NCBI GenBank assembly: GCA_964017235.1
Contig: OZ024933.1
Span: 10,667,962-10,731,961 of the forward strand
Reading direction: 5' to 3'
DNA length: 64,000 nt
Source: Sabellastarte sp. h YS-2021
Taxonomy: Eukaryota > Annelida > Polychaeta > Sabellida > Sabellidae
Below, one piece after another: positions 1-64,000 of the stretch (positions within the stretch are counted from its first letter, which is position 1; each line of letters begins with the position of its first letter). Both the position numbers and the translations under genes were made by a program. The notes under the pieces were generated by a model that worked only from the letters and a program-made list of their open reading frames with translations, was not told the DNA's origin and made no database searches.

Positions 1-723
1 TTTTTTTAAATGAGGCTTAAACTGTTCACTGACAGAATATTTGCAGGTCAGGAATGCAATGGGCTGTTTTTACATTCTGAAGCCCCGGCACCAATAATAA
101 GGGAGATATGATGTTTTAGTATGATGACCCCATTTAACCCTGAAGCAGGGGTCAAAGGTCAAATTCAACACCTGGAAAAGATTCTGCTTCTTACAATTTA
201 TTTTCATATGCCAAACCCCTAAATGCAATGGTAAGGGAAATATAAGGCCTTTTAAGAGGATAACCCCATTTGACATTAAACATATTATATGGCGGCCATT
301 TAGGTTTTTTTAAACTCGGCCTGAATTTCTGTAAATTTAATTAAGCTAGCTGCAATATTTCAAGATTTACAGCTTTTTGATGATTTTCAAGCATTTGGCT
401 ATGATGGTCATTTTGTTTTTTTAAAATGAGACCAAAATTTTACACAGCCAATTTTTTGGATGCAAGGACGCACAAACAGAAGAAATTTTATAATTTCCTG
501 ACCAACACTTTTTCGACCAAGGTATTTTGAAAACTAAAGCTTTGAAAATCCAAAGACTTTTTTTACAGGTTGAACATTACTTTGTGTAGAGAGTTCATTT
601 GTATATTTCTACACTGTAAAATGCATGTAATTTTGACAAATATGTTATTTTTCTGAATTACTTTGGAACTAATGAAAATAAGCCCAAAGGTGTCTTCATA
701 TCTGTAAAACTGTATTCCTTTAG
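1..723. other. AT-rich intron of gene A with a DR1-like site
   Basis: No coding exon is visible. A short motif like GATAACCCCATTT occurs twice (near 122 and near 258), so part of this stretch is probably an old repeat. A 13-base direct-repeat site, GGGTCAAAGGTCA, lies at 149-161 and resembles a DR1 nuclear-receptor site. The end of the stretch is a splice acceptor, with a short pyrimidine run just before TAG at 721-723. Confidence 0.4.
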
Positions 724-807
724 AAGAAATCGGAACCAAGCTACTCCAGTGAGCCTTCTCCAACCACTGACGCTGCCGTGATGGAAAACGGTCTCCTTGG
801 CCAACAG
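724..807 (+). CDS. Gene A, cytoplasmic-tail exon (internal, phase 0-0)
   Basis: This 84-base exon is bounded by an acceptor (pyrimidine run then TAG) and a donor (CAG|GTAAAA). Only one of its three frames is open, giving 28 residues that begin KKSEPSYSSEPS and end VMENGLLGQQ. The peptide is Ser/Pro/Glu-rich, as expected of an unstructured intracellular tail. The exon is a multiple of three and begins and ends in phase 0. Its C-terminal half matches the tail exon of gene B at 35134-35212 in pattern (E, N/S, G, then L near the end, Q last). I infer that A and B are related neighbours. The protein family was not recognised, and the 5' part of the gene lies outside the window. Confidence 0.55.
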
Positions 808-1333
808 GTAAAATATCCTGGTAACCTTTCATCCAGCCCAGAAAATCATTAGAAAAGGTGAAATGACACTGCTAAAGTTTGACTGTTTCAGTAATGATAA
901 ATATGTAAAGTCAAATTACAGTTAAATATTGATATTGAAAATGCACAGCAATTCCTGTACTGCAGATGGTCAGTACCAGTATAGCACTAGTTGTTAGATC
1001 TAAAGTGAAATCCATGACTATGTTCATTTTTCAGTTATATTGAACTACTGTAGTAATACGATTTCTCTGTGGATTTTTATATTTTACTTTGTTTAAAAAT
1101 TGATTTTTATATAGTATATATATAGTTGAGCATTTGATATACTGGCTATATTTTTACTAGAATTCAGTAGCATTATCTTGATATTATGGTATTTGCATAC
1201 TTCATCAAATATACCATTCCCTTCTGATGGTTGTACTGTTGTGGCACTGAGTGATCCTGGCCGTTCCTCTCCTCCCGTCCTTATTTGTTCCATAATATAA
1301 GTCATGTCTATAGAGTTGAAAACACTTAAACAG
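808..1333 (+). other. Putative last intron of gene A
   Basis: AT-rich sequence between the tail exon and the proposed terminal exon. It starts with GTAAAA and ends with CAG, although the sequence before that CAG is purine-rich and a weak acceptor. Nothing else was recognised. Confidence 0.35.
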
Positions 1334-1375
1334 AAAGAATCCGATAAGTCAGGGCAAGAGGCACTAGGGCAATGA
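1334..1375 (+). CDS. Gene A, putative terminal exon
   Basis: After an AG at 1332-1333 the phase 0 frame reads KESDKSGQEALGQ and then TGA at 1373-1375. This is in the right phase for the exon at 724-807. It resembles the last exon of gene B (ANGDGQEKKEV then stop) in length, charge and a shared GQE. The acceptor has a poor pyrimidine tract, so the call rests mainly on phase and on the similarity to gene B. A transcript read crossing 807 to 1334 would settle it. Confidence 0.4.
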   Translation, partial: KESDKSGQEALGQ

Positions 1376-1784
1376 CAATGACGATTACTCTGTAAATGTG
1401 TTGAAGGCAGGGCTGCTGGCAGGTAGCAGAGAGACTGTATATAAGCAGAAAGACATTAGGCATTGAGAGACCACAGAGTCAAGTTGTAGACTTTTCTGTT
1501 GTAAATCTTGCACATATTGCAAAAGGGCATTCCCAAAAGAAAGATATAAGTCTCGTTGTTGTAGATTGTTATCATCAAACAGAATTAAAATATGTAAAAG
1601 ATGTTTCCTGTGTCACTCAATTGTCTTTTTACAAACCTATAACTAATGTCCCAGCTGTTAAATCTTGCCTGTAGGGGCAAGAGTACAAAAAGTTTTGGGA
1701 AACTTTAGAAGCTTTGGGTACTGGTCCAAAAGTACTAAAAATTCTCAAACAAGGCTACATTCTCCCCTTCGGACCCTGTCAAAC
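1376..1784 (+). other. Probable 3' UTR of gene A with ATTAAA signal
   Basis: Non-coding sequence downstream of the proposed stop. An ATTAAA hexamer at 1584-1589 could be the polyadenylation signal, about 210 bases after the stop. Nothing else was recognised before the repeat that follows. Confidence 0.3.
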
Positions 1785-2035
1785 TTGACCATCTACACCC
1801 CTCAACCAGTGCCTACCAAGTATTAACATCCTACATAATATGGTTAATAAGGTCACTGAAGCATGTCCAAAGGAAAATTCAAGGTCACATCATAGCATTG
1901 CATACCTCCAGGATCCAACCAATCTCCCTTCTAAGTGTTAACTTCCTACACCTTACAGTTTCTGAGATACCGCTAGGACAGACCTTTTTCCAACGCCTGT
2001 CCACCCACATACCAGAATCCCTGCCCAGCTGAAAT
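1785..2035 (-). repeat. Dispersed copy of the ~145-base satellite family
   Basis: Read on the minus strand, this stretch has the same landmarks in the same order as the array at 20037-20960: GTATCTCAGAAACTGTAAGG, then GTAGGAAGTT, then a motif like GGGAGATTGGTT, then a TGTGACCTTGA block. About one and a half units are present. It shows that the satellite unit also occurs as isolated copies in the opposite orientation. Confidence 0.6.
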
Positions 2036-2267
2036 GTCTTTGAGTTAGATTCTGGAAACACAACTTCAAGAAAGCAGCAATAGTAGCCAACTTGATTTTC
2101 GAAGTGGTACAAATTTCAAAAGTAAGCCAGCCCAGTCGTTAGCCTACCACCCTGTTAAGTTTCAAACTGATCTGACAAAGTGTCTTCAAGTTGAGTCTAA
2201 AAATGGAATTTCAAGTGGTGACCATGGTGGAATGGGAAAATTTACAAGATTTAGTAGACTTAATAGA

Positions 2268-2510
2268 CTAAATAAATGCAGTGCGTGGAATCACAGTCTT
2301 GACGTGAGTGAAGTTAGAGTCTCTCCTGGCCAGTGTCAAGTTAGCCATTGACACAAACACGAAATCTGTCGTGTTCCATGATTTTTGCCACAGCTTAGGT
2401 AATGTAGCATTGAAGTCCATTAAAGCATTCTTGTAAATATCCTTCCCAGAAAAATCCTGTAAAATGCTTAATATGCCTGATATCAATATGACAGCAACCA
2501 AATCATTCAT
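2268..2510 (-). mobile_element. Possible retroelement gag-like fossil
   Basis: An 80-residue open stretch on the minus strand has a run ending LARRDSNF that resembles the ARRD-type motif near the end of gag-like ORF1 proteins of tyrosine-recombinase retroelements. The match is a personal recollection of the family pattern, not an alignment. The piece is isolated, short and without recognisable ends, so it would be an old fragment if real. It could instead be an unrelated open frame. Confidence 0.25.
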
Positions 2511-3049
2511 TATAATGTGTAAAATACTAGTTTATAAATATTTAAACTAGAAACCTTACATAAGATATCTTAAAAGTAAGATATTGAGGGACTACATCTA
2601 GGCCCATCCATGCATCAAATGCTTAGTATTACTTGATTTTAATAAGACAAACACCGAATTCTTCATTATTATGTGGAGAATACTAATATATTTAATCTGT
2701 TCATCCCCCAGTCCACCTTTTTCTGTCTTCCAGCATCTGACATCACACATTGTTTCCACTCATTTTAAAGAAAATTATTAGAGTTAGCTTCATCAAATTT
2801 GGGTCTGTGTCTTACTTGGGATTGCTTTTAGCTGTTGTAACTATTTTGCTTACTGAGTAATACCCACGTGCAACTATTTTCAGTACCTATTTAAGTGAAA
2901 ATTGCATTTATGTTAAAATGGTTCAAGATGTTTAGTGACAAATTGGGAATACAAGGTTGTTATGTCTATAGCTTGCTTCGTTTTGCATTTGGGACTGATA
3001 GCTCTGTAAGTAAGCAAGTAATAGCAATTTAGGTATTTTATTGGCTATT
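2511..3049. other. AT-rich intergenic sequence
   Basis: No exon, RNA gene or clear element was seen. Two short similar stretches around 2505-2540 and 2655-2690 (CATTAT-ATGTG..AAATACTA type) hint at an old local duplication. Confidence 0.3.
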
Positions 3050-4230
3050 TTCAATACTACTTTTGAGTAATGTGCGTATATCTCAGAAAATGTTACAGAT
3101 AGAGTGACTTTGAGCAAAGTTTTTACCCAAAGGGTATTGCAGGATTATCCTGTGTAAAAACAAAAAAAAATTAAGCAACTTCTGGCGGCCATCGTGGATT
3201 TTAGCGGTATCTCAGAAAATGTAAGGGAATAAAGTGAACTTGAGCGAAGTTTGGGCCCACATGGCAGTACTTCTTATGCAAAAGGGAAAAAACTGAATTT
3301 TTGCCACATTTGTTGGCCATCTTGGATTTTAGCAGAAAAAAAAAATGTAAAAATCTGGGAAACTGTAAGACAGAGTGATTTCGAGTGAATTTTTTTTTGC
3401 TCACAGGGTAGTACAAGGATGTCCCATTGAAAAGTAAAATAATTTCAATTTTCGCAACTTATGGCGATCATCTTGGATTTAAGTGGAAAATAAAGTGCAA
3501 ACATCTGGAAACCATAAGAGATAGAGTGATTTTGAGAGATTTGTTTACCCACAAGGAGTACAAGGATGTCCGATTGAAAAGGGGGAAATTTCAATCTTCA
3601 CAACTTATGCTGCCCATCTTGGATTTTAGCGGTTGTTAAAAAATATCTCAGAAACTGTAGGAGATAGAGGAAGTTTGATTGAATTTTTGACTAGGAAGGT
3701 AGTACAGTTATATGTCATTGAAAACGGAAAAATTTCAATTTTTTCAAAATATGGTGGCCATCTTGGATTTTAGCGGAAAATAAAAACTTGAAAATTTCTC
3801 TAAAACCGCTAGAAATAGAGCCATTTCGAAGACTAGCTTAAGCTAAAGGGATGAATTTTAATTTTCGCAACTGTTGGCAGCCATCTTGGAATTTAGCGAA
3901 TTTTTGACTCACTGGGTAGTAAAATGGTATCTGTTATAAGAGGAAATATTTAAATTTTCACTTTGGCAACCATCTAATATTTTAGCCAAAAATAAAAACA
4001 ATTGTAACCATCTCAGAAACTGTAAGAGATAGAACTATTTTGAGTGAAATTTTTCCAGTACGGTAGTAGTAGAGTATCATTTGTACAAGGGAAATCTATT
4101 AATTTCTCAGAAGTCAAAAGAGATAGAGCCAATTCAAGCAAATTTTTCACCCGCAGGGTAGTTCAAAGGTGTCCTATTAAAATAGAAAATGTTCACTTTT
4201 GCCACTTTTGTGCGCTTATCTTATTTAGTG
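3050..4230. repeat. Degenerate tandem array with CCATCTTGGAT motif
   Basis: A unit of about 125-150 bases recurs roughly eight times. Each unit has a block like GGCGGCCATCTTGGATTTTA, then an A-rich stretch, then CTCAGAAACTGTAAGAGATAG, then a TTTTTGCCCACAAGGTAGTA-like block, then CAATTTTCGCAACT. The CCATCTTGG block is found near 3187, 3312, 3466, 3613, 3755 and 3880, with a more diverged one near 3968. Small open frames inside the array (for example 3427-3639) follow the repeat and have no coding support. The units differ from each other considerably, so the array is old. Confidence 0.8.
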
Positions 4231-4612
4231 CACTTATTTTGTTCCACAAAATCCTTTGTATAACAAGCAGCATTTTTTTTAAGAATATACAGTTTCTTTA
4301 ATATTTTTGCACAAAAACGTGCATACATCTGACTTTAAAATGCTTTAGACTGGAATGTGGAATGGACCAGATTCTGGTTCAATAACGATATATTGTATAC
4401 TTTTCCTTCTGTCCACTATTCACTCTACAAGTCAGTCAAACATTTTGGAGAATATTTAGCCTTTAATGCTTCTGGACAATGTTTGCAGTGCAACATGTAT
4501 TTCCTTCAGAAAAAAGCTCAAAATTTATCCAATTGCATGACTATGCTGGCATAGCCTTCCTATAATCACTGTATTTTGTCTGGTATGAACTGGCTTTCTT
4601 ACGGTACTCCAG
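4231..4612. other. AT-rich spacer
   Basis: Sequence between the tandem array and the foldback element. It contains a 65-residue open frame with no similarity that I recognise and no splice context. Nothing functional seen. Confidence 0.3.
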
Positions 4613-6160
4613 GAATGAGGGGACCTACCGTTAATTTACTTTTTTATTACCTACATTCTATTTTTTGTCTAGAAAAGCTCTGTCTTCCTAGTTTATAGCC
4701 TGCCTTACTTTTAGAAAATTGGGTAAATGGGCATCTTCCCACATTGCTTCCTTTTCAAAAAATATGAAATATACTTATTGCTTATTTTAGTGCTACACAT
4801 AAAAAACAGACAAACAGTAGCTGATAATATAATTAACAGTTGAACTTTATTGAGGGGACCAACTGTTAATTATACTCCTTACTAGACAATATCAAAATAA
4901 ATAGAAAGATAAGTTTACTTCATGTTATCCTTTTTTCAAACTTCCAATATGAAAATAGATAATAGGTAGAGCAAAGTGCTACTTGTTATTGATCCATCTG
5001 TGACAATCTGTCACACCTCCATTTTCAGTTACCTATTTCCCATTTCATTATATTGTGCCAAAGATTTTTGTGATTTTTTGAGGGGGGAGGCTCGGCCACA
5101 TGTTGGTGAGAATTAACACTTCTAATAAAAAGTTCAAAGGCCTGTGACGTCATATATGTTGATGATGTCATAGTGTTGTCTACTTTATAGTATATGTTGC
5201 AATTTTTAGCAGTGGTACTGGTGTATTCAACTTGACTATGCCCCAGAATTACTTGTGAAATTTTAGTAAACAGTAAGCCTAATATTTTATCTAGCTCTAC
5301 TCAATGATAGATTATAGTTTTTAAATATATGTTTATTTTATTGCGGTAAAATTATACTGCTTCTCTTTTCCATTCATAATTGAAATCCAAGTAGGTTCTT
5401 TTTTCTTATTGATCTTTAAGTGATAATCTAAAGCTGATATACAATAGAGTTATTGTTAGTAGTTTAAGGTCACCATAAAACAAATGTTTTCCTGAGCTTT
5501 TCATATTAGCCTATTCTTATTCTGAACTGCACCTATGAAACAGTTTTTATTACTTATTATTTGACCATAAAAATGTTTAAACCTTAAACAACAGTGGCAA
5601 TCCTGCATTGTGACATCACTAACATGTATGACATCACAGGCCTTTGAGTACCATTACAAGTCACATTACATTCACATGCCCCACTCACACACCACACACA
5701 CGCACACAATCCATGTATGCATACACACAAAAAAAAAAGGGAACGGGTAGAAGGAAAGCGGAAGTGATTCTGATTTCTGTTACCCTTTCGTTAAGTATTG
5801 GGCTGGCACATGGAAATAAATAAAGCAAGATTTACTTGTTTTTCAGGGAATTCTGAAACACTGTAAATGACTTTTTACCTTTAAACTATATACAGGCCAT
5901 TGTTCAGATAATAAATTTAACGGTTGATCCCCCACCCAATGATTTAACACAGCTATTTGTTGATTTACTGATTGTCACTTTTAATATAAGAAATATGTTT
6001 GTTTGCGGTTATACAAGTTATGCTAGGAAAATAGTAAAGCCCTGTTTCCCTACATTTAACTAATGAACTCATAAGTATCAAATAGATAGACCACAGTTTT
6101 CTAGAAAATTCTTAGAATATGGGTAATATGAAAAGAAATTAATGGTAGGTCCCCTCATTC
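4613..6160. mobile_element. 1.55 kb foldback (long inverted repeat) element
   Basis: The two ends are inverted copies. GAATGAGGGGACCTACC at 4613-4629 is matched by the reverse complement of 6144-6160, and similarity continues inward (TTAATTT, ATTACC, a CTAGAAAA block). Further in, GAGGGGACCAACTGTTAATT near 4854 pairs with a GATCAACCGTTAAA-like block near 5920-5935. AAGGCCTGTGACGTCATA near 5138 pairs with the reverse complement of 5630-5648. Outer, middle and inner pairs all fold around a centre near 5386. There is no transposase and no clear target duplication, so this looks like a non-autonomous foldback DNA element. Confidence 0.7.
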
Positions 6161-6169
6161 TGAAAGGGA

Positions 6170-6385
6170 TGTCAGTCTATGAGCAAGAGCGACAAAGCCA
6201 TCAGAGCCACAAGTAGTGCACTGAAGCGGTCACCCATCTCAGTACTAATGTAGCCCATTGCCATTCAACTTTAGAGAGAAGACCGCTACTCATCACACTC
6301 TTCCACAATTTATGAAAGTCCAAAGACCAAAAAACATTAAAAAGTGATTCCTAGTAGCTCAAGCCTCATTAGAGCTCGTGCTTAA
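6170..6385. repeat. Dispersed repeat, copy 1 (partner at 43205-43440)
   Basis: This stretch matches 43205-43440 along its length. Shared landmarks include CAAAGCCA(T/C)CAGAG, CACAAGTA then GCACTGAAGC then GTCACCCA, CAGTACTAATGTA(G/T)CCCAT, CCACAATT, and a closing TAGAGCTC(G/A)(T/C)GCTTAAA. The copies are diverged and have no coding capacity. The family was not identified. The copy begins immediately right of the foldback element. Confidence 0.6.
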
Positions 6386-6702
6386 ACATATTATTTGCCT
6401 TTTTTATTTCAAATGCATTTTGCTGATAAAGAAGGATATAAATCACAATTGAATTAAATATGCAAATGTACATGTCAATGTTTGTATATCAATTTGATAA
6501 AAGTTTATCATATATCAAATAATTTTTTTGTGTGTTTTTAGGCATAATGAAGAGGATGTGGTGATCAAAGAATAGATAAATACACAAACATTTACATTTT
6601 TTTATTTTGAATGTTAACTACATTATTCTAGCCAATGTAAAAGGAGATAAATATAATAGTTATTTGTTAATTTTGGGGGCAACAACAAAAACGTTTTTGT
6701 TA
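6386..6702. other. AT-rich spacer
   Basis: Very AT-rich, nothing recognised. Confidence 0.3.
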
Positions 6703-7516
6703 AAATTACAGTAAATGTGTGATTTTTAGAGACATTTCAAACATTTTTTTTCATATATTTGCAATGATTATTAAGGTAAAGATAAATAATTCCAAAAAAT
6801 ATTTTAAAATAAACAAAAGTATCTGCCTGTATGCTGTAAAAATAATAATGATATGCTAATGTTATTGGTTTGTCTATACAATGTACATACAGTGTGTGCT
6901 CACAATGTGTCTAAAATTTCCCGTATCTTTTCTTAATTATTGCATTTGTAGAAGTTATGCATTGCTTCTTGTTTGACTTATCTCCCACAACAACATTTTA
7001 AAACTAGCAAGTTTGTTGTAAATGTCTTCGCTGATTAAAAATTACACAATTTCTTAATGTGTCACAATAGTCTTTGATATGTGAAGTTTTTGTAATGTAG
7101 AAATAGAAGAAATTACAGTAAATGTGTGATTTTTAGAGACATTTCAAACATTTTTTTTCATATATTTGCAATGATTATTAAGGTAAAGATAAATAATTCC
7201 AAAAAATATTTTAAAATAAACAAAAGTATCTGCCTGTATGCTGTAAAAATAATAATGATATGCTAATGTTATTGGTTTGTCTATACAATGTACATACAGT
7301 GTGTGCTCACAATGTGTGTAAAATTTCCCGTATCTTTTCTTAATTATTGCATTTGTAGAAGTTATGCATTGCTTCTTGTTTGACTTATCTCCCACAACAA
7401 CATTTTAAAACTAGCAAGTTTGTTGTAAATGTCTTCGCTGATTAAAAATTACACAATTTCTTAATGTGTCACAATAGTCTTTGATATGTGAAGTTTTTGT
7501 AATGTAGAAATAGAAG
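6703..7516. repeat. Recent 407-base tandem duplication (two copies)
   Basis: Copy 1 is 6703-7109 and copy 2 is 7110-7516, directly adjacent and head to tail. Reading them against each other I find a single difference, C at 6911 against G at 7318. No unit of this sequence is seen elsewhere in the window. The open frame at 7144-7395 on the minus strand is AT-driven and not supported as a gene. The near identity means either a very recent duplication or an assembly artefact. Confidence 0.9.
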
Positions 7517-9726
7517 CTACTGAACATCAGTTTATTTAAAATTTAAACTGACTAAATTTGTTATATTTAATCAAGATTTCTGAGGAATACATCTGTTAAC
7601 TTGTCTGAAAACTTATTTGGTTGCAATGTATAAGCTTGTCAACTTAATGAGTCAAGGTGCAGAAAAAATGTTTAGAAATGTGTATAAAATAGAACAAACT
7701 GTTCGAATGATCATGACTAGACAAATTCATCACTTTTATCCTGGAAAAAGATTAGTTTTATGTAGGGAAAATGTTATAAAATGTTGTTTGCTGTGTTTTT
7801 TATGCTTGTCATATTATTTGAGGAATACTTCTCTGCCATAACATATAGACTGCACTACATCAAGAGTCTATTGAGGTAATTCTCTCATTTCTGTCCTGTT
7901 AAAAGTTAAATGTTACATTGAAAATGAAATTACTGCATGGAATGTTTAAGAAAATTAATTAGCTGCACTTTGTGATATTGCTTGTATTATAACATATTTT
8001 AACCCAAGTGATGCTAGCTGGGGACTGAGAGGTGTTGTTATCTGCAGTAGCTGATGCTTTATCCAGACTTTTAATAGTCCCTTTGATATCTTTGGCTAGT
8101 TTCACGAAGCTTCCTGAAGATAAATTTCATCTTAAATTTAAGGATTTTTTTAATTTCTCCCTCTTTTAAAAATCTCAGTTTAACACTCAGTTTTAGACTT
8201 AATCCTTAAAGAAGAACTTGAAATTTCGAGAATACTAAGACCCTACCTTAAATTTCAATTGAAGAAAACTGTCCAGGAAGTAATATTTGAGCAGTATAAT
8301 CTCTGTTTTCTGATCTGCTATATCTGAACATTCACATTATTAACAATTTCCACTCTTCAACATTTGTAATTCCTCAGTGTTGTATATTGTAAACCTTCAA
8401 TTATCTAAACAAAATTTCAATATGCCTACATCATCAAATAATAGAGGCTAGGGGTAACTGTACCCAACCATTAAAAGTATCAGTACTCCATCATATTATT
8501 GCACGCTTTTACAACACAGCACATGTTATAGCATTAATATTTCATTTCAAACTGACAACTTTAAAGGAAAACATAATTACCTTGCTGAAATAATTAAAAG
8601 TGCTGAAATAGTTTTTCCCAATTTTGTATAACAATTTTCTTCTGTTGTTCTCAAGAAACTTTCATAAATATTCCTTCTTTATCATCTGCATTTTACAGCC
8701 ATATGATCTTTTTCTTACTTTTTTACACAAATATATTTGAACAAGGTTATTATTATTATTATTACAGCGGAATTTTAGAAACACATTATTTACTACTTTG
8801 CTGCTAATAAAAACATTAAAAAATGTCCACAATATTTTGGCGCATAAAATTTTTGCAATATTTTATTTTTATAACTGAATATCCATATCTTTTCAATGAG
8901 ATTTAAAAAAACAAATAATATTCTGTTATTGAAACGTCCTTGAATGAATTTCATAAATACTTTTTGCATTTTTTTTCAGATTTGTGACAATAAAGTTCTT
9001 TTGGGGAATTATTTTTTTCAAATTTTTGAAATATATGAGTATATTTTTTATGAGATAACCTTCTTACAATAAATGGATCAGAAACATATTATATTTTACT
9101 TTCACATATGGATATTTATTGTCAAATGTACTTGCGTGCAACTATGCCTAGTGGTTACTGTTAAATGACAATAGACATATATGTATATCTCAGTGGATAT
9201 ATATACTGTAAAATTTGCCCACTAACTATAGACAATGTTATCAGAAAGGTATAAGTTTTACAGTAGAAAATATTTTAACTACTTCAAAACTTTACAGGGC
9301 TACTTTGCGGGGCTTTTAAGCATTTTATTTTATTTTTAGTCATTTTTAATTTTGAAAGTGAGAAATACATTTTTAGTGGCTCTATCTAGACCATTTTCTG
9401 GTTTTTGTGTGTCATTCTACAGTTTTACCAAATTTCTCAACAAAAAGAGGAGCACCCTTGCTCATTAGTTCAAAAGAAGACCTTAATAGAATTAGAATAG
9501 GCTTTATGAGAATGAATTTTAAGATCGTTCTTTTCAAAGAAGGCTTCGTGAAACTGGCCACAGACCCATCAATTAGTTGCAGTCCCAATGACATCTAACC
9601 CTATGAATTATTCAGAGTTATGCCTCATTAATGTCACCCTGATTAATTGTTTCTGGTTTTAATTTTAAATCCATAATGTGAAAAAGAAAAATTAAAATGT
9701 CCCACACACAGTTATGTTATGGCAGA
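7517..9726. other. AT-rich intergenic/intronic stretch with small repeats
   Basis: No exon was recognised. A TTA microsatellite sits near 8746-8765. A motif AGTTTCACGAAGC begins near 8099 on the plus strand and recurs on the minus strand near 9541-9560, each followed by AAA-rich and CTTAAA-type sequence. This suggests two diverged copies of a short dispersed element in opposite orientation. The two overlapping 60-63 residue open frames at 9407-9598 lie inside that second copy and are not genes. Confidence 0.35.
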
Positions 9727-9831
9727 CTAGTTATCCTCGTCAAAAGCACTCATGAGTGCATCAGCCAAAAGCTTTTGGCCCTCCTTAATATTCTGGACCC
9801 CTTGAGCTTTGTCCACTCTTGGGAGATCCCC
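9727..9831 (-). other. Small minus-strand open frame, unrecognised
   Basis: A 34-codon frame runs from just after an in-frame TAA (9832-9834) to a TAG (9727-9729). It starts GDLPRVDKAQGV, ends MSAFDEDN, and has helix-like composition with few rare-looking codons. Base composition is clearly less AT-rich than the surroundings, which is why I list it. There is no ATG near the start and no clear acceptor in phase. It could be the end of a decayed exon or retrocopy. I do not recognise the protein. Confidence 0.25.
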
Positions 9832-9921
9832 TTAATTGGGTTGCTGTGGAATATTAAGTTTAGGACTTAGGCGGTTCAGGCTGGCCCTGGAGACCCCCTC
9901 TCGAATTGACATTACCTGATC

Positions 9922-10158
9922 TTGACTTTTGGGAGTTTCTCCTCTTGGATTGATATGGATTGTGGATATTTTTGCACCAGGCATAACGGTAAGACTGGCT
10001 ATCCCTACCACTTATTCCTTCAGCAAAGTAACACTGAACTTTGTTTTGATGACCTTATTATAAATGGGTCTAGAAATGTTAAATTGACACTGACCTTGCT
10101 GTCTTTTAATAGCTGTCTGAAATTTAGGACTGCCAAAAAAACAGTTAGAAATCACTGA
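9922..10158 (+). other. Possible decayed exon island
   Basis: A 78-codon plus-strand frame contains DMDCGYFCTRHNG followed by a good donor (AACG|GTAAGA near 9989) in phase 1. The pattern D-x-G-Y-x-C is the end of many immunoglobulin-type domains, and such exons usually end in phase 1. However, no upstream part of an Ig domain is readable in the same frame. I regard it as a weak hint of a lost ectodomain exon of gene B, or as chance. Confidence 0.15.
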
Positions 10159-11554
10159 CCTGGCACAAAAGGATGTCAGCTTTGCCAATTCAAGTTTTGA
10201 AGGTTTTAATGACTTATTAATGTTACTATTTTAACACCCTTTTGAGTTTTGAGATCAGAAGAGCTATTTTTTATAAAGTGTATTGCACTCTGGATCAGAT
10301 AAGAATACCATTGGTGGAGAGATTAGTTTACATCTACATGAAAATTGTTTTATTTTTTATATTTAAGTTGCTTTAATAGCTCTGAGTTTTGAGAACTATT
10401 GTACCATTTGTTTAAAATGGATTGAAGAGTTAAAAGTTTTTATTTACTTTACTGTCAGTACTTTTGATATGTTATTATGTATTTCAAGATTAATTAGCAG
10501 CAGGGTTAATTACACAATGTTTTGCAAGGTGACTTTTGTCTCAGATCATCTATACTATCAAAGAACAGTTTGCTTTAAGTAACTCAACATTGTGTTTTTG
10601 TGTTATCAACATGCTGGTGTAAGGATTCATGGGGTTTAGAAATGCCAGGTGGAGTTGATGTTTGCTTATGTTCCAGTAATTCCTGAACACGACATTTCTT
10701 TGTTTCAGTTTCTGTGTAAAATCGGCAAATAATTTCTGCTGTTATTGTTCTTAAACTATGGAGAAACTGGATATCCCAAATATATATACAATAGAGAACA
10801 TTAAAAGACACATATTTTGAACGACCTAAAGACATTACCAGTACATTTGCTTATGTGATGAGAAGATGAGAGGAATCCTACATGAAGACATTATAGCATT
10901 ACTGTATTTTATGTATATATATTATATATATTGTATAAGAATAAAGATTTCTGTAAACAATTTATGTTTTATTAAGATAATATGTTTTTCATCAGTAATA
11001 TATATATCAGTTGTTTCTGACCCAGAATCAATATTTCAATGTTGTATGATGTTTATATACTTTAAACTCTAAAACTCTAAAACTGCAAGCTGTGACAACA
11101 GTAAAATTGTAAAGTATTTATTATGAAAAAGACTGTATAAAGTTTAACAATCTTTCTAATCAATTATGTTGCATTAAATCATTCAAACCAGAAATAATAA
11201 GGGAGAAAGTTTATGGAACTCAGGTTTAGTTAATGTTTTTTTTTCTTTCTCCCTGTTGTAGTCTTCTTTTATTTTAATAAAATACTAGCAATATTCCTCA
11301 GTAATAACAACAGTTGTGAAACACTATAACCTGTCTTTAAAATTGTTTTGATACCAGTTTTTTTAAATGTATGTTTTTAACAAATTCAGAAATACATTTA
11401 AAATAGCTCATCAATATATATTCCATTGGAAAAGAAGCCACCCTCTTTCAGTTTTTTTCAGTTGGTTACTGAAACTGATGTTAATTTTCAAGAATCCCCA
11501 ACAAAAACATGTTCCCTAGACCATTGACCTACATTACTGGTTAAAAGATCTACA
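10159..11554. other. AT-rich stretch without recognisable features
   Basis: Low-complexity AT-rich DNA with short TA-rich runs (for example 10912-10940). Open frames here are short and without family resemblance. Nothing supported. Confidence 0.3.
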
Positions 11555-12165
11555 GACATTTTCCCCATCATTTACCAAACTGGTCGACTTATATCTCCAA
11601 AATGGTGCTTTTCTAATCCCTTTGAAAAGCCACAATCATCAAAAGACTGATTTGCCGGTTTACTGGCTTAATTTCCTGTCCAAGTTAGTTGAGTGTATAG
11701 TTGCTGCTCACCAAATGATCTTGGTAACACTTTTCATTTGGCCTACAACACTTTACACTCAATGTTGTGTTTTCAAAATGAGATACACTTATCGTTGTCT
11801 AAGAGTAAGCCTATGGCCGTGGTCCACCTTGACCCGTCAGTTGCTTTTGATAACATTGACCATGATACACTCCTCACCTGTTTGTCAACAAGGTTTGACT
11901 CTAAAGGTCGATGATTCTCAGGATTCCTTTCTTGGTGCTTTGTTGCTCTTACTCTATACCAGCCCATTAGTCAGGTGATTGCAAAATATATGGATGTCAA
12001 ATATAACTTTTATGCAGATGACTCCGAGTTGTTCAGCTATCTTTCTGCTGAAAGCTGTGCAAATTCATTTCATCAGCTCAATACTTGTTTGAATGATATC
12101 CATACTTGTAGGTTTGAAAATAAGCTCCAATTAAATCCAGAAAAGACTGAGTTTATGCTCAAAGA
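11555..12165 (+). mobile_element. CR1/L2-type LINE fragment (RT domain)
   Basis: Pieces of a reverse transcriptase are readable in several frames. They are a fingers region with LSKLVE-like sequence near 11680, then a motif A block VAFDNIDHDTLLTCLSTRFD (11844-11907), then the catalytic YADD within NFYADDSELFSYL (near 12007-12045), then ENKLQLNPEKTEFM near 12117-12155. These match in order the larger LINE at 22150-25056 (AFDxIDHDTLL, YxDDTQLF, NKLKLNPDKT), so it is the same subfamily. The part between motif A and YADD, about 50 residues including the GVPQGS region, is missing. The fragment is truncated at both ends and carries several frameshifts. Confidence 0.85.
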
Positions 12166-12626
12166 TATCTTCCTTGTCTACATTTTGGGAAACTGGAAAT
12201 TTGGGAAACTACCATTTTGATGGTGTGCCTTACAATGTGCAATGTCAGACAAATTGCATATATAGAGCTCAAACAAAATCAAAAATACTAACACAATGTT
12301 TAAATAAATTTCACCAAGATACAGGAAGTAAACAGGTTTTACCAAGTAATTTACTGTTGGTCTTACATATATCATTAAAGAAGACCTTTACAATTACATT
12401 AAATTAGTCCAAAATAAGAGAGGAAGATATTTTAAGTTTGTTTTACTACTATTGATTTATTTACCTATGATGTAAACAACCTTTTTTAAATTCTTTGGGA
12501 GATATACACCATCAAACTTACTCAAATAAAAAATAATAATGATATAATTTGCCTTTAAAATATTATAGTTAATGTTGTTAATATAATAAGTTTACCTGGC
12601 AGACAGTTGACTTTGTCCTCCTACAG
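12166..12626. other. AT-rich spacer
   Basis: Follows the LINE fragment. Short open frames only, nothing recognised. It ends in a pyrimidine-rich run (CTTTGTCCTCCTACAG) described in the next entry. Confidence 0.3.
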
Positions 12627-12704
12627 CTGGTTTCACCAAAGAACAGAAAAAGGCATACTGAGCTTTACTGCAGCCAGATCATCAAGTCCTCGATGAATCA
12701 TTAG
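12627..12704 (+). CDS. Candidate terminal exon, or SINE-like sequence
   Basis: A strong-looking acceptor (CTTTGTCCTCCTACAG) precedes a frame of 25 codons starting LVSPKNRKRHTELYCS and ending at TAG (12702-12704). The composition is less AT-rich than its surroundings. Against it, CTGGTTTCACCAAAG here resembles CTGGTCTCACCAAAGG near 54688, so the stretch may belong to a dispersed repeat rather than to a gene. The frame is phase 0 by assumption only. Confidence 0.2.
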   Translation: MVSPKNRKRHTELYCSQIIKSSMNH

Positions 12705-13339
12705 GTTTTGAGCTGGTACTTGTGTGAATGTCATCCCTATCTTTTCGAGTGATAACAGCTACTCAATATATTTGATCTAAAATCTAGGTTTGTTAATGAA
12801 TTATACCGCCATGATGACCAGTTTTTACCTTCTTTTAAAATATTACTCACACAGAGTTTCAATGTTGAACCAATAAGTTTGATGCCACAAGGTATGTACA
12901 GTAAAAAATAGAAGTACGAAATTAATTTTATATACAAACACAAATACTGCTAGATGTATTTACATGTCGAAATGTTTGATTAAGGGCCACCTTAAATTCA
13001 ATTTTCAATTTCAGTTTAGCCCTAACATAGTGCACACTGCAAATGTAATTGTAAAATGTACTGATAGGTGTAGTAAGTTTTCCCTTCAATAAGCAAAGTT
13101 TTATGTTTAATGTTGAATTATGTAGTAAACTACAACAAAATCAGTTGTAAAGTTAAAATAATAAATTATTGAATGTGTGGAGTGTTGAAGTAAAAAAAAA
13201 CAAGCCAAAGAAGATGCAGTCAAGGTGTGAGGAGTTTTTGGAAGGTAAGTGCCAGTGATCGGATGAGTCATAATCATAAAGGTGAGTTCAGTTTGGTGAG
13301 TATTTCTAGCACTTTGATTTTATTATGCATCTGAAAGGT
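12705..13339. other. AT-rich spacer
   Basis: Contains ATGCAGTCAAGGTGTG..GGAAG followed by a good donor sequence GTAAGTG near 13244, but no matching acceptor or protein signal. Otherwise nothing seen. Confidence 0.3.
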
Positions 13340-15600
13340 CTTGCTCCACTTAACTATTATGAGAGCCCCCCCCCCAAAAAAAAATAATGTCAGGTAAATT
13401 GGAAATAGGTAGGAATGAAAAGAAGGATAATAGGTAAGCTACTTTGAATATAGTTTCCATATGTATGGAGTCACATTTCCGAATGATACCAGTAAGTGTG
13501 GGTAAGTCAATTATGGAGTTGATGGTGGCTTTAAAAGGTCCATAGAGAGTGCTCGTTCTCCTATAGTACTTAATCCTGGGGTCAGTCAAAGGTGGGGGAA
13601 GATCATATAAAATGAAAGTGGCCTTGATTGCCAAGAAGTGATTGTTAATGGTAGCATAGGATATTTTGTTGTGCACCAAAAATTTTATAAACAGGACTAA
13701 GGAATGAGGGGGTTACTCCAGAAATAACTTTATTTGCAAACAGCACCAAAAAATGTACGGAACATCTGCAAGTATGCCTGTTGAGTAGGACTAAACATAT
13801 GATTCAATCTATGGCCAGCTCTGGTAGCCAGGGATTGTAGAATGTGTTATTCTTCTGAAATTAAATAGACCAGTTAGGCAAAGGAAACAACTTAGGTGGG
13901 TTAATCCACTGTAGATTTGGAAGTATTTTATGAAATTCTTGAAAACTTTGGTTCCACCTAGAAAGTGTGTCAGCCACTATGTTACTCTTACCCAAGATAT
14001 GGATGGTCTTCAAGTTTATATCTGTTTTTGAAATCCCCTTGAAAAAGTATTGGACCATACTGACCAAGGTCATGTTGATGGTCTTACCCTAACTTAAGAC
14101 TGACATCACTGTTTGGTTATCATAATATATAGTTGTAAACTTACATTGGCAGCTGGTAGCCCAAGTACGTGTAGCCAAAAGTATGTAAAGTATTTCCAGA
14201 TATACAAAATCCTGTTCTGCAGTTCAATAATGTCTAATTGGGAGTCTTTTGTACAATTGGTGACCCTTTTATTGAAGACTGTGTCAAGCTTGGATGTTTC
14301 AAGTGCAGGATTTGTAGTGATTTTTGTACCATCGTAGTGAATTACTGATCTAGGTTTTGGTGTACCAGATTTTTTACTATACCGACTACACCCAAAACAA
14401 GCTTGGGACACCAAAATCTTACATTGTTTTGATTTTCCCAAATTTTAAAGGGCAGATTTGGAATTATCTTCCCATCTTAGCAACTTTGTAGTACGCATTT
14501 AATTTGACCACCTTTGACAACCGTAGGTTATGTTTTATTTTGAATTTGTGTCAGTCATGTTGCAAGTTTTAGTGACAGTTACCAAATGTTTGATATTCAA
14601 TATAACCCTAGTTTTCATACCACGCCTATGGTCATTATTTCTTGGCACTGCATTTAAGCAGTGCTCCCTTCGTTTTTTAGCAATCATTGGCTGTATGATA
14701 ATTGTTGTTCCCATTGCATAACAATTCGTACAAGCATGTAAGTACAAAGTGTTCACTGTTACATGGTTCCCTTTGTGATAGCATTGACTTCTTTGATAAA
14801 ATCTATATTGGTTGGAGCAGTTTGGGGTGCCCTGTCCCGGGGTTTGAATCTGAACTTTTTATGCATGTGCTCTATGCACTAGATCAATCTTATCAGTATC
14901 TGCCCAGGAAATTCTACCTTCCTCAATTCCAACCAGGAGAACCATGTATGTCCCTTTTGCTGGGGACCAGTCAAAAAAATGCAGTCTATCCTCCATTATA
15001 TCTCCCAAATATTCAAGCATTTAATTTTTTTGTTTCTAGGTTTGCTTCATCTCTAATAATATTTGCAAATCCTGTGACCCATTGACTCATTGATAATTGA
15101 TTAAACGATAGTCTTGCTTTTCAATTACCCCCAAAGTATACAGTTTTCGGGCCAGGGAACCTCAGTTTTAACCCAAGTAACATATTTCCCTCCCTTGGTG
15201 ACTCAAACTTGCCTCTTGGTTTACTGTCTTGTGTTCTCTCAATTGGTCATTGACCAAATCCTAAATCTGTCTTGATTGACATAGGTTACTGAGGGAAATC
15301 AGTAACAAGTCGTCATCTTATGCCTTTGGGGTTACAGATGCTATGGCTAACCCAGGTAAAGCAGGTGTGCTGGTACTTGGTCTGTTGACTTGATCCTCCA
15401 TCCTGGTCATTCTGTTACCGAGGTCTTGCAGTTGTAGAAGAATTTAGGCATAAATGTTCACACTTTCAAAACCTGTATTCTGGATTGAATAATGTTCCGA
15501 GTTTATCTGAGTGAGATTAGTAAATTTGCCTTTCACAAGCTTGGGGTGAGATATGCCACATTTGTTACACTGGAAATTTTTCCTGGGAGCCATGCTCTAT
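13340..15600 (-). mobile_element. DIRS-like tyrosine-recombinase retroelement fossil A
   Basis: On the minus strand, in family order, I see: a cysteine-containing gag-like segment (about 15480-15600), weak gag/RT-like sequence around 14930-15080, an RNase H-like segment (about 13860-14420, with an HILGK..VAD.LSRW motif), and the amino-terminal part of a tyrosine recombinase (about 13350-13680). RNase H followed by a tyrosine recombinase is the hallmark of the DIRS/Ngaro order. The copy is broken, with many breaks, shorter than a complete element and clearly old. No terminal repeats were recognised. Confidence 0.7.
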
Positions 15601-15620
15601 AATGAGGCCACCACTCCTTG

Positions 15621-17099
15621 ATACATACTGGGATTGTTTTTCACAGGTGTGTGTCACACTTTTTACTACTATTTTTCAGTAAATGTCAAAGAATTAGTGA
15701 GAATAAAAGTTAACACATCACTTTCCAGGAGCTCTAAATTTAGAGCAGTATACACACGACTCAAGGAAGAGCCATCAAACACAACCAACCATCACAACTG
15801 AGATATCCATCCAAGTGTACTACAGGTTCAATAGTACTTACATATAAAATCCATACATAAAACATATAAAACTGATGACTAATATAATTTTATATTCTGA
15901 GGGCAATCAAGTCCACCTCAGAAACAATTCTTTAATTTTTTTTAAAAAAAGATGTGCTGCCTGATTAATATCACATAGCATGAGGAGAAAGCCAAGAATT
16001 CTCTACAATTTACAGAGTACACTATGGGTTTCACGCCTAGAATTTCCGTTTTTACGAAACACCAAGAACAGCTCTTGAAAGACATTGAATGAGATCACAC
16101 CTGAATGATACCTTTACAAACACAAGGGATAGGTCCAATTTTACTTCCTTCACAGCAGGACCTTATTTACCTTTTTGACCATTCATTAACACAGTAATTG
16201 TTTGGCAAACTGTCTATCCTAGCTGTCAACAAAGTTATGTGATGAGGAATTTGATTTATTGCGGTTTAACGTCTTTTTTAACACCAAAAATAGTATATAT
16301 TAACTTGTAAAGATTCTAAACAGGTAGACTACTTGGGATCAGCCACTATCATTACTGTTGCTGCATATTGCCTACAAGATCAAACTGATACACTCAGGTT
16401 TAAATGGTGTGCTATATTACAGACACTTGCGACTTCTTTTCTGGTGTTTACTGCATTTAGAATCAATGTGTTAAACTTGCTTGCACCATAAAAATTGATG
16501 ATAACTACTTTTTGTATGCACAAGTTTAACTTCAGTAGCTGCAGCTACTGGTCATGTCTTGTCCACTGTTGGGACAAGTTAAAAACAAAACTACACATTT
16601 TGGAGGCTTTCAAGCTCACAAAACTTCGCAGATCAGGTGGTCTCGGCCAAGGCACAATGTCTTCTAAAACTAGGTCCAATGGAGCTGATAAGTATTGGCT
16701 AATCAATACCACTAAGCTGAAAGTTTGAAGAATTGGCTAACTGAATTTTCCCTCACAACTACTGCTCCACTACTATGCAAGTGCTTGGTTACAGATATGA
16801 CAAAAATTGCAAAAAGTTTTTGAGTGCAGATAAAGTACATTCAACAGAGAGTTAAGTGGGATTCACTCTGCCCTACTGACTGACTGAATCCAAGATCACA
16901 TCTATAACATGTACTCTGTTTAAGCCCCAATACAGGTTATGACTTTACAGTCAAAAGATTAATGTCCCTGTTCCACAAAAGGTTAGAGTTCACGGGTGGT
17001 CTCATTTTTACAAAAGAGTTATCTTCAACCTTTCACAAGCAGACCCTAATTGAATATGGCAGTGCTGGGGATTTTCAGAGCATAAGATACAACACATGC
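15621..17099. other. Spacer without recognised genes
   Basis: Mixed-composition DNA. The segment TTGATTTATTGCGGTTTAACG at about 16253-16273 resembles a common tail sequence of tRNA-derived SINEs in aquatic invertebrates, and 43310-43330 has a similar GTTTAACGTC. The 77-residue open frame at 16495-16728 has no recognisable family. Confidence 0.3.
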
Positions 17100-17530
17100 T
17101 GTAAATTCCCTCCTATATTTTTCAGAAAAGTTCATCTCTGACATGTGCATCGATGACCTGAGCAAATGGTGGGTAGTTGTTACCAAACAAAGGAGCTGAT
17201 GGGGGGAAGAACTGTGGATTTAAGGAGAGCTGAGCTGATAAAGCTCGAAATGGGGCAGAGGAAATGGTTGGAAATGGAGGGAATCTGAACAATGTGATGG
17301 GCTTTAAGATCAAATAGCTTGCAACTATGAGGGGGCAATCTTGGACATTCTGAGTAATGCAAAACACAAGAGGAAAATGGTTCTGAATAATAAGGGGTCA
17401 GAGAGGATGTCACAGGATATTGAGATGAAAAGAGAGTTCTAAGGTCAAAAACACCCCTTGGGGTGGGAGCAAAGTGGGTATTGATTGAAATGCTGCATAG
17501 GGATTTGTTCATGTTGACAATTACCAAGGC
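17100..17530 (-). mobile_element. DIRS-like fossil B (tyrosine-recombinase part)
   Basis: Minus-strand pieces contain a proline-rich stretch with the pattern LCP(I/V)(S)-AL followed by PPSAPLF, typical of the middle of the DIRS-type tyrosine recombinase. It resembles the recombinase stretch of fossil C at 36090-36500. Only this part of the element is present. It is broken and old. It lies upstream, in minus-strand sense, of fossil A and is separated from it by about 1.5 kb of other DNA. Confidence 0.55.
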
Positions 17531-17617
17531 CTGTTACACACCTTACATATTTGAAGGATTCATTCAGGCACTAATATCTTCTTTAGAACTGTAACTACCG
17601 TTTGCCAACCCTAGATA

Positions 17618-18660
17618 TGCCATGGTTTCATGCTACACTGCCCCTCTCAGCTCAGTCATATCTAAATTCAATGTCACCCACCACTTATATGCAGATGACA
17701 CACAAATTTACTTGGAACTCGACTCTAGGAACTTCGAATCCAGTATCACTGAATTAACAAATTGCCTCGACGCGGTCCAGGCTTGGATGGGAAATAATAA
17801 GCTTAAATTAAATCCTGACAAGACAGAATTTATAGTGATTGGTGATGATCAAATTAGAAGTTCCCTGAAGTCATCATTCCCAGTGAGTTTGCTTGGCAAC
17901 ACCATGGAACCAGCTGAATCGGTAAAAAACCTTGGTGTCATCCTGGATGCTGAAAATTCAATGCAAAGACATGTGGCTAATCTATGTCGCATAAGTTACT
18001 ACCATCTCCGGGAACTACGAAGGGTCCGCAGGTACTTAAATCATGAAACAGCCGTAAAGGTGGCAAATGCCTTGGTAAGCAGTCGTCTGGATTACTGTAG
18101 TTCACTGCTTTACAACACAAAAAAAGCATATACTAGCAGACTACAAAGAGTTCAAAATGCCTTATGTCGGACGGTGTGCAAGCTAAACAAATACTGCCAT
18201 GTTACTCCCTTCCTGCACAAACTACACTGGCTTCCCATTCATTATCGTATATTGTTCAAATATAATCTCCTCACTTATAAAGCAATACATTTCAGCCAAC
18301 CTCCATATCTCTCCGCTTTAATTAGGCAGAGTGATCTAACACGGGGAAATCGCCTATCAATTTCCTCATCTAAACCAAATAAACGCTCAGGGCTACGCAG
18401 TTTCATAGCAGGGGCTCCCACAGAGTGGAACAAGCTTCCTCAAGCCATTAGAACCATAGAAAGCATTTCTGGTTTCAGAAAACAGTTGAAAACATACCTT
18501 TTTAGATTGGCTTATCCTATCTCCCCTATCGGACGCTAATACAGACCTTTTTCTGGAACTGGACTATCCCTTTTTGCTCATCAGCGCCTTAGAGGATGTT
18601 TACATCAATTTCGGTGCTATATAAGTGTTTCTTACTTACTTACTCACTAACTTACTTACA
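17618..18660 (+). mobile_element. CR1/L2-type LINE, 5'-truncated, with (TTAC)n tail
   Basis: The element begins abruptly inside the reverse transcriptase and ends in a (TTAC)n microsatellite at 18630-18659, the usual kind of 3' tail for this LINE clade. The last part, from GGTTTCAGAAAACAGTTGAA near 18470 to the tail, recurs at 63738-63943. The subfamily differs from the LINE at 22150-25056, which has an ATTG tail. The insertion looks younger than the other LINE pieces because its reading frame is unbroken. Confidence 0.9.
17622..18539 (+). CDS. LINE reverse transcriptase, C-terminal 305 residues
   Basis: One uninterrupted frame of 305 codons with a TAA stop. It contains the catalytic motif C in HHLYADDTQIYLEL (residues about 23-36), then NNKLKLNPDKTEF (about 65-77), VKNLGVILD (about 105-113), and the thumb and C-terminal region with SSRLDYCSSL, RLQRVQNALCR and LHWLPI. 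It ends in a TEWNKLP..RTIES..FRKQLKTYLF segment typical of CR1/L2 proteins. The endonuclease, the fingers and motifs A and B are missing, so it cannot retrotranspose on its own. The ATG at 17622 is not the natural start; the frame simply opens at the truncation point. Confidence 0.9.
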   Translation: MVSCYTAPLSSVISKFNVTHHLYADDTQIYLELDSRNFESSITELTNCLDAVQAWMGNNKLKLNPDKTEFIVIGDDQIRSSLKSSFPVSLLGNTMEPAESVKNLGVILDAENSMQRHVANLCRISYYHLRELRRVRRYLNHETAVKVANALVSSRLDYCSSLLYNTKKAYTSRLQRVQNALCRTVCKLNKYCHVTPFLHKLHWLPIHYRILFKYNLLTYKAIHFSQPPYLSALIRQSDLTRGNRLSISSSKPNKRSGLRSFIAGAPTEWNKLPQAIRTIESISGFRKQLKTYLFRLAYPISPIGR

Positions 18661-19869
18661 CTGCTTGTTTGGTGTTAAAGCTTCTCTTGCATCCCGCCAT
18701 ACACGTATACACAAGTAAGCGTGCTACAAATGTTGTTGAAAAGTATGAACGCAACCTGGTAGTGGGGTAGTATAGATTTGCACGTGCAAACAAGGTGTAT
18801 TCTTCCAACAAGAGTGTCACTACTTGAATATCAAAGAACATACTGTGTGCACGCAGAGAATAATGTGCATTGCAATTTTTATTACCGGTTTCTGCAACCT
18901 TGATATTCTGTAATAACATTGCACATGTAGCTTAAGTGTCTCAAATCAGACGATTTGTAACCAAGATGTACGTGCATGTACAATGGGGTATAAGAGAGGC
19001 TTTAGTTAATAATGTTTGGTCTTTAGTTACTAGTTGCTGTAGAGTAGCTCGCTACATCGGATTTTTAGTCCACTACAGGTGTGATTTATTCTCTATCAGT
19101 AATGAGTTGAAATACCAGCATGCATTCATAGACTATTTTGTACATTGTTATTGCTTCCTTCTATATATTGGTGTTTAAACACCTTAAGATTTCTTAAGCT
19201 TGCCAGCAGCTACAACTGTAAAAATACTAGAATTTTATTAATCCAGCAGGACTCATACGTTTTTTGTTCCATTTTGTGTGTGGTCTTAAAACCCAAGAAA
19301 CTTTATAATAATGGTTAAAATATGAATATTCGTCTAATTTATCTGTTAGTGTGATAATCATGTTAACTCTTAAGTGTGCAGAAGAAGTTCAACAGCACCA
19401 CAACATATAAAATTTGGTACCACTTAAAATTGAACAGTAGTATAGCATTTGTTTAATAGAAAATTTGCATAAAATCTATCAAAGAATCACAGGTGTTAAA
19501 AAAATAGTACAGTTCAAAGTATAGTACAAGATTGTCTATTTTTTTAATTTTAGATATTGTGATATATTTTGCAAAATCAACATAGATTTTACTACATTAT
19601 AACTAACCATAATGTCTGCGAATGCAAATTTAAAAATAAAATTGATTCATACAGCATCAGTTACTTGGGACCAAAAGGTGCATGGCATTTTCATCTGTGC
19701 ATAATTCGAAAATATTTCATTTGGATAATCAAGTAGGTCAATTATTACATATGTGCAAACACAACCATACATTCAGGTCAAAAAGAAGTTTGTACAAAAG
19801 ATATACTGTCGTCAGACTTGTCATCAGATATACTGTCATCAGTGAATAAATACAAAGGTTTGATTTTAT
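18661..19869. other. Spacer without recognised genes
   Basis: Contains an 80-codon plus-strand frame (18936-19178) and an 87-codon minus-strand frame (18656-18919) with no recognisable family, no splice context and no coding-like composition. Nothing supported. Confidence 0.3.
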
Positions 19870-20965
19870 AAATGTGAATCATGTTATTTCCATACCCTTT
19901 ATGGCTTTAAATGACACATTCAAAGCACACTTACCAGATGACATAAAGTTTCGTGGGAGACATTGTGTCACCCATGGTGTCCAGATGGACAGGAGGGCGT
20001 ACAGGCCAGTGGGCAGGTGGGCGGTGGGAAAAGTTTGTCTGGGCTGTATCTCAGAAATTTTAAGATGTAGGAAGTTGATACTTGGTAGGGACATTGGTTA
20101 GGCAGTGTAGGTGTGCAACATCATACTGTGACCTTGATTTGACCTGACCGTAGTGACCTTGACCTATAAAGTATTGATCAGGCTATATCTGGCAAACTGT
20201 TAGGTGTAGAAAGCTGATCCTCAGTAGAGACATTTATTAGGAGTTGCAGGTATGCAACATCAAAGTGTGACCATATTTTGACCTTTGATCTTGGCGTAGT
20301 AACCTTGGCCTAGCATATCATGTCTGACCTATATTTAATAAACTGCAAGGTGCAGGAAGTTGATAATGGTAAAAACATTGGTGGTGGTTGTAGGTGTTCA
20401 ACATCATGCTCGAACCTTGATATGATCTTAATGACTTGACCTACAATATCATGTCTTGACTATATCTCCCCAAAAGTAAGTGTAAGAAGTTGATACATGG
20501 TAAGGACATTAGTTGGGGGCGGTAGATGTACAATATTATGGTGTGACCTTGATTTCACCTTTGACCTTGTTGTAATAACATTGACCTATAATATGTTGTC
20601 TGGGCTATATCTCGGCAACTGTAAGGTGTAGGAAGTTGATACGTGGTAGGGACATTCCTGGAGCTTGTAGGTGTGTAACATCTTGGTCTGACCTTGATTT
20701 GACCTTTGACCTTGTCGTAGTACCCTTGACATTTAAAATCTTGTCTGAGGTGGATTTCTGAAACTGTAAGGTGTAGGAGGTTGATACTTGATAGGGACAT
20801 TGCTTTGGGGAAGTAGGTGTGCAACATTATGGTGTGATCTTGATTTGACCTTTGACTTTGTCATAGTGACGATGAGTTTTGAAATCTTGTCTGGGTTATT
20901 TCTTGGTGTAGAAGGTTGACACTTAGGAGGGACATTGATTAGGGGATATAGGTGTGCATGTTTCT
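19870..20965 (+). repeat. Satellite of ~145-base units with DR1-like sites
   Basis: Seven units start near 20037, 20178, 20322, 20454, 20599, 20744 and 20890, spaced 132-146 bases. Each reads TCTGGGCTATATCTC, then AACTGTAAGGTGTAGGAAG, TTGATACTTGGTAGGGACAT, a GTAGGTGTGCAACATCAT block, then GTGACCTTGATTTGACC and TTTGACCTTG. The last unit is partial. Sequence from about 19960 to 20036 (GACAGGAGGGCG..GGGAAAAG) is shared with the isolated copy at 1785-2035 and probably marks the left edge of the parent element. Open frames of 71-90 residues within it are repeat-driven. Confidence 0.85.
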
Positions 20966-21615
20966 CTTATGACAAACATATATGGATAGCTGCAAATGAT
21001 TATTACACGTACATTTGCATAATTCCTATTTTCATTGACAGCCATATTCTCCAGTAAATAAATTTTACAGCTTTATGATTTGTAGTTCACTGGTTAATAC
21101 CATCATTTTGCTGTTGAATTGCTTGTTTTAATACTTCAATCTTTATGTTCATTTCCTTTACTCAAACATTATTTGGACCTTTATATAACTGACACCGCTC
21201 TGAACATACCCAGTCTTTGTACGGTTTCACTATATCTATATATCTCATGGTGATAAAAACTATTTCAACAGGCTGCGTGGTACAGACATCTCTGATGCTA
21301 TTTTATACTTTATAATTTTTTGTGAACCATATTGACAAATGTCGAGCTTACTTTTAACTATTATAAACAATTGTCCATTCAGAATATACTACAAATATTT
21401 ATACCAATCAAAACTACTTGTTTACTAGGTAAATTGAAAAATTACAATCGCAATTCATTGTTGTGTTTATTAAAGTAGTTAATTATGAAAAATATGTAAT
21501 TACCTTCAATGAATAGCCAATAAATAACTTCATACATGTGGGGGACTTCTAATGATTTTATAACAACAAGAAAAATTAAGTTCACTTTAGTATCATGCAT
21601 TGCTCTATATTTCAG
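20966..21615 (+). other. Intron of gene B
   Basis: AT-rich intron sequence ending in the acceptor ATATTTCAG at 21607-21615. No further exon was recognised upstream, so the preceding exon of gene B is further left or was missed. Confidence 0.4.
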
Positions 21616-21717
21616 CTGATATTTCCAAAACGCAATTCATTATTGGAGTGTCAGTAGGCATGTTTCTGGTTACTGTAGTCATCATCACCATCATAGTTGT
21701 ATGTCTGACAAGAAAAG
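21616..21717 (+). CDS. Gene B, transmembrane exon of a type I membrane protein
   Basis: A 102-base exon lies between a good acceptor (CTCTATATTTCAG) and a good donor (AAAAG|GTAAGC). In the phase 1 frame it reads D-I-S-K-T-Q, then a hydrophobic stretch starting FIIGVSVGMFL and ending IITIIVVC, then LTRK. That is a short polar stem, one membrane span of about 22 residues, and a basic stop-transfer signal, so the downstream side is cytoplasmic. A phase 1-1 transmembrane exon is typical of Ig, EGF or FN3-type receptors. The ectodomain is not visible, so the family cannot be named. The exon joins in phase to the small exon ending at 34942. Confidence 0.8.
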
Positions 21718-22149
21718 GTAAGCATTAACTTTATTCTTATTGAAGCTGGATATTCAAATATTTGTTTGAATATGTAAAATCAATACTTATCTTCCACATA
21801 TAAAATTTGTAAAAGTCAGTGCAATTACATTTTGCACAATTCAATGTATCAATTTTGTTCATAGATTAGAAGTGCAGTGCAAGCATCAAGTGTCAAAATG
21901 TGTGTCATACAGAAAATACTCCCACAGGTCACCCCTTTATCGTTTTCAACACTGTACAGGTCATATCATGTTCGGTGTTCGGTAATACGATAACGGACGC
22001 ATATTTTAAAAATATATTAAATTCATGGAAAATATCAAATAATATGGGTTTTTAGTTGTACTTTTTCTTATTATTACTGCTTTCCATGACATACCTTCAG
22101 TTATTTATCCTTTTTATGTTGTTCTGAATGTTCTTAATTGTACAATAGT
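21718..22149 (+). other. Intron of gene B
   Basis: AT-rich intron start following GTAAGC. Nothing recognised before the LINE insertion. Confidence 0.4.
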
Positions 22150-22285
22150 TTTGCTAGTTGATATCGTGGGTATTATTGCCCACTACCGGGAGTTACTCGG
22201 TGTTGTTTGGTTGTGTTTCACATTCTGAATATTCTGCTAGTTGATATTACAGGCATTACTGTCCTATACCAGGAGTTACTCAGTC

Positions 22286-22601
22286 AACGCCTGAAGATTT
22301 TTCCCTTGTTCACACCAACAGAGACAACAAACGTGGTGGCGGTGTTGGCTTTTTTATTAAATCTGCTCTTGATTTCAAAACCAATCATTCCCCTGAGTTT
22401 TCCTCCCTTGAAAATAACACTGTCTGTCTCACTCTTGAGGGGTGTCGCTTGTTTTTTGGCATCATTTATCGCCCCCCTGCCTCATCTGTAGTAAAATTTT
22501 TTGAAGATTTTCTGTTATATGTGGGTTTTTTGTCTTCCTTATCCTCCTCCTTTGTCATTTGTGGTGATTTTAATTTTCATGTCGTCTCCAACAGTCTCTG
22601 A
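22286..22601 (+). pseudogene. LINE AP-endonuclease, middle part
   Basis: An open frame without ATG reads NKRGGGVGFFIKSAL near its start, FGIIYRPP in the middle and CGDFNFH near the end. These are the conserved APE-type endonuclease blocks (G-G-G-V, Y-R-P-P and the GDFN motif holding a catalytic Asp and Asn). It ends at a TGA at 22599-22601. The following conserved blocks (HGHTLDLL and SDH) appear in the next ORF, so one frameshift lies between about 22580 and 22660. Confidence 0.85.
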
Positions 22602-22667
22602 ATTTAAATCAGTCATTGGTCCCAATACATTGATTTTCCAACTCACCTTCATGGTCATACCTTAGAT

Positions 22668-23300
22668 TTGTTGATGGCTCCATCCGAGTTCTCTGCAATT
22701 TCTGATGTGAAAGGTTTAGGCTTCATTAGTGATCACAAAATTATCTCTTGTGTGGTTGACTTTCCATCTTTGGATACACCAATTCAGAAAGTAGTTACCT
22801 TCCATCAGTATCATAAATTGATTATTGATAAATTCAGAAGTGACCTCCTGACTATTCCGTTTGTTAGCTCATCATCAGATGACATAGATTTATTGCATGA
22901 ACAGTACATGTCTGGTTTGTCTGGCCTTCTGGATATTCATGCATCAGTGAAGACTAAACAGCTCATCAAACCAACGCCTAGCTGTATAACTGATGAGTAT
23001 AGAACTGCCAAGTGCATGAGAAGGCAGTATGAACGTGCCTGGAGAAGAGACAAATCCTCTGAAAATCGTTCCCGTCTTCGACGGCAGATAAACAGATGTA
23101 ACCATATTCTAAATAGAAACAAGGGGTGTTTCTACCGTGATCTAGTTAGTGAAAATTGTGGTGATAGCAAGAGGTTATGGCATGCACTAAATAGAACACT
23201 GAGTCGGTCAAATTCCACTGTCCTCCCATCCTTTGATGATGAAAAATCTTTAGCAAACAGATTTTGTTCGTTTTTCATTGATAAAATTAAAAAGATTTGA
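22668..23300 (+). pseudogene. LINE endonuclease C-terminus and basic linker
   Basis: A 210-codon frame. It begins just after the HGHTLDLL block and contains FISDHKIISCVV (residues about 19-30), where SDH holds the last catalytic His of the endonuclease. After that comes a linker with FVSSSSDDIDLLHEQY, then a strongly basic region RTAKCMRRQYERAWRRDKS and RSRLRRQINRCN, and a region near LANRFCSFF that precedes the reverse transcriptase. It stops at TGA near 23298. The RT start is readable in the next frame (TDTEVLKFIKESPSN), so a second frameshift lies near 23290. Confidence 0.85.
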
Positions 23301-23574
23301 GACACCTTTAACAACACCCGATCTCAGGTTCTTCACCCAGACAAGGAGCTGCCGACTTTCAGTTCCTTTCAAGTTGTCACTGATACTGAAGTCCTTAAGT
23401 TTATCAAGGAATCCCCTTCAAACACTTTCTCCCTTGATCCATGCCCCACTCACATTCTGAAACAATGTATTGATATTCTTCTCCCTTCACTGACTAAACT
23501 GAATTTTCCCTAAACCTTTCAAACAGGTTATTGTCACACCCCTCCTCAAAAAGTCCACCCTTTCAAAACAGGAC

Positions 23575-24555
23575 TTGAAGAGCTATCGACCGGTGTCAGG
23601 CCTTAGCTTCTTGTCAAAACTGGTCGAGCGAATTGTGGCTGCCCAAATTAGATCTCACATGTATTCTCATAATCTTGGTAACACTTTCCAGTCAGCCTAT
23701 AAGTTGGGGCACTCAACAGAAACTGCCTTGTTGTGCATCAAAAATGAGATTCACCTATCTCTGTCCAAAGGCATGCCTACAGCATTAGTGCTACTCGAAC
23801 TGTCCGTGGCTTTAGACACTATCGATCATGACACACTCCTATCCTGTTTGTCGTCTAGATTTGGTCTTGCTGGATCAGCACTAAAGTGGTTTAGATCTTA
23901 CCTCCAGGATTGTTTTCAGTCAGTCAAGATTGGTTCCAGTCTTTCAAAATTGTTCAAATTGAAGTTTGGAGTCCCCCAAGGTTCTGTCTTAGGTCCTCTT
24001 CTGTTTTCCTTCTACACAACACCTCTTGGTCAAGTCATCAAAAAATATACCGAAGTCCATTATCACTTGTACACTGACGACACTCAGCTGTTCATTCACT
24101 TATCCCCTGATGATAGTCTCAAGTCTTTTGACTATCTTAAATCTTGTTTGAATGATATTCAGGTCTGGATGTGTGAAAACAAACTCAAGCTAAATCCTGA
24201 CAAAACAAAATTCATAGTCTTCGGTGCCAAAGACAGATACAAATGGCTTAGTGACTCATTTCCTGTCAATCTGGGTGTTCTGTTTGATGCAATGTTTTGT
24301 TTCACCAATCACGTAAATTCTGTTATCAAATCCTGTTTTATTAGCCTCAGGGACCTTCATCGCATCAGGAGGTTTCTTTCTATGGATACATCAGTGGTGA
24401 TTGCGAATGCTCTGGTCAGTACTCGCTTGGATTATTGCAATTTTTTTTTGCAGTTTGTCATCTCGAAATGCTGCAAGGCTCCAATATGTTCAAAATGCGC
24501 TTGCACGGTTTGTCACTGGTGCTTCAAAGTACACTCATATTACATCCACCCTTAG
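23575..24555 (+). pseudogene. LINE reverse transcriptase with altered catalytic motifs
   Basis: A 326-codon frame covering most of the RT: KSYRPVSGLSFLSKLVE (fingers, residues 2-18), SAYKLGHSTETAL, motif A as LLELSVALDTIDHDTL, motif B as FGVPQGSVLGPLLF, and motif C as YTDDTQLF. It continues with NKLKLNPDKTKFIVFGA and a thumb region. Motif A normally has Asp where Glu is found (LELS), and motif C is normally YADD. The metal-binding Asp of motif A is therefore replaced and the enzyme is probably inactive. After SMDTSVVIANALVSTRLDY the frame shifts into the next ORF. Confidence 0.85.
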
Positions 24556-24898
24556 GACACTTCATTGGCTACGCATTAGACAACAGATTATCTTCAAAAC
24601 CCTAGTTTTGGTATATAAGTACCTCACCACTGGCCAGCCTAAGTATTTTGCACCATATCTTCCCTTGTACAAATCTGCCATGAATACAAGACGTTCCAAT
24701 CCCAACAATTTGTTCCTTCAGATTCCCTCTTACTGTGCTTCAATCCAGAAATCAAAGGTCCATTTTAACAATAGTTTCTCATATGATGCCCCTAAATTAT
24801 GGAATGATCTTCCATATGATATACGCAGTGCTCAAAATCTCTTCAGTTTCAAAAGTCGACTCAAAACCTACCTATTTCAGAAATCATTCCCACCATAG
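24401..24898 (+). pseudogene. LINE protein C-terminal region
   Basis: This 165-codon frame overlaps the RT frame by about 150 bases and carries the continuing C-terminal homology: RNAARLQYVQNALARFVTGA, LRTLHWLRI, FAPYLPLY, then YDAPKLWNDLPYDIR and FKSRLKTYLF near the end. The switch between frames happens in the T-run near 24440-24450 (TTTTTTTTT), a likely one-base indel. The order and spacing match the C-terminus of the LINE at 17622-18539. Confidence 0.85.
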
Positions 24899-25159
24899 TT
24901 TCTTACTACCGAACACCATATCACCTCTCTGGGAACGACTCGGAACATGTCTAATGTCTTATGAGTTATGCCTTACGAACTGGATGGTGTGCCTTAGAAT
25001 CCGTTGATATGGAGATTAAGCACTTGGACAACTAATTGATTGATTGATTGATTGATATCACAATGGGTAGTTTTATTGCCAGAACATACCACTACATACA
25101 GTTGGTCCAGGTTCTGTACTCTAAACTGCCGACCCACATCAAGCAACTACCAGCTTTCC

Positions 25160-25240
25160 CACTTGGGGGGACCTGGAATCGAACTCCGATCTCAGAGATG
25201 GGAGGCAAGAGTGTTACCACTCTGCCACTGAGGACATCCT
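25160..25240 (-). repeat. tRNA-derived SINE head
   Basis: On the minus strand the stretch reads like a degenerate tRNA: an A box region CAGTGGCAGAGTGGTAACA, then a CTTGCCTCCCA anticodon-like arm, then a B box GAGTTCGATTCC. It lies about 100 bases downstream of the LINE tail. The same tRNA-like head (CACTTGCCTCCCA..AGTTCAAGCCC) is found at 41900-41975. A functional tRNA is unlikely because the arms do not pair well. Confidence 0.55.
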
Positions 25241-27020
25241 TTGAAACTCTGGCCAGGATTCAAAACAAACTTAGTGACACTTTATGAATATACTGTGAAA
25301 TGCTGTATGCCTATTCTAATTAGCTTAACTATGTTTCTGTTTGTTATGTGACATTTGAGAGATGTGCTTACCTGATCTACTTATGTCAATGATTTGTAGC
25401 ACTGGCAACTGTTGGTATTTGAACGTTGCATTTAATATTGTCAGGATTAAATGTTTTTGATATGCAAATCATGCACTTGGATATTTGACCCTGATCAAGA
25501 AGGCTATAAAAAGCAAAATTTGTGGTAAACAACATGCTTAAAAACTCTCAATAAATGAATTAATCAGAATATACTATTATAGTACTTATTATCTCCAGCA
25601 GCTGTTTTTTCTGAGTTGTCCCGCATCTTATTTCAATATTTCTTACAGTCATTTAAAGTACTTTTATACTAATTTGTAGCCAAATGTGGTGACAAGTCTC
25701 ACTGGTTATAGTTTACAATAGACGATTTACAACCACAAGTTAAAATCTTTTAATCTACCCATTTTATTTACTGCCATTGCAAAATTTTTCACCAAAAATA
25801 TCAATGTTTATATTCTAAAAGTAATATATACAACATTTAGAGACATATTGTGACCCATAAGGTAATACAGAACCTATGCATAGGAAAATTATGCTTGTGT
25901 GAAATTTTAGCAGGGATCTTTAGTTTAAACAGAAATTGTGTGTCTGTATGAGTAAATTTTGAAATAATGCAAAGTAGCAACAGCATAAATGGAAACTTAC
26001 AGAGTGACAGTTTTCATTATTCCAGCTATATCCAGAATAACAATAAATCACAATTATTCACCATTTGAAAGACAACAGCTCAAGTTTAAACAATTTATAT
26101 AACATTACAATTTGTTCGTGACACTACTATTCGGGATTATTATTCTGGTTATCTTTGACCCTAGCATTTCTTATAGGCAGTGCCAACAAAGTTGAGCTTT
26201 TGCACGGTATACTTAAACATACTGGCATTTTATCATAGCTCTGATAGTTATACTGACAGAAAATTAATTTACATCCACATTCATAGATTTGAAATTTAAT
26301 CGTATTTTAACTGAATGTACATAATTAAGCATCTTTTGAAAAATAGTTTGATTTGGTTTTTCCTCTTACTAGCCTTCCACAGTGTTTTAGTAATACCTCT
26401 CTTTGATATGTTTTTATTTGTTCTGTTGTCTTGTGTTGCATTTGCATTGTGATTGATCTAAAGAAAAGCTCTCAGGCTTATTGGAGTGAATAGGGTATGA
26501 GTGGCAAACAGAGTGAAGATTTCAGTGTAAGTTACCCAAGAAGTTGTTTCATGAGTCACATAATGTTTCTAGTTTTGCTGGGATCTTACTACTACCCCTT
26601 GTCTTCTCTCCGCCATGATGTTAATATATGTTAGATTTTCAGTTTCCTCTTTTGGCTCAAGGGTGCATATCAAAGTCACTTTTTGGTTTTAGTCGTCCAC
26701 CTGTGCTATTTGTTTTCCAAAGCTAATTTTCTAAGTTTCATGCATACATCAATATCAAGTGTATGCTGATTCTGTTTCCGTCTTGTGATAATAGGTCTTG
26801 TGATAAAAGGTTCCATAAGCCTCAGCTTTGAGAAAAGCCATTCTATCAGAAATAATAACCCCTTAATTGCTGATACAATTATTTTAAATGATCTTGATAT
26901 TTTGGAAGTTGCAAAAACTCACGTTCAAATTTCTAATACAGATAGTCAACTGTTTTTAACTCCAAGTTTTCAACTTATACATAAGCCTGAATGCCATTTT
27001 TGGTAGCAGTGTGGGTTTAT
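25241..27020. other. Gene B intron, nothing recognised
   Basis: AT-rich sequence. The 73-codon frame at 26785-27006 has no family resemblance. No exon, RNA gene or repeat with a partner in the window was seen. Confidence 0.3.
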
Positions 27021-27023
27021 TTA

Positions 27024-27058
27024 TGTTGGTGTTCTACCACATGACTAAGCTTCCCGAT
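27024..27058 (+). repeat. Harbinger left terminal inverted repeat
   Basis: Starts directly after TTA. GTTCTACCACATGACTAAGC aligns with the inverted right end GTTCCACCAAAGGACTAAGC at 17 of 20 positions, by eye. Confidence 0.8.
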
Positions 27059-27179
27059 TTAGGGTTTTTGGGAGTCGGTTTAAAAATTTGCTTAGTTCCA
27101 GGCGTTCTGTAAGGGTCGGTAGTTGTCGGTTGTGGCAGTGAGAGACATCAAACATGTTTGATATTTCTCACGACCCAAA

Positions 27180-27560
27180 CCAATTATTTTCCCCGCCATC
27201 AACAAAATGTCCAGTCCCAGGCTTCCTCAGGCCTCCTCAGACCCAAATTTACACAGTCCTATGTTGTCCCAGGCCTCCTGTGACCCTTGGTCCCAGGCAT
27301 CCGTAGCTAACTCCCAGGAGGCCTGTTTGGCAGTCCCCGACTTATAACAGACCTATGAAGTTCTATACGTGTGAAAAGGAATTGATTTCATTAATCCTGG
27401 GACGGTGTCAGGTAATCTGGGACTCCAAAATCAAGGTTTGGGACTAAGCCCCGACTAAGAGAAACTGACCCTAACCAATCCAAGCTGGCCTCCTCAGGAC
27501 ACCTGGAACCACACAAATTTAGTCGGTTACAGTCTGAGGACTCCCCAAGAGGCCTGGGAC
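27180..27560 (+). repeat. Harbinger left subterminal motif cluster
   Basis: Many copies of CCCAGGC(C/T)TCCTCAG-like sequence in both orientations, with GGGACTAAG(C/T)(C/A)CCGA and GACTAAG pieces. The right end (30670-30910) has the same motif in inverted arrangement, for example CTGAGGAGGC and CTGAGGAC. Such clusters are expected to bind the element's own proteins. Confidence 0.65.
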
Positions 27561-27797
27561 TAAGTACCGATTAAGAGCCTACTATTTTATGTACGTCAGA
27601 AATTAAAACGAGGCACTGAGTGGGTCGTTTATAAGACTATGTAAGTGACTGCGCACACATTCTCGTTGTTATTGACTTGTTGGCTACTGAGAGACGTGTG
27701 TCACTGTTTTGTAGGGGTTTTCCGTTTCTTTTAAATATCATATAATACTTGAGCTTAAGGCAAATTTTACAGTTAGGAGATACATTTTATTTTTTTT

Positions 27798-29010
27798 ATG
27801 TTTTTGCTATTGACTAGAGTTGTGAGGAAAGAGAAAGGAGGAGAAAGAGGAAATAAGAAGATGGATGAGAGGCAAGAGGAGAGGAAGGAGGAAGGTGGAG
27901 AAGTGGAGGAAAGTACACAGGAAAGGGTAGAGGAAAGGACAAAGGAAAGGACAGATAAGGGTACAGAAGAGACAGAGGAAAGTTTGGAAGTTACTGAGGA
28001 AGCTCGAAAAGAAGATGAGAGGTGTGAGAAGATTCAGAGTGTCACTCAGCAGCAAAGAGAACCAGGGTCTGTGCTACATTCACGGACAGCCAAGAAACTG
28101 CAATTGTGGAGTTTGTGAAGGAGCATCCAGAGCTATACGACAAGGAGCATGCACATTTTCACGATGGACAGAAGAAGGAGGCTCTCTGGGCAGAAATCTC
28201 TGCAGAACTGAAGCTTCAGGCCTTTGATGTCAGAAGATGGTTTGAATCCCAGAGAATGCATAATGGCAAGCTACAATCTAGCCAAGCCCCAAGGGAGATG
28301 ATCAAGAGACAGTCCTGAGTCTATCAGCAGATGGGTTTCCTTAAGACCCACATCAGATGCAAGGGGGGCAGCAGAAGCTCTGGGTTTGAGGCCAGTCCAA
28401 ACACCAGCAAGCTGGACGAATCTCGTGAATCCACTACTGATACAGAACACCTTGAGTCCAGTGTCCTGAGTGAGAGTAGGAGTCAAGCTATGTTCACATC
28501 TACACCAGTTTCAACAGACTCCACGATACTCGAGTACTTTGACCAGATGAGGACACTTAGGACATTGATCACAGGTTTCCTGCAGCAGAAGTCAGACAGG
28601 CAGCCCTTCTTGGACTACATGGCATCAGAGGCTGAAAAGATGACCCAAGAGGAGTTTGAATAATGAAGACATTGAAAGCATTAAGAGCAACCGTAGAAGT
28701 CAACCACTACCTAGAAGATCAGCCACTATCACCACAGAGTCCCACAACCAAGCAACAGGTGTCTAGTTCCACCCAAGCTGCAGATAGCAGCAGTTACGTC
28801 TACTACACACCCAGCCCCATTGGCTTTGGAAACCCTATATCAGTTCTAGCAGTGCAGAACGAGGGCAGTAGACACAACCTAAGTGGAATGCTAAGCCAGC
28901 TACCAGATCTGACATCAACACAGATCATTGAGCAGCCTCAGCAGCAGCAGCAGCCGCAACTCTTCACTATCACCACCACAGCACCGCCTCAACAGCAGCA
29001 GCCTCCTTAG
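27798..29010 (+). pseudogene. Harbinger Myb/MADF-like accessory protein, broken
   Basis: The N-terminal frame (27798-28118) is a charged, Glu/Arg/Lys-rich stretch. The DNA-binding core is in another frame (from about 28024): TDSQETAIVEFVKEHPELYD, then KKEALWAEISAEL and VRRWFESQR, a MADF/Myb-SANT type helix bundle with the tryptophan typical of these domains. An in-frame TGA at 28316-28318 sits where a relative in this window (52662-53384) has Trp. The frame then continues VYQQMGFLKTHIRCKG to 28663. A third frame (28663-29010) ends in glutamine runs. In related elements this protein helps bring the transposase into the nucleus and to the DNA ends. Confidence 0.7.
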
Positions 29011-29721
29011 TAGCCATCCAGTCAGGGTGAGTCTTTGACCTGCCAGGCCCTTTTCAGGGCCACCCAAATATTCCAAAAATAATTTATTAAAAATCCCCTC
29101 CAAAAACATATCAGTTCAGTACAAATACTTATTACAAGAAAAGAAAAAAAAAGTTCAACACCCACACCACCCCCAAATATTAAACAAATAACCCATGGTA
29201 CTACACATAACGAAAAAAGGCCACATAGAAAAAAAAATAAATAAACTACCTATATGGCCAATAATCAGCCCATTTTTAGCTTAAAATGTAGGGGATAGGT
29301 TTAAATCTGTTATAAAAAAGTCCAACACTTACACCATCCCTAGAGTTAAAAGGCATTATCACATAGCTACCAACTAAAAAACAGACAAACCCAATACCAA
29401 ACATAACCACCAACCAAGAAATAGACAAACCCAATAGCAAACAGAACCCAAACCAAAGAATTGACAAACTATTTTGCAAACATAACCCCTCGTAAGTGTA
29501 AAGAAAACCAGTTTGGTGGTTATATTTTCTAAATATTTGTGAAGTGTACTAAAAGAATTTAATTTTAAGATTTTCAGTAAAGGAAATAATTTCAGTCAAA
29601 TGTAAGTCGAATTTTAGGGTGTAGCTTTCATAATATGTGCAATATTTATTCCATTTAGGAAGTAATGACCTTGATACTTCTCAGTATGTTGTGCGGAACC
29701 ACACAGGTAAGGACCACTTCC

Positions 29722-30509
29722 CTAAATGTTGCTGGGGGAGTTCAACATAACTCTGAATCTTGAGACAAGGATGCCAAAAGTGTTTTCAACAACTCTCCTG
29801 CCCCTTGATATTCTGTAGTTGTTGGCAATCCTTTCCTCTCTGGTTAACATCCTTCTGCCATAGGGTTTCATGAGCCAGGTCTTCAGGGCAAATGCATCAT
29901 CTGCCAGGATGAAGTAGGGGACATCTCTACCAGCCTGGGTTATAGGTGCTGGGTCAGGGAAGCCTATCCTGCCATCCTCAATCTTCCTGTTCAGCTGACA
30001 GGCATTAAATATCTGGGCATCTGAGCAAGATCCAGTTGTACCAGTATCCACCCATCTGAACTTGTAATGTCCATCTACCAAGGCCAACATTACTATGGAA
30101 AAGACTCCCTTGTAGTTGTGGTACAGGGCTCCAGTGTTCTTGGGTTTCTTCAGGGCCACATGCTTTCCATCAAGGGCTCTCAGGGCATGTGGAACATTCC
30201 ACCTGATCTTGATTTCCCTTTTGAATTTACACTCTTATGGAGTAGTAGGACAGCGTGCCTGGCTTGACGTGGTTCCAGTCTGGTCTTTATCATTTCAAAG
30301 AATTCTGTGGTCATCCTCATGTAATTGGTGAATCCTGGAATGTCTGTGGTACAGCCATAATGTTCCGGTAGGGCCCCTCTCCTCTCTCTGTAGTAGCCAT
30401 GGCCTGACCCACATGTTGTCCCTTCTTTTAGGTCTCTGTATGGGTGGTGGTGGTGGTGCTGGAGGTGCTGGTGGTGGTGGTTGCTGTGGTCGACGTAGAA
30501 ATACATCAT
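29722..30509 (-). pseudogene. Harbinger DDE transposase (HARBI1-like), internally deleted
   Basis: Two minus-strand frames. The first (30509-30180) starts with a His-rich run, then GCTTDIPGFTNYMRM..FFEMIKTRLEPR, the transposase N-terminus. The second (30159-29722, open back to about 30210) has [38 protein letters not shown] with the first Asp, [19 protein letters not shown] with the second Asp, and [11 protein letters not shown] with the Glu. All three DDE residues are present. About 80 residues holding the helix-turn-helix (LRHLATG.. region) are missing between the two parts, with a frame change. About 50 C-terminal residues are lost at a TAG at 29722. The missing middle is present in the second Harbinger at 52312-52600. 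Confidence 0.85.
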
Positions 30510-30669
30510 TATATGTAACTGAATAAAAACTTAAAAATCCCTAAGTTCTTGTTGAAGCTGTCTTCTATTAAAAGGTGGTGTCCTGCTGTGTTCCCAGAAA
30601 GAAAATGATGATTAGATCGCGGAATTTATATGTATATATATACCCAGAAAATCCAGTTATTTTGCAAAA

Positions 30670-30910
30670 CAAGAATCGGTCATCATGGTCTGGGGAAGAC
30701 TGAGGAGGCCTGAGGACCCCTGAGGACGCCGGGACTGAGGAGGCTTGAGGCATCCTGGGACCCAGTTGGTATGTCTACGACAAGATCATGGTTCAAGCTG
30801 ACCAGAACAATGACTTAGTTGTTTCTTAGTCTCAGACCAGTCTGGGACTGTGTGTGGCTGCCTGGGGCCGCCTCAGGCTTCCTGAGGCCGATCTGTACTA
30901 AATCCCAGGC
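30670..30910 (-). repeat. Harbinger right subterminal motif cluster
   Basis: Contains CTGAGGAGGCCTGAGGAC, GGACTGAGGAGGCTTGAGGC and related repeats, the inverse of the CCTCAGGCCTCCTCAG motifs at the left end. The two clusters are placed symmetrically with respect to the terminal repeats. Confidence 0.65.
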
Positions 30911-30983
30911 TTTTATACCGATTCAGTTCTCCTGCCCATTTTACCCTTTTTCATGGACTGTCCACGATTAAGGGTCATGGACA

Positions 30984-31017
30984 GGATCGGGGCTTAGTCC
31001 TTTGGTGGAACGGGGCA
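30984..31017 (-). repeat. Harbinger right terminal inverted repeat
   Basis: Plus strand GATCGGGGCTTAGTCC..GGTGGAACGGGGCA directly followed by TTA. Inverted, it matches the left end. Confidence 0.8.
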
Positions 31018-31020
31018 TTA

Positions 31021-31489
31021 CTGGGAATGACATACCTACTAAGATTGTTGACTGACCAACATATCACACTTTCAGAAGTTTTGTTGTACTGTTATAACTC
31101 ATTGAAAATCATTTCTTTGTGCTTGTGTCTATTATACATCAGGGGCATGTTTTTCTTAATGATTTCTTGTTAATCTCTTTGTTCTTACTACTGTCACTTC
31201 TTCTTTCATAATTTAAGGTGACATTGATGTTCTTGTACATGCAACCTTGTTTAAAGTGTAAACAAACCTACCCATTTACATGGCCATACATTGGATCTGA
31301 TACTAAGCATAAGCAATTCTTCTTTCATCAGCAATTTGACAGTGATTTAGTTTTCAATAATACATTAGGTTTCCTCTGCCCGTCCAACTACCCATTGTGA
31401 TATGACCTGTACAGTGTTGAAAGTGGCGTAAATCCCCAACTAAACAAATAAAACACATTAGGTAAACCCCATCATGATTTTGCATGCCC
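31021..31489. other. Gene B intron spacer
   Basis: A 60-codon plus-strand frame (31218-31400) may be decayed endonuclease sequence of the LINE that follows, but no motif is readable. Otherwise nothing seen. Confidence 0.3.
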
Positions 31490-33060
31490 TGTGATAAACC
31501 AAGTAAACCTCATTTTGTACCACAGGTATAAAAAAATTGGCATTAATAGATTTTGTGATGATCTTGTCAATACTTCTTTTGTCATGTCCCCTGCTTCCAA
31601 TACTGTGACACTATGTAAACAATATATTTGTGGTCTTGGATATGTATTAAACAAGCATATCCCATTTATTTATGGAAAAACTAAAGAAAAAAGTCAGCTG
31701 GATGGTTTCTGTTTTATATTGTAATGTCTAATTTATCAGGTGTGAATTTAAGCATTGTTGTGTGGTGTAAAGAAGGTCTCAGATGATGAGATCTCACTTG
31801 TGCAGACAGGTTGCTTAATGCAACACAATCATCGAAGAGACTATGGTGAATGCTATAGAACTATCATTAATGACAATAGTCATGACCAAAATTAGCTGTA
31901 TTGGGTGCTTTGACATGCCCTCGATAAGAGTCGTTATTCTTCCTTGACATTGGTGAACCAAACTTTTGGATAATCAATCTGTTTCTTTCTTTGTGAAATT
32001 ATCAAAAGCTGCTTGCCACTCAGTTGACCATAACACTGTTCTTGATTGCCTTAAAACATGGTTTGAATGCAGCAAGACATTGATGTTGTTCATCTCCCAT
32101 CTAAGCTCTCGCACAATATAATTTAAATTTCATCAACCCTCTCTGAATTGCATGAGCTCATGTTTAGTGTCCTTCAATGTACACCATTCCTTTGATTAAG
32201 TTTATTGAAAGGCACCCAGCATAAAATTGTACTTTTATGCCGACTACTCAGTTGTTATATTTCTGAAAAAAATTATATGTCCCACAAAATACAAGAATGG
32301 GAGTTCCTTAGTAAAATTAATGTTAAAATTATTGTTAAAATTAAATAAACAAAACTTCATTATATTCGTGCATAGTTCTCAGTATTATATATGATATTCC
32401 CAAGTCCCTGTCAGAATGTGTTTTAAGTACATACACCCAACAATTCCTGTAAAGAACCTTGGTGTGTGGTTCGATGCAAATTTTAACTTTTCAGTGATTA
32501 TGTCATGATTGGGAAATAGTCATCTTGACAATTGTAATCCTCTCAGAATTGTGTCCATTTTTACATGTAAAAACTCCACTGTTGCTTAAAATCTTACTAG
32601 GATTGTCACAAACTGTAATAAATACACACAGCATTTCCTATTCTCAAAAGACGCCATTGGGTGCCAGTTGAATGTTGTTGTATCTTCAAAACAGCCACTT
32701 TGTTTTTTTTAAAGTTTTCTCACCGTGGTTATCCCGGCTATTTGGGCTCTCTTTTTTTCTGTTTGTTGTAGTGAATGTGGTACCTGGTATGTACCTTATC
32801 AGCTAAAAGGTTCTGAAAAAAATCGCAGTTCTCTCCATCTGTACCATCTGTGTATAAATCCCCCCCCTCAAAAAAAAAAAAAAAATAAATAAAATAAAAT
32901 AAAAACACTTTAGTCACAGCTTTGCTTTTAATGCTTCTACGGTTTAGAATGACTTACTTGATGATTCTGCTGTGCTCCACTCTTGTCTGTTTTAGGAAAA
33001 GAAAAAAAATATATTATGTCTTACCCACTTTATCTCATAAACTATGCAGTTTCCTTACAG
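31490..33060 (+). mobile_element. Strongly decayed CR1/L2-type LINE
   Basis: Conserved landmarks are readable in changing frames and in the right order. YHRYKKIGINRFCDDLVNTS (about 31509) parallels the linker YHQYHKLIIDKFRSDLLTIP of the LINE at 22150-25056. CHSVDHNTVLDCLKTWF (about 32010) is motif A. YFYADYSVVIFL (about 32232) is motif C with the second catalytic Asp changed to Tyr. VKNLGVWFDANFNFS follows near 32450, and RHWVPVECCCIFKTATL near 32655. It has many stops and frameshifts, so it is much older than the LINEs at 17.6 and 22 kb. A long A-rich run (32868-32905) lies within it. Confidence 0.75.
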
Positions 33061-34319
33061 TTTCAGCCCGGCTGTGTCTGTTGAATAATGTTTATTGAAA
33101 TATGTTCTCTCATTGCACCTTAGACTTTGCTCTGAGCAGAGATAAAGTACTTTTAAGGTCTATATTCGTGGTATTACAGTTGAGCTCTATTTACAGTGGT
33201 GATTGCACAGTCCTGACCCTGGACAAATCCAATCTAATCAGGCAAGCTTATCAAGGTTGTGAGCATCACAAACATATTTAATATATATTTGTTGCCGACT
33301 ATATGTATAAGTTGCTGAATATGCTACTAAACTCCAAAAATGGGCTCCATCTTGAGGCTTGTGGTAATAGTGAGATGACAGATTGGATAGGTTTGAACAC
33401 AATCCTATGAATACATCATGTGACATCTCTGACACAATGGGTTACAAGACGCAGACCTCCTCCTCAATTTTGGCCCTCCTTTGTTTGGCTGATCGTTTTT
33501 CTTTGCAGGGTTCCATTGGTGTCAGTCATAGGTCTGTGTTGTATATGTAGTCATATGTATCTATATATATAATATAAACAATATCATTATATATCATATA
33601 AAAAGGAAACAAAGTAGTAAATGAGTAGCCAAAAAACAGAAAACAAATGTCCTTCTGTTCCCCTGTAAATATGCTTTGTATTATAAGTAATTATTGCCCT
33701 TCAAAATGTATAATATTCAATAATGAAAAAATGCATTGAATGTAGGTTAATCAAATCACATCTCTTATGACATGTTAAAAGCCTTAAGAAATTTCGTATA
33801 GCTTACCACTGAAGGTGTTTTACAAAGCATTAAGCTTTAAAGTCTAGGAAAATTGAAATGGAATGACGTAAGTTGTTTTATAATTTAGAGTTCAAGTTGC
33901 TTACACAATCTTCTTCAGCCAAATAGATTGTAATTTATTACATTGATAAATTCTTATCTCTATAGAGTGCAGCGCATCATTTTCGATATAATGATCAAGC
34001 TAAATAGTAGAATAATGTGTTTTTTGCAGGGTATTGTAATGATTTATGGCGTTCCTGTAAAAACCTATAATGTCTGTGCAAAATCATATTATTACTATTA
34101 CTTTTAGATCTACATTTGTCAGTATTATTCGTCTAAAATCTTATAACTGATATTATTACTATCATTTTCTTGCAAACTAAAGTCCCTCAAAGGAAAGCAT
34201 ATATGTTGATTCAGTTGTTTCTTCGTAACTGTAAACACACTTTAATGTTTACTTTAATGCTTCAAGACAACATAACTTTTGTATGAATTTTATTTATAAA
34301 CCAGAATGATAAAAAAATT
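33061..34319. other. Gene B intron, nothing firm
   Basis: A TTTGCAGGGTTCCATTGG stretch near 33505 might be a remnant of the LINE motif B (GVPQGS region), too short to be sure. TA-rich runs occur at 33545-33600. No exon recognised. Confidence 0.3.
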
Positions 34320-34395
34320 AAGAAGTGGTACAGAAGGGATTTGAATCCTCGACCTTAGGATTGGAAGTTCTGGGTGTTGCACTGACGACCACTGA
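34320..34395 (-). repeat. tRNA-like sequence (SINE head or tRNA pseudogene)
   Basis: On the minus strand GTAACTCAGTGGTCGTC resembles a tRNA A box and GAGGATTCAAATCCC resembles a B box with the T loop, about 45 bases apart. Stems pair poorly (the T arm has mismatches), so it is not called as a working tRNA. No matching 3' tail of a SINE was found next to it. Confidence 0.45.
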
Positions 34396-34880
34396 GTTAC
34401 AAAAAATTGAGAACCTGTTAAATGTTATTTATTTTTTCATCCGTAATGCACTCGTTCAAAAGATTCTTTAGAAGTGGGGGTTTCAAATTTCTAACGATTT
34501 TTTTCTTTTCATTTATCGTCTTTGATGCTTTATATTCATGCCAACAGTGGTTATTTAAATTATTGTAAAATAAATCATTCGTATAGAATAACTTAAGTTT
34601 AACTTAAGTGTGGACCATATTGGTTGAATAATAAATCCCCTCACAGTCACAAGAAATCCGTTTTTCGTAAATATATTAATATTAACTTCTCGCTTTTATG
34701 TTATTAAAATCCATGCAGAAATAAGGGCTATATTGTTATAGAAAATCTGAAGTGAGAGTGGATTATTTTAAAAATACTCGGTGACGTCAGAGGTGAGCCA
34801 TTAATAGTTCAGCACTCTTATTCATGGTCTGCCACTCAATGAAGTGCGAACTATACTGCTTTACCGTACCGTACAAGTAA
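34396..34880 (+). other. Gene B intron
   Basis: AT-rich intron. Nothing recognised. Confidence 0.3.
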
Positions 34881-34923
34881 ATGATAAGTTCTGAGAACCC
34901 AAGCTTTGATGGAAAATCTACAG

Positions 34924-34942
34924 AGAATTACACAGGCACAAG
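34924..34942 (+). CDS. Gene B, candidate juxtamembrane microexon
   Basis: The donor is AAG|GTATGC at 34942/34943. Taking the acceptor CTACAG at 34918-34923 gives a 19-base exon that enters in phase 1 and leaves in phase 2. That is exactly what is needed to join the transmembrane exon to the tail exon at 35134, and it contributes E-N-Y-T-G-T-R. The same frame stays open back to an ATG at 34881 and reads SSENPSFDGKSTENYTGT. The NPSF motif is typical of cytoplasmic receptor tails, so a longer exon beginning at 34890-34910 is possible if another exon corrects the phase. The pyrimidine tract is weak in all versions. Confidence 0.45.
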
Positions 34943-35133
34943 GTATGCCATGTATTATTTCTCTTGGTTTGGAGGGAATGTATATGTTTCTCCTATCCCT
35001 GCCCGCAAGTGTACCTAACTGTGCAAAATTTTCTGTCATGTTTTCGTTTTAAAATGTTATAACCTGTAAAAATATTGTTATAATCACAAAGAGTCTACAT
35101 TTGTCCATATCTCTATTCCTTTTGAATGGACAG

Positions 35134-35212
35134 GATTCCAGAACGACTGGGAGTACAATTCAAACCATCCAGTCAAGAGGATGAATGTGAAAGTGGACCC
35201 CTTAATGAACAG
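35134..35212 (+). CDS. Gene B, cytoplasmic-tail exon
   Basis: A 79-base exon with acceptor TTTTGAATGGACAG and donor AACAG|GTAAAT. Two frames are open. In the preferred one (entering in phase 2, leaving in phase 0) it reads IPERLGVQFKPSSQEDE and ends ECESGPLNEQ. It is acidic and Ser/Pro-rich, and resembles gene A's exon at 724-807, which also leaves in phase 0. In the alternative frame (phase 1 in) it reads GFQNDWEYNSNHPVKRM and would join directly to the transmembrane exon. The first is preferred because of the match to gene A and because the next exon then closes quickly. Confidence 0.6.
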
Positions 35213-35234
35213 GTAAATATATTCTCTCATCAGT

Positions 35235-36000
35235 CAAGGTCACGACATATTAAGTTTCAACACAAAATTGAACACACACAAACTTAAAAAAATTGTTAAG
35301 AAACTAAAATTACTTAAACGACCCCACATAGAAACATAGAGGTTGTAAATGACTGGTTTATACAATGTAAAATCTAAACGGTGGAGCAGTGTTGAGAAGG
35401 TAAACATGTAACTGGTGGAGCAGTGAAGTGCTGATGTATACACATGGCCAGACAAAGGTGTAGTGCAGGGTGACGAAGGGGAAGGAGGGAGTGACGTGTT
35501 GCTCCAAGAACTTCCAACAACAATGATGCAAATTAACTTTGTAAGCCAGAAAGTAAACAAACTATGGCGGGAAAATAAGGCTGTGAACATTTACTGACAC
35601 ATGTAGTATAGCCATTAATGAGGCACGTGGTTTAAGGTTAAGTAAACAATAAATTCAAAAACAAGCCTGCCAGAAAGGCAGTGAATTCTATTTACACTGA
35701 CACATTTGACACTAATTAGGCATATGACTTGAACTGGATTCCTGACTTTGTTACAAGTAATTAAGACCTGGCCCTTAACTGAAAAGTTGTGACAAGCACA
35801 ACCAATACAGTCAAGGTCAAGGTCCAAGATAAGTTAGTATAGATAGTTGGTATTATAAAACAAACAATATATATAATGGGATAAGAGCCTTTTATTTTAC
35901 AAAACACACAAGTACGACATATTAAGTTTCAACCCAAAATTTGACACACACTAATAAATTGGTAAGAAACTAAAATTACTTAAAAGGCCCAAACTTTTAT
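35235..36000. repeat. Direct repeat pair beside DIRS-like fossil C
   Basis: A block of about 80 bases starting GACATATTAAGTTTCAAC occurs at 35243-35325 and again, diverged, at 35916-35990. Both contain AAGAAACTAAAATTACTTAAA. The second copy ends just before the tyrosine-recombinase fossil. These may be terminal or internal repeats of that element, which are known for DIRS-type retroelements. Open frames in between show no family resemblance. Confidence 0.5.
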
Positions 36001-36089
36001 TTAAGTAGGATTTGTTGAAAAGTAGTGGCCACCGTTGAGGAGGCTTTTGGTGTGTGTTTGAAGTAGTGGTTTATTGCAGAGGAGGACCA

Positions 36090-36500
36090 GCCCCTATGTG
36101 CTTTTAAGTTTTGAGGAGGATGTTGTGGTCAGCGGCCCAGGACTCAGCTGATTGCCTGGATATGTGAAAGCCATAGTTGGCTGGATTGAGGCCAAGAGAC
36201 CTGATAATTTTTGTAAGATTGGAGGAGACCATGGATGAAGTGAGGATAGCGAGGCCAGTGGGAAAGGGAATGAGGAAGAGGGGAGAGAAGGGAGGGGCTG
36301 AGAGCAAAACCAGGAGGGCTTTGAGGGCAGATTTCGGGCACAGAGGGGATGGGGAGAGTGAGGAGATTTGAACCACTTGGTGGGCATTTGAGGACTGCAA
36401 GGACTTGCTCCACTTGAGAAAAATGTGAGCCCCAGGGGGCCAAAACTTATGTCACCTCTGAGTAGATTTCTGGTGGCGTCAAACGACGGTTTCCACCAGC
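36090..36500 (-). mobile_element. DIRS-like fossil C (tyrosine-recombinase part)
   Basis: Minus-strand sequence shows a GDIS-F-GP-GL segment, a LCPKSALKALL segment and a C-terminal LGLNPANYGFH region, in the order found in DIRS-type tyrosine recombinases. Only the recombinase part is recognised. It is broken and old. The direct repeats at 35243 and 35916 lie downstream in the element's own direction. It sits between two exons of gene B, in the opposite orientation to the gene. Confidence 0.6.
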
Positions 36501-37230
36501 CTGAAAGAAACCCGTTGCTCACTCGAATATGCGACATGAGAATCATTCCAATCAATATTTTTACCTGGACCTGCACAGAAAAATAGTTTGTCAATATTCT
36601 TTCCATTTTTAAATGATTTTTTACTAGTGCTTACGGGAAACATCAAATGACACTACATAAATAAAGCCTGAATGTATTTTGATACTCCTACAATGACTAC
36701 AACGGCTAGTGTTGGCCAACTGATCTTTACAAAGTTGCAGTGAAACAAAAATATTTAATATTTCTAAATGTGCTATGCTGTATTACAAGCATATTCTCAA
36801 ATGAATTTTTACGGATGGCGATTAAAGCTTCTGTGTATGTCAATACTCTATGTTTCAATTAAGGAAGCTACAATAACACGATCAATGCTTACAATGGAAT
36901 TACTTTGTGATAAAAAAGATACTACAAAAAGCAGGGAGTATTTATATCGCTCTTGAGAATATTCTTCAGAATATATAAGTAAAGTTATTGTTACTTAGTG
37001 TCTTTTTTGTACGTGTACGTCCAATATGATTCCAATATGATTTTTGAGTTTTAAATTTCGAAATAGTTTCGATGACATACTAGTTTGTATAATGCTATAT
37101 AATTTTGTCTTTTGAAATACATTTTGCTGATGAAAAAGTTTATACAAGGTGCAAATGCATTTGTAAAAGTTGATGTAACATATAGATAAATATATTGATA
37201 TAAATAACAATGGTCTCTGTTAATTTTCAG
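36501..37230 (+). other. Last intron of gene B
   Basis: AT-rich intron ending in a good acceptor, CTGTTAATTTTCAG at 37217-37230. Nothing else recognised. Confidence 0.4.
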
Positions 37231-37266
37231 GCAAATGGAGATGGGCAAGAGAAAAAAGAAGTTTGA
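37231..37266 (+). CDS. Gene B, terminal exon
   Basis: Following the acceptor, the phase 0 frame reads ANGDGQEKKEV and stops at TGA (37264-37266). Joined to the tail exon it gives a short acidic, then basic, C-terminus similar in length to gene A's KESDKSGQEALGQ. In the alternative frame (one base from this exon completing an AGG codon) the coding part would run QMEMGKRKKKFDMIYLNRGLL in two overlapping pieces and stop at 37295-37297. Both frames are fully open across 35134-35212 and this exon, which is unusual. The conserved neighbour supports the first. Confidence 0.55.
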   Translation, partial: ANGDGQEKKEV

Positions 37267-39200
37267 TATGATTTATTTGAACCGTGGCCTTCTCTGAGAA
37301 CAAACAAGAGGATACTTTTAGAGAATACTACAAAATATTTTGTTTGTTCTAAAACATCTATCCATTGTGTTTTCATAACATATTTTTCAGGAGTAACACT
37401 CTCCTTGTTGATTATAACTTCTATAGTAATTCACTACTTCATATAGATGAATTATTTGTGTGCTAATTTGTTTGAGTACATGATTTACTACAATTATGCT
37501 TTAAAATAGTTAATGTTGCTTGTGTTTGCATGTCACAAAACCAAATGCTATGTATGATAATTGATTTCTAAGATCTTGTATTTGTTATATATATTTTTAA
37601 CTGTATATCTGCATGTATTCGTTACACAAACTTGTTTTGTTATGCTTAATGTTTGCTACTTTTAGTATATATATTTATACATACCAGTATGTACACTTTG
37701 CCAAACTATTATTATAGAAAACTTTATTTAACCGCTTTAAAATGTACCCATTTAGACTTTTCCATTCAAATCACCATGTTTCTTGTAGAGGTACCTTACA
37801 AGCAACACTGTTCAACTTAAGTTGGGAAAAATGATTGTGATGTTTTCAGAACTGATCACTTCGAGCAACAGCACTAAATCTTTATTTTCCTATATCACAT
37901 TATTTCCATGATATATTTCTGTATTTTGAAATCTTTACACATTTATTTGTCTAACTCAAATTACTCCATTTAGTAGTGGCTTATGTGGCTTATTGCATTA
38001 TAAAATCTTTTTACATTATTATTTCTTGTGTATTATTTCTAGATAATTCCATCTAATTTTACAACATGGACTATTAATTTCTTACTGATTTATCTATTTG
38101 TTATGTTATATGTAACACTGGTCATTGATGTATCATATCAGTCAACACCTTCACAGCTCGTAGACATCCAGTTAAAATAACAAGTCTAATTTTTTATCCT
38201 TTTTACACTGAGAAAGTATGAAATTTAAGCATTGTCTCCGCTGCTTTGTATGCAAATTCATTGTGCATTTGCCTTGTATGTGTTTTAGTAAGAACTGTGT
38301 TTTAAGTGTGTGTTGCAAGTCCAAGTCTATGACACAAGCAAGCTATTACTATTCCTAGCTAGACAGTCCATATTAATTCAACCAGAATGAGAAAGGTACC
38401 AGCCAGACAAAAACAAGGCATATATAATAATGCCCAAGCTTATCTGTTGGACAGACACAGAGAGACATATCATTTATATCAGGCAACACATTATTTGGCT
38501 AACTCAAAATTCATTCAAATCCTATTATCTGAACTTTGCAAAATTCAACATGGTTACTAAAATGATTTGACTGTGGAACACTTGAAACATTCTTTAACAA
38601 TTGCTGAAATAATATCCATCATTCAACATTCTGATGAAAAATTGATATTTGAAAAACGTTGAAGGTGTGTTAATGAAGGCAGGCTGTGAAAAAAATAAAT
38701 GTCAAGATGGGAAAAACAATTTAATAACAGTGAAGAGTGAATAGTTAGAGTGAACATGAATGAATTGTGAAATATTTGTGAAATTGTGGTATGTGAAAAC
38801 ATGATAATAACTTTACTCAAAAGCAAATAATTTCAATAAAAGATGTACAGAGTATTTATTTGTGTTTTCAATGACTTTCCTAAAGATCCTGTCTTCTCCA
38901 ATGTCTGCATAGCAGCTGGATAAGGTAATTAAATAGCCACTCTTCTTGCAGAAACTCTTTTATCAAAGCCATGCAAAATTCACACTTTCCAGAAAACTGA
39001 ACTTTCAATACAACTCCCAGAAATTCAAAAATGTGGCAATACAACAGTGATAGCCCAGCGAAGGGACTGAATTGGCTGAGAGTTAACATTATCAAAACGT
39101 CCTCAATGACATATACAAAAAAACATCATAAATGAAGACGACAATGATATGTGAGTGCATAGCAAAAGCATTATACTGTTACTTTCTTATATAATATTAT
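37267..39200 (+). other. 3' UTR and downstream flank of gene B
   Basis: AT-rich non-coding sequence. AATAAA at 38835-38840 is a reasonable polyadenylation signal, about 1.6 kb after the stop. Nothing else recognised. Confidence 0.35.
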
Positions 39201-39313
39201 ACAGATAATGACCAAGTGGCACTCCATTATATAAACTTAATGGCCTGAGGCCCTGAAAGGGCCGAAGGGTCATAAAGTTTACATAATGGAAGTGTCAGGA
39301 GGCAATTATCTGT
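39201..39313. repeat. 113-base hairpin element
   Basis: Inverted repeat: ACAGATAAT at 39201-39209 pairs with ATTATCTGT at 39305-39313. CACTCCATTATATAAACTT pairs with AAGTTTACATAATGGAAGTG. At the centre GGCCCTGAAAGGGCC is itself a hairpin. This layered palindrome looks like a tiny MITE or foldback unit. It shares the CTCCATTATG motif with the hairpin at 40624-40655. Confidence 0.65.
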
Positions 39314-40561
39314 TATAAAACCCTGTAAATTAAAACCAATTTATTAATTAAATAATTTAACACCTTGTACCAAATGATCAACCTAGACAATCTTTGTAAT
39401 GTTTCCTTTGGTGTGCATACCATATAGGGCTTTTATAAATTAGTTCTATGTTTCTTTGTTTCAATACACAATCAACATTGTTTCAGCACATGTACCACTG
39501 GTTTTCCTTTGTGGAAAAATATAATTTTGGATAAAGCTTGAAAAGTTTTAATATAATCTGACTGCCACAAACTTTAACCATGGATAGTGATAATTGATAA
39601 AATATGGATCTGTGACTTACAGAAAGCACTTTTCAGAAAACAAATAGACTGCTCATTAAACAATGCTGTGGATAATTTGTTGTGGTGAGTGTTTCATGTT
39701 ACTTTATTAATCGGTGCTTATTTTAAGACAGTAAGCTATTATTTTTGTGTTTCAGACATTGAAAGTACAAGAAACTGGAAAATTACCTACTTCTTTTATT
39801 TTGTGTTGAAGTTTTTGGGTTTCTCAATATTTTATTTTGTGTGCTTCTTTGTCTTTTAATTTGGAATCAAGGAAAAAGATCGTCTCCAGGAAAAAAGCCT
39901 CATAGAACGAATGCCTACTCCACATTTTGTATTTCAGTAATACCTCCTATGAATATTAATCCACAACATTAAGAACAAAATTCATTAAAACCATCGTGTA
40001 TCATTTTAGGAGTATATAACAAACTGTAATAAGGTAAATTTAAATCTTTGGTTTAAACTTGAAAACATTGAATATTTAAATCAAATTTAAACCCAGCAGT
40101 AATGCATTTCAGCACTGCATTTTTCAACTACGTTTTTTTTTCATTCTACTTCAGTCAATTTTGAGCCACTAAAAACGCTCCTTTTAATATAGTATGCTGG
40201 GTTAGATTTTCAGAGTGAGTTTGTTTGAAAGTTAACTGCTCCTTTAACTTCACAGAAGATTATTGCCAAAAAATGACATTGTAAAGAAATGCAAAGAATC
40301 AAGAAATATCTAACTTTATAAATTAAATTGCTTGTTTTTTATTTGTCAAGAGGTATATTTTCAAGGTAGCATTTTTCCATGAGGTGTTTTCCTATGCACT
40401 CTGAATGTCATTCAGAATTGAAAAAACTTTATAAATGTACCCACTGAACTAATTAATATGAAAGAAGTTGTGAAAACATTTCAATATTGAATGTATTGTG
40501 CTGAGGGTGACTGGCAAATACCCTTTTGTTCTTGGCAGACTGGACAATGAACTAAACCACA
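39314..40561. other. AT-rich intergenic spacer
   Basis: No exon, RNA gene or repeat partner recognised. Confidence 0.3.
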
Positions 40562-40622
40562 ATCCACTGTAATAATGTGGTGTAATAATGTGCTGTAATA
40601 AGGTGGTGTAATAATGTGGTGT
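40562..40622. repeat. 13-base minisatellite
   Basis: About four copies of GTAATAATGTGGT (one with GTGCT, one with AAGGTGGT), immediately followed by the hairpin at 40624. Confidence 0.7.
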
Positions 40623-40623
40623 T

Positions 40624-40655
40624 AACTCTCCATTATGCAAACATAATGGAGAGTT
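40624..40655. repeat. Perfect 14-base-pair hairpin
   Basis: AACTCTCCATTATG, loop CAAA, then CATAATGGAGAGTT. The stem is perfect. No T-run follows, and in a eukaryote this is not a terminator. It is more likely the end or core of a small palindromic element related to 39201-39313. Confidence 0.7.
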
Positions 40656-41764
40656 GAGACAATAGAAGGGTGGCCCATCTGGGTTTTATAAGGGAATAAT
40701 GAATAAAAACTCAAATGATAATTAGATCCAGGATTTTAATGTGAAGTGAATAGGAGAAACCTTCAGATATTTTATAACCCCAAGAGCAAAAATTATGAGA
40801 AAAATAGTATAAAAATGATGAAAGATGACAATGGTCATTAATTGACTAAACAGGCCAGAAATTAACCATTAAAAGACCTTATCTGTCAAGTAGCATTCGA
40901 AAGCAATATGTATTCTACATGACCATGTCTGTTGGCTGGCATTCGACATACCCATATGATAAGCCAGCTTTCCTTCAGTACTGTAGAATAAAACGTCTTG
41001 GTATATATAAATACTTTATTTAAAGTATTATGTACGGGGACGTTATGGATGACGTAAAACACTTGTGGTGAGTTTTTTAGTAACTTAAACTGTCTGCAAG
41101 CTCTTGATCCAAGATTTTCCTTCAGTGTAGTAAAATAATCCTCCGTTGGTGTTGTGGGAACTAAATATATAAAAATTCTACTATCAAAATCTCTTTGCAA
41201 TACAGATAAAAATATTGGAAAATGTATACTAGGAAGAACTTTTAAAATTATCTAAATGTACCTGTCCATGTGAAGTAAGTGAAGTTCTGAAGTGAATGGA
41301 ACATAACAAAACTGCAGGAATGGATAACATTAGGTCTTTATTTCTAAAATGAGTATGGACAAAATTAAAATTTCCGTTTACCAGGGTAATAAATAGATGG
41401 AAATAAAAGGAGATAAAGAATGATGCCTTTTGAAAATCTGGAAACCATTTTGGTGTGCTGCCAAACCAGATTAAACCTATTCTTGATGAAACCATTTCAG
41501 AAACTCACAGGGCAGACAGATGAGTGATTGCACAAGGCTTATTATGAGGCATTTGACTCCATTTCTGGAAATTTTCATACAACACTCTTGACTTTTTGGC
41601 TTAAGTGACAAAATTGGTGATTGGGTTTAACTTTTCGACAATGAAGTTAAAATGTATGTACTACAAAGTGGATAACTGTATGAAGAAACACATATCAGTT
41701 GATAAGGTGATCATTTCTCACAATAACTAAATACCTTTATTGCCAAGATTATGGCGCTCTTTTT
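40656..41764. other. Intergenic spacer without recognised genes
   Basis: Two minus-strand frames of 88-104 codons (40886-41200 and 41229-41495) have no family resemblance. There are faint LINE-like hints (for example ACTGCAGGAATGGATAACATTAG near 41312 on the plus strand), too weak to call. Confidence 0.25.
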
Positions 41765-41975
41765 TTACTTATTTATTTGGGGTTTTAACATCACTGTAAA
41801 CACTGTAAAGGTTGTATCTCGTACTTTTGTAGGAAGGCGAGACCTGTATATACAGTTTGCCAAGTTTTTGTACTGCACACTGTTGATCATCAGTAAGGAA
41901 CTAGGGCTTGAACTGCTGACCTCAGGGTGGGAGGCAAGTGTGTTACCTCTGTACCACCGTGGCTCACCTGCTTTG
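41765..41975 (-). repeat. tRNA-derived SINE
   Basis: Minus-strand head: GAGCCACGGTGGTACAGAGG (A box region), then CACTTGCCTCCCACCC, then AGTTCAAGCCC (B box), as in the copy at 25160-25240. The tail, toward 41765, ends in GTTAAAACCCCAAATAAATA and an A-rich run, which is a plausible SINE 3' end. Open frames here on both strands follow the repeat. Confidence 0.6.
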
Positions 41976-42630
41976 ATTATACATAATCCAGAAATCACAG
42001 ACATTTAAAATAAAAATATCTATTAAAGAACAACTTAACATTTCTGTAAATCTTGATTGGGCAATTTAGAGTTTTTAACTTTCTGGGATAATTTTTAATG
42101 TCAATTTGAATGTTATGCCAGAAATAAATTTATTTAATATTGTGTAAAAACTAATCTTTGGAATATATGAGACAGTTGACAGTAATAAGAAAAATAACTG
42201 CACTGAAAAAACTTGATACTTTATAAATTTAGTCATGTTTTTTTAATCTTACCATCAAAGGAAAAAAATCTTTGGAAGTTTCATTTTTTCCAATTTCTGT
42301 GGAGTAACAACCAGATAAAATAAAAAGAAATTGTGACTATACTATTGGTGGTTATTTTATGAAATGTACAGAGATAACAAAAGCATTATTTGAAAATAAA
42401 ACATTTTATGATTTTTTTTGCTAAAAAGATGACTACTCTCTGGATTCATGTACTTTTAAATTGTCACAGACTTTGCTTGAAAAAAACATTATTTATAATA
42501 ACAACCTAGGTATTTTCAATTTTTGTCTGCGGTATAATCCCATAAATCTATGAGGGACATTTATACTTCTCAGGCGTGTATAGAAAGGGATAATTTTCTC
42601 ATTGGTGGTAGTGTGAATAACAATGGTCAA
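41976..42630. other. Spacer upstream of gene C
   Basis: AT-rich. The frame of the signal-peptide exon stays open back to an ATG at 42550, but the sequence there is not hydrophobic. No promoter motif can be assigned with confidence. Confidence 0.3.
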
Positions 42631-42691
42631 ATGAAACCTATTGGAAAGAGAAATATGACGTTAACTCTCATATACTTGATAGTCATCACAG
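42631..42691 (+). CDS. Gene C, candidate signal-peptide exon
   Basis: From ATG 42631 the frame reads MKPIGKRNMTLTLIYLIVIT and then meets a donor ACAG|GTAAAT at 42691, leaving in phase 1. A basic n-region (K, K, R) followed by a hydrophobic core is a classical signal peptide. First exons of type I receptors commonly end in phase 1 just after it. The position, 5.4 kb downstream of the gene B stop on the same strand, fits the start of a next tandem gene. No ectodomain exon was recognised downstream, so this is a partial and uncertain call. The inner ATG at 42655 would leave too short a signal. Confidence 0.4.
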
Positions 42692-43204
42692 GTAAATACT
42701 GGTGCGAAATTTCATCAAATAATTCAAATCTGAGAAATTTTATTTAGATAAAACCTGGCTATGCTTTTGACTTACAGATTCTCTTGTAATCTGAATAAAG
42801 GATGTCAAGACTTTTATGAATCATTCAAAAAGATGCGCTGAAAAGGAAGATTTGAAATAACTTGGTGATGAAAATAAAATTAATTTCTTGACAACAATTT
42901 ATAGAATATGCTTCAAGTCTGTGCATGACAAAAATATATATATATCTGTTACCAGTACAGAATTATGCAAATATATTATACACAAAACATTTTGCATAAG
43001 GTTAAAAAACCTAAAATTAAAGTAGTATAATAGTTTGAATAACCTGAAGCACTGGACCTTATTAGAAACTTGACTGTAGTTTGAGTCAAATGAAAATGCT
43101 AAATTGTTGGATACAGTAAACATATATATAATATTTGGCCTTCAAACTTCATTTAAATATTTAAAGAAAATTATATTTATTTGTGTGCAATGTAAAAACA
43201 AGGC
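42692..43204. other. Possible first intron of gene C
   Basis: AT-rich, nothing recognised. Confidence 0.3.
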
Positions 43205-43440
43205 TACAAAGGAATTTCAGTCCAGTAGCATGAACACAAAGCCACCAGAGACACAAGTACTGCACTGAAGCAGTCACCCAAACCATGCAGTACTAATGTA
43301 TCCCATCGATGTTTAACGTCTTTACAAGACAGACGGTCACTGTAGCTACACCACAATTGATAAAAGTTTGGAGACAAAAAAATGAACAAACGTGTTATTC
43401 TTAGAAGCATAATCCTTGCTAGAGCTCACGCTTAAAAATC
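43205..43440. repeat. Dispersed repeat, copy 2 (partner at 6170-6385)
   Basis: Same order of landmarks as the copy at 6170-6385, same orientation. This copy also has GTTTAACGTCTTTACAAGAC, a motif shared with other repeats in the window near 16265. Confidence 0.6.
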
Positions 43441-44899
43441 CTCAAGTAATTTCATGTCTACCGAGGATCATTAAAGGAGTTAATAAGTTGTTTAAGAAAA
43501 GGTGATGTGACTGGGAAAACATGTTGGTACATATTTAAATACTAGAACGTAGAACTCTTGATCATTTCTTTGCACAAGAGCTAGCAAATGTAAGCTCCTT
43601 ATGTTTATAATTCTATTGAATGCTCTTATGGATGTATGCACCAAATGTGTTCCACATGTTTATGTTCTTTTAAAATTGTAATGTTTTGCTTAAATAACTT
43701 TGTACTATACCACTGCATTATACTAAGAAAATATAGAAATGTGCTTTATTTTCATTTTTCATGTATCGCGAATGACTGATGTTTATTTCATTATTCACTA
43801 TTGTGTATGAAAAATAAATCGAATAAATCCATATTTAAAGAAAGAATTAAAAAAGACTGTCAATGACGGGTTTGTAATTGTTTACACTTGTAATTGCTTC
43901 TTTTTAAAAGTTTTCAGTTATTTTTTATTGTACCAAAAGAAAGAAATGTAGATACTGATGCTCCTTTCATGTCACTGGATCTACTATACTACTTTTTACT
44001 GTTTTCTGTCATAGACATTTACTTAAATTAGGGCACTTTACATCCATCATAAGTTTTAACGTATAACCGTAACATTCTTCAATCCTAGTAAAAAGGAATC
44101 ATGACAAAAAACCTCCATTCTTTTTTTTAAATTTTCTTTACATCGTCACACCTCACCCTGTTATAAATCTACTGGAAATTTGCCCTAACCTACTTTAATC
44201 AAAACCTCTAAAATTAAAACAGAATTTTTCCCTCATCAATATCATCCTTTACAGTCATTCATAAATTATTCACCAGATTACCAAAAGTGAATTAAAAGTT
44301 GTTACTTTCATTATTTATTAAATCTTCAGACAGTTCGAGATCACCACCTCGATGCCAAAATTATGTGTATCAAAGATCCGGATTTGTCCCATTTACTGTT
44401 CATTGAGTTGTTTTGCTTTTAAAAAAGAAAGATAATGTTCTGCTGTACATGATGCACATATTGATGTAGCTCTTTATTTTCCGAGTGTTGATTATTTTTT
44501 TACTTGTGTGTATTGATGTATAAAGAGTATGTAAACTAACAAAGAAAAAAAACAGAAAAAGAAGAGATTAGAGAAAACAATTTTCAGTAACTATTTAGAT
44601 TTTAACATAGCAGGGAAGTAGATAACGGCTACAGGACACAGTATTGTAACTTTATATCAATGGTTTGCTTTTATTTCTTAAAAAGGTAGTTTTGTCTAAA
44701 TATTCCTACTCATCCCCATTAATGATCTCAAATTTTCTTTGATTTTGCAGTCATTATTAGATAACCCATGAAGAGTGGTTATTTTCTTACATTGCCTCTC
44801 CACAAGCCATTTTTAAAGTATTTTAATGAACTATAACCCATAATTGGGCTAATACATTCATTTTCTACTTTTATTTACACATGTAGATATACAACAATG
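43441..44899. other. AT-rich stretch with one candidate exon
   Basis: At 44330-44406 an acceptor (TTATTAAATCTTCAG) is followed by a frame reading SSRSPPRCQNYVYQRSGF and ending at TGA 44404-44406 (phase 1 entry). A second, phase 0 frame is also open for about 30 codons. It could be a terminal exon of a short plus-strand gene, but no partner exon is visible. Nothing else recognised. Confidence 0.2.
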
Positions 44900-47400
44900 A
44901 ATATAGAACTAAGAAGACCCCAAACCCCAGCTAGGAGGACGTAGGGATGAAGAGGAATTTTTGGAATGCAGAACCACCTGACTTGAGGCTTGGTGATCCA
45001 GTGTGATGTATTTCCACACACACTCCGAGGCCCAGGTGCTGTGGGATTGAATTTCGTGCAAGGGAACATTGATATCAAAAGCAAAGGTGGCACCTGAATA
45101 ATGGAGTGTGTGAAGAGTTATACCTGAGTCTTGGGGGCCAATTTGTCTTAAAAATGTGGCAAAATGTCGCCTTGCTTTTGTGTCTATAAGGGGACACCAT
45201 GTTAGGTTTGTTTTGACTTGAAAGACTTTTACCTTTTTACCTTTGGGGACCAGGCGTAGGACATTTTTAAAGGCCAAGACAGGGCAAAGGGGGTTAGAAC
45301 CTAGGGATGGTAATTTGAGGATTTTATCTCTGTCTCTTGCAAGGTCTTTGTCCATTTAATGATTATGTGTACTCCTGGAGAAGCAAAAATTAGGTCACCT
45401 TTGGCTAGTTGGTGAATAGGTGAGAAGGCTTGAATGGAATGTGGGACTAAATTTGAAATACGAAGGAAGGAAAAGAATGCAACCAGGTAAAGTGCTTTGT
45501 AGATCTGACCCATATAAGTGAAATTGCAAGACCTAACGATAAGTTGGAGAGTATGTATATCTACAATTTTCTTCTGTGTAACTTTAAATGGTTTGTGAAG
45601 AGAGATGGCTTTAAGATAGTATTTGATTCTGGAATCTTGGAATGGCTGTATTGGGAGATTGTAAATTGTACAACAGGCCTTTATAGCTGATATGTTGTTG
45701 GCTAGGTTGGTGTGGGAAGCAATATTTTCTGTTAAAAACTCCAGGTAGGACCACAGAATCAATGGGAAAACTTGGTGTAATTGAATTTTCATGAACACAC
45801 AAAAAGCTATAAACAACCTGATCTTGGAATTGTAGGCAGATTTGGTGGATGGTCGGAAGCCAAGATGTACTCTTTGGGAAGCCCTGGAAGCCAGTGGGAG
45901 GATTGAAGAGGGAAATTATATAGACCAATCAATATCTAGTATGTTCTTAGGTGTATGTATGTAGGTGAAGGAGGGACGGAGGTTTGATAATTTTTCGTAG
46001 TGGTTTAGGGTGATATCCCATCTCAATAGGAAATCTGCAACACCACTATATTTTCCCAAAATGTGAATTACATTTAAACTTATATCTCTGGTAGCTGCAA
46101 ACATATGTATGTTCCTGACAATGGCTGCTAGAGGTCTGTCTTTGTTCTGCCATTGTTAAGTACTGAAAAGACAGCCTGATTATCACAGTGGAGGAGCACT
46201 TTTTGAGATGACCACTGGTCACCCCAGAGCTTTATGGCTACTAGGAGGTTAAGCATTTCTAAGTGTACTATAGAATAATCTTTGTAGTTTCTATCAATAG
46301 GGAGGCTATATGCTTGTGAGCTCCAACAACCTCCCATACCCGTCAAACAGGCGTCGAGTTCAAAAGAGACTTTGGTCTATGGTCAAAAAAAGCTGTGCCA
46401 TTGAATTTGGTTAAAAATGTGCAAAACCAGTTGAGGTCCTGTAAAAATCTAAATTCAAGTTAGTGAATTTAGCTTCTCCCATGTTACGTAACACCTCCAG
46501 CATGTGGTTGAGAAAGAAGCGTGACACCTTGATGCATTTTGAAATGTATAAGAGCTGGCCTAAGAGTGACTGTATCTCTTTTCTGGTACAAGAGGTTTTA
46601 CCTTGCATTGGTTACATATTTTGATTTGTCGCGTACATTGTTAACAATAGGTTTTTCCGATATGACTGCATTTTCGATCCCATCATAGTTTGTACCTGTG
46701 GTGAGTTTACATTTGTTGGTTGTACCTCAGTTTGGTTCCCCACCATCTTGGAGTTCACTCAGAAGATCAAATCTGTTACTTGTTTTTAGTTCAAACTGTG
46801 GGATGATTACCTGATTACTGGGATCCCTTCTTGTTTTATCTATGATGGGGAAAATGCCTGTTTTTTGTGGTATCTGTTGTTATAGCTCGGCTGTTAGCCC
46901 CATGTTTGTTTAGTTTGACAGGAGGGTCGACCTTTGGCTTGAGATTTCCTGGATTTCTACAAACTCTGATTTTGGATTTTAGTACTTGAGCATATGTACT
47001 TCCTTTAAACCTGTGGAAGTCTGCCCTCCATTTTTTGCTACAATCATACATTTTCGCCTTATTGACAATCATTCTACTTTGAACACTATTTGCATTGTTA
47101 AATACACACTGCTATTAATAGTTGCGGAAACTATTGCAGTGCCTTACTCGTTTTTTGACTTACTCGTTTTTCTGACAATCTTTTGCAGGGTGATTTAATT
47201 TATGTCCATAGGCATTACAGATAGCACACACATGTTTGTAACTTTGGCCCCCTATGGTATGATCTGATTTTGTGGACAGATGCCATTCTGGTAATATTCT
47301 GCTTTTTGGTGGGATTCAAACCATTTGGGTGATTGGTAGTTTACCTTTGGGCATGAGTACGCCTGATTTGTTCAATTTCTGTGGTTTCCTACCATGCTAC
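44900..47400 (-). mobile_element. DIRS-like tyrosine-recombinase retroelement fossil D
   Basis: The most complete DIRS-like copy here, minus strand, about 2.5 kb. In family order: a gag-like segment with a zinc-knuckle-like CxxC...GH...C pattern (about 47180-47260), other gag-like sequence (46830-47080), an RT connection segment (46411-46608), an RNase H segment (about 45916-46346, with HLEMLNLLVAIKLWG and an HILGK motif), and a tyrosine recombinase (44909-45830) whose C-terminal part includes SGATFAFDINVPL. It is broken in several places and old. It lacks most of the RT palm. No clear terminal repeats were found. Confidence 0.8.
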
Positions 47401-50400
47401 TTACTCTTCCTCCTTGTGCCACAAAAGTATGGCACCGCTGGCTTTGGTTGAATTTCAAGGATGTTTGTTGTTTACTACACATTAAGGCAAAACTTTTTAT
47501 CTTTTTCATGGATGACAATAGCAAATCAGCAGAACATTTCCTAACATTACCAGAGAAATAGTCAACATCATCGATTAGTCATTCAAAACTGGTGTTGAAA
47601 GATTAAACTAATGATAGATCACACTATATTGATGCTGAAACCAAAGTTACATAAATTTTACACACCTCAAATATGCATAGGTAAAAGATGAAAGATTTTG
47701 ATTCTATAGCCTCATCACCGGCTTCTAGTACTTCATTTTTAAAATAATTTTGTTTACAATTGTAATAACATTTTCATGTATTGCTTTTTTTTGCTTTCCA
47801 TTGTGACATACTAACAGTACCCCTGCTGTAAACTATTATTTTGAATGTGTATAATAGCTTTATCCTCACTGTTGCTACATGTTGGCTATACAAACAACAC
47901 AACTAAACCCGGCCCCCCACCCCAAGGAGAAACAACGATGAGCATATAGTTTGTATATATAGTTTATATATAATATAAAATAAAATGTAAAGCAGTAACA
48001 ACAGAAATAATGTGACTACTACTAGTATCTGAAGCCATTACATTTAAGTGTCCAGTCCATGCACAAAGTGACCCACAGTCACTAAAAGTTTACAGATAGA
48101 CTTCAAACTATACAAATATTACAATGACACATTAATACAAGCGTCTTTAAAATTTTACACAAGTTAAATGTATAAAATAACAAAAATAATAATGTACTTT
48201 AAGTGAGCAATTTAATTTTACACGTAAATAAAAATCAAAAAGAAAGTTAACCTAAAAGTAAGTTTGAGGTCAGGCTGACCTCAGCCTTAAATTCAGATTA
48301 AGCAAACCTAATTTAAGGTTATCCCAACCCGAAATTTTTTGGATAGTAAAGGGGAGAAAACCCTTGAAATTAAACACAAACTTAAATTCAATAAAACTAG
48401 TATATATGTACTTAAAAAAGAAAGCCCTAAAATAACAATAAATAGACTTACAATACACAGAATAAAACATTAAAAAACAAGTTTTTAAAATTGGGAGAAT
48501 TTTTGGACTAGACAGTGTAGAAATTTGATAGTTAAATATAGATGCCAAGCACTTTACAGTGGAAAATCTTGACGAACTTGTGTGTAGTTATTCCCTCTGC
48601 CATTAAACTACCTGGCATGGTATACCCAAAATAATGTGCTCAAAGTTACATTTCAACCCCAATAAATAAATAAAAAAATAAGTAAATAAATATATCTTAA
48701 TGTAGAACCCTTGTATCAGCAAGCTATTATTTGGAAAGGATACAGTAACGTCACTTTAGGCAATAAAGTCTACAAAATTTATTGTAGCATGACATTTTGT
48801 AAATTAAGTATTTATCTTACTATAAACTGAAATTCTTACCCATCCTTCCACACATGTAAATGTTTGGATTAAGGAATGTACTACCCATATGACCAAATTA
48901 AATGAGAAATGATAACAGGGAACTAGGAAATAAACAGATGTGCAATAGCAATATATGAAGTTTTACTGACAATAATAGTTTGTTTTAAATAGCCAAGTTT
49001 GACATTTGCTTTTGTCAATACATACCAGTAGTGAGGATTAAGTAAATGTTTAACATAGACAAATGTCATTTTTTTACAATTGTATACCCTTTCACCTAAG
49101 ATGAAACTGTTGATTTGCATATAAGGTTCTTAATGCAGTGAGAACAAATTGGTCTCTCTACTCTGAATTCTTAGATGATTCATACCTCAGTTACTTATTT
49201 CTGCACAACAAATATTAAGCCAGTAGTCCTTCCTTCACCTTCTCTCTAAAGCAAAATTAATACAACTAAAATCATTGTGGTCAATATCATGTCTGATCAA
49301 GTGAGCTTGAATCTAGATCTAAAAGAGCAATACCAATTCGTTTTAGTTGCCATTTAAAGAAACAATTATTATTTGGAAAGACTTGTTTTGTGGAATTACA
49401 TGTTAGTTTTATACTAGATATTTTCTAAATAATCTTCTCTTCAAGAACAACTTCCAAGATTTATTACACATGAATAGCCAAACAGGCTGTGTCTACATGT
49501 GGGTATAGCAAGAAAATCATGAAACAATTCCAAATACATGACATAGATCCAGACCATCTTGGATTATGACTGAGCCACATGTTGACCCCATCTTTTGCAA
49601 GAAATATGACCCAGTGACAGTGAAAAGTTTAATTGTAAGTAAGACAGCATTTTTCTTTTATATAGTGTGTTTATCAGATTCTTTAATGTATATCAAATTC
49701 GCACAGTTCTAGTTAAATGTATATTACTAATTGTGTAACCTTAAATTAAGCTGATAAGCATTTTTGTAAGCTGAATATAAACTTTAGTATACATATTTAT
49801 TTACATACAAACCTCTCTACTGTACTTTATTGGTATAATAGAATTGCATGCTCAGTTAATTAAATATATAAGTAGTAATGTGACGTTTTTGATAGCATGA
49901 GTAAAACAAAACAACTAGTTGGGTTGTAATTCTTGTTTAATGTTAATGTTGTCTCTGAATCTGATCTTTAATCCTGTATTGGGAAAACAAGCCTAGAATA
50001 AGAGAAACCAGGGAGTCTAGGGTTAGTGTTAGGGCTCTTTCAATTCTAAGAGAGTAAAACAGTGACCTATAGGAAATGTGTCTTTCACCTTGTCAGTGGT
50101 TAACAAATACCCTATCTGTGGTGATTATCTTACCTGTGGTTAGGATATTCAAGTGACAATAAGCAGAGAACAATCAGTCCTGCTGATTGCAATCATACCT
50201 GATTACTTTTATTCCTGGATCTAACTAAAAATTTGAAAGTTAAACTCAGACATCAGTTAACATAAACCAGTGAAAGAAGTGAATTACAGTCAACATCCAT
50301 CATGCCTGATTGTTCGCACTTAACCAGGTGATAGTTACATCTATCATTAATGTCCATTCTGTCAAAGGTTAGGAAACAATGACAGCTACTGCTGTTACCC

Positions 50401-51579
50401 ACTCGTTCTCCATGGTTCAGTAGAGCTTGGCTGTTGTAAAGCTTGGCTTCCTATTAAAGTTAGAGGGTTTTGATAAGGGTTAAAATAAAAAAAATTGCTG
50501 TCCACCTGCCAGCAACAAGGCTGAGGTTTGATTCTCCCTGATTTGGTTTAATCTTTATAACTATGACTGTGTTTTACTTAATTTACTGTTACCTAAGATG
50601 CTAGGCTGTAATTTAGCGTGATCTGTAGTTATGCAATTGAGCTTCTCTGTGATCACCTTCTCTGATCAGAGTTTGTTTGCTATTGTATTTCTAACAGCTG
50701 GTTTTAGATTCAAGTTACTGACTTTCCCCAATGGAAATTGGATTATCTTTAACTTGTGCTGCACTTTCATATCTGTAGCTAAATTTTATGTGTGTGCTGT
50801 AATCATGTTATCAATGAGTCTTTTTATAAAGCCTAGCATTGGCTGAGCTATTTTTGCTGTGTATGACCAATTTCTGTGCAATTTTACTTGGATCATATAC
50901 TTCAACATAGTACGGTCTACATCTTAATACCAACTGTAACCATTACATTTTTGATAAACAAACTCTGCATATATCACACTAGTAAAGGTATGAACATTAC
51001 TTTACAAGTACATAAAATTCTAAAACCAAGTTGTTAACAATATTTTGTAGATAATAAAGGGCAAAGTCTCAGTTTTTAAAAATCAATCACAACCCGTTTT
51101 CTTTAATTACACTGTTAACCTTTTCACTATCTTGTCTTATGTTATCATCAATTCTTGAATTTCAGAAAATTATCTTCTCCACTTTTCCATCAGATATTTC
51201 TTGAACATACGTATGTTTGCATGTTTTAGTGTGTCTTTAGTTAGGCTCTGGCTTCTGCAAAAATAAGTAAAAAACACTGTATACTACTTCACCAATATTG
51301 CAGCTAAGTAAATTTCATTTAATTTTTGAGGATAAAAAAGGTGCAGGTACTGACCTGTGACAATTGTATGTGTCAACAGTATAATCAACAGTAAATTACA
51401 GATATTATACTCGGGTTAATAAGTCAAGCTCCATCAAAGCCTCTGCTTTCTCCGTAATTTGTTTCAGTACTCTATTTGTATTAATAAGTAGAACCTGATA
51501 GCAATATTGTGTTTAACATTCCTTTTCAGTTTCCTAATTTTTTATCTCACAGTTCTGTTATGCTCATATTCATTTAATC
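47401..51579. other. Long AT-rich stretch without recognised genes
   Basis: No open frame here resembles a known family. A TA-rich run occurs at 47950-47990 and TAAA-type repeats at 48658-48695. Around 50510-50545, AGGTTTGATTCTCCC resembles a tRNA B box and may be an old SINE. A GTAAGTAAG donor-like sequence occurs near 49636 without a supported exon. Confidence 0.3.
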
Positions 51580-52103
51580 TAATTTAGATGTTCCAGTGGA
51601 GCCGACTCTATGACTCTAGGGTTGATGGCAAGAGTTAGGAGTCTGGGATGAAAATCCAGAAAAAAGCATGCAAAAATGCTGGTTTCATCTCCCCGATAGG
51701 GCGTAGCACGTCTCAGCTTGTCTGGATCTACCTCCTGACCTGATTTGGGATTGGGATGTTTTTCTCCTTGACAAGGCAGGAATCTACCAGGACAAGCTGT
51801 AAACAACTAACACCAAAAGCAGTATCAATTCCTGACAAGCCGTACTGACAAAAGGACAGGACTGAAACATTTGCCCAACCTACCACTACAGGACTGATTA
51901 ATTAATGGAGTCGGGATCAAACTCATACTATATAAACCCCTTCTGGCTGTCAGTTATCATTTCTCACTGCAAAGATGCCAGATAACATCAGAGAGACTTT
52001 CTACAGAAGCTTAGGGTACTTTTGTTTATTATTGAGTTTAACATGTTGATCTTCATTCATTATATGAACGATCTTCATTCATTAATATGTTGATCTTCAT
52101 GAT

Positions 52104-52660
52104 TTGCAGACAGAAAAGGACACATCTGAACCCAGGACCGGCACCTACCATACAGCAAGCAGCTCAGCCACAGCAACAGCCCACCCCCAGCATATAAGAA
52201 AGCTACCGAACCCATGGAACATGCCCTGGATACTTCAAAGAGAAGGAAGAGGATACCACAGAAAGCTTGTGACTGACTTAATACAGACTGATATCCCAGG
52301 CTAACAGAATTTTGTCAGGATGCTACCAGCCATTATCAACCTCATCGAGGAGCAAATACATCACCACATCAAGAAGTTTTAGAAATTTTAGTAAGCAGTT
52401 AGAAGTTGGATTCAAACTGACAACATCACTGAGACACCTGGCAACAGGGGAGACATACTCCTCCTTACAGTATCTCTGGCTGGTTGGCGGAACCACCATG
52501 TGTAAATTTATCCCCCCCAGGTCCAAGCCATCCTTGCTACATTCCTGGATCAATATTTGCGTTGCCCTACTTACCCTGAAGACTGGAAAAAGGTAGTTGC
52601 AGAAGGCTGTTCTGATGGTTCCATGCCTTGGCTCGAGATATGATGACAACATCGTTTTCA
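52104..52660 (+). pseudogene. Harbinger transposase N-terminal half
   Basis: Readable blocks: GRGYHRKLVTDLIQTDIPG, then an in-frame TAA at 52302-52304 where a Tyr codon is likely in relatives, then QNFVRMLPAIINLIEEQI to a TAG near 52381. In the next frame come KQLEVGFKLTTSLRHLATGE and SSLQYLWLVGGTTMCKFI, the helix-turn-helix region. After a further frame change come FLDQYLRCPTYPEDWKKV and GCSDGSMPWLEI. No DDE residues are present. This copy retains the region missing from the transposase at 29722-30509. Confidence 0.8.
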
Positions 52661-52661
52661 C

Positions 52662-53384
52662 CTATGCAAATTGGTCCTTGATCTGTTTGTTGACTGAAGA
52701 ACGTTGGGAAACTGCAGGGAGGCTGCACTCTTGGTCTGACCACAAGCTGATCTCCATACTATCTGTGTCAGTGGAACTTCTGGAGATGCCGTGTGCTGAG
52801 GCAGAAGATGCACTGGCTCCTCTGGCTGGGAACTTTAAGCCTAAAGATTTGCTGAGTTCCTTGCGTATGATGTGCGTCTCCAAGAAGTTTAATTTATCCT
52901 GAATCCAGTTCTGTCTCTCTTTCATTTCTTTTGGAGGCAGGCCAGACTTGGACTGTGAGATTTTGGCGTAGCAAGTCCTTTGGGATTTAACTTTTGACAC
53001 TTTGACAGACAGGTTGTGGCTATTTGTAAACATGTCCCACAGGCATTCCTTCCTGGCCTTGTCCTTAAAACGTTCTTTAGTGTTGTATGACTCCTTGTGG
53101 TCCTTTACAAAGTCCATAGTCACCTCCTCATACGAGTCAGTCAGGTAAATGTTTGTCCTGTGCCCCTTCTTGTGCCTGGATTGATACAGATGTGCCCACC
53201 TGTCCTCCATCCTTTGTGTCCATTTCGGTGTGAGTTCTGTCTGTCCTTCAATGCTTTTCTGCCACTCCCTCCTCCTCTGCTGGTTGTGTAGTTTTCCCGC
53301 ATCCTGGCTTCCTCCCACTGCCTGCCCTCCATCAGTTTCTGTGCCTCTTCCCCCCATTCTCTTGTCTCCCTCACCTCCCTTCAC
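52662..53384 (-). CDS. Harbinger Myb/MADF-like accessory protein
   Basis: An unbroken 240-codon frame. The N-terminus (about 1-75) is Gly/Arg/Glu-rich and ends with a basic patch RHKKGHR. The DNA-binding core runs about residues 79-175: IYLTDSYEEVTMDFVKDHKE, then KECLWDMFTNSHNLSV, a basic helix with KVKSQRTCYAKI, then PPKEMKERQNWIQDKLNFLE and THIIR. The C-terminal part is Ser-rich. The core matches the broken gene at 28024-28663 (EFVKEHPELYD, EALWAEI, FLKTHI). It has ATG, stop and no internal break, unlike its partner transposase, and might still be translated. Domestication cannot be judged from one copy. Confidence 0.7.
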   Translation of the reverse strand: MKGGEGDKRMGGRGTETDGGQAVGGSQDAGKLHNQQRRREWQKSIEGQTELTPKWTQRMEDRWAHLYQSRHKKGHRTNIYLTDSYEEVTMDFVKDHKESYNTKERFKDKARKECLWDMFTNSHNLSVKVSKVKSQRTCYAKISQSKSGLPPKEMKERQNWIQDKLNFLETHIIRKELSKSLGLKFPARGASASSASAHGISRSSTDTDSMEISLWSDQECSLPAVSQRSSVNKQIKDQFA

Positions 53385-53678
53385 TGTATGTCAGAAGCTG
53401 TATTCCCCAAGTCAAACTTGGTAAGTGTGTCTATGGGAACTTCTCACTTCCTCACTCTTCTACCCTTTTTAGGATCGATTTTTCCTTTTCAAAAGCAGCA
53501 TTTGTAAAACAATAAAAGTCTAACCATAAGTCAGAGGGCCTGTATCTCAACAATAAATCCTAGTTAATTTGTAAAAAAACCTTATCTTAAACGCTGCCAG
53601 ATGAACTGTTGAGGTGTCACATTCCAGATGATGCAGTGCACAAACCGACTGTTCTTGTACAGTCATATATTCCATGAC

Positions 53679-54112
53679 CTACAAGCCCTGGGTCGGTAAA
53701 ATGAGGCTGGTTTGTCCTACACAGTTCCAGTTTATAGCAGGCCAGTTTCCTTTTGGACAGTTTGTGTATATGGCCTGTGAGGAGATTGTTTCCTTATACT
53801 GAACAGGGGTGGAAGTTCTTCCAGACGAAACAGTTACAGTGTAGGACAAGGCAGGAAGTGTGTCAGACTTACTACCTACGGCAGTACAGTTTCTAGGTGG
53901 GTGAAGCCAAGGTCCAGATAGAGAGTTGGGGTGGTTCTGTGACAACCCTAACCGACTCTGTAAACATTGATCCTTACCCTCGAAAAATCCATAGTTACTG
54001 AAAAGTCGGCCCCAGTGGAATACACCATGAGGCTTCTCATCTTTATGCATTTGACTCCCACAAGTAGCAATGCTGAGAATCTTTCCTAGTATTACTCTTG
54101 CTGTTGCACTGG
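53679..54112 (-). CDS. Unknown minus-strand gene, long 3' exon
   Basis: A minus-strand frame is open from a good acceptor (TTTTTTCTCCAG at about 54113-54124) to a TAG at 53679-53681. Read from the acceptor it has ARVILGKILSIATCGSQ, then MHKDEKPHGVFHWGRLFSNY, GKDQCLQSRLGLS, a Pro/Ser/Thr-rich middle (WLHPPRNCTAVGS), and YTNCPKGNWPAINWNCVGQT near the end. Five Cys residues and Asn-glycosylation sites (NCT) suggest a secreted or surface protein. A second AG eight bases downstream (CAACAG) would place it in phase 1, matching the exons at 54550 and 55650. I do not recognise the family. Confidence 0.45.
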
Positions 54113-54199
54113 AGAAAAAAAGCTAACTTTGAATCTAAATCAAATCGAATATCTAAATTTTGTTCCCCCATTGGAATTATACTATAATCTTTCATTTAA

Positions 54200-54645
54200 A
54201 ACAAGTTGCAGAACACAACTGATTGAACTTATCAACCAAAACTGAAGAAAAAAAATCCCATTAACAGTTTTCCTCAGACAGGCATTTTATAAATTTTAAT
54301 TTTCAAAAACCCCCATTAAAATAAAACATTTTACTCACTGCAATGCTGTAATATACACAAGTTATTATTGTATATGATTTTGTCAACAAAAATAAAGTGG
54401 TTCCAAAAGCAATGCGAATAGACATGATTATCATAATCTATCAATATCATACTTTTGAAAAAGTATTGTGGAATAAATATTTTTTTCAACAAATACAAAA
54501 TTTAACAAAACTTTGGAACATAAATAATGTCATAAACCAGGGTCTCCTACTGCAACCTTGACAGTAATGGTTATTGGTTCAAGATAATCTGAAAGATACA
54601 CATAATTTCTTGTCAATAACTGTTGTAAGCCTTATTGCCTTAATA
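54200..54645 (-). repeat. Duplicated exon-intron segment, copy 1
   Basis: Matches 55370-55735 in the same orientation and order, with about a quarter of positions different by eye. Shared landmarks include CAACAAATACAAAATTTAA, AATTTTGGAACATAAAT-ATG, CATAAA(C/T)CAG, and CTGCAACC. It contains the exon-like block at 54550-54588 plus intron. Confidence 0.65.
54550..54588 (-). CDS. Minus-strand gene, duplicated small exon (copy 1, donor weak)
   Basis: Acceptor TGTATCTTTCAG, then a phase 1 frame Y-L-E-P-I-T-I-T-V-K-V-A parallel to Y-I-Q-P-V-T-N-V-V-M-V-A in the copy at 55650. The donor is GCAGTAGGAG instead of GCAGGTGAGT, so the splice site is shifted or weakened. This copy may be a decaying duplicate or used with a different boundary. 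Confidence 0.35.
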
Positions 54646-54649
54646 CATC

Positions 54650-55369
54650 TGACCTAGTGGATAGATTGCATGTGTCCAGCACACTGCTGGTCTCACCAAA
54701 GGTTAGAAAAATGTCTGGAGTTGTTGGCTGGAACTAGTAGCATCCTGTGAAGTACCCACTTGACGGTAAAGCATTAAGCTGTTGCTAAATGGAGCAATGC
54801 ACCTCTTTTTGTCAGCATGTGGCATGCATATAATGCTTCTATTTTAAGAGAAACTTTTTGAAATGAATTTTGTATTATACTGTGTGTATTATGATAATTT
54901 GGTAAGTAAAGTTGGAATAAACACTCATGGGATCTTCAGGGCAACACAGAGGTTCATGTTGTATTATGGCAGGATACCACTTACATAAGAAGTGTGTGTG
55001 CTGTTACGACAAGCATCTTTGGACTGATCCATGTATTGTTGATAGGACTAATTTTGTGCACTTCTGTTGGATTTCAGAACAAAAAGCTGATCCTTTCTAC
55101 ACCGCGATATAAAATAAAATAAATCTGGCACTCCTGATATTCCAAAAAGGTATGACTGTCTTGGGTATTTCAGTGAATATTGTGTACAAAGAATTGAAAG
55201 TGTCTCCAGTGTCTCTCGATTTTGTGTCGAGACAAGACCTTAATAAGCTAACCCAACAGTTAGACAAAGGTTTCAATCATTTTCAGCAAACATATTTACC
55301 ACATCTAAAGCGCCAGTATCAGCCTCTCCCCCCGAGGTTTTATTTCAAATAATAGCAAAAATAAGAACT
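54650..55369. other. Spacer between the duplicated segments
   Basis: 54660-54760 has a tRNA-like or SINE-like look (CTAGTGGATAGATTG, CTGGTCTCACCAAAGG) and resembles 12627-12660. A 66-codon plus-strand frame at 55152-55352 with LNKLTQQLDKGFNHFQQTYL has protein-like composition but no recognised family and no clear splice context. Confidence 0.25.
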
Positions 55370-55735
55370 TCACTGATTTCACTTATCAACTAAAACTGAT
55401 GAACTTGGAATACATTTTTTTTTTTAAAAATAACAGTGCTGCCCAGACAGACATTTATAAATTTGGAGGAGTGGCCATTAAAATTTAATATTTAAATCAC
55501 AGCAATGCAACAATATATGAAAGTACAGGATTGTTATATATCAATATCACAACTTAAAAAAATATTGTGGTATAAATAATATTTATTCAACAAATACAAA
55601 ATTTAAGAAAATTTTGGAACATAAATGATGCCATAAATCAGAGACTCACCTGCAACCATCACAACATTGGTTACTGGCTGAATATAGCCTGAAATATAAA
55701 CATAATTTATTATTAGGAATTGCTACAAACCTTAT
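55370..55735 (-). repeat. Duplicated exon-intron segment, copy 2
   Basis: Partner of 54200-54645, offset about 1.1 kb. It includes the better-preserved exon at 55650-55688. Confidence 0.65.
55650..55688 (-). CDS. Minus-strand gene, small exon (copy 2)
   Basis: A 39-base exon between acceptor TTTATATTTCAG and a strong donor GCAG|GTGAGT. In phase 1 it reads Y-I-Q-P-V-T-N-V-V-M-V-A and ends in phase 1. Equal phase at both ends means it can be duplicated or skipped without breaking the frame, which fits the copy at 54550-54588. Further upstream exons would lie beyond 55.7 kb on the minus strand and were not recognised. Confidence 0.45.
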
Positions 55736-55739
55736 TTTT

Positions 55740-56259
55740 CTTCAAACCGATATTTTTTGATATTTTGACTTTTTATATAAAAAAAATTGTGGCTCTGAAT
55801 CAAGAATTTAGGTACTATATGGCAAAAAACAGTTGTCATGAAAATGGTTTATTATTCTTTAAGCACTGTAATTTTGTGGATCTCTGCATCAAACCGCTCA
55901 ACAGATCTAAAATTTTTAGGCTATGTTTATCCATATTGTGATCTTTAGACATTGGACTACATCCACTTAGAAATGTTCCCATGGTAGCCACTTTTCTTTG
56001 AAATGTGGGACCTTTTTCAGTTCAGAGGTCTCTACAAACCAAACCACTTAGCAGATATTTGTGAAATTTTCGGGAAATGTTCGTCTTTATAAGCTTGTGC
56101 TGATACGTATTTAGTCTACTAACAGCAAAAACTGTTGCCAAGGTAAGCCATTTATTCTTCAAAGTTTTCCAAAAGTTTCAATGTTGCAGTTTATTAGTAA
56201 ACAAGGATAAGTCCAATTATTTTTTAAATCTTATCAATGAAAATGCCTGGGACTCAAAG
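55740..56259. other. AT-rich spacer
   Basis: Nothing recognised apart from faint LINE-like sequence at its right end. Confidence 0.3.
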
Positions 56260-57410
56260 AAATTGTGGTCTGTCTTATATTCTTTATTACATTCTGTTCT
56301 TGTAACTGTACTCCCTTCTCTAATGTCTGGCCAACCGTTTTGTGACTATTTAAGGTTCTTTAAATCGGTTTCTGATGACAAAATGTATAAGGCAACTATG
56401 AAATCAACAACAAAATCTTGTTTGCTGGATCCGTTGCCCAGCTTTTTGGTTAAGGAGTGTTTAGACTACTGTGTCAGGCTTGTGCTTTTCAATTAATTGA
56501 TTATGTCAGCGCCAATGGACTTGGAGATGTCATACAGTCAGCTTATAAATTAGATGACGCGACCAAAACTGCAGTGCTGTCGATTAAGAATGATGCCAAT
56601 CATTCTCTGGCTAGAGGCAATGCCACCGCTCTTGTGCTGCTTGACCAATCAGCAGCATTTGGCAGGATTGACCATGGCACACTTCTAGATTGTCTAAGAA
56701 GCTTCTGTTTGCATACCTCTGGGCTCTGTTCCTGGTCCAATCTTGTGCCTCTTATATACTATTCTCCTCAGCAAAATCATCCCAGTATAAGTTTCCACTT
56801 CTGTATAGATGATACTCAGTTACATGTCTATATTTTACACAAGAAAATTGCTCATGCCTTTCACAGGTTAAAGTCTTCCTTGGATGACGTTAAAAAGTGG
56901 TTGTCTGGAAACAAGTTGAAGCTGAATGCAGATAAAACAGAATTATCCGATTTATCTTTTATTTATAATACAATGTGAAAAACTCAAGAAATCTTTCCCA
57001 GTCAATATTCCTGGTAATTTACCTTCTCCTGCCGAGGCAGTCAAGAACCTTGATGTATGGTTTGATATCTCCTTTTTGAGGCATGTCCAGAATACTTGTA
57101 AGTCCTGTTTTGTACAAATCCGTGATCTTAAGTGTCTCAGAGGCTGTCTGAAACTTCATGATGTGCTGGGAATCAACTTCACAACTCGAATTCCTTCTTT
57201 ATTAGTCTCTCTACTCTTAATCTTTGTAAGCTGCAATGTGTCTAAAACAGTCTTGCCAGAATCCTTACCAACACCACTAAGTACTATAACATCACCCTTT
57301 TTGGAAATACCCTCTATTAGTTGGCTATTGAACACTGTTCAATATTCAAGTCTGCCTTACTGGTGTACATCACACCATATGACTAAGTGCTGCAATCTGA
57401 TTGGTTGAGC
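56260..57410 (+). mobile_element. Decayed CR1/L2-type LINE (RT region)
   Basis: Landmarks in order: KSTTKSCLLDPLPSFLVKEC near 56400 (the segment before the RT), IQSAYKLDDATKTAVLSIKN (about 56530), motif A as LLDQSAAFGRIDHGTLLDCL (about 56638) with the first catalytic Asp present, motif C as CIDDTQLHVY (about 56803), GNKLKLNADKTEL (about 56910) and VKNLDVWFDISF (about 57040). The GVPQGS region has been lost or scrambled (PLIYYSPQ near 56750). Several frameshifts. It belongs to the same broad clade as the LINEs at 11.6, 22 and 31.5 kb. Confidence 0.8.
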
Positions 57411-57830
57411 AGTAATTTACATCACATCAAATGACTTAACCCTGTAATCTGATTGTCTAAAGTTACGTGAGAGATGACGTCATATGATGCCATTGTTTGA
57501 TTAGTTGATCAATGGCCAAATGCTGCAATCTGATTCATTGATGACATTTCATCAACCAGCATGCAGACATCTGATTGGTTATTGGTGCCATGTGCATCTT
57601 GGCTGGTTAAAGGGTTGGCAGTCATTTGATTGGTTGATGATGACACATGATTGGTTTATGATATGTATGGTTAAGGGGTTGATGCAGGCATCACATTGAT
57701 GATGTCATTGATTGGATAAGGGATTGATAAAGGCACCTGAATGATCTAATATTGGTTGGTTAATCGAGTGACAGAGGCTTTTGATTGCAGGTGATGCAAG
57801 TATCCAATAGATTGATCTAATGTGAATATT
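57370..57830. repeat. Degenerate GATTGGTT-rich array
   Basis: CTGATTGGTTGA-like words recur at least twelve times at irregular spacing (for example near 57400, 57440, 57532, 57570, 57630, 57650, 57712, 57750), with GATGACGTCAT and GATGATGTCATTG words between. It starts where the LINE at 56260-57410 ends, so it may be an expanded and diverged LINE tail of the ATTG type seen at 25034-25056. Confidence 0.6.
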
Positions 57831-59269
57831 GACTGGCCAAAACAGATGTGTCAACATCATAACAATTTCTGGTGTTATTTTTTCCTGAACGTTGTTGATA
57901 CGTCTTTTCAAATTAATACTTCTGGAAAAGGACTGCCACAGAATGGACACTGAGATATCATGTCAGATCAGTGTCTGTTTGGGAAATGAACTTACTTACA
58001 TAATTATCTACTATTTATATTTTCACTCCACTACCTCATCCTAACATTGATCCTAACATTCATTCTCACTCATATCAATGATCACCACTCATGTTCCTCC
58101 TCTTCCTCTGTGGAGAGAGGGGCCACTGCACTGACAAGTTAATGACAGGTCCATGCAGATTTAAGACAGTCTAAAAAGTTTTAAAATTGTCTGGTTCACA
58201 GACTAAAAATTGTTTTTAAGATAAATAAAACAAATGATGATGTTTATTTTGGGGGTGTTATTTCTATTGCAGCGAAAGATGACTTTTTTGTTGTTAGGAA
58301 TAAAAATCTTGAATATCTGAATTTAAAAGAACTTTTGGGCTTGAATTCACAAAATTTTGCAAATGAGGATAAGGAATGGATAGATTTTTTTTTCACAGAC
58401 ACTCCCGCAAAATACTGAAGGGAAAGAATGCACTTGCAGTCTGCCCTCTGCAATTTCAATCCCATCACTGTGCTGACCATCCAATCATACAAATAATTTT
58501 CATGATAGAAATCCACCTATGACTCAATGTTTTCAAACCAACTCAAATTGAATTCCAATCAAAAGCAACTGGAAAGTGGATCTCCAATGATCTGTCTCAC
58601 AAAAAGTCTGTGGGGAGATAATTTAACCACTAGTCTTAGTTCCGAGAAAATGACTGACAAAAAGTCAAAGCAACTTTTCCATTCTTTTAAATAAATGATG
58701 TAGCTCAACATTTTTGCTAGAAAAATTGGTTAAAAATGGAAATGATGCAGCTTAAAATATGTGATATGAGATTATGACATGTCACATGGTTAACATCATA
58801 GCGCTTTGGTTTGTGACATCAGAACAAAACTGCGATTTAAATTTAGTGATTTTATTTAAACATCCAAACTGATAAAAAAATCATTATAAATGCTTACTTA
58901 TGACATGCATTCAATTATTTTATTGAAACTGCACACGCAATTAAAACAAAAATGTTTAGTTACTTTTAAATTGTTCAATATTAAAGGAGAATGATAAAAC
59001 TTTTGTAAAATCTCTCGCATGCTATAATATCTGGCTTGATAGAAACATAAAATAAACAGTATTGACCATGTTGCATGGAGCAAGACAGTCAACCCCTCCT
59101 CGCCGTCCATCCCTCACATTTCTCATTCATATTCGTCCTCCCCACTCATATTCCTCATACTCAGTTCCTTCTCCTCCTCTTCTTGTTTCGATTTTTAACA
59201 GTTTCAATACATAAAAAATTTAAACAATTTGAAATCTCTTATTTGTGAATCTTTAATATTTCATCAATA
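57831..59269. other. Spacer, possibly decayed Polinton flank
   Basis: Two stretches rich in CTCCTCTTCCTC (58095-58115 and 59160-59185) and minus-strand frames of 70-90 codons without recognised family. They may be the outer, decayed part of the Polinton fossil that follows. Nothing firm. Confidence 0.25.
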
Positions 59270-60859
59270 TTTGTTCTACTAATTTTTCAATCTGGTCATC
59301 AATGTAATTCTCAATCCTGTTGACAGTCGTATCCATGCTGCATCCAACAAAGGTATCAAAATCCACAGGCCAGTGAGAAAGGTCTTTGCAGTTGAACATC
59401 ATTTTCTAGTCTCAAAATCAGGTTAAAGTGCCTTACCAGAACGAATGTGCCACCCCAAATCAGTGTTATATGGACCATTTCGAAATGTTCAAACTGAAAA
59501 GGGTTTATTGTGTATGTTCCATTGATGCCACTATTTTGACAAACAATTTAAAATTTAACCCAAATACAAATTTTCTTCTGCATGATTTTTCATGCCCGAA
59601 CTGACTGCACGATTTAAACTAACCTAGAGTGATGGGGTACTTTGCTGTTCCCATTTCTAAGGCTTTGCTTGAGCTTCCTGAATGAGTGAATTCACTTGAA
59701 CTTTTCTGGTCATCATCTTAACACTATCCATCTTGGTTTTGAAGCTGATATGATCTGTTGGTTGACTATGGCAAACTTATCCTTACTTCTGCATAGACAC
59801 AGCTTGATGGGTATGTGAGTATGTAGTGATCTTGAAGCATCAGTTTTCCCAACATATCAATCAAATGACTTTCACCGGCAAGCCTTTTTCATTTTGCATA
59901 TTCTTCTTTGTTGGTCCTTACCTAATCGATGCTGTAAGTTCACTTTGTTTACTCTCAGTCCCAAAACAGTTTTTATGTATGCTTTGTAAGGATAAGTGTT
60001 ATTGTAGATGCTGACTAAACAGTCTTTCAGTTTCATGTTTATGTGGCTAAACAAAGCATGCAACCAAACATTTACCAGGGCAACTTCTGCAGTCGCACCC
60101 AATGGTTCGGCACCAGCATTCACAATTTTAGCCTTGACTCAAATGAAGCTGTTTTTCAAATCTTTGTTCTCAGCTATGTACTCCATGAGTCAGTCTCATC
60201 AATTTTATATTCAATGGTATCATCACTGTAATTGATTGCTGTAATTAGTCAATACTCTACCCATCCCCTTCTTCAACACTGGTTTGAGTGAGTGGCACAG
60301 CAAGCCAGTCCAATTCATTTGTAACACTCTCACACAACAGTGGGTTAATCACAGACATGTTTAAGAGTATATATATTTTCACTTTTTCCTGGGACATCTT
60401 CCTCTCTTGACTGCTCTTGATGAAATGACACACTTCCTTTTAGTATCTCCCAAGTTATTTTGTGCCAGTTGCACACCTGTTTGAGAGCTTTATGTCCAAA
60501 GGATTTTTTTTGCAGTGCAATGGCATCTTTCTCTAACAGGGGAGCAGCCACTTCAACAAGTCCCCCAAACAGGCTTCCCAAACCATGACATCTTTAATAT
60601 CGCAAACCTTAAAATCCTGGTAATCCCGTGCCTACTTGACTTGTGTAATACTGTTCATATGCTTGGTGGGTAGAATCATCACAGTAGTAATCCTGGTGCT
60701 TCATTTTTGATGAAAGTGAATTGTCATGAATGACTTCCCACCAACAAATGGAATAAATCAACCTGTATCCCCCTTTATATTGACTTCAACAGCTCAAAAA
60801 ATCTTTTTCATCACTGGATAGTAGAAACTTGATTATAGGAGGGGTGACAATGGGACCTT

Positions 60860-62670
60860 TTTAGATCAGCACAGTTCTCCTCAGGGGTTGCATGCGGGGA
60901 GATCCCTTTTCTGCCTATCTATTCTTATTGGGGGTCTGAGATACTTTCAACATTCATTAAATTAGACCCGAACATCAAAGGCCTAAAATTTGGTGACCAA
61001 CGCATCAAAATGACACAGTTTACAGATGACACCACACTTATTTTGGATGGAACACAGTGCTCTCTAGAAGCTGCTCATAATACTTTAGAAATATTTGGAA
61101 ATTATTCAGTCTTGAAAATGCATATGGAGAAGACAAAAGTTATTTGATTAGGGAGAAAGCGATTCTCCAAAGAAAAATTACATATAGCATTTAATCTACA
61201 GTGGGGCAATATAGAATTTTCAATGTTAGGATTAAAATTTTCCACAAATATAGAGCAGACTCCATCTATTTATGATATCAAAACGATACAAAAATAAGAA
61301 AAGGATATGCAAAAATGGCAAAGTGGATATGTAACGCCATTTGGGAGAATCACACTCATTAAAAAAAATATTTTTGCTCAAACTAATACACCTCTAAGCC
61401 AGCACCAGACGGTACTTTGAAACAAATAAACAATCTTATGTTTGTATTTCTATGGAATCATAAACCTGACAAGGTCAAAAGGAAAACAATATGTGATGAT
61501 TATAGTCAGGGTGGTTTGAAAATGGTTAACATATTCCTGTTTAAAAAAGTCTAGCACAATTGTGAGGAGATTCTCCTGTGCTTTGTAGAAATTTTGAAAA
61601 CCAATTTTGGATAAATGTATTTGATCATTGGACAGACTTTAGCAAATTCAGAAATTTTACAGTCATGTTTATGGTACGGTAAGCAGATCTCAAAGTATAC
61701 ATTATACTACCCTGCTTGGCACAAAAAAGGCCTTAACTTGGTTGGTGATATAATAACTTCCGATGGAATTGTAGTGAGTCAAACAGAATTAAATAGCACA
61801 TATAATTTTAAATGTAACTCAATCGAATATTACAAAATAAAACTCTTGGTAAAGAAGTTGTTAAAAACTTAAAAGAATGGCAATGTATTTCAATACCCAA
61901 GGCCTACTAAGGTCTACTCTCATGCAAAGCTTGACCAAATCCAAAAAGGTAGTAAGGATTTTTACAAGGTATTTTTGAGTGAACAGTTTGAAGAACCTTC
62001 TTGTAAATGAATTTGGACCAGAAAATTAGGTTCAACTTTAAATGGCAAAATGTGGGAAAACATCTTTAGTGCCTGCCACAAATCTATACTAGAAAATCGT
62101 TTGATTTGGTTTCAGTATAAAATCCTTCATAATATATTAGATACTAAATACTATTTAAACAAGCCCAAAATTATTGATTCCAATCTTTGTAGTTTTTGTA
62201 ATCAACAACCAAAAAGTATTGAGCACCTCTTCATTCATTGTAAATTGGTTAAAGATTTTTAGAATGATTTAAAAAGATGGATTTTCAACAAATTAAATAT
62301 ACAAATAGAGTTAACAAACAAGAGACAAATTCTTGGCTATGAGGAATTCAACACCCACTTTTGGCCCCTAAATTTTGTACTAACAGCTATAAGGTATTAT
62401 GTGTATTGGTGGTCAAAAAAAAATTCAATTGAACTTTTATTTTCTCCAAGAAGACATAAGAGGTAAATATTCCAAACAAAACATTTGGCAAAAATTAACC
62501 TTTCAGAGCAAAAATTTAGTAAAATATGGTTGATATGAGAACAACTGTTTGATTCATTGTACAAGTAACAATTTATCATGAAAGTAAATTTAAAACCCTG
62601 GATATATATTCTTGTTTTATTTTTGTAAGGGCTTTGTATAATTGTTATTTGTATTTGCCCAAAAAGAAAT
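60860..62670 (+). mobile_element. L1/Tx1-type LINE fragment inside the Polinton fossil
   Basis: The second half of a reverse transcriptase is readable. GCMRGDPFSAYLFLLGVEIL (near 60890) is motif B, KMTQFTDDTTLILDGTQ (about 61006-61057) is motif C with Thr in place of Ala, and LKMHMEKTKVI follows. Further on comes a thumb-like region, and then MWENIFSACHKSILENRLIW and a CxxC...H...C zinc finger (CSFCNQQPKSIEHLFIHC, 62188-62241). This layout belongs to the L1/Tx1 clade and differs from all other LINEs in the window. It is 5'-truncated with many stops and several frameshifts. Confidence 0.8.
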
Positions 62671-62684
62671 AAAAAAATCTCAGG

Positions 62685-62760
62685 AGGGGCACCTTGGCGC
62701 AGCTCAATTAAATCACAATGGACATGCAAGTTGTATGTTCTAACTTCAGTGTCACCCTGA
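62685..62760 (+). repeat. tRNA-derived SINE head
   Basis: CACCTTGGCGCAGCTCAATT resembles a tRNA A box region, and TATGTTCTAACTTCAG about 40 bases later resembles a B box. It follows directly on the LINE end, so it may be an independent insertion or the start of a SINE that uses the LINE's machinery. Confidence 0.4.
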
Positions 62761-63737
62761 TACTCTGATTTACTATCTCCAACTACAATGGGCCTGTCTT
62801 GGCCAATCCTAACATGTCACTCAGTGTCTTGTAAAGATATTTGTTTGGTGGTTAAGTCATCTGATGAGTCATTTGTTGCGATTTTGAGTCTTGTTTTTGT
62901 GTGGTTTTGATAGTATTGAATTCAACAGTGACGTGTTAATCTTTTTATTTAAGGTTTCTATCAATTCCTTTATGTCAGCAAAAATGTCAGGAATGAGTAT
63001 GGCTGTATGCCCTAGTTGAACAAATTCATCTGAAGGGACATTACGTTAAATTATTGCATACTAAATTTCCATCAGTCCCACTTCCCGTTCACCAGCCAGT
63101 TCATAATATTAAGCCAGTGGTACAATAAACTCTCCAGGAGTATTACCCGTATGCTTTGTATTGCTTGGTAAATAAAGATAAAAGTATTTCATGGTCTGTC
63201 TCACTCATCACAGTAAAGGAAATAGAAGGATGCTTTCCCTTTTATGTACTCTCCCATTTGTACATTTTTTTTGATTCTGGTTCAGGTTTCCATTCCTCCT
63301 CTTGTAGGCGAATGTTAAACGTTGGGCCATCACTCAATAACCTCTATAAGTTTAGCCTCCTGTAACTTTGTAACTGTGTTTATCAAATCTATGATGTGTG
63401 CTCCACTAATGGGTGGATTATCTTTTGTTACAATTTCACCCCTGTCATTCCATTGTAAGGTTCCTTTTACTTTTGATACAGCTGCTGACCATTACTCCTC
63501 AGAGCAATTGGCAGACTGATGGTCAAGTCATCTTCTAAATCCACAGGTTCTACTGGGACCACAGAATCTGGAAAAGGATCCACAGGTTCAGGGTCTTGCT
63601 TTCGATTGTAAGTGAGCAGACAATTCATCAACTGATTGATTACAACAAAACAGTGAAAGAGTGGTTTGTCTGCACCACGAATGATATACTTTGGTTGTTT
63701 TGGGATGACCTTCAAACCTTAACAACTTAAATAGAGA

Positions 63738-63943
63738 AGTATCTCCGGATTCAGAAAACAATTGAAAACGTATCTTTTCAAATTAGCCTATCCTCCACCA
63801 TAGCCTATCTCCCCTATCAGTTGCTAGTGGGATACTTACCTCTTTTTGGAACTGGACTATCCCTTTTCAGACATCTGCGCCATAGAGGATGCTTACATCA
63901 ATTTCGGTGCTTTACAAGGGTTTCTTACGTACTTACTTACTTA
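63738..63943 (+). mobile_element. 3' end of the (TTAC)-tailed LINE, second copy
   Basis: Matches the end of the LINE at 17618-18660: TTCAGAAAACAATTGAAAAC, then TATCTTTTCAAATTAGCCTA, CGGAACTGGACTATCCCTTT-like sequence, GAGGATG(C/T)TTACATCAATTT and GGTGCT, then a TTAC tail at 63922-63943. There is a small insertion relative to the other copy (near 63790-63810). Extreme 5' truncation, as usual for LINEs. It cuts into the Polinton fossil. Confidence 0.85.
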
Positions 63944-64000
63944 GACTTTAAATCCTTAGACCTAAAATCCTTAACACATATTCGTTCTTGTTAATTTTTT
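63944..64000. other. Right edge, AT-rich
   Basis: TTAGACCTAAAATCCTTAAC-like sequence; similar CTTAAATTTAAGGATT words occur near 8130. Nothing else. Confidence 0.3.

What the first reader, a model, noticed from the sequence alone, without database searches (positions are those of the whole stretch)
724..42691. Tandem cluster of related single-pass receptors, mostly hidden in short exons
Gene A's tail (724-807, 1334-1375) and gene B's tail (35134-35212, 37231-37266) share layout: a Ser/Pro/Glu-rich exon ending in phase 0 with E-x-G-x-L-x-x-Q, then a very short terminal exon containing GQE. Gene B also has a textbook transmembrane exon (21616-21717), and 5.4 kb after its stop there is a signal-peptide-like exon (42631-42691) ending in phase 1. 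All are on the plus strand. Together they suggest an array of type I membrane proteins whose large introns have filled with transposons. The ectodomain, and hence the function (immune, adhesion or other), is not visible.
Basis: partly seen in the sequence, partly recalled or inferred. Interest (0 to 1): 0.7.

Follow-up and report, generated by a model that had tools for sequence, protein, structure and literature searches.

The report
Giant array of immunoglobulin-like receptor genes
The window holds the tail end of one gene and a headless fragment of another from a chain of about sixty related cell-surface receptor genes spread over ten million bases of one invertebrate chromosome, the kind of fast-duplicating family that animals often use to recognise microbes or other cells.

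Summary
The core of the finding is real, and larger than proposed. The window's genome is held (C7:10667962-10731961). Comparing copies revealed the missing ectodomain: two exons forming a V-set-like immunoglobulin domain, two forming a Cys-rich, perhaps FN3-like domain, then the transmembrane (TM) exon and a short tail. The 81-codon V exon has 75 matches, 63 on C7: 43 on the + strand (6.49-13.65 Mb) and 20 on the - strand (12.64-16.88 Mb); 64 of 75 are full length and stop-free. Splice sites are kept; median omega is 0.24-0.45 in 15 genes.

Gene A's ectodomain lies just upstream of the window (C7:10641615-10657123); only its tail is inside. Alone of ten V domains checked it keeps both canonical Ig cysteines; it aligns weakly with TCR-alpha V domains (E 0.24).

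Gene B is TM plus tail only: no ectodomain exon was detected between 1375 and 21616. The 'signal peptide' exon at 42631-42691 sits in a dispersed repeat and is rejected. The 19-nt exon at 34924-34942 is unsupported. Function (innate or allorecognition) is inferred, not shown.

The parts
724..807 (+). Tail exon of gene A, whose ectodomain and TM exons lie upstream of the window: E2 C7:10641615-10641742, E3 from 10653457, E4 from 10655948, E5 from 10656991, TM from 10666043. Reading frame uncertain: shifted by one base against the 11.29 Mb copy.
1334..1375 (+).
29..3118 (+). 3' end of gene A and flank, duplicated in four pieces at C7:11290558-11294964; the profiles find no TM or ectodomain exon in the 26 kb fetched upstream of that copy.
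21616..21717 (+). Transmembrane exon of gene B (phase 1-1), one of 10 copies found by DNA search, all on C7 and all +.
35134..35212 (+). Cytoplasmic tail exon of gene B; in-frame copy at C7:10470372-10470444.
37231..37266 (+). Terminal exon of gene B with stop; in-frame copy with conserved stop from C7:10471419.
19441..55309 (+). Segmental duplication, in pieces, of C7:10459584-10486256 (over 28 alignable segments, 13.9 kb: identity 0.825, K2P 0.20); carries TM and tail of gene B but none of the ectodomain exons that precede them at 10.447-10.457 Mb.
34924..34942 (+). Proposed 19-nt micro-exon: not supported, acceptor absent from the closest copy.
42631..42691 (+). Proposed signal-peptide exon: rejected, part of a dispersed repeat.

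Best explanation
The window is a slice of a roughly 10.4-Mb array on one chromosome that arose by repeated local duplication and loss. Each complete gene encodes a small single-pass receptor: signal peptide, a V-set-like Ig domain split over two exons (E2, E3), a Cys-rich domain over two exons (E4, E5) that most resembles FN3, one TM exon, and a short tail (46 and 54 residues in the two genes read through) without a signalling domain that I recognise. Most of the members checked have replaced the two cysteines that normally pin the Ig fold; gene A has kept both. In the window, gene A contributes only its tail, and gene B is an orphan TM-plus-tail left by a segmental duplication that did not carry, or later lost, the ectodomain. 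Shown: exon structure, copy number, orientation, purifying selection on the ectodomain of 15 genes, no detectable ectodomain for gene B. Supported but not proven: the Ig fold (fairly strong) and the FN3 fold (weak). Inferred: the N-terminal V domain binds a ligand or its own kind, the array supplies a diverse surface repertoire, and its use is recognition (defence or self/non-self) rather than a fixed housekeeping role.
For: Ectodomain exons recur upstream of the TM exon in three separately fetched copies, with matching acceptors, donors and phases 1-0, 0-1, 1-1, 1-1, 1-1 (read by eye). In one search, 39 of 39 further E2-E5 copies (6, 11, 11, 11) show AG before and GT after at the expected place. 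The E3 scan scored 77 of 77 candidates: 75 matches, 63 on C7, + copies and - copies in two largely separate runs, 64 of 75 full length without stop (hand count). NG86 omega medians over 15 genes (9 for E2): 0.24, 0.35, 0.45, 0.32 for E2-E5; 3 of 349 scored pairs above 1. V-set: D-x-G-x-Y in 14 of 15 E3 copies; both canonical cysteines present together in gene A; its V domain (start of E2 left off) aligns over 86 of 107 residues with TCR-alpha chains, 5 of 7 PDB matches (E 0.24-1.2); Pfam ig 0.2; JAM 0.64; titin and NCAM2 0.33, 0.39. FN3: RIM-binding protein 0.79, the only PDB match to the second domain; Pfam Fn3_Dep-1_2nd 0.032, one member of 15; IFNGR1_D2 0.082, one member of 12. Of the 10 TM copies, 9 have E5 (8) or E3/E4 (1) within 12 kb upstream; gene B has none in 20 kb.
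Against: No single database match passes a usual threshold. Pfam gives nothing better than 0.032 in 15 ectodomains, and unrelated families score as well or better: DUF2527 0.025, Big_4 0.056, DUF7926 0.086. The best PDB match to gene A's V domain is an RNA-binding protein (Loquacious, 0.2), and the TCR alignments shown (three) are of nearly one V sequence, so they are not independent. NADH dehydrogenase chains score 0.77-0.91 beside the Ig matches. No structure was predicted. No transcript was seen. The tail exon path after TM differs between members and is unresolved for genes A and B. Function has no direct evidence; whole-exon omega below 1 gives no sign of diversifying selection. The tree of 15 members resolves almost nothing (0 starred of 12 inner branches).
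Confidence: 0.72

Rival explanations
1. The receptors are ordinary adhesion or developmental (for example neuronal wiring or gamete) receptors that happened to expand, not immune or allorecognition receptors.
For: Short tails in which I see by eye no known signalling motif, in the two tails read through; whole-exon omega 0.24-0.45 shows constraint rather than diversification.
Against: About 60 copies in one array with orphan fragments (gene B; the 11.29 Mb tail) looks like birth-and-death turnover, more usual for recognition families (established knowledge, not tested here).
Confidence: 0.3
2. Gene B's TM and tail are not a relic but an alternative 3' cassette used by gene A's ectodomain, upstream on the same strand with matching phase 1.
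For: Same strand, matching intron phase, and frame kept through 3 of 3 indels.
Against: dN is not below dS between gene B and its copy (omega 1.24 over about 67 codons); gene A has its own TM exon; another orphan tail without detected ectodomain exists at 11.29 Mb.
Confidence: 0.1
3. Gene B has an ectodomain in reality, lost here through assembly error or haplotype collapse, or too diverged for the profiles.
For: Highly repetitive locus; assembly quality at this place was not tested.
Against: The window has no N; three ectodomain exons of the divergent gene A were found by the profiles at 2e-9 to 8e-20 before gene A was put into them; and the duplication with 10.46 Mb begins only about 0.7 kb upstream of that copy's TM exon.
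Confidence: 0.1
4. The exons are chance ORFs with chance splice signals.
For: True for the 42631 exon and probably for the 34924 micro-exon.
Against: Conserved exons and frames in many copies.
Confidence: 0.02

Closest known systems
Hydractinia Alr genes of the allorecognition complex (seen: passages of PMC11067881; the primary paper PMC9546547 was not held)
   Same: A genomic interval with many clustered, low-identity IgSF single-pass receptor genes plus models judged pseudogenes; Ig domains confirmed there by structure prediction.
   Different: [quoted passage not shown] Here there is one V-like and one Cys-rich, perhaps FN3-like domain. The mitochondrial COX1 here reads AGA/AGG as Ser, which excludes a cnidarian (code known by recall). 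Sequence homology to Alr was not tested: no Alr sequence was at hand.
Vertebrate two-domain V-type receptors such as JAM and CD2/SLAM (recalled; JAM also)
   Same: N-terminal V domain, one membrane-proximal domain, TM, tail; CD2's V domain also lacks the canonical disulfide (recalled).
   Different: The second domain matches no Ig family better than 0.13 here; no sequence homology established.
Expanded immune families of bivalves, e.g. TNF and C1q of Mercenaria (passages of PMC8905726)
   Same: Dozens of tandem copies on one chromosome in an invertebrate genome.
   Different: Unrelated domains; the word immunoglobulin has 0 occurrences in the main text of that paper and of PMC7831173.

Membership tests
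Immunoglobulin superfamily, V-set | Paired B- and F-strand cysteines | tested here: inconclusive
   Both present in gene A; B-strand Cys replaced by F/Y in 9 of 9 others, F-strand Cys by G/A in 13 of 14 others.
Immunoglobulin superfamily, V-set | Tryptophan in strand C | tested here: not met
   In the TCR alignment the Trp faces no Trp in gene A; the E3 start is L-x-S-F-H-L in most others.
Immunoglobulin superfamily, V-set | D-x-G-x-Y motif before strand F | tested here: met
   14 of 15 E3 copies; gene A has H-T-G-K-F.
Immunoglobulin superfamily, V-set | Profile or structure match over threshold | tested here: not met
   Best Ig matches 0.2-0.64; no fold prediction was run.
Fibronectin type III | Conserved Trp in strand B | tested here: met
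   Invariant Trp in E4, 15 of 15; that it lies in strand B is inferred.
Fibronectin type III | Profile or structure match over threshold | tested here: not met
   Best 0.79 PDB, 0.032 and 0.082 Pfam.
Hydractinia Alr / allorecognition complex | Clustered IgSF-like single-pass receptors in one interval | tested here: met
   (IgSF-like, subject to the rows above)
Hydractinia Alr / allorecognition complex | Highly polymorphic ectodomains, allele-matched recognition | not testable with these tools
   One assembly only, no binding data.
Hydractinia Alr / allorecognition complex | Sequence homology to Alr proteins | not tested
   No Alr sequence available; paper not held.

The most novel reading that the evidence does not exclude
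The array is a self/non-self or pathogen recognition complex of a bilaterian invertebrate, comparable in scale to the Hydractinia allorecognition complex. Its receptors have V-type domains whose canonical disulfide was lost across most of the array and kept in a rare, divergent member (gene A).
Probability: 0.2. Interest if true: 0.85.

Novelty: new variant of a known kind. Interest (0 to 1): 0.6.

Why it matters
Sequence-based annotation would miss this family: Pfam gives nothing better than E 0.032 in 15 ectodomains, and the exons are short in introns of kilobases. A 10-Mb array of about 60 V-domain receptors would be a sizeable recognition repertoire in an animal group where such systems are poorly known, and gene A, with an intact Ig cysteine pair, offers a handle for tracing its origin. 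It also shows that hidden IgSF arrays can be found by comparing segmental duplicates within one genome.

Tried and rejected
Pfam on three plus-strand frames of window 1-10001, stops read as X: nothing. Ig_3 family scan of the genome: the 150 scored of 1031 candidates include none on C7 6-17 Mb, so that model did not show the family. A conserved exon joining TM to the B tail (phase 1 to 2) was sought in the aligned segments without a convincing candidate. Direct TM-to-tail splicing reads open in gene B (by hand) but hits a stop in its copy. No convincing signal peptide for gene A was found in the 1.6 kb before its E2; two weak candidates were printed. Plausible ones exist 0.76 kb before E2 of the 7.98 Mb gene and 0.5 kb before E2 of the 10.45 Mb gene, but they are not alike, and the stretch similar to the former lies 2.8 kb before the latter's E2. 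Gene A's E2 was first sought in 8.5 kb without success and found 3.3 kb further upstream. The species could not be named; a bivalve is only my guess from recall. Literature searches for such an array (listings only) showed no description; this covers only the open-licence library and these terms.
Full report
What was checked. The window lies at C7:10667962-10731961 of a 1.786-Gb genome of 647 contigs, which could be searched. DNA search with the TM exon gave 10 places, all on C7, all on the + strand, between 7.49 and 10.69 Mb. The B tail exon has a copy at C7:10470338 (the other matches of that call, apart from the window itself, are to the intron after it, query 138-201). The A tail exon has copies at 11291235 and, in part, 11161536. 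The putative signal-peptide exon alone has no copy in a short search, but the 1.77-kb stretch that holds it is missing from the duplicate block and matches dispersed places, ten of the 50 listed covering the exon.

Finding the ectodomain. I fetched 200 kb around three TM copies, gene A's upstream flank, the window's downstream flank and the 11.29 Mb tail copy, and compared open frames. Four exons recur upstream of the TM exon, E2 to E5, with matching splice sites and phases (by eye). Profiles of these exons found gene A's E3, E4, E5 and TM just upstream of the window. Gene A's E2 lies at C7:10641615-10641742 (E 5e-15 in the 5.3 kb searched). Gene A is thus a near-complete family member (signal peptide not found) whose tail alone lies in the window. 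The same profiles detect no ectodomain exon between 1375 and 21616: in the whole window the only hit better than E 0.5 is the TM exon itself. Nine of the ten TM copies have ectodomain exons within 12 kb upstream (8 with E5, one with E3 and E4; positions); gene B is the exception.

Size of the array. A scan with one 81-residue E3 peptide, taken from the 12.85 Mb gene, scored 77 of 77 candidates and kept 75 at E up to 0.01 (counted by hand from its table). 63 are on C7 and 12 elsewhere (C2 five, C19 three, C5 two, C6 one, C14 one). On C7, 43 are on the + strand between 6.489 and 13.649 Mb and 20 on the - strand between 12.642 and 16.884 Mb. Of the 75, eight align over fewer than 70 residues and three more have a stop, leaving 64 full-length and open (57 of 63 on C7). 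Two partial hits at 8.750 Mb look like one broken exon. Gene A itself came last (E 4e-5), so copies as divergent as gene A may be missed and the count is a lower bound.

Is it coding? I fetched exon pieces of 11 more genes. Exons were assigned to a gene by nearness on one strand; on C6 they span 38 kb and may come from two genes. In one search, 39 of 39 E2-E5 copies show AG before and GT after at the expected place. With the three fully fetched genes and gene A, NG86 gives median omega of 0.24 (E2, 9 genes), 0.35 (E3), 0.45 (E4) and 0.32 (E5; 15 genes each), with 3 of 349 scored pairs above 1 (2 of 351 pairs could not be scored). These are 15 of the 75 loci, chosen because searches listed separate hits for their exons. 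Gene B against its 10.46 Mb copy is different: three of three exon indels are multiples of three (57 of 326 elsewhere), yet omega over TM and tail is 1.24 on about 47 synonymous sites. It was coding until recently, or still is, but shows no amino-acid constraint in this small sample.

What the protein is. E2+E3 read as a V-set Ig domain. In the other members the B-strand position is F or Y (9 of 9) and the F-strand position is G or A (13 of 14); gene A has Cys at both. Gene A's V domain, without the start of E2, aligns over 86 of 107 residues with TCR-alpha chains in five of seven PDB matches, E 0.24 to 1.2; in the three alignments shown, nearly one V sequence, both cysteines are in register. 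The best match is the unrelated Loquacious at 0.2. Pfam's ig model matches at 0.2, and the family profiles give JAM at 0.64 and titin and NCAM2 at 0.33 and 0.39, beside an unrelated NADH dehydrogenase at 0.77. E4+E5 carry an invariant Trp and five invariant Cys. Their signals are RIM-binding protein 0.79, Fn3_Dep-1_2nd 0.032 and IFNGR1_D2 0.082, which I know as FN3-class; DUF2527 at 0.025 and Big_4 at 0.056 score alike and are taken as noise. Each of these is below threshold alone; for the V domain they point the same way together with the cysteines, for the second domain the case stays weak. The tails of the 7.98 and 8.37 Mb genes can be read from TM into one further exon, 46 and 54 residues with a few tyrosines and no motif that I recognise.

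How it most likely works. The V domain is distal and binds; the second domain is a stalk; the TM anchors; the tail is too short for a catalytic domain. Many similar but divergent copies, orphan tails (gene B, 11.29 Mb) and broken copies point to birth-and-death turnover (inference). Recognition of microbes or of other cells is the best guess, with ordinary adhesion the main rival.

Organism. The mitochondrial COX1 lies on C647. Of its 19 AGA/AGG codons, five fall on serines of the best PDB match and I see none on an arginine, so the animal is a bilaterian invertebrate and not a cnidarian (codes known by recall). Genome size resembles Mercenaria (1.79 Gb in PMC7831173, passage seen), but the largest chromosome length seen here, 190 Mb, sits badly with the N50 of 83 Mb reported for another assembly of that species (PMC8905726, passages); I do not name it.

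Literature. I saw search listings and passages of PMC11067881, PMC8905726 and PMC7831173. No description of this array was seen.

Noticed in passing
window 28028-29110: Just after the stop of an ORF region with a MADF/Myb-SANT domain, inside what looks like a Harbinger-type transposon (DDE_Tnp_4 ORF at 29725-30234 on the - strand), there is a histone 3'-UTR stem-loop match (29041-29085, 35 bits, cut-off 34). A related element at C7:7970629-7974157 has a degraded version that Rfam does not report. A transposon borrowing a histone-type mRNA end would be unusual.
   Followed up: partly
window 6703-7516: Two tandem copies of a 407-bp unit at 99.75% identity: a very recent duplication.
   Followed up: no
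window 22714-25055 and 17595-18536: LINE-type reverse transcriptase ORFs (RVT_1) on the same strand as the receptor exons. 22714-25055 is 91% identical to C7:11291693-11294105, which there interrupts the A-tail copy between the bases matching window 1118 and 1126; in the window the element lies elsewhere.
   Followed up: partly
window 44909-46459 (-): Open frames similar to copies in other fetched parts of the array that look like a tyrosine-recombinase retroelement (recalled resemblance; no Pfam hit for the two ORFs tested).
   Followed up: partly
L084 about 1022-1141 (C7:10641021): Fragment of an E3 exon (profile positions 42-81, E 1.7e-5) just upstream of gene A's E2: another relic.
   Followed up: no
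G000:C20 42.9-43.3 Mb, C6 50-54 Mb, C2 168.4-168.6 Mb, C423: Dense clusters of ordinary Ig_3 domains in the same genome (150 of 1031 candidates scored): other, separate IgSF genes or arrays.
   Followed up: no
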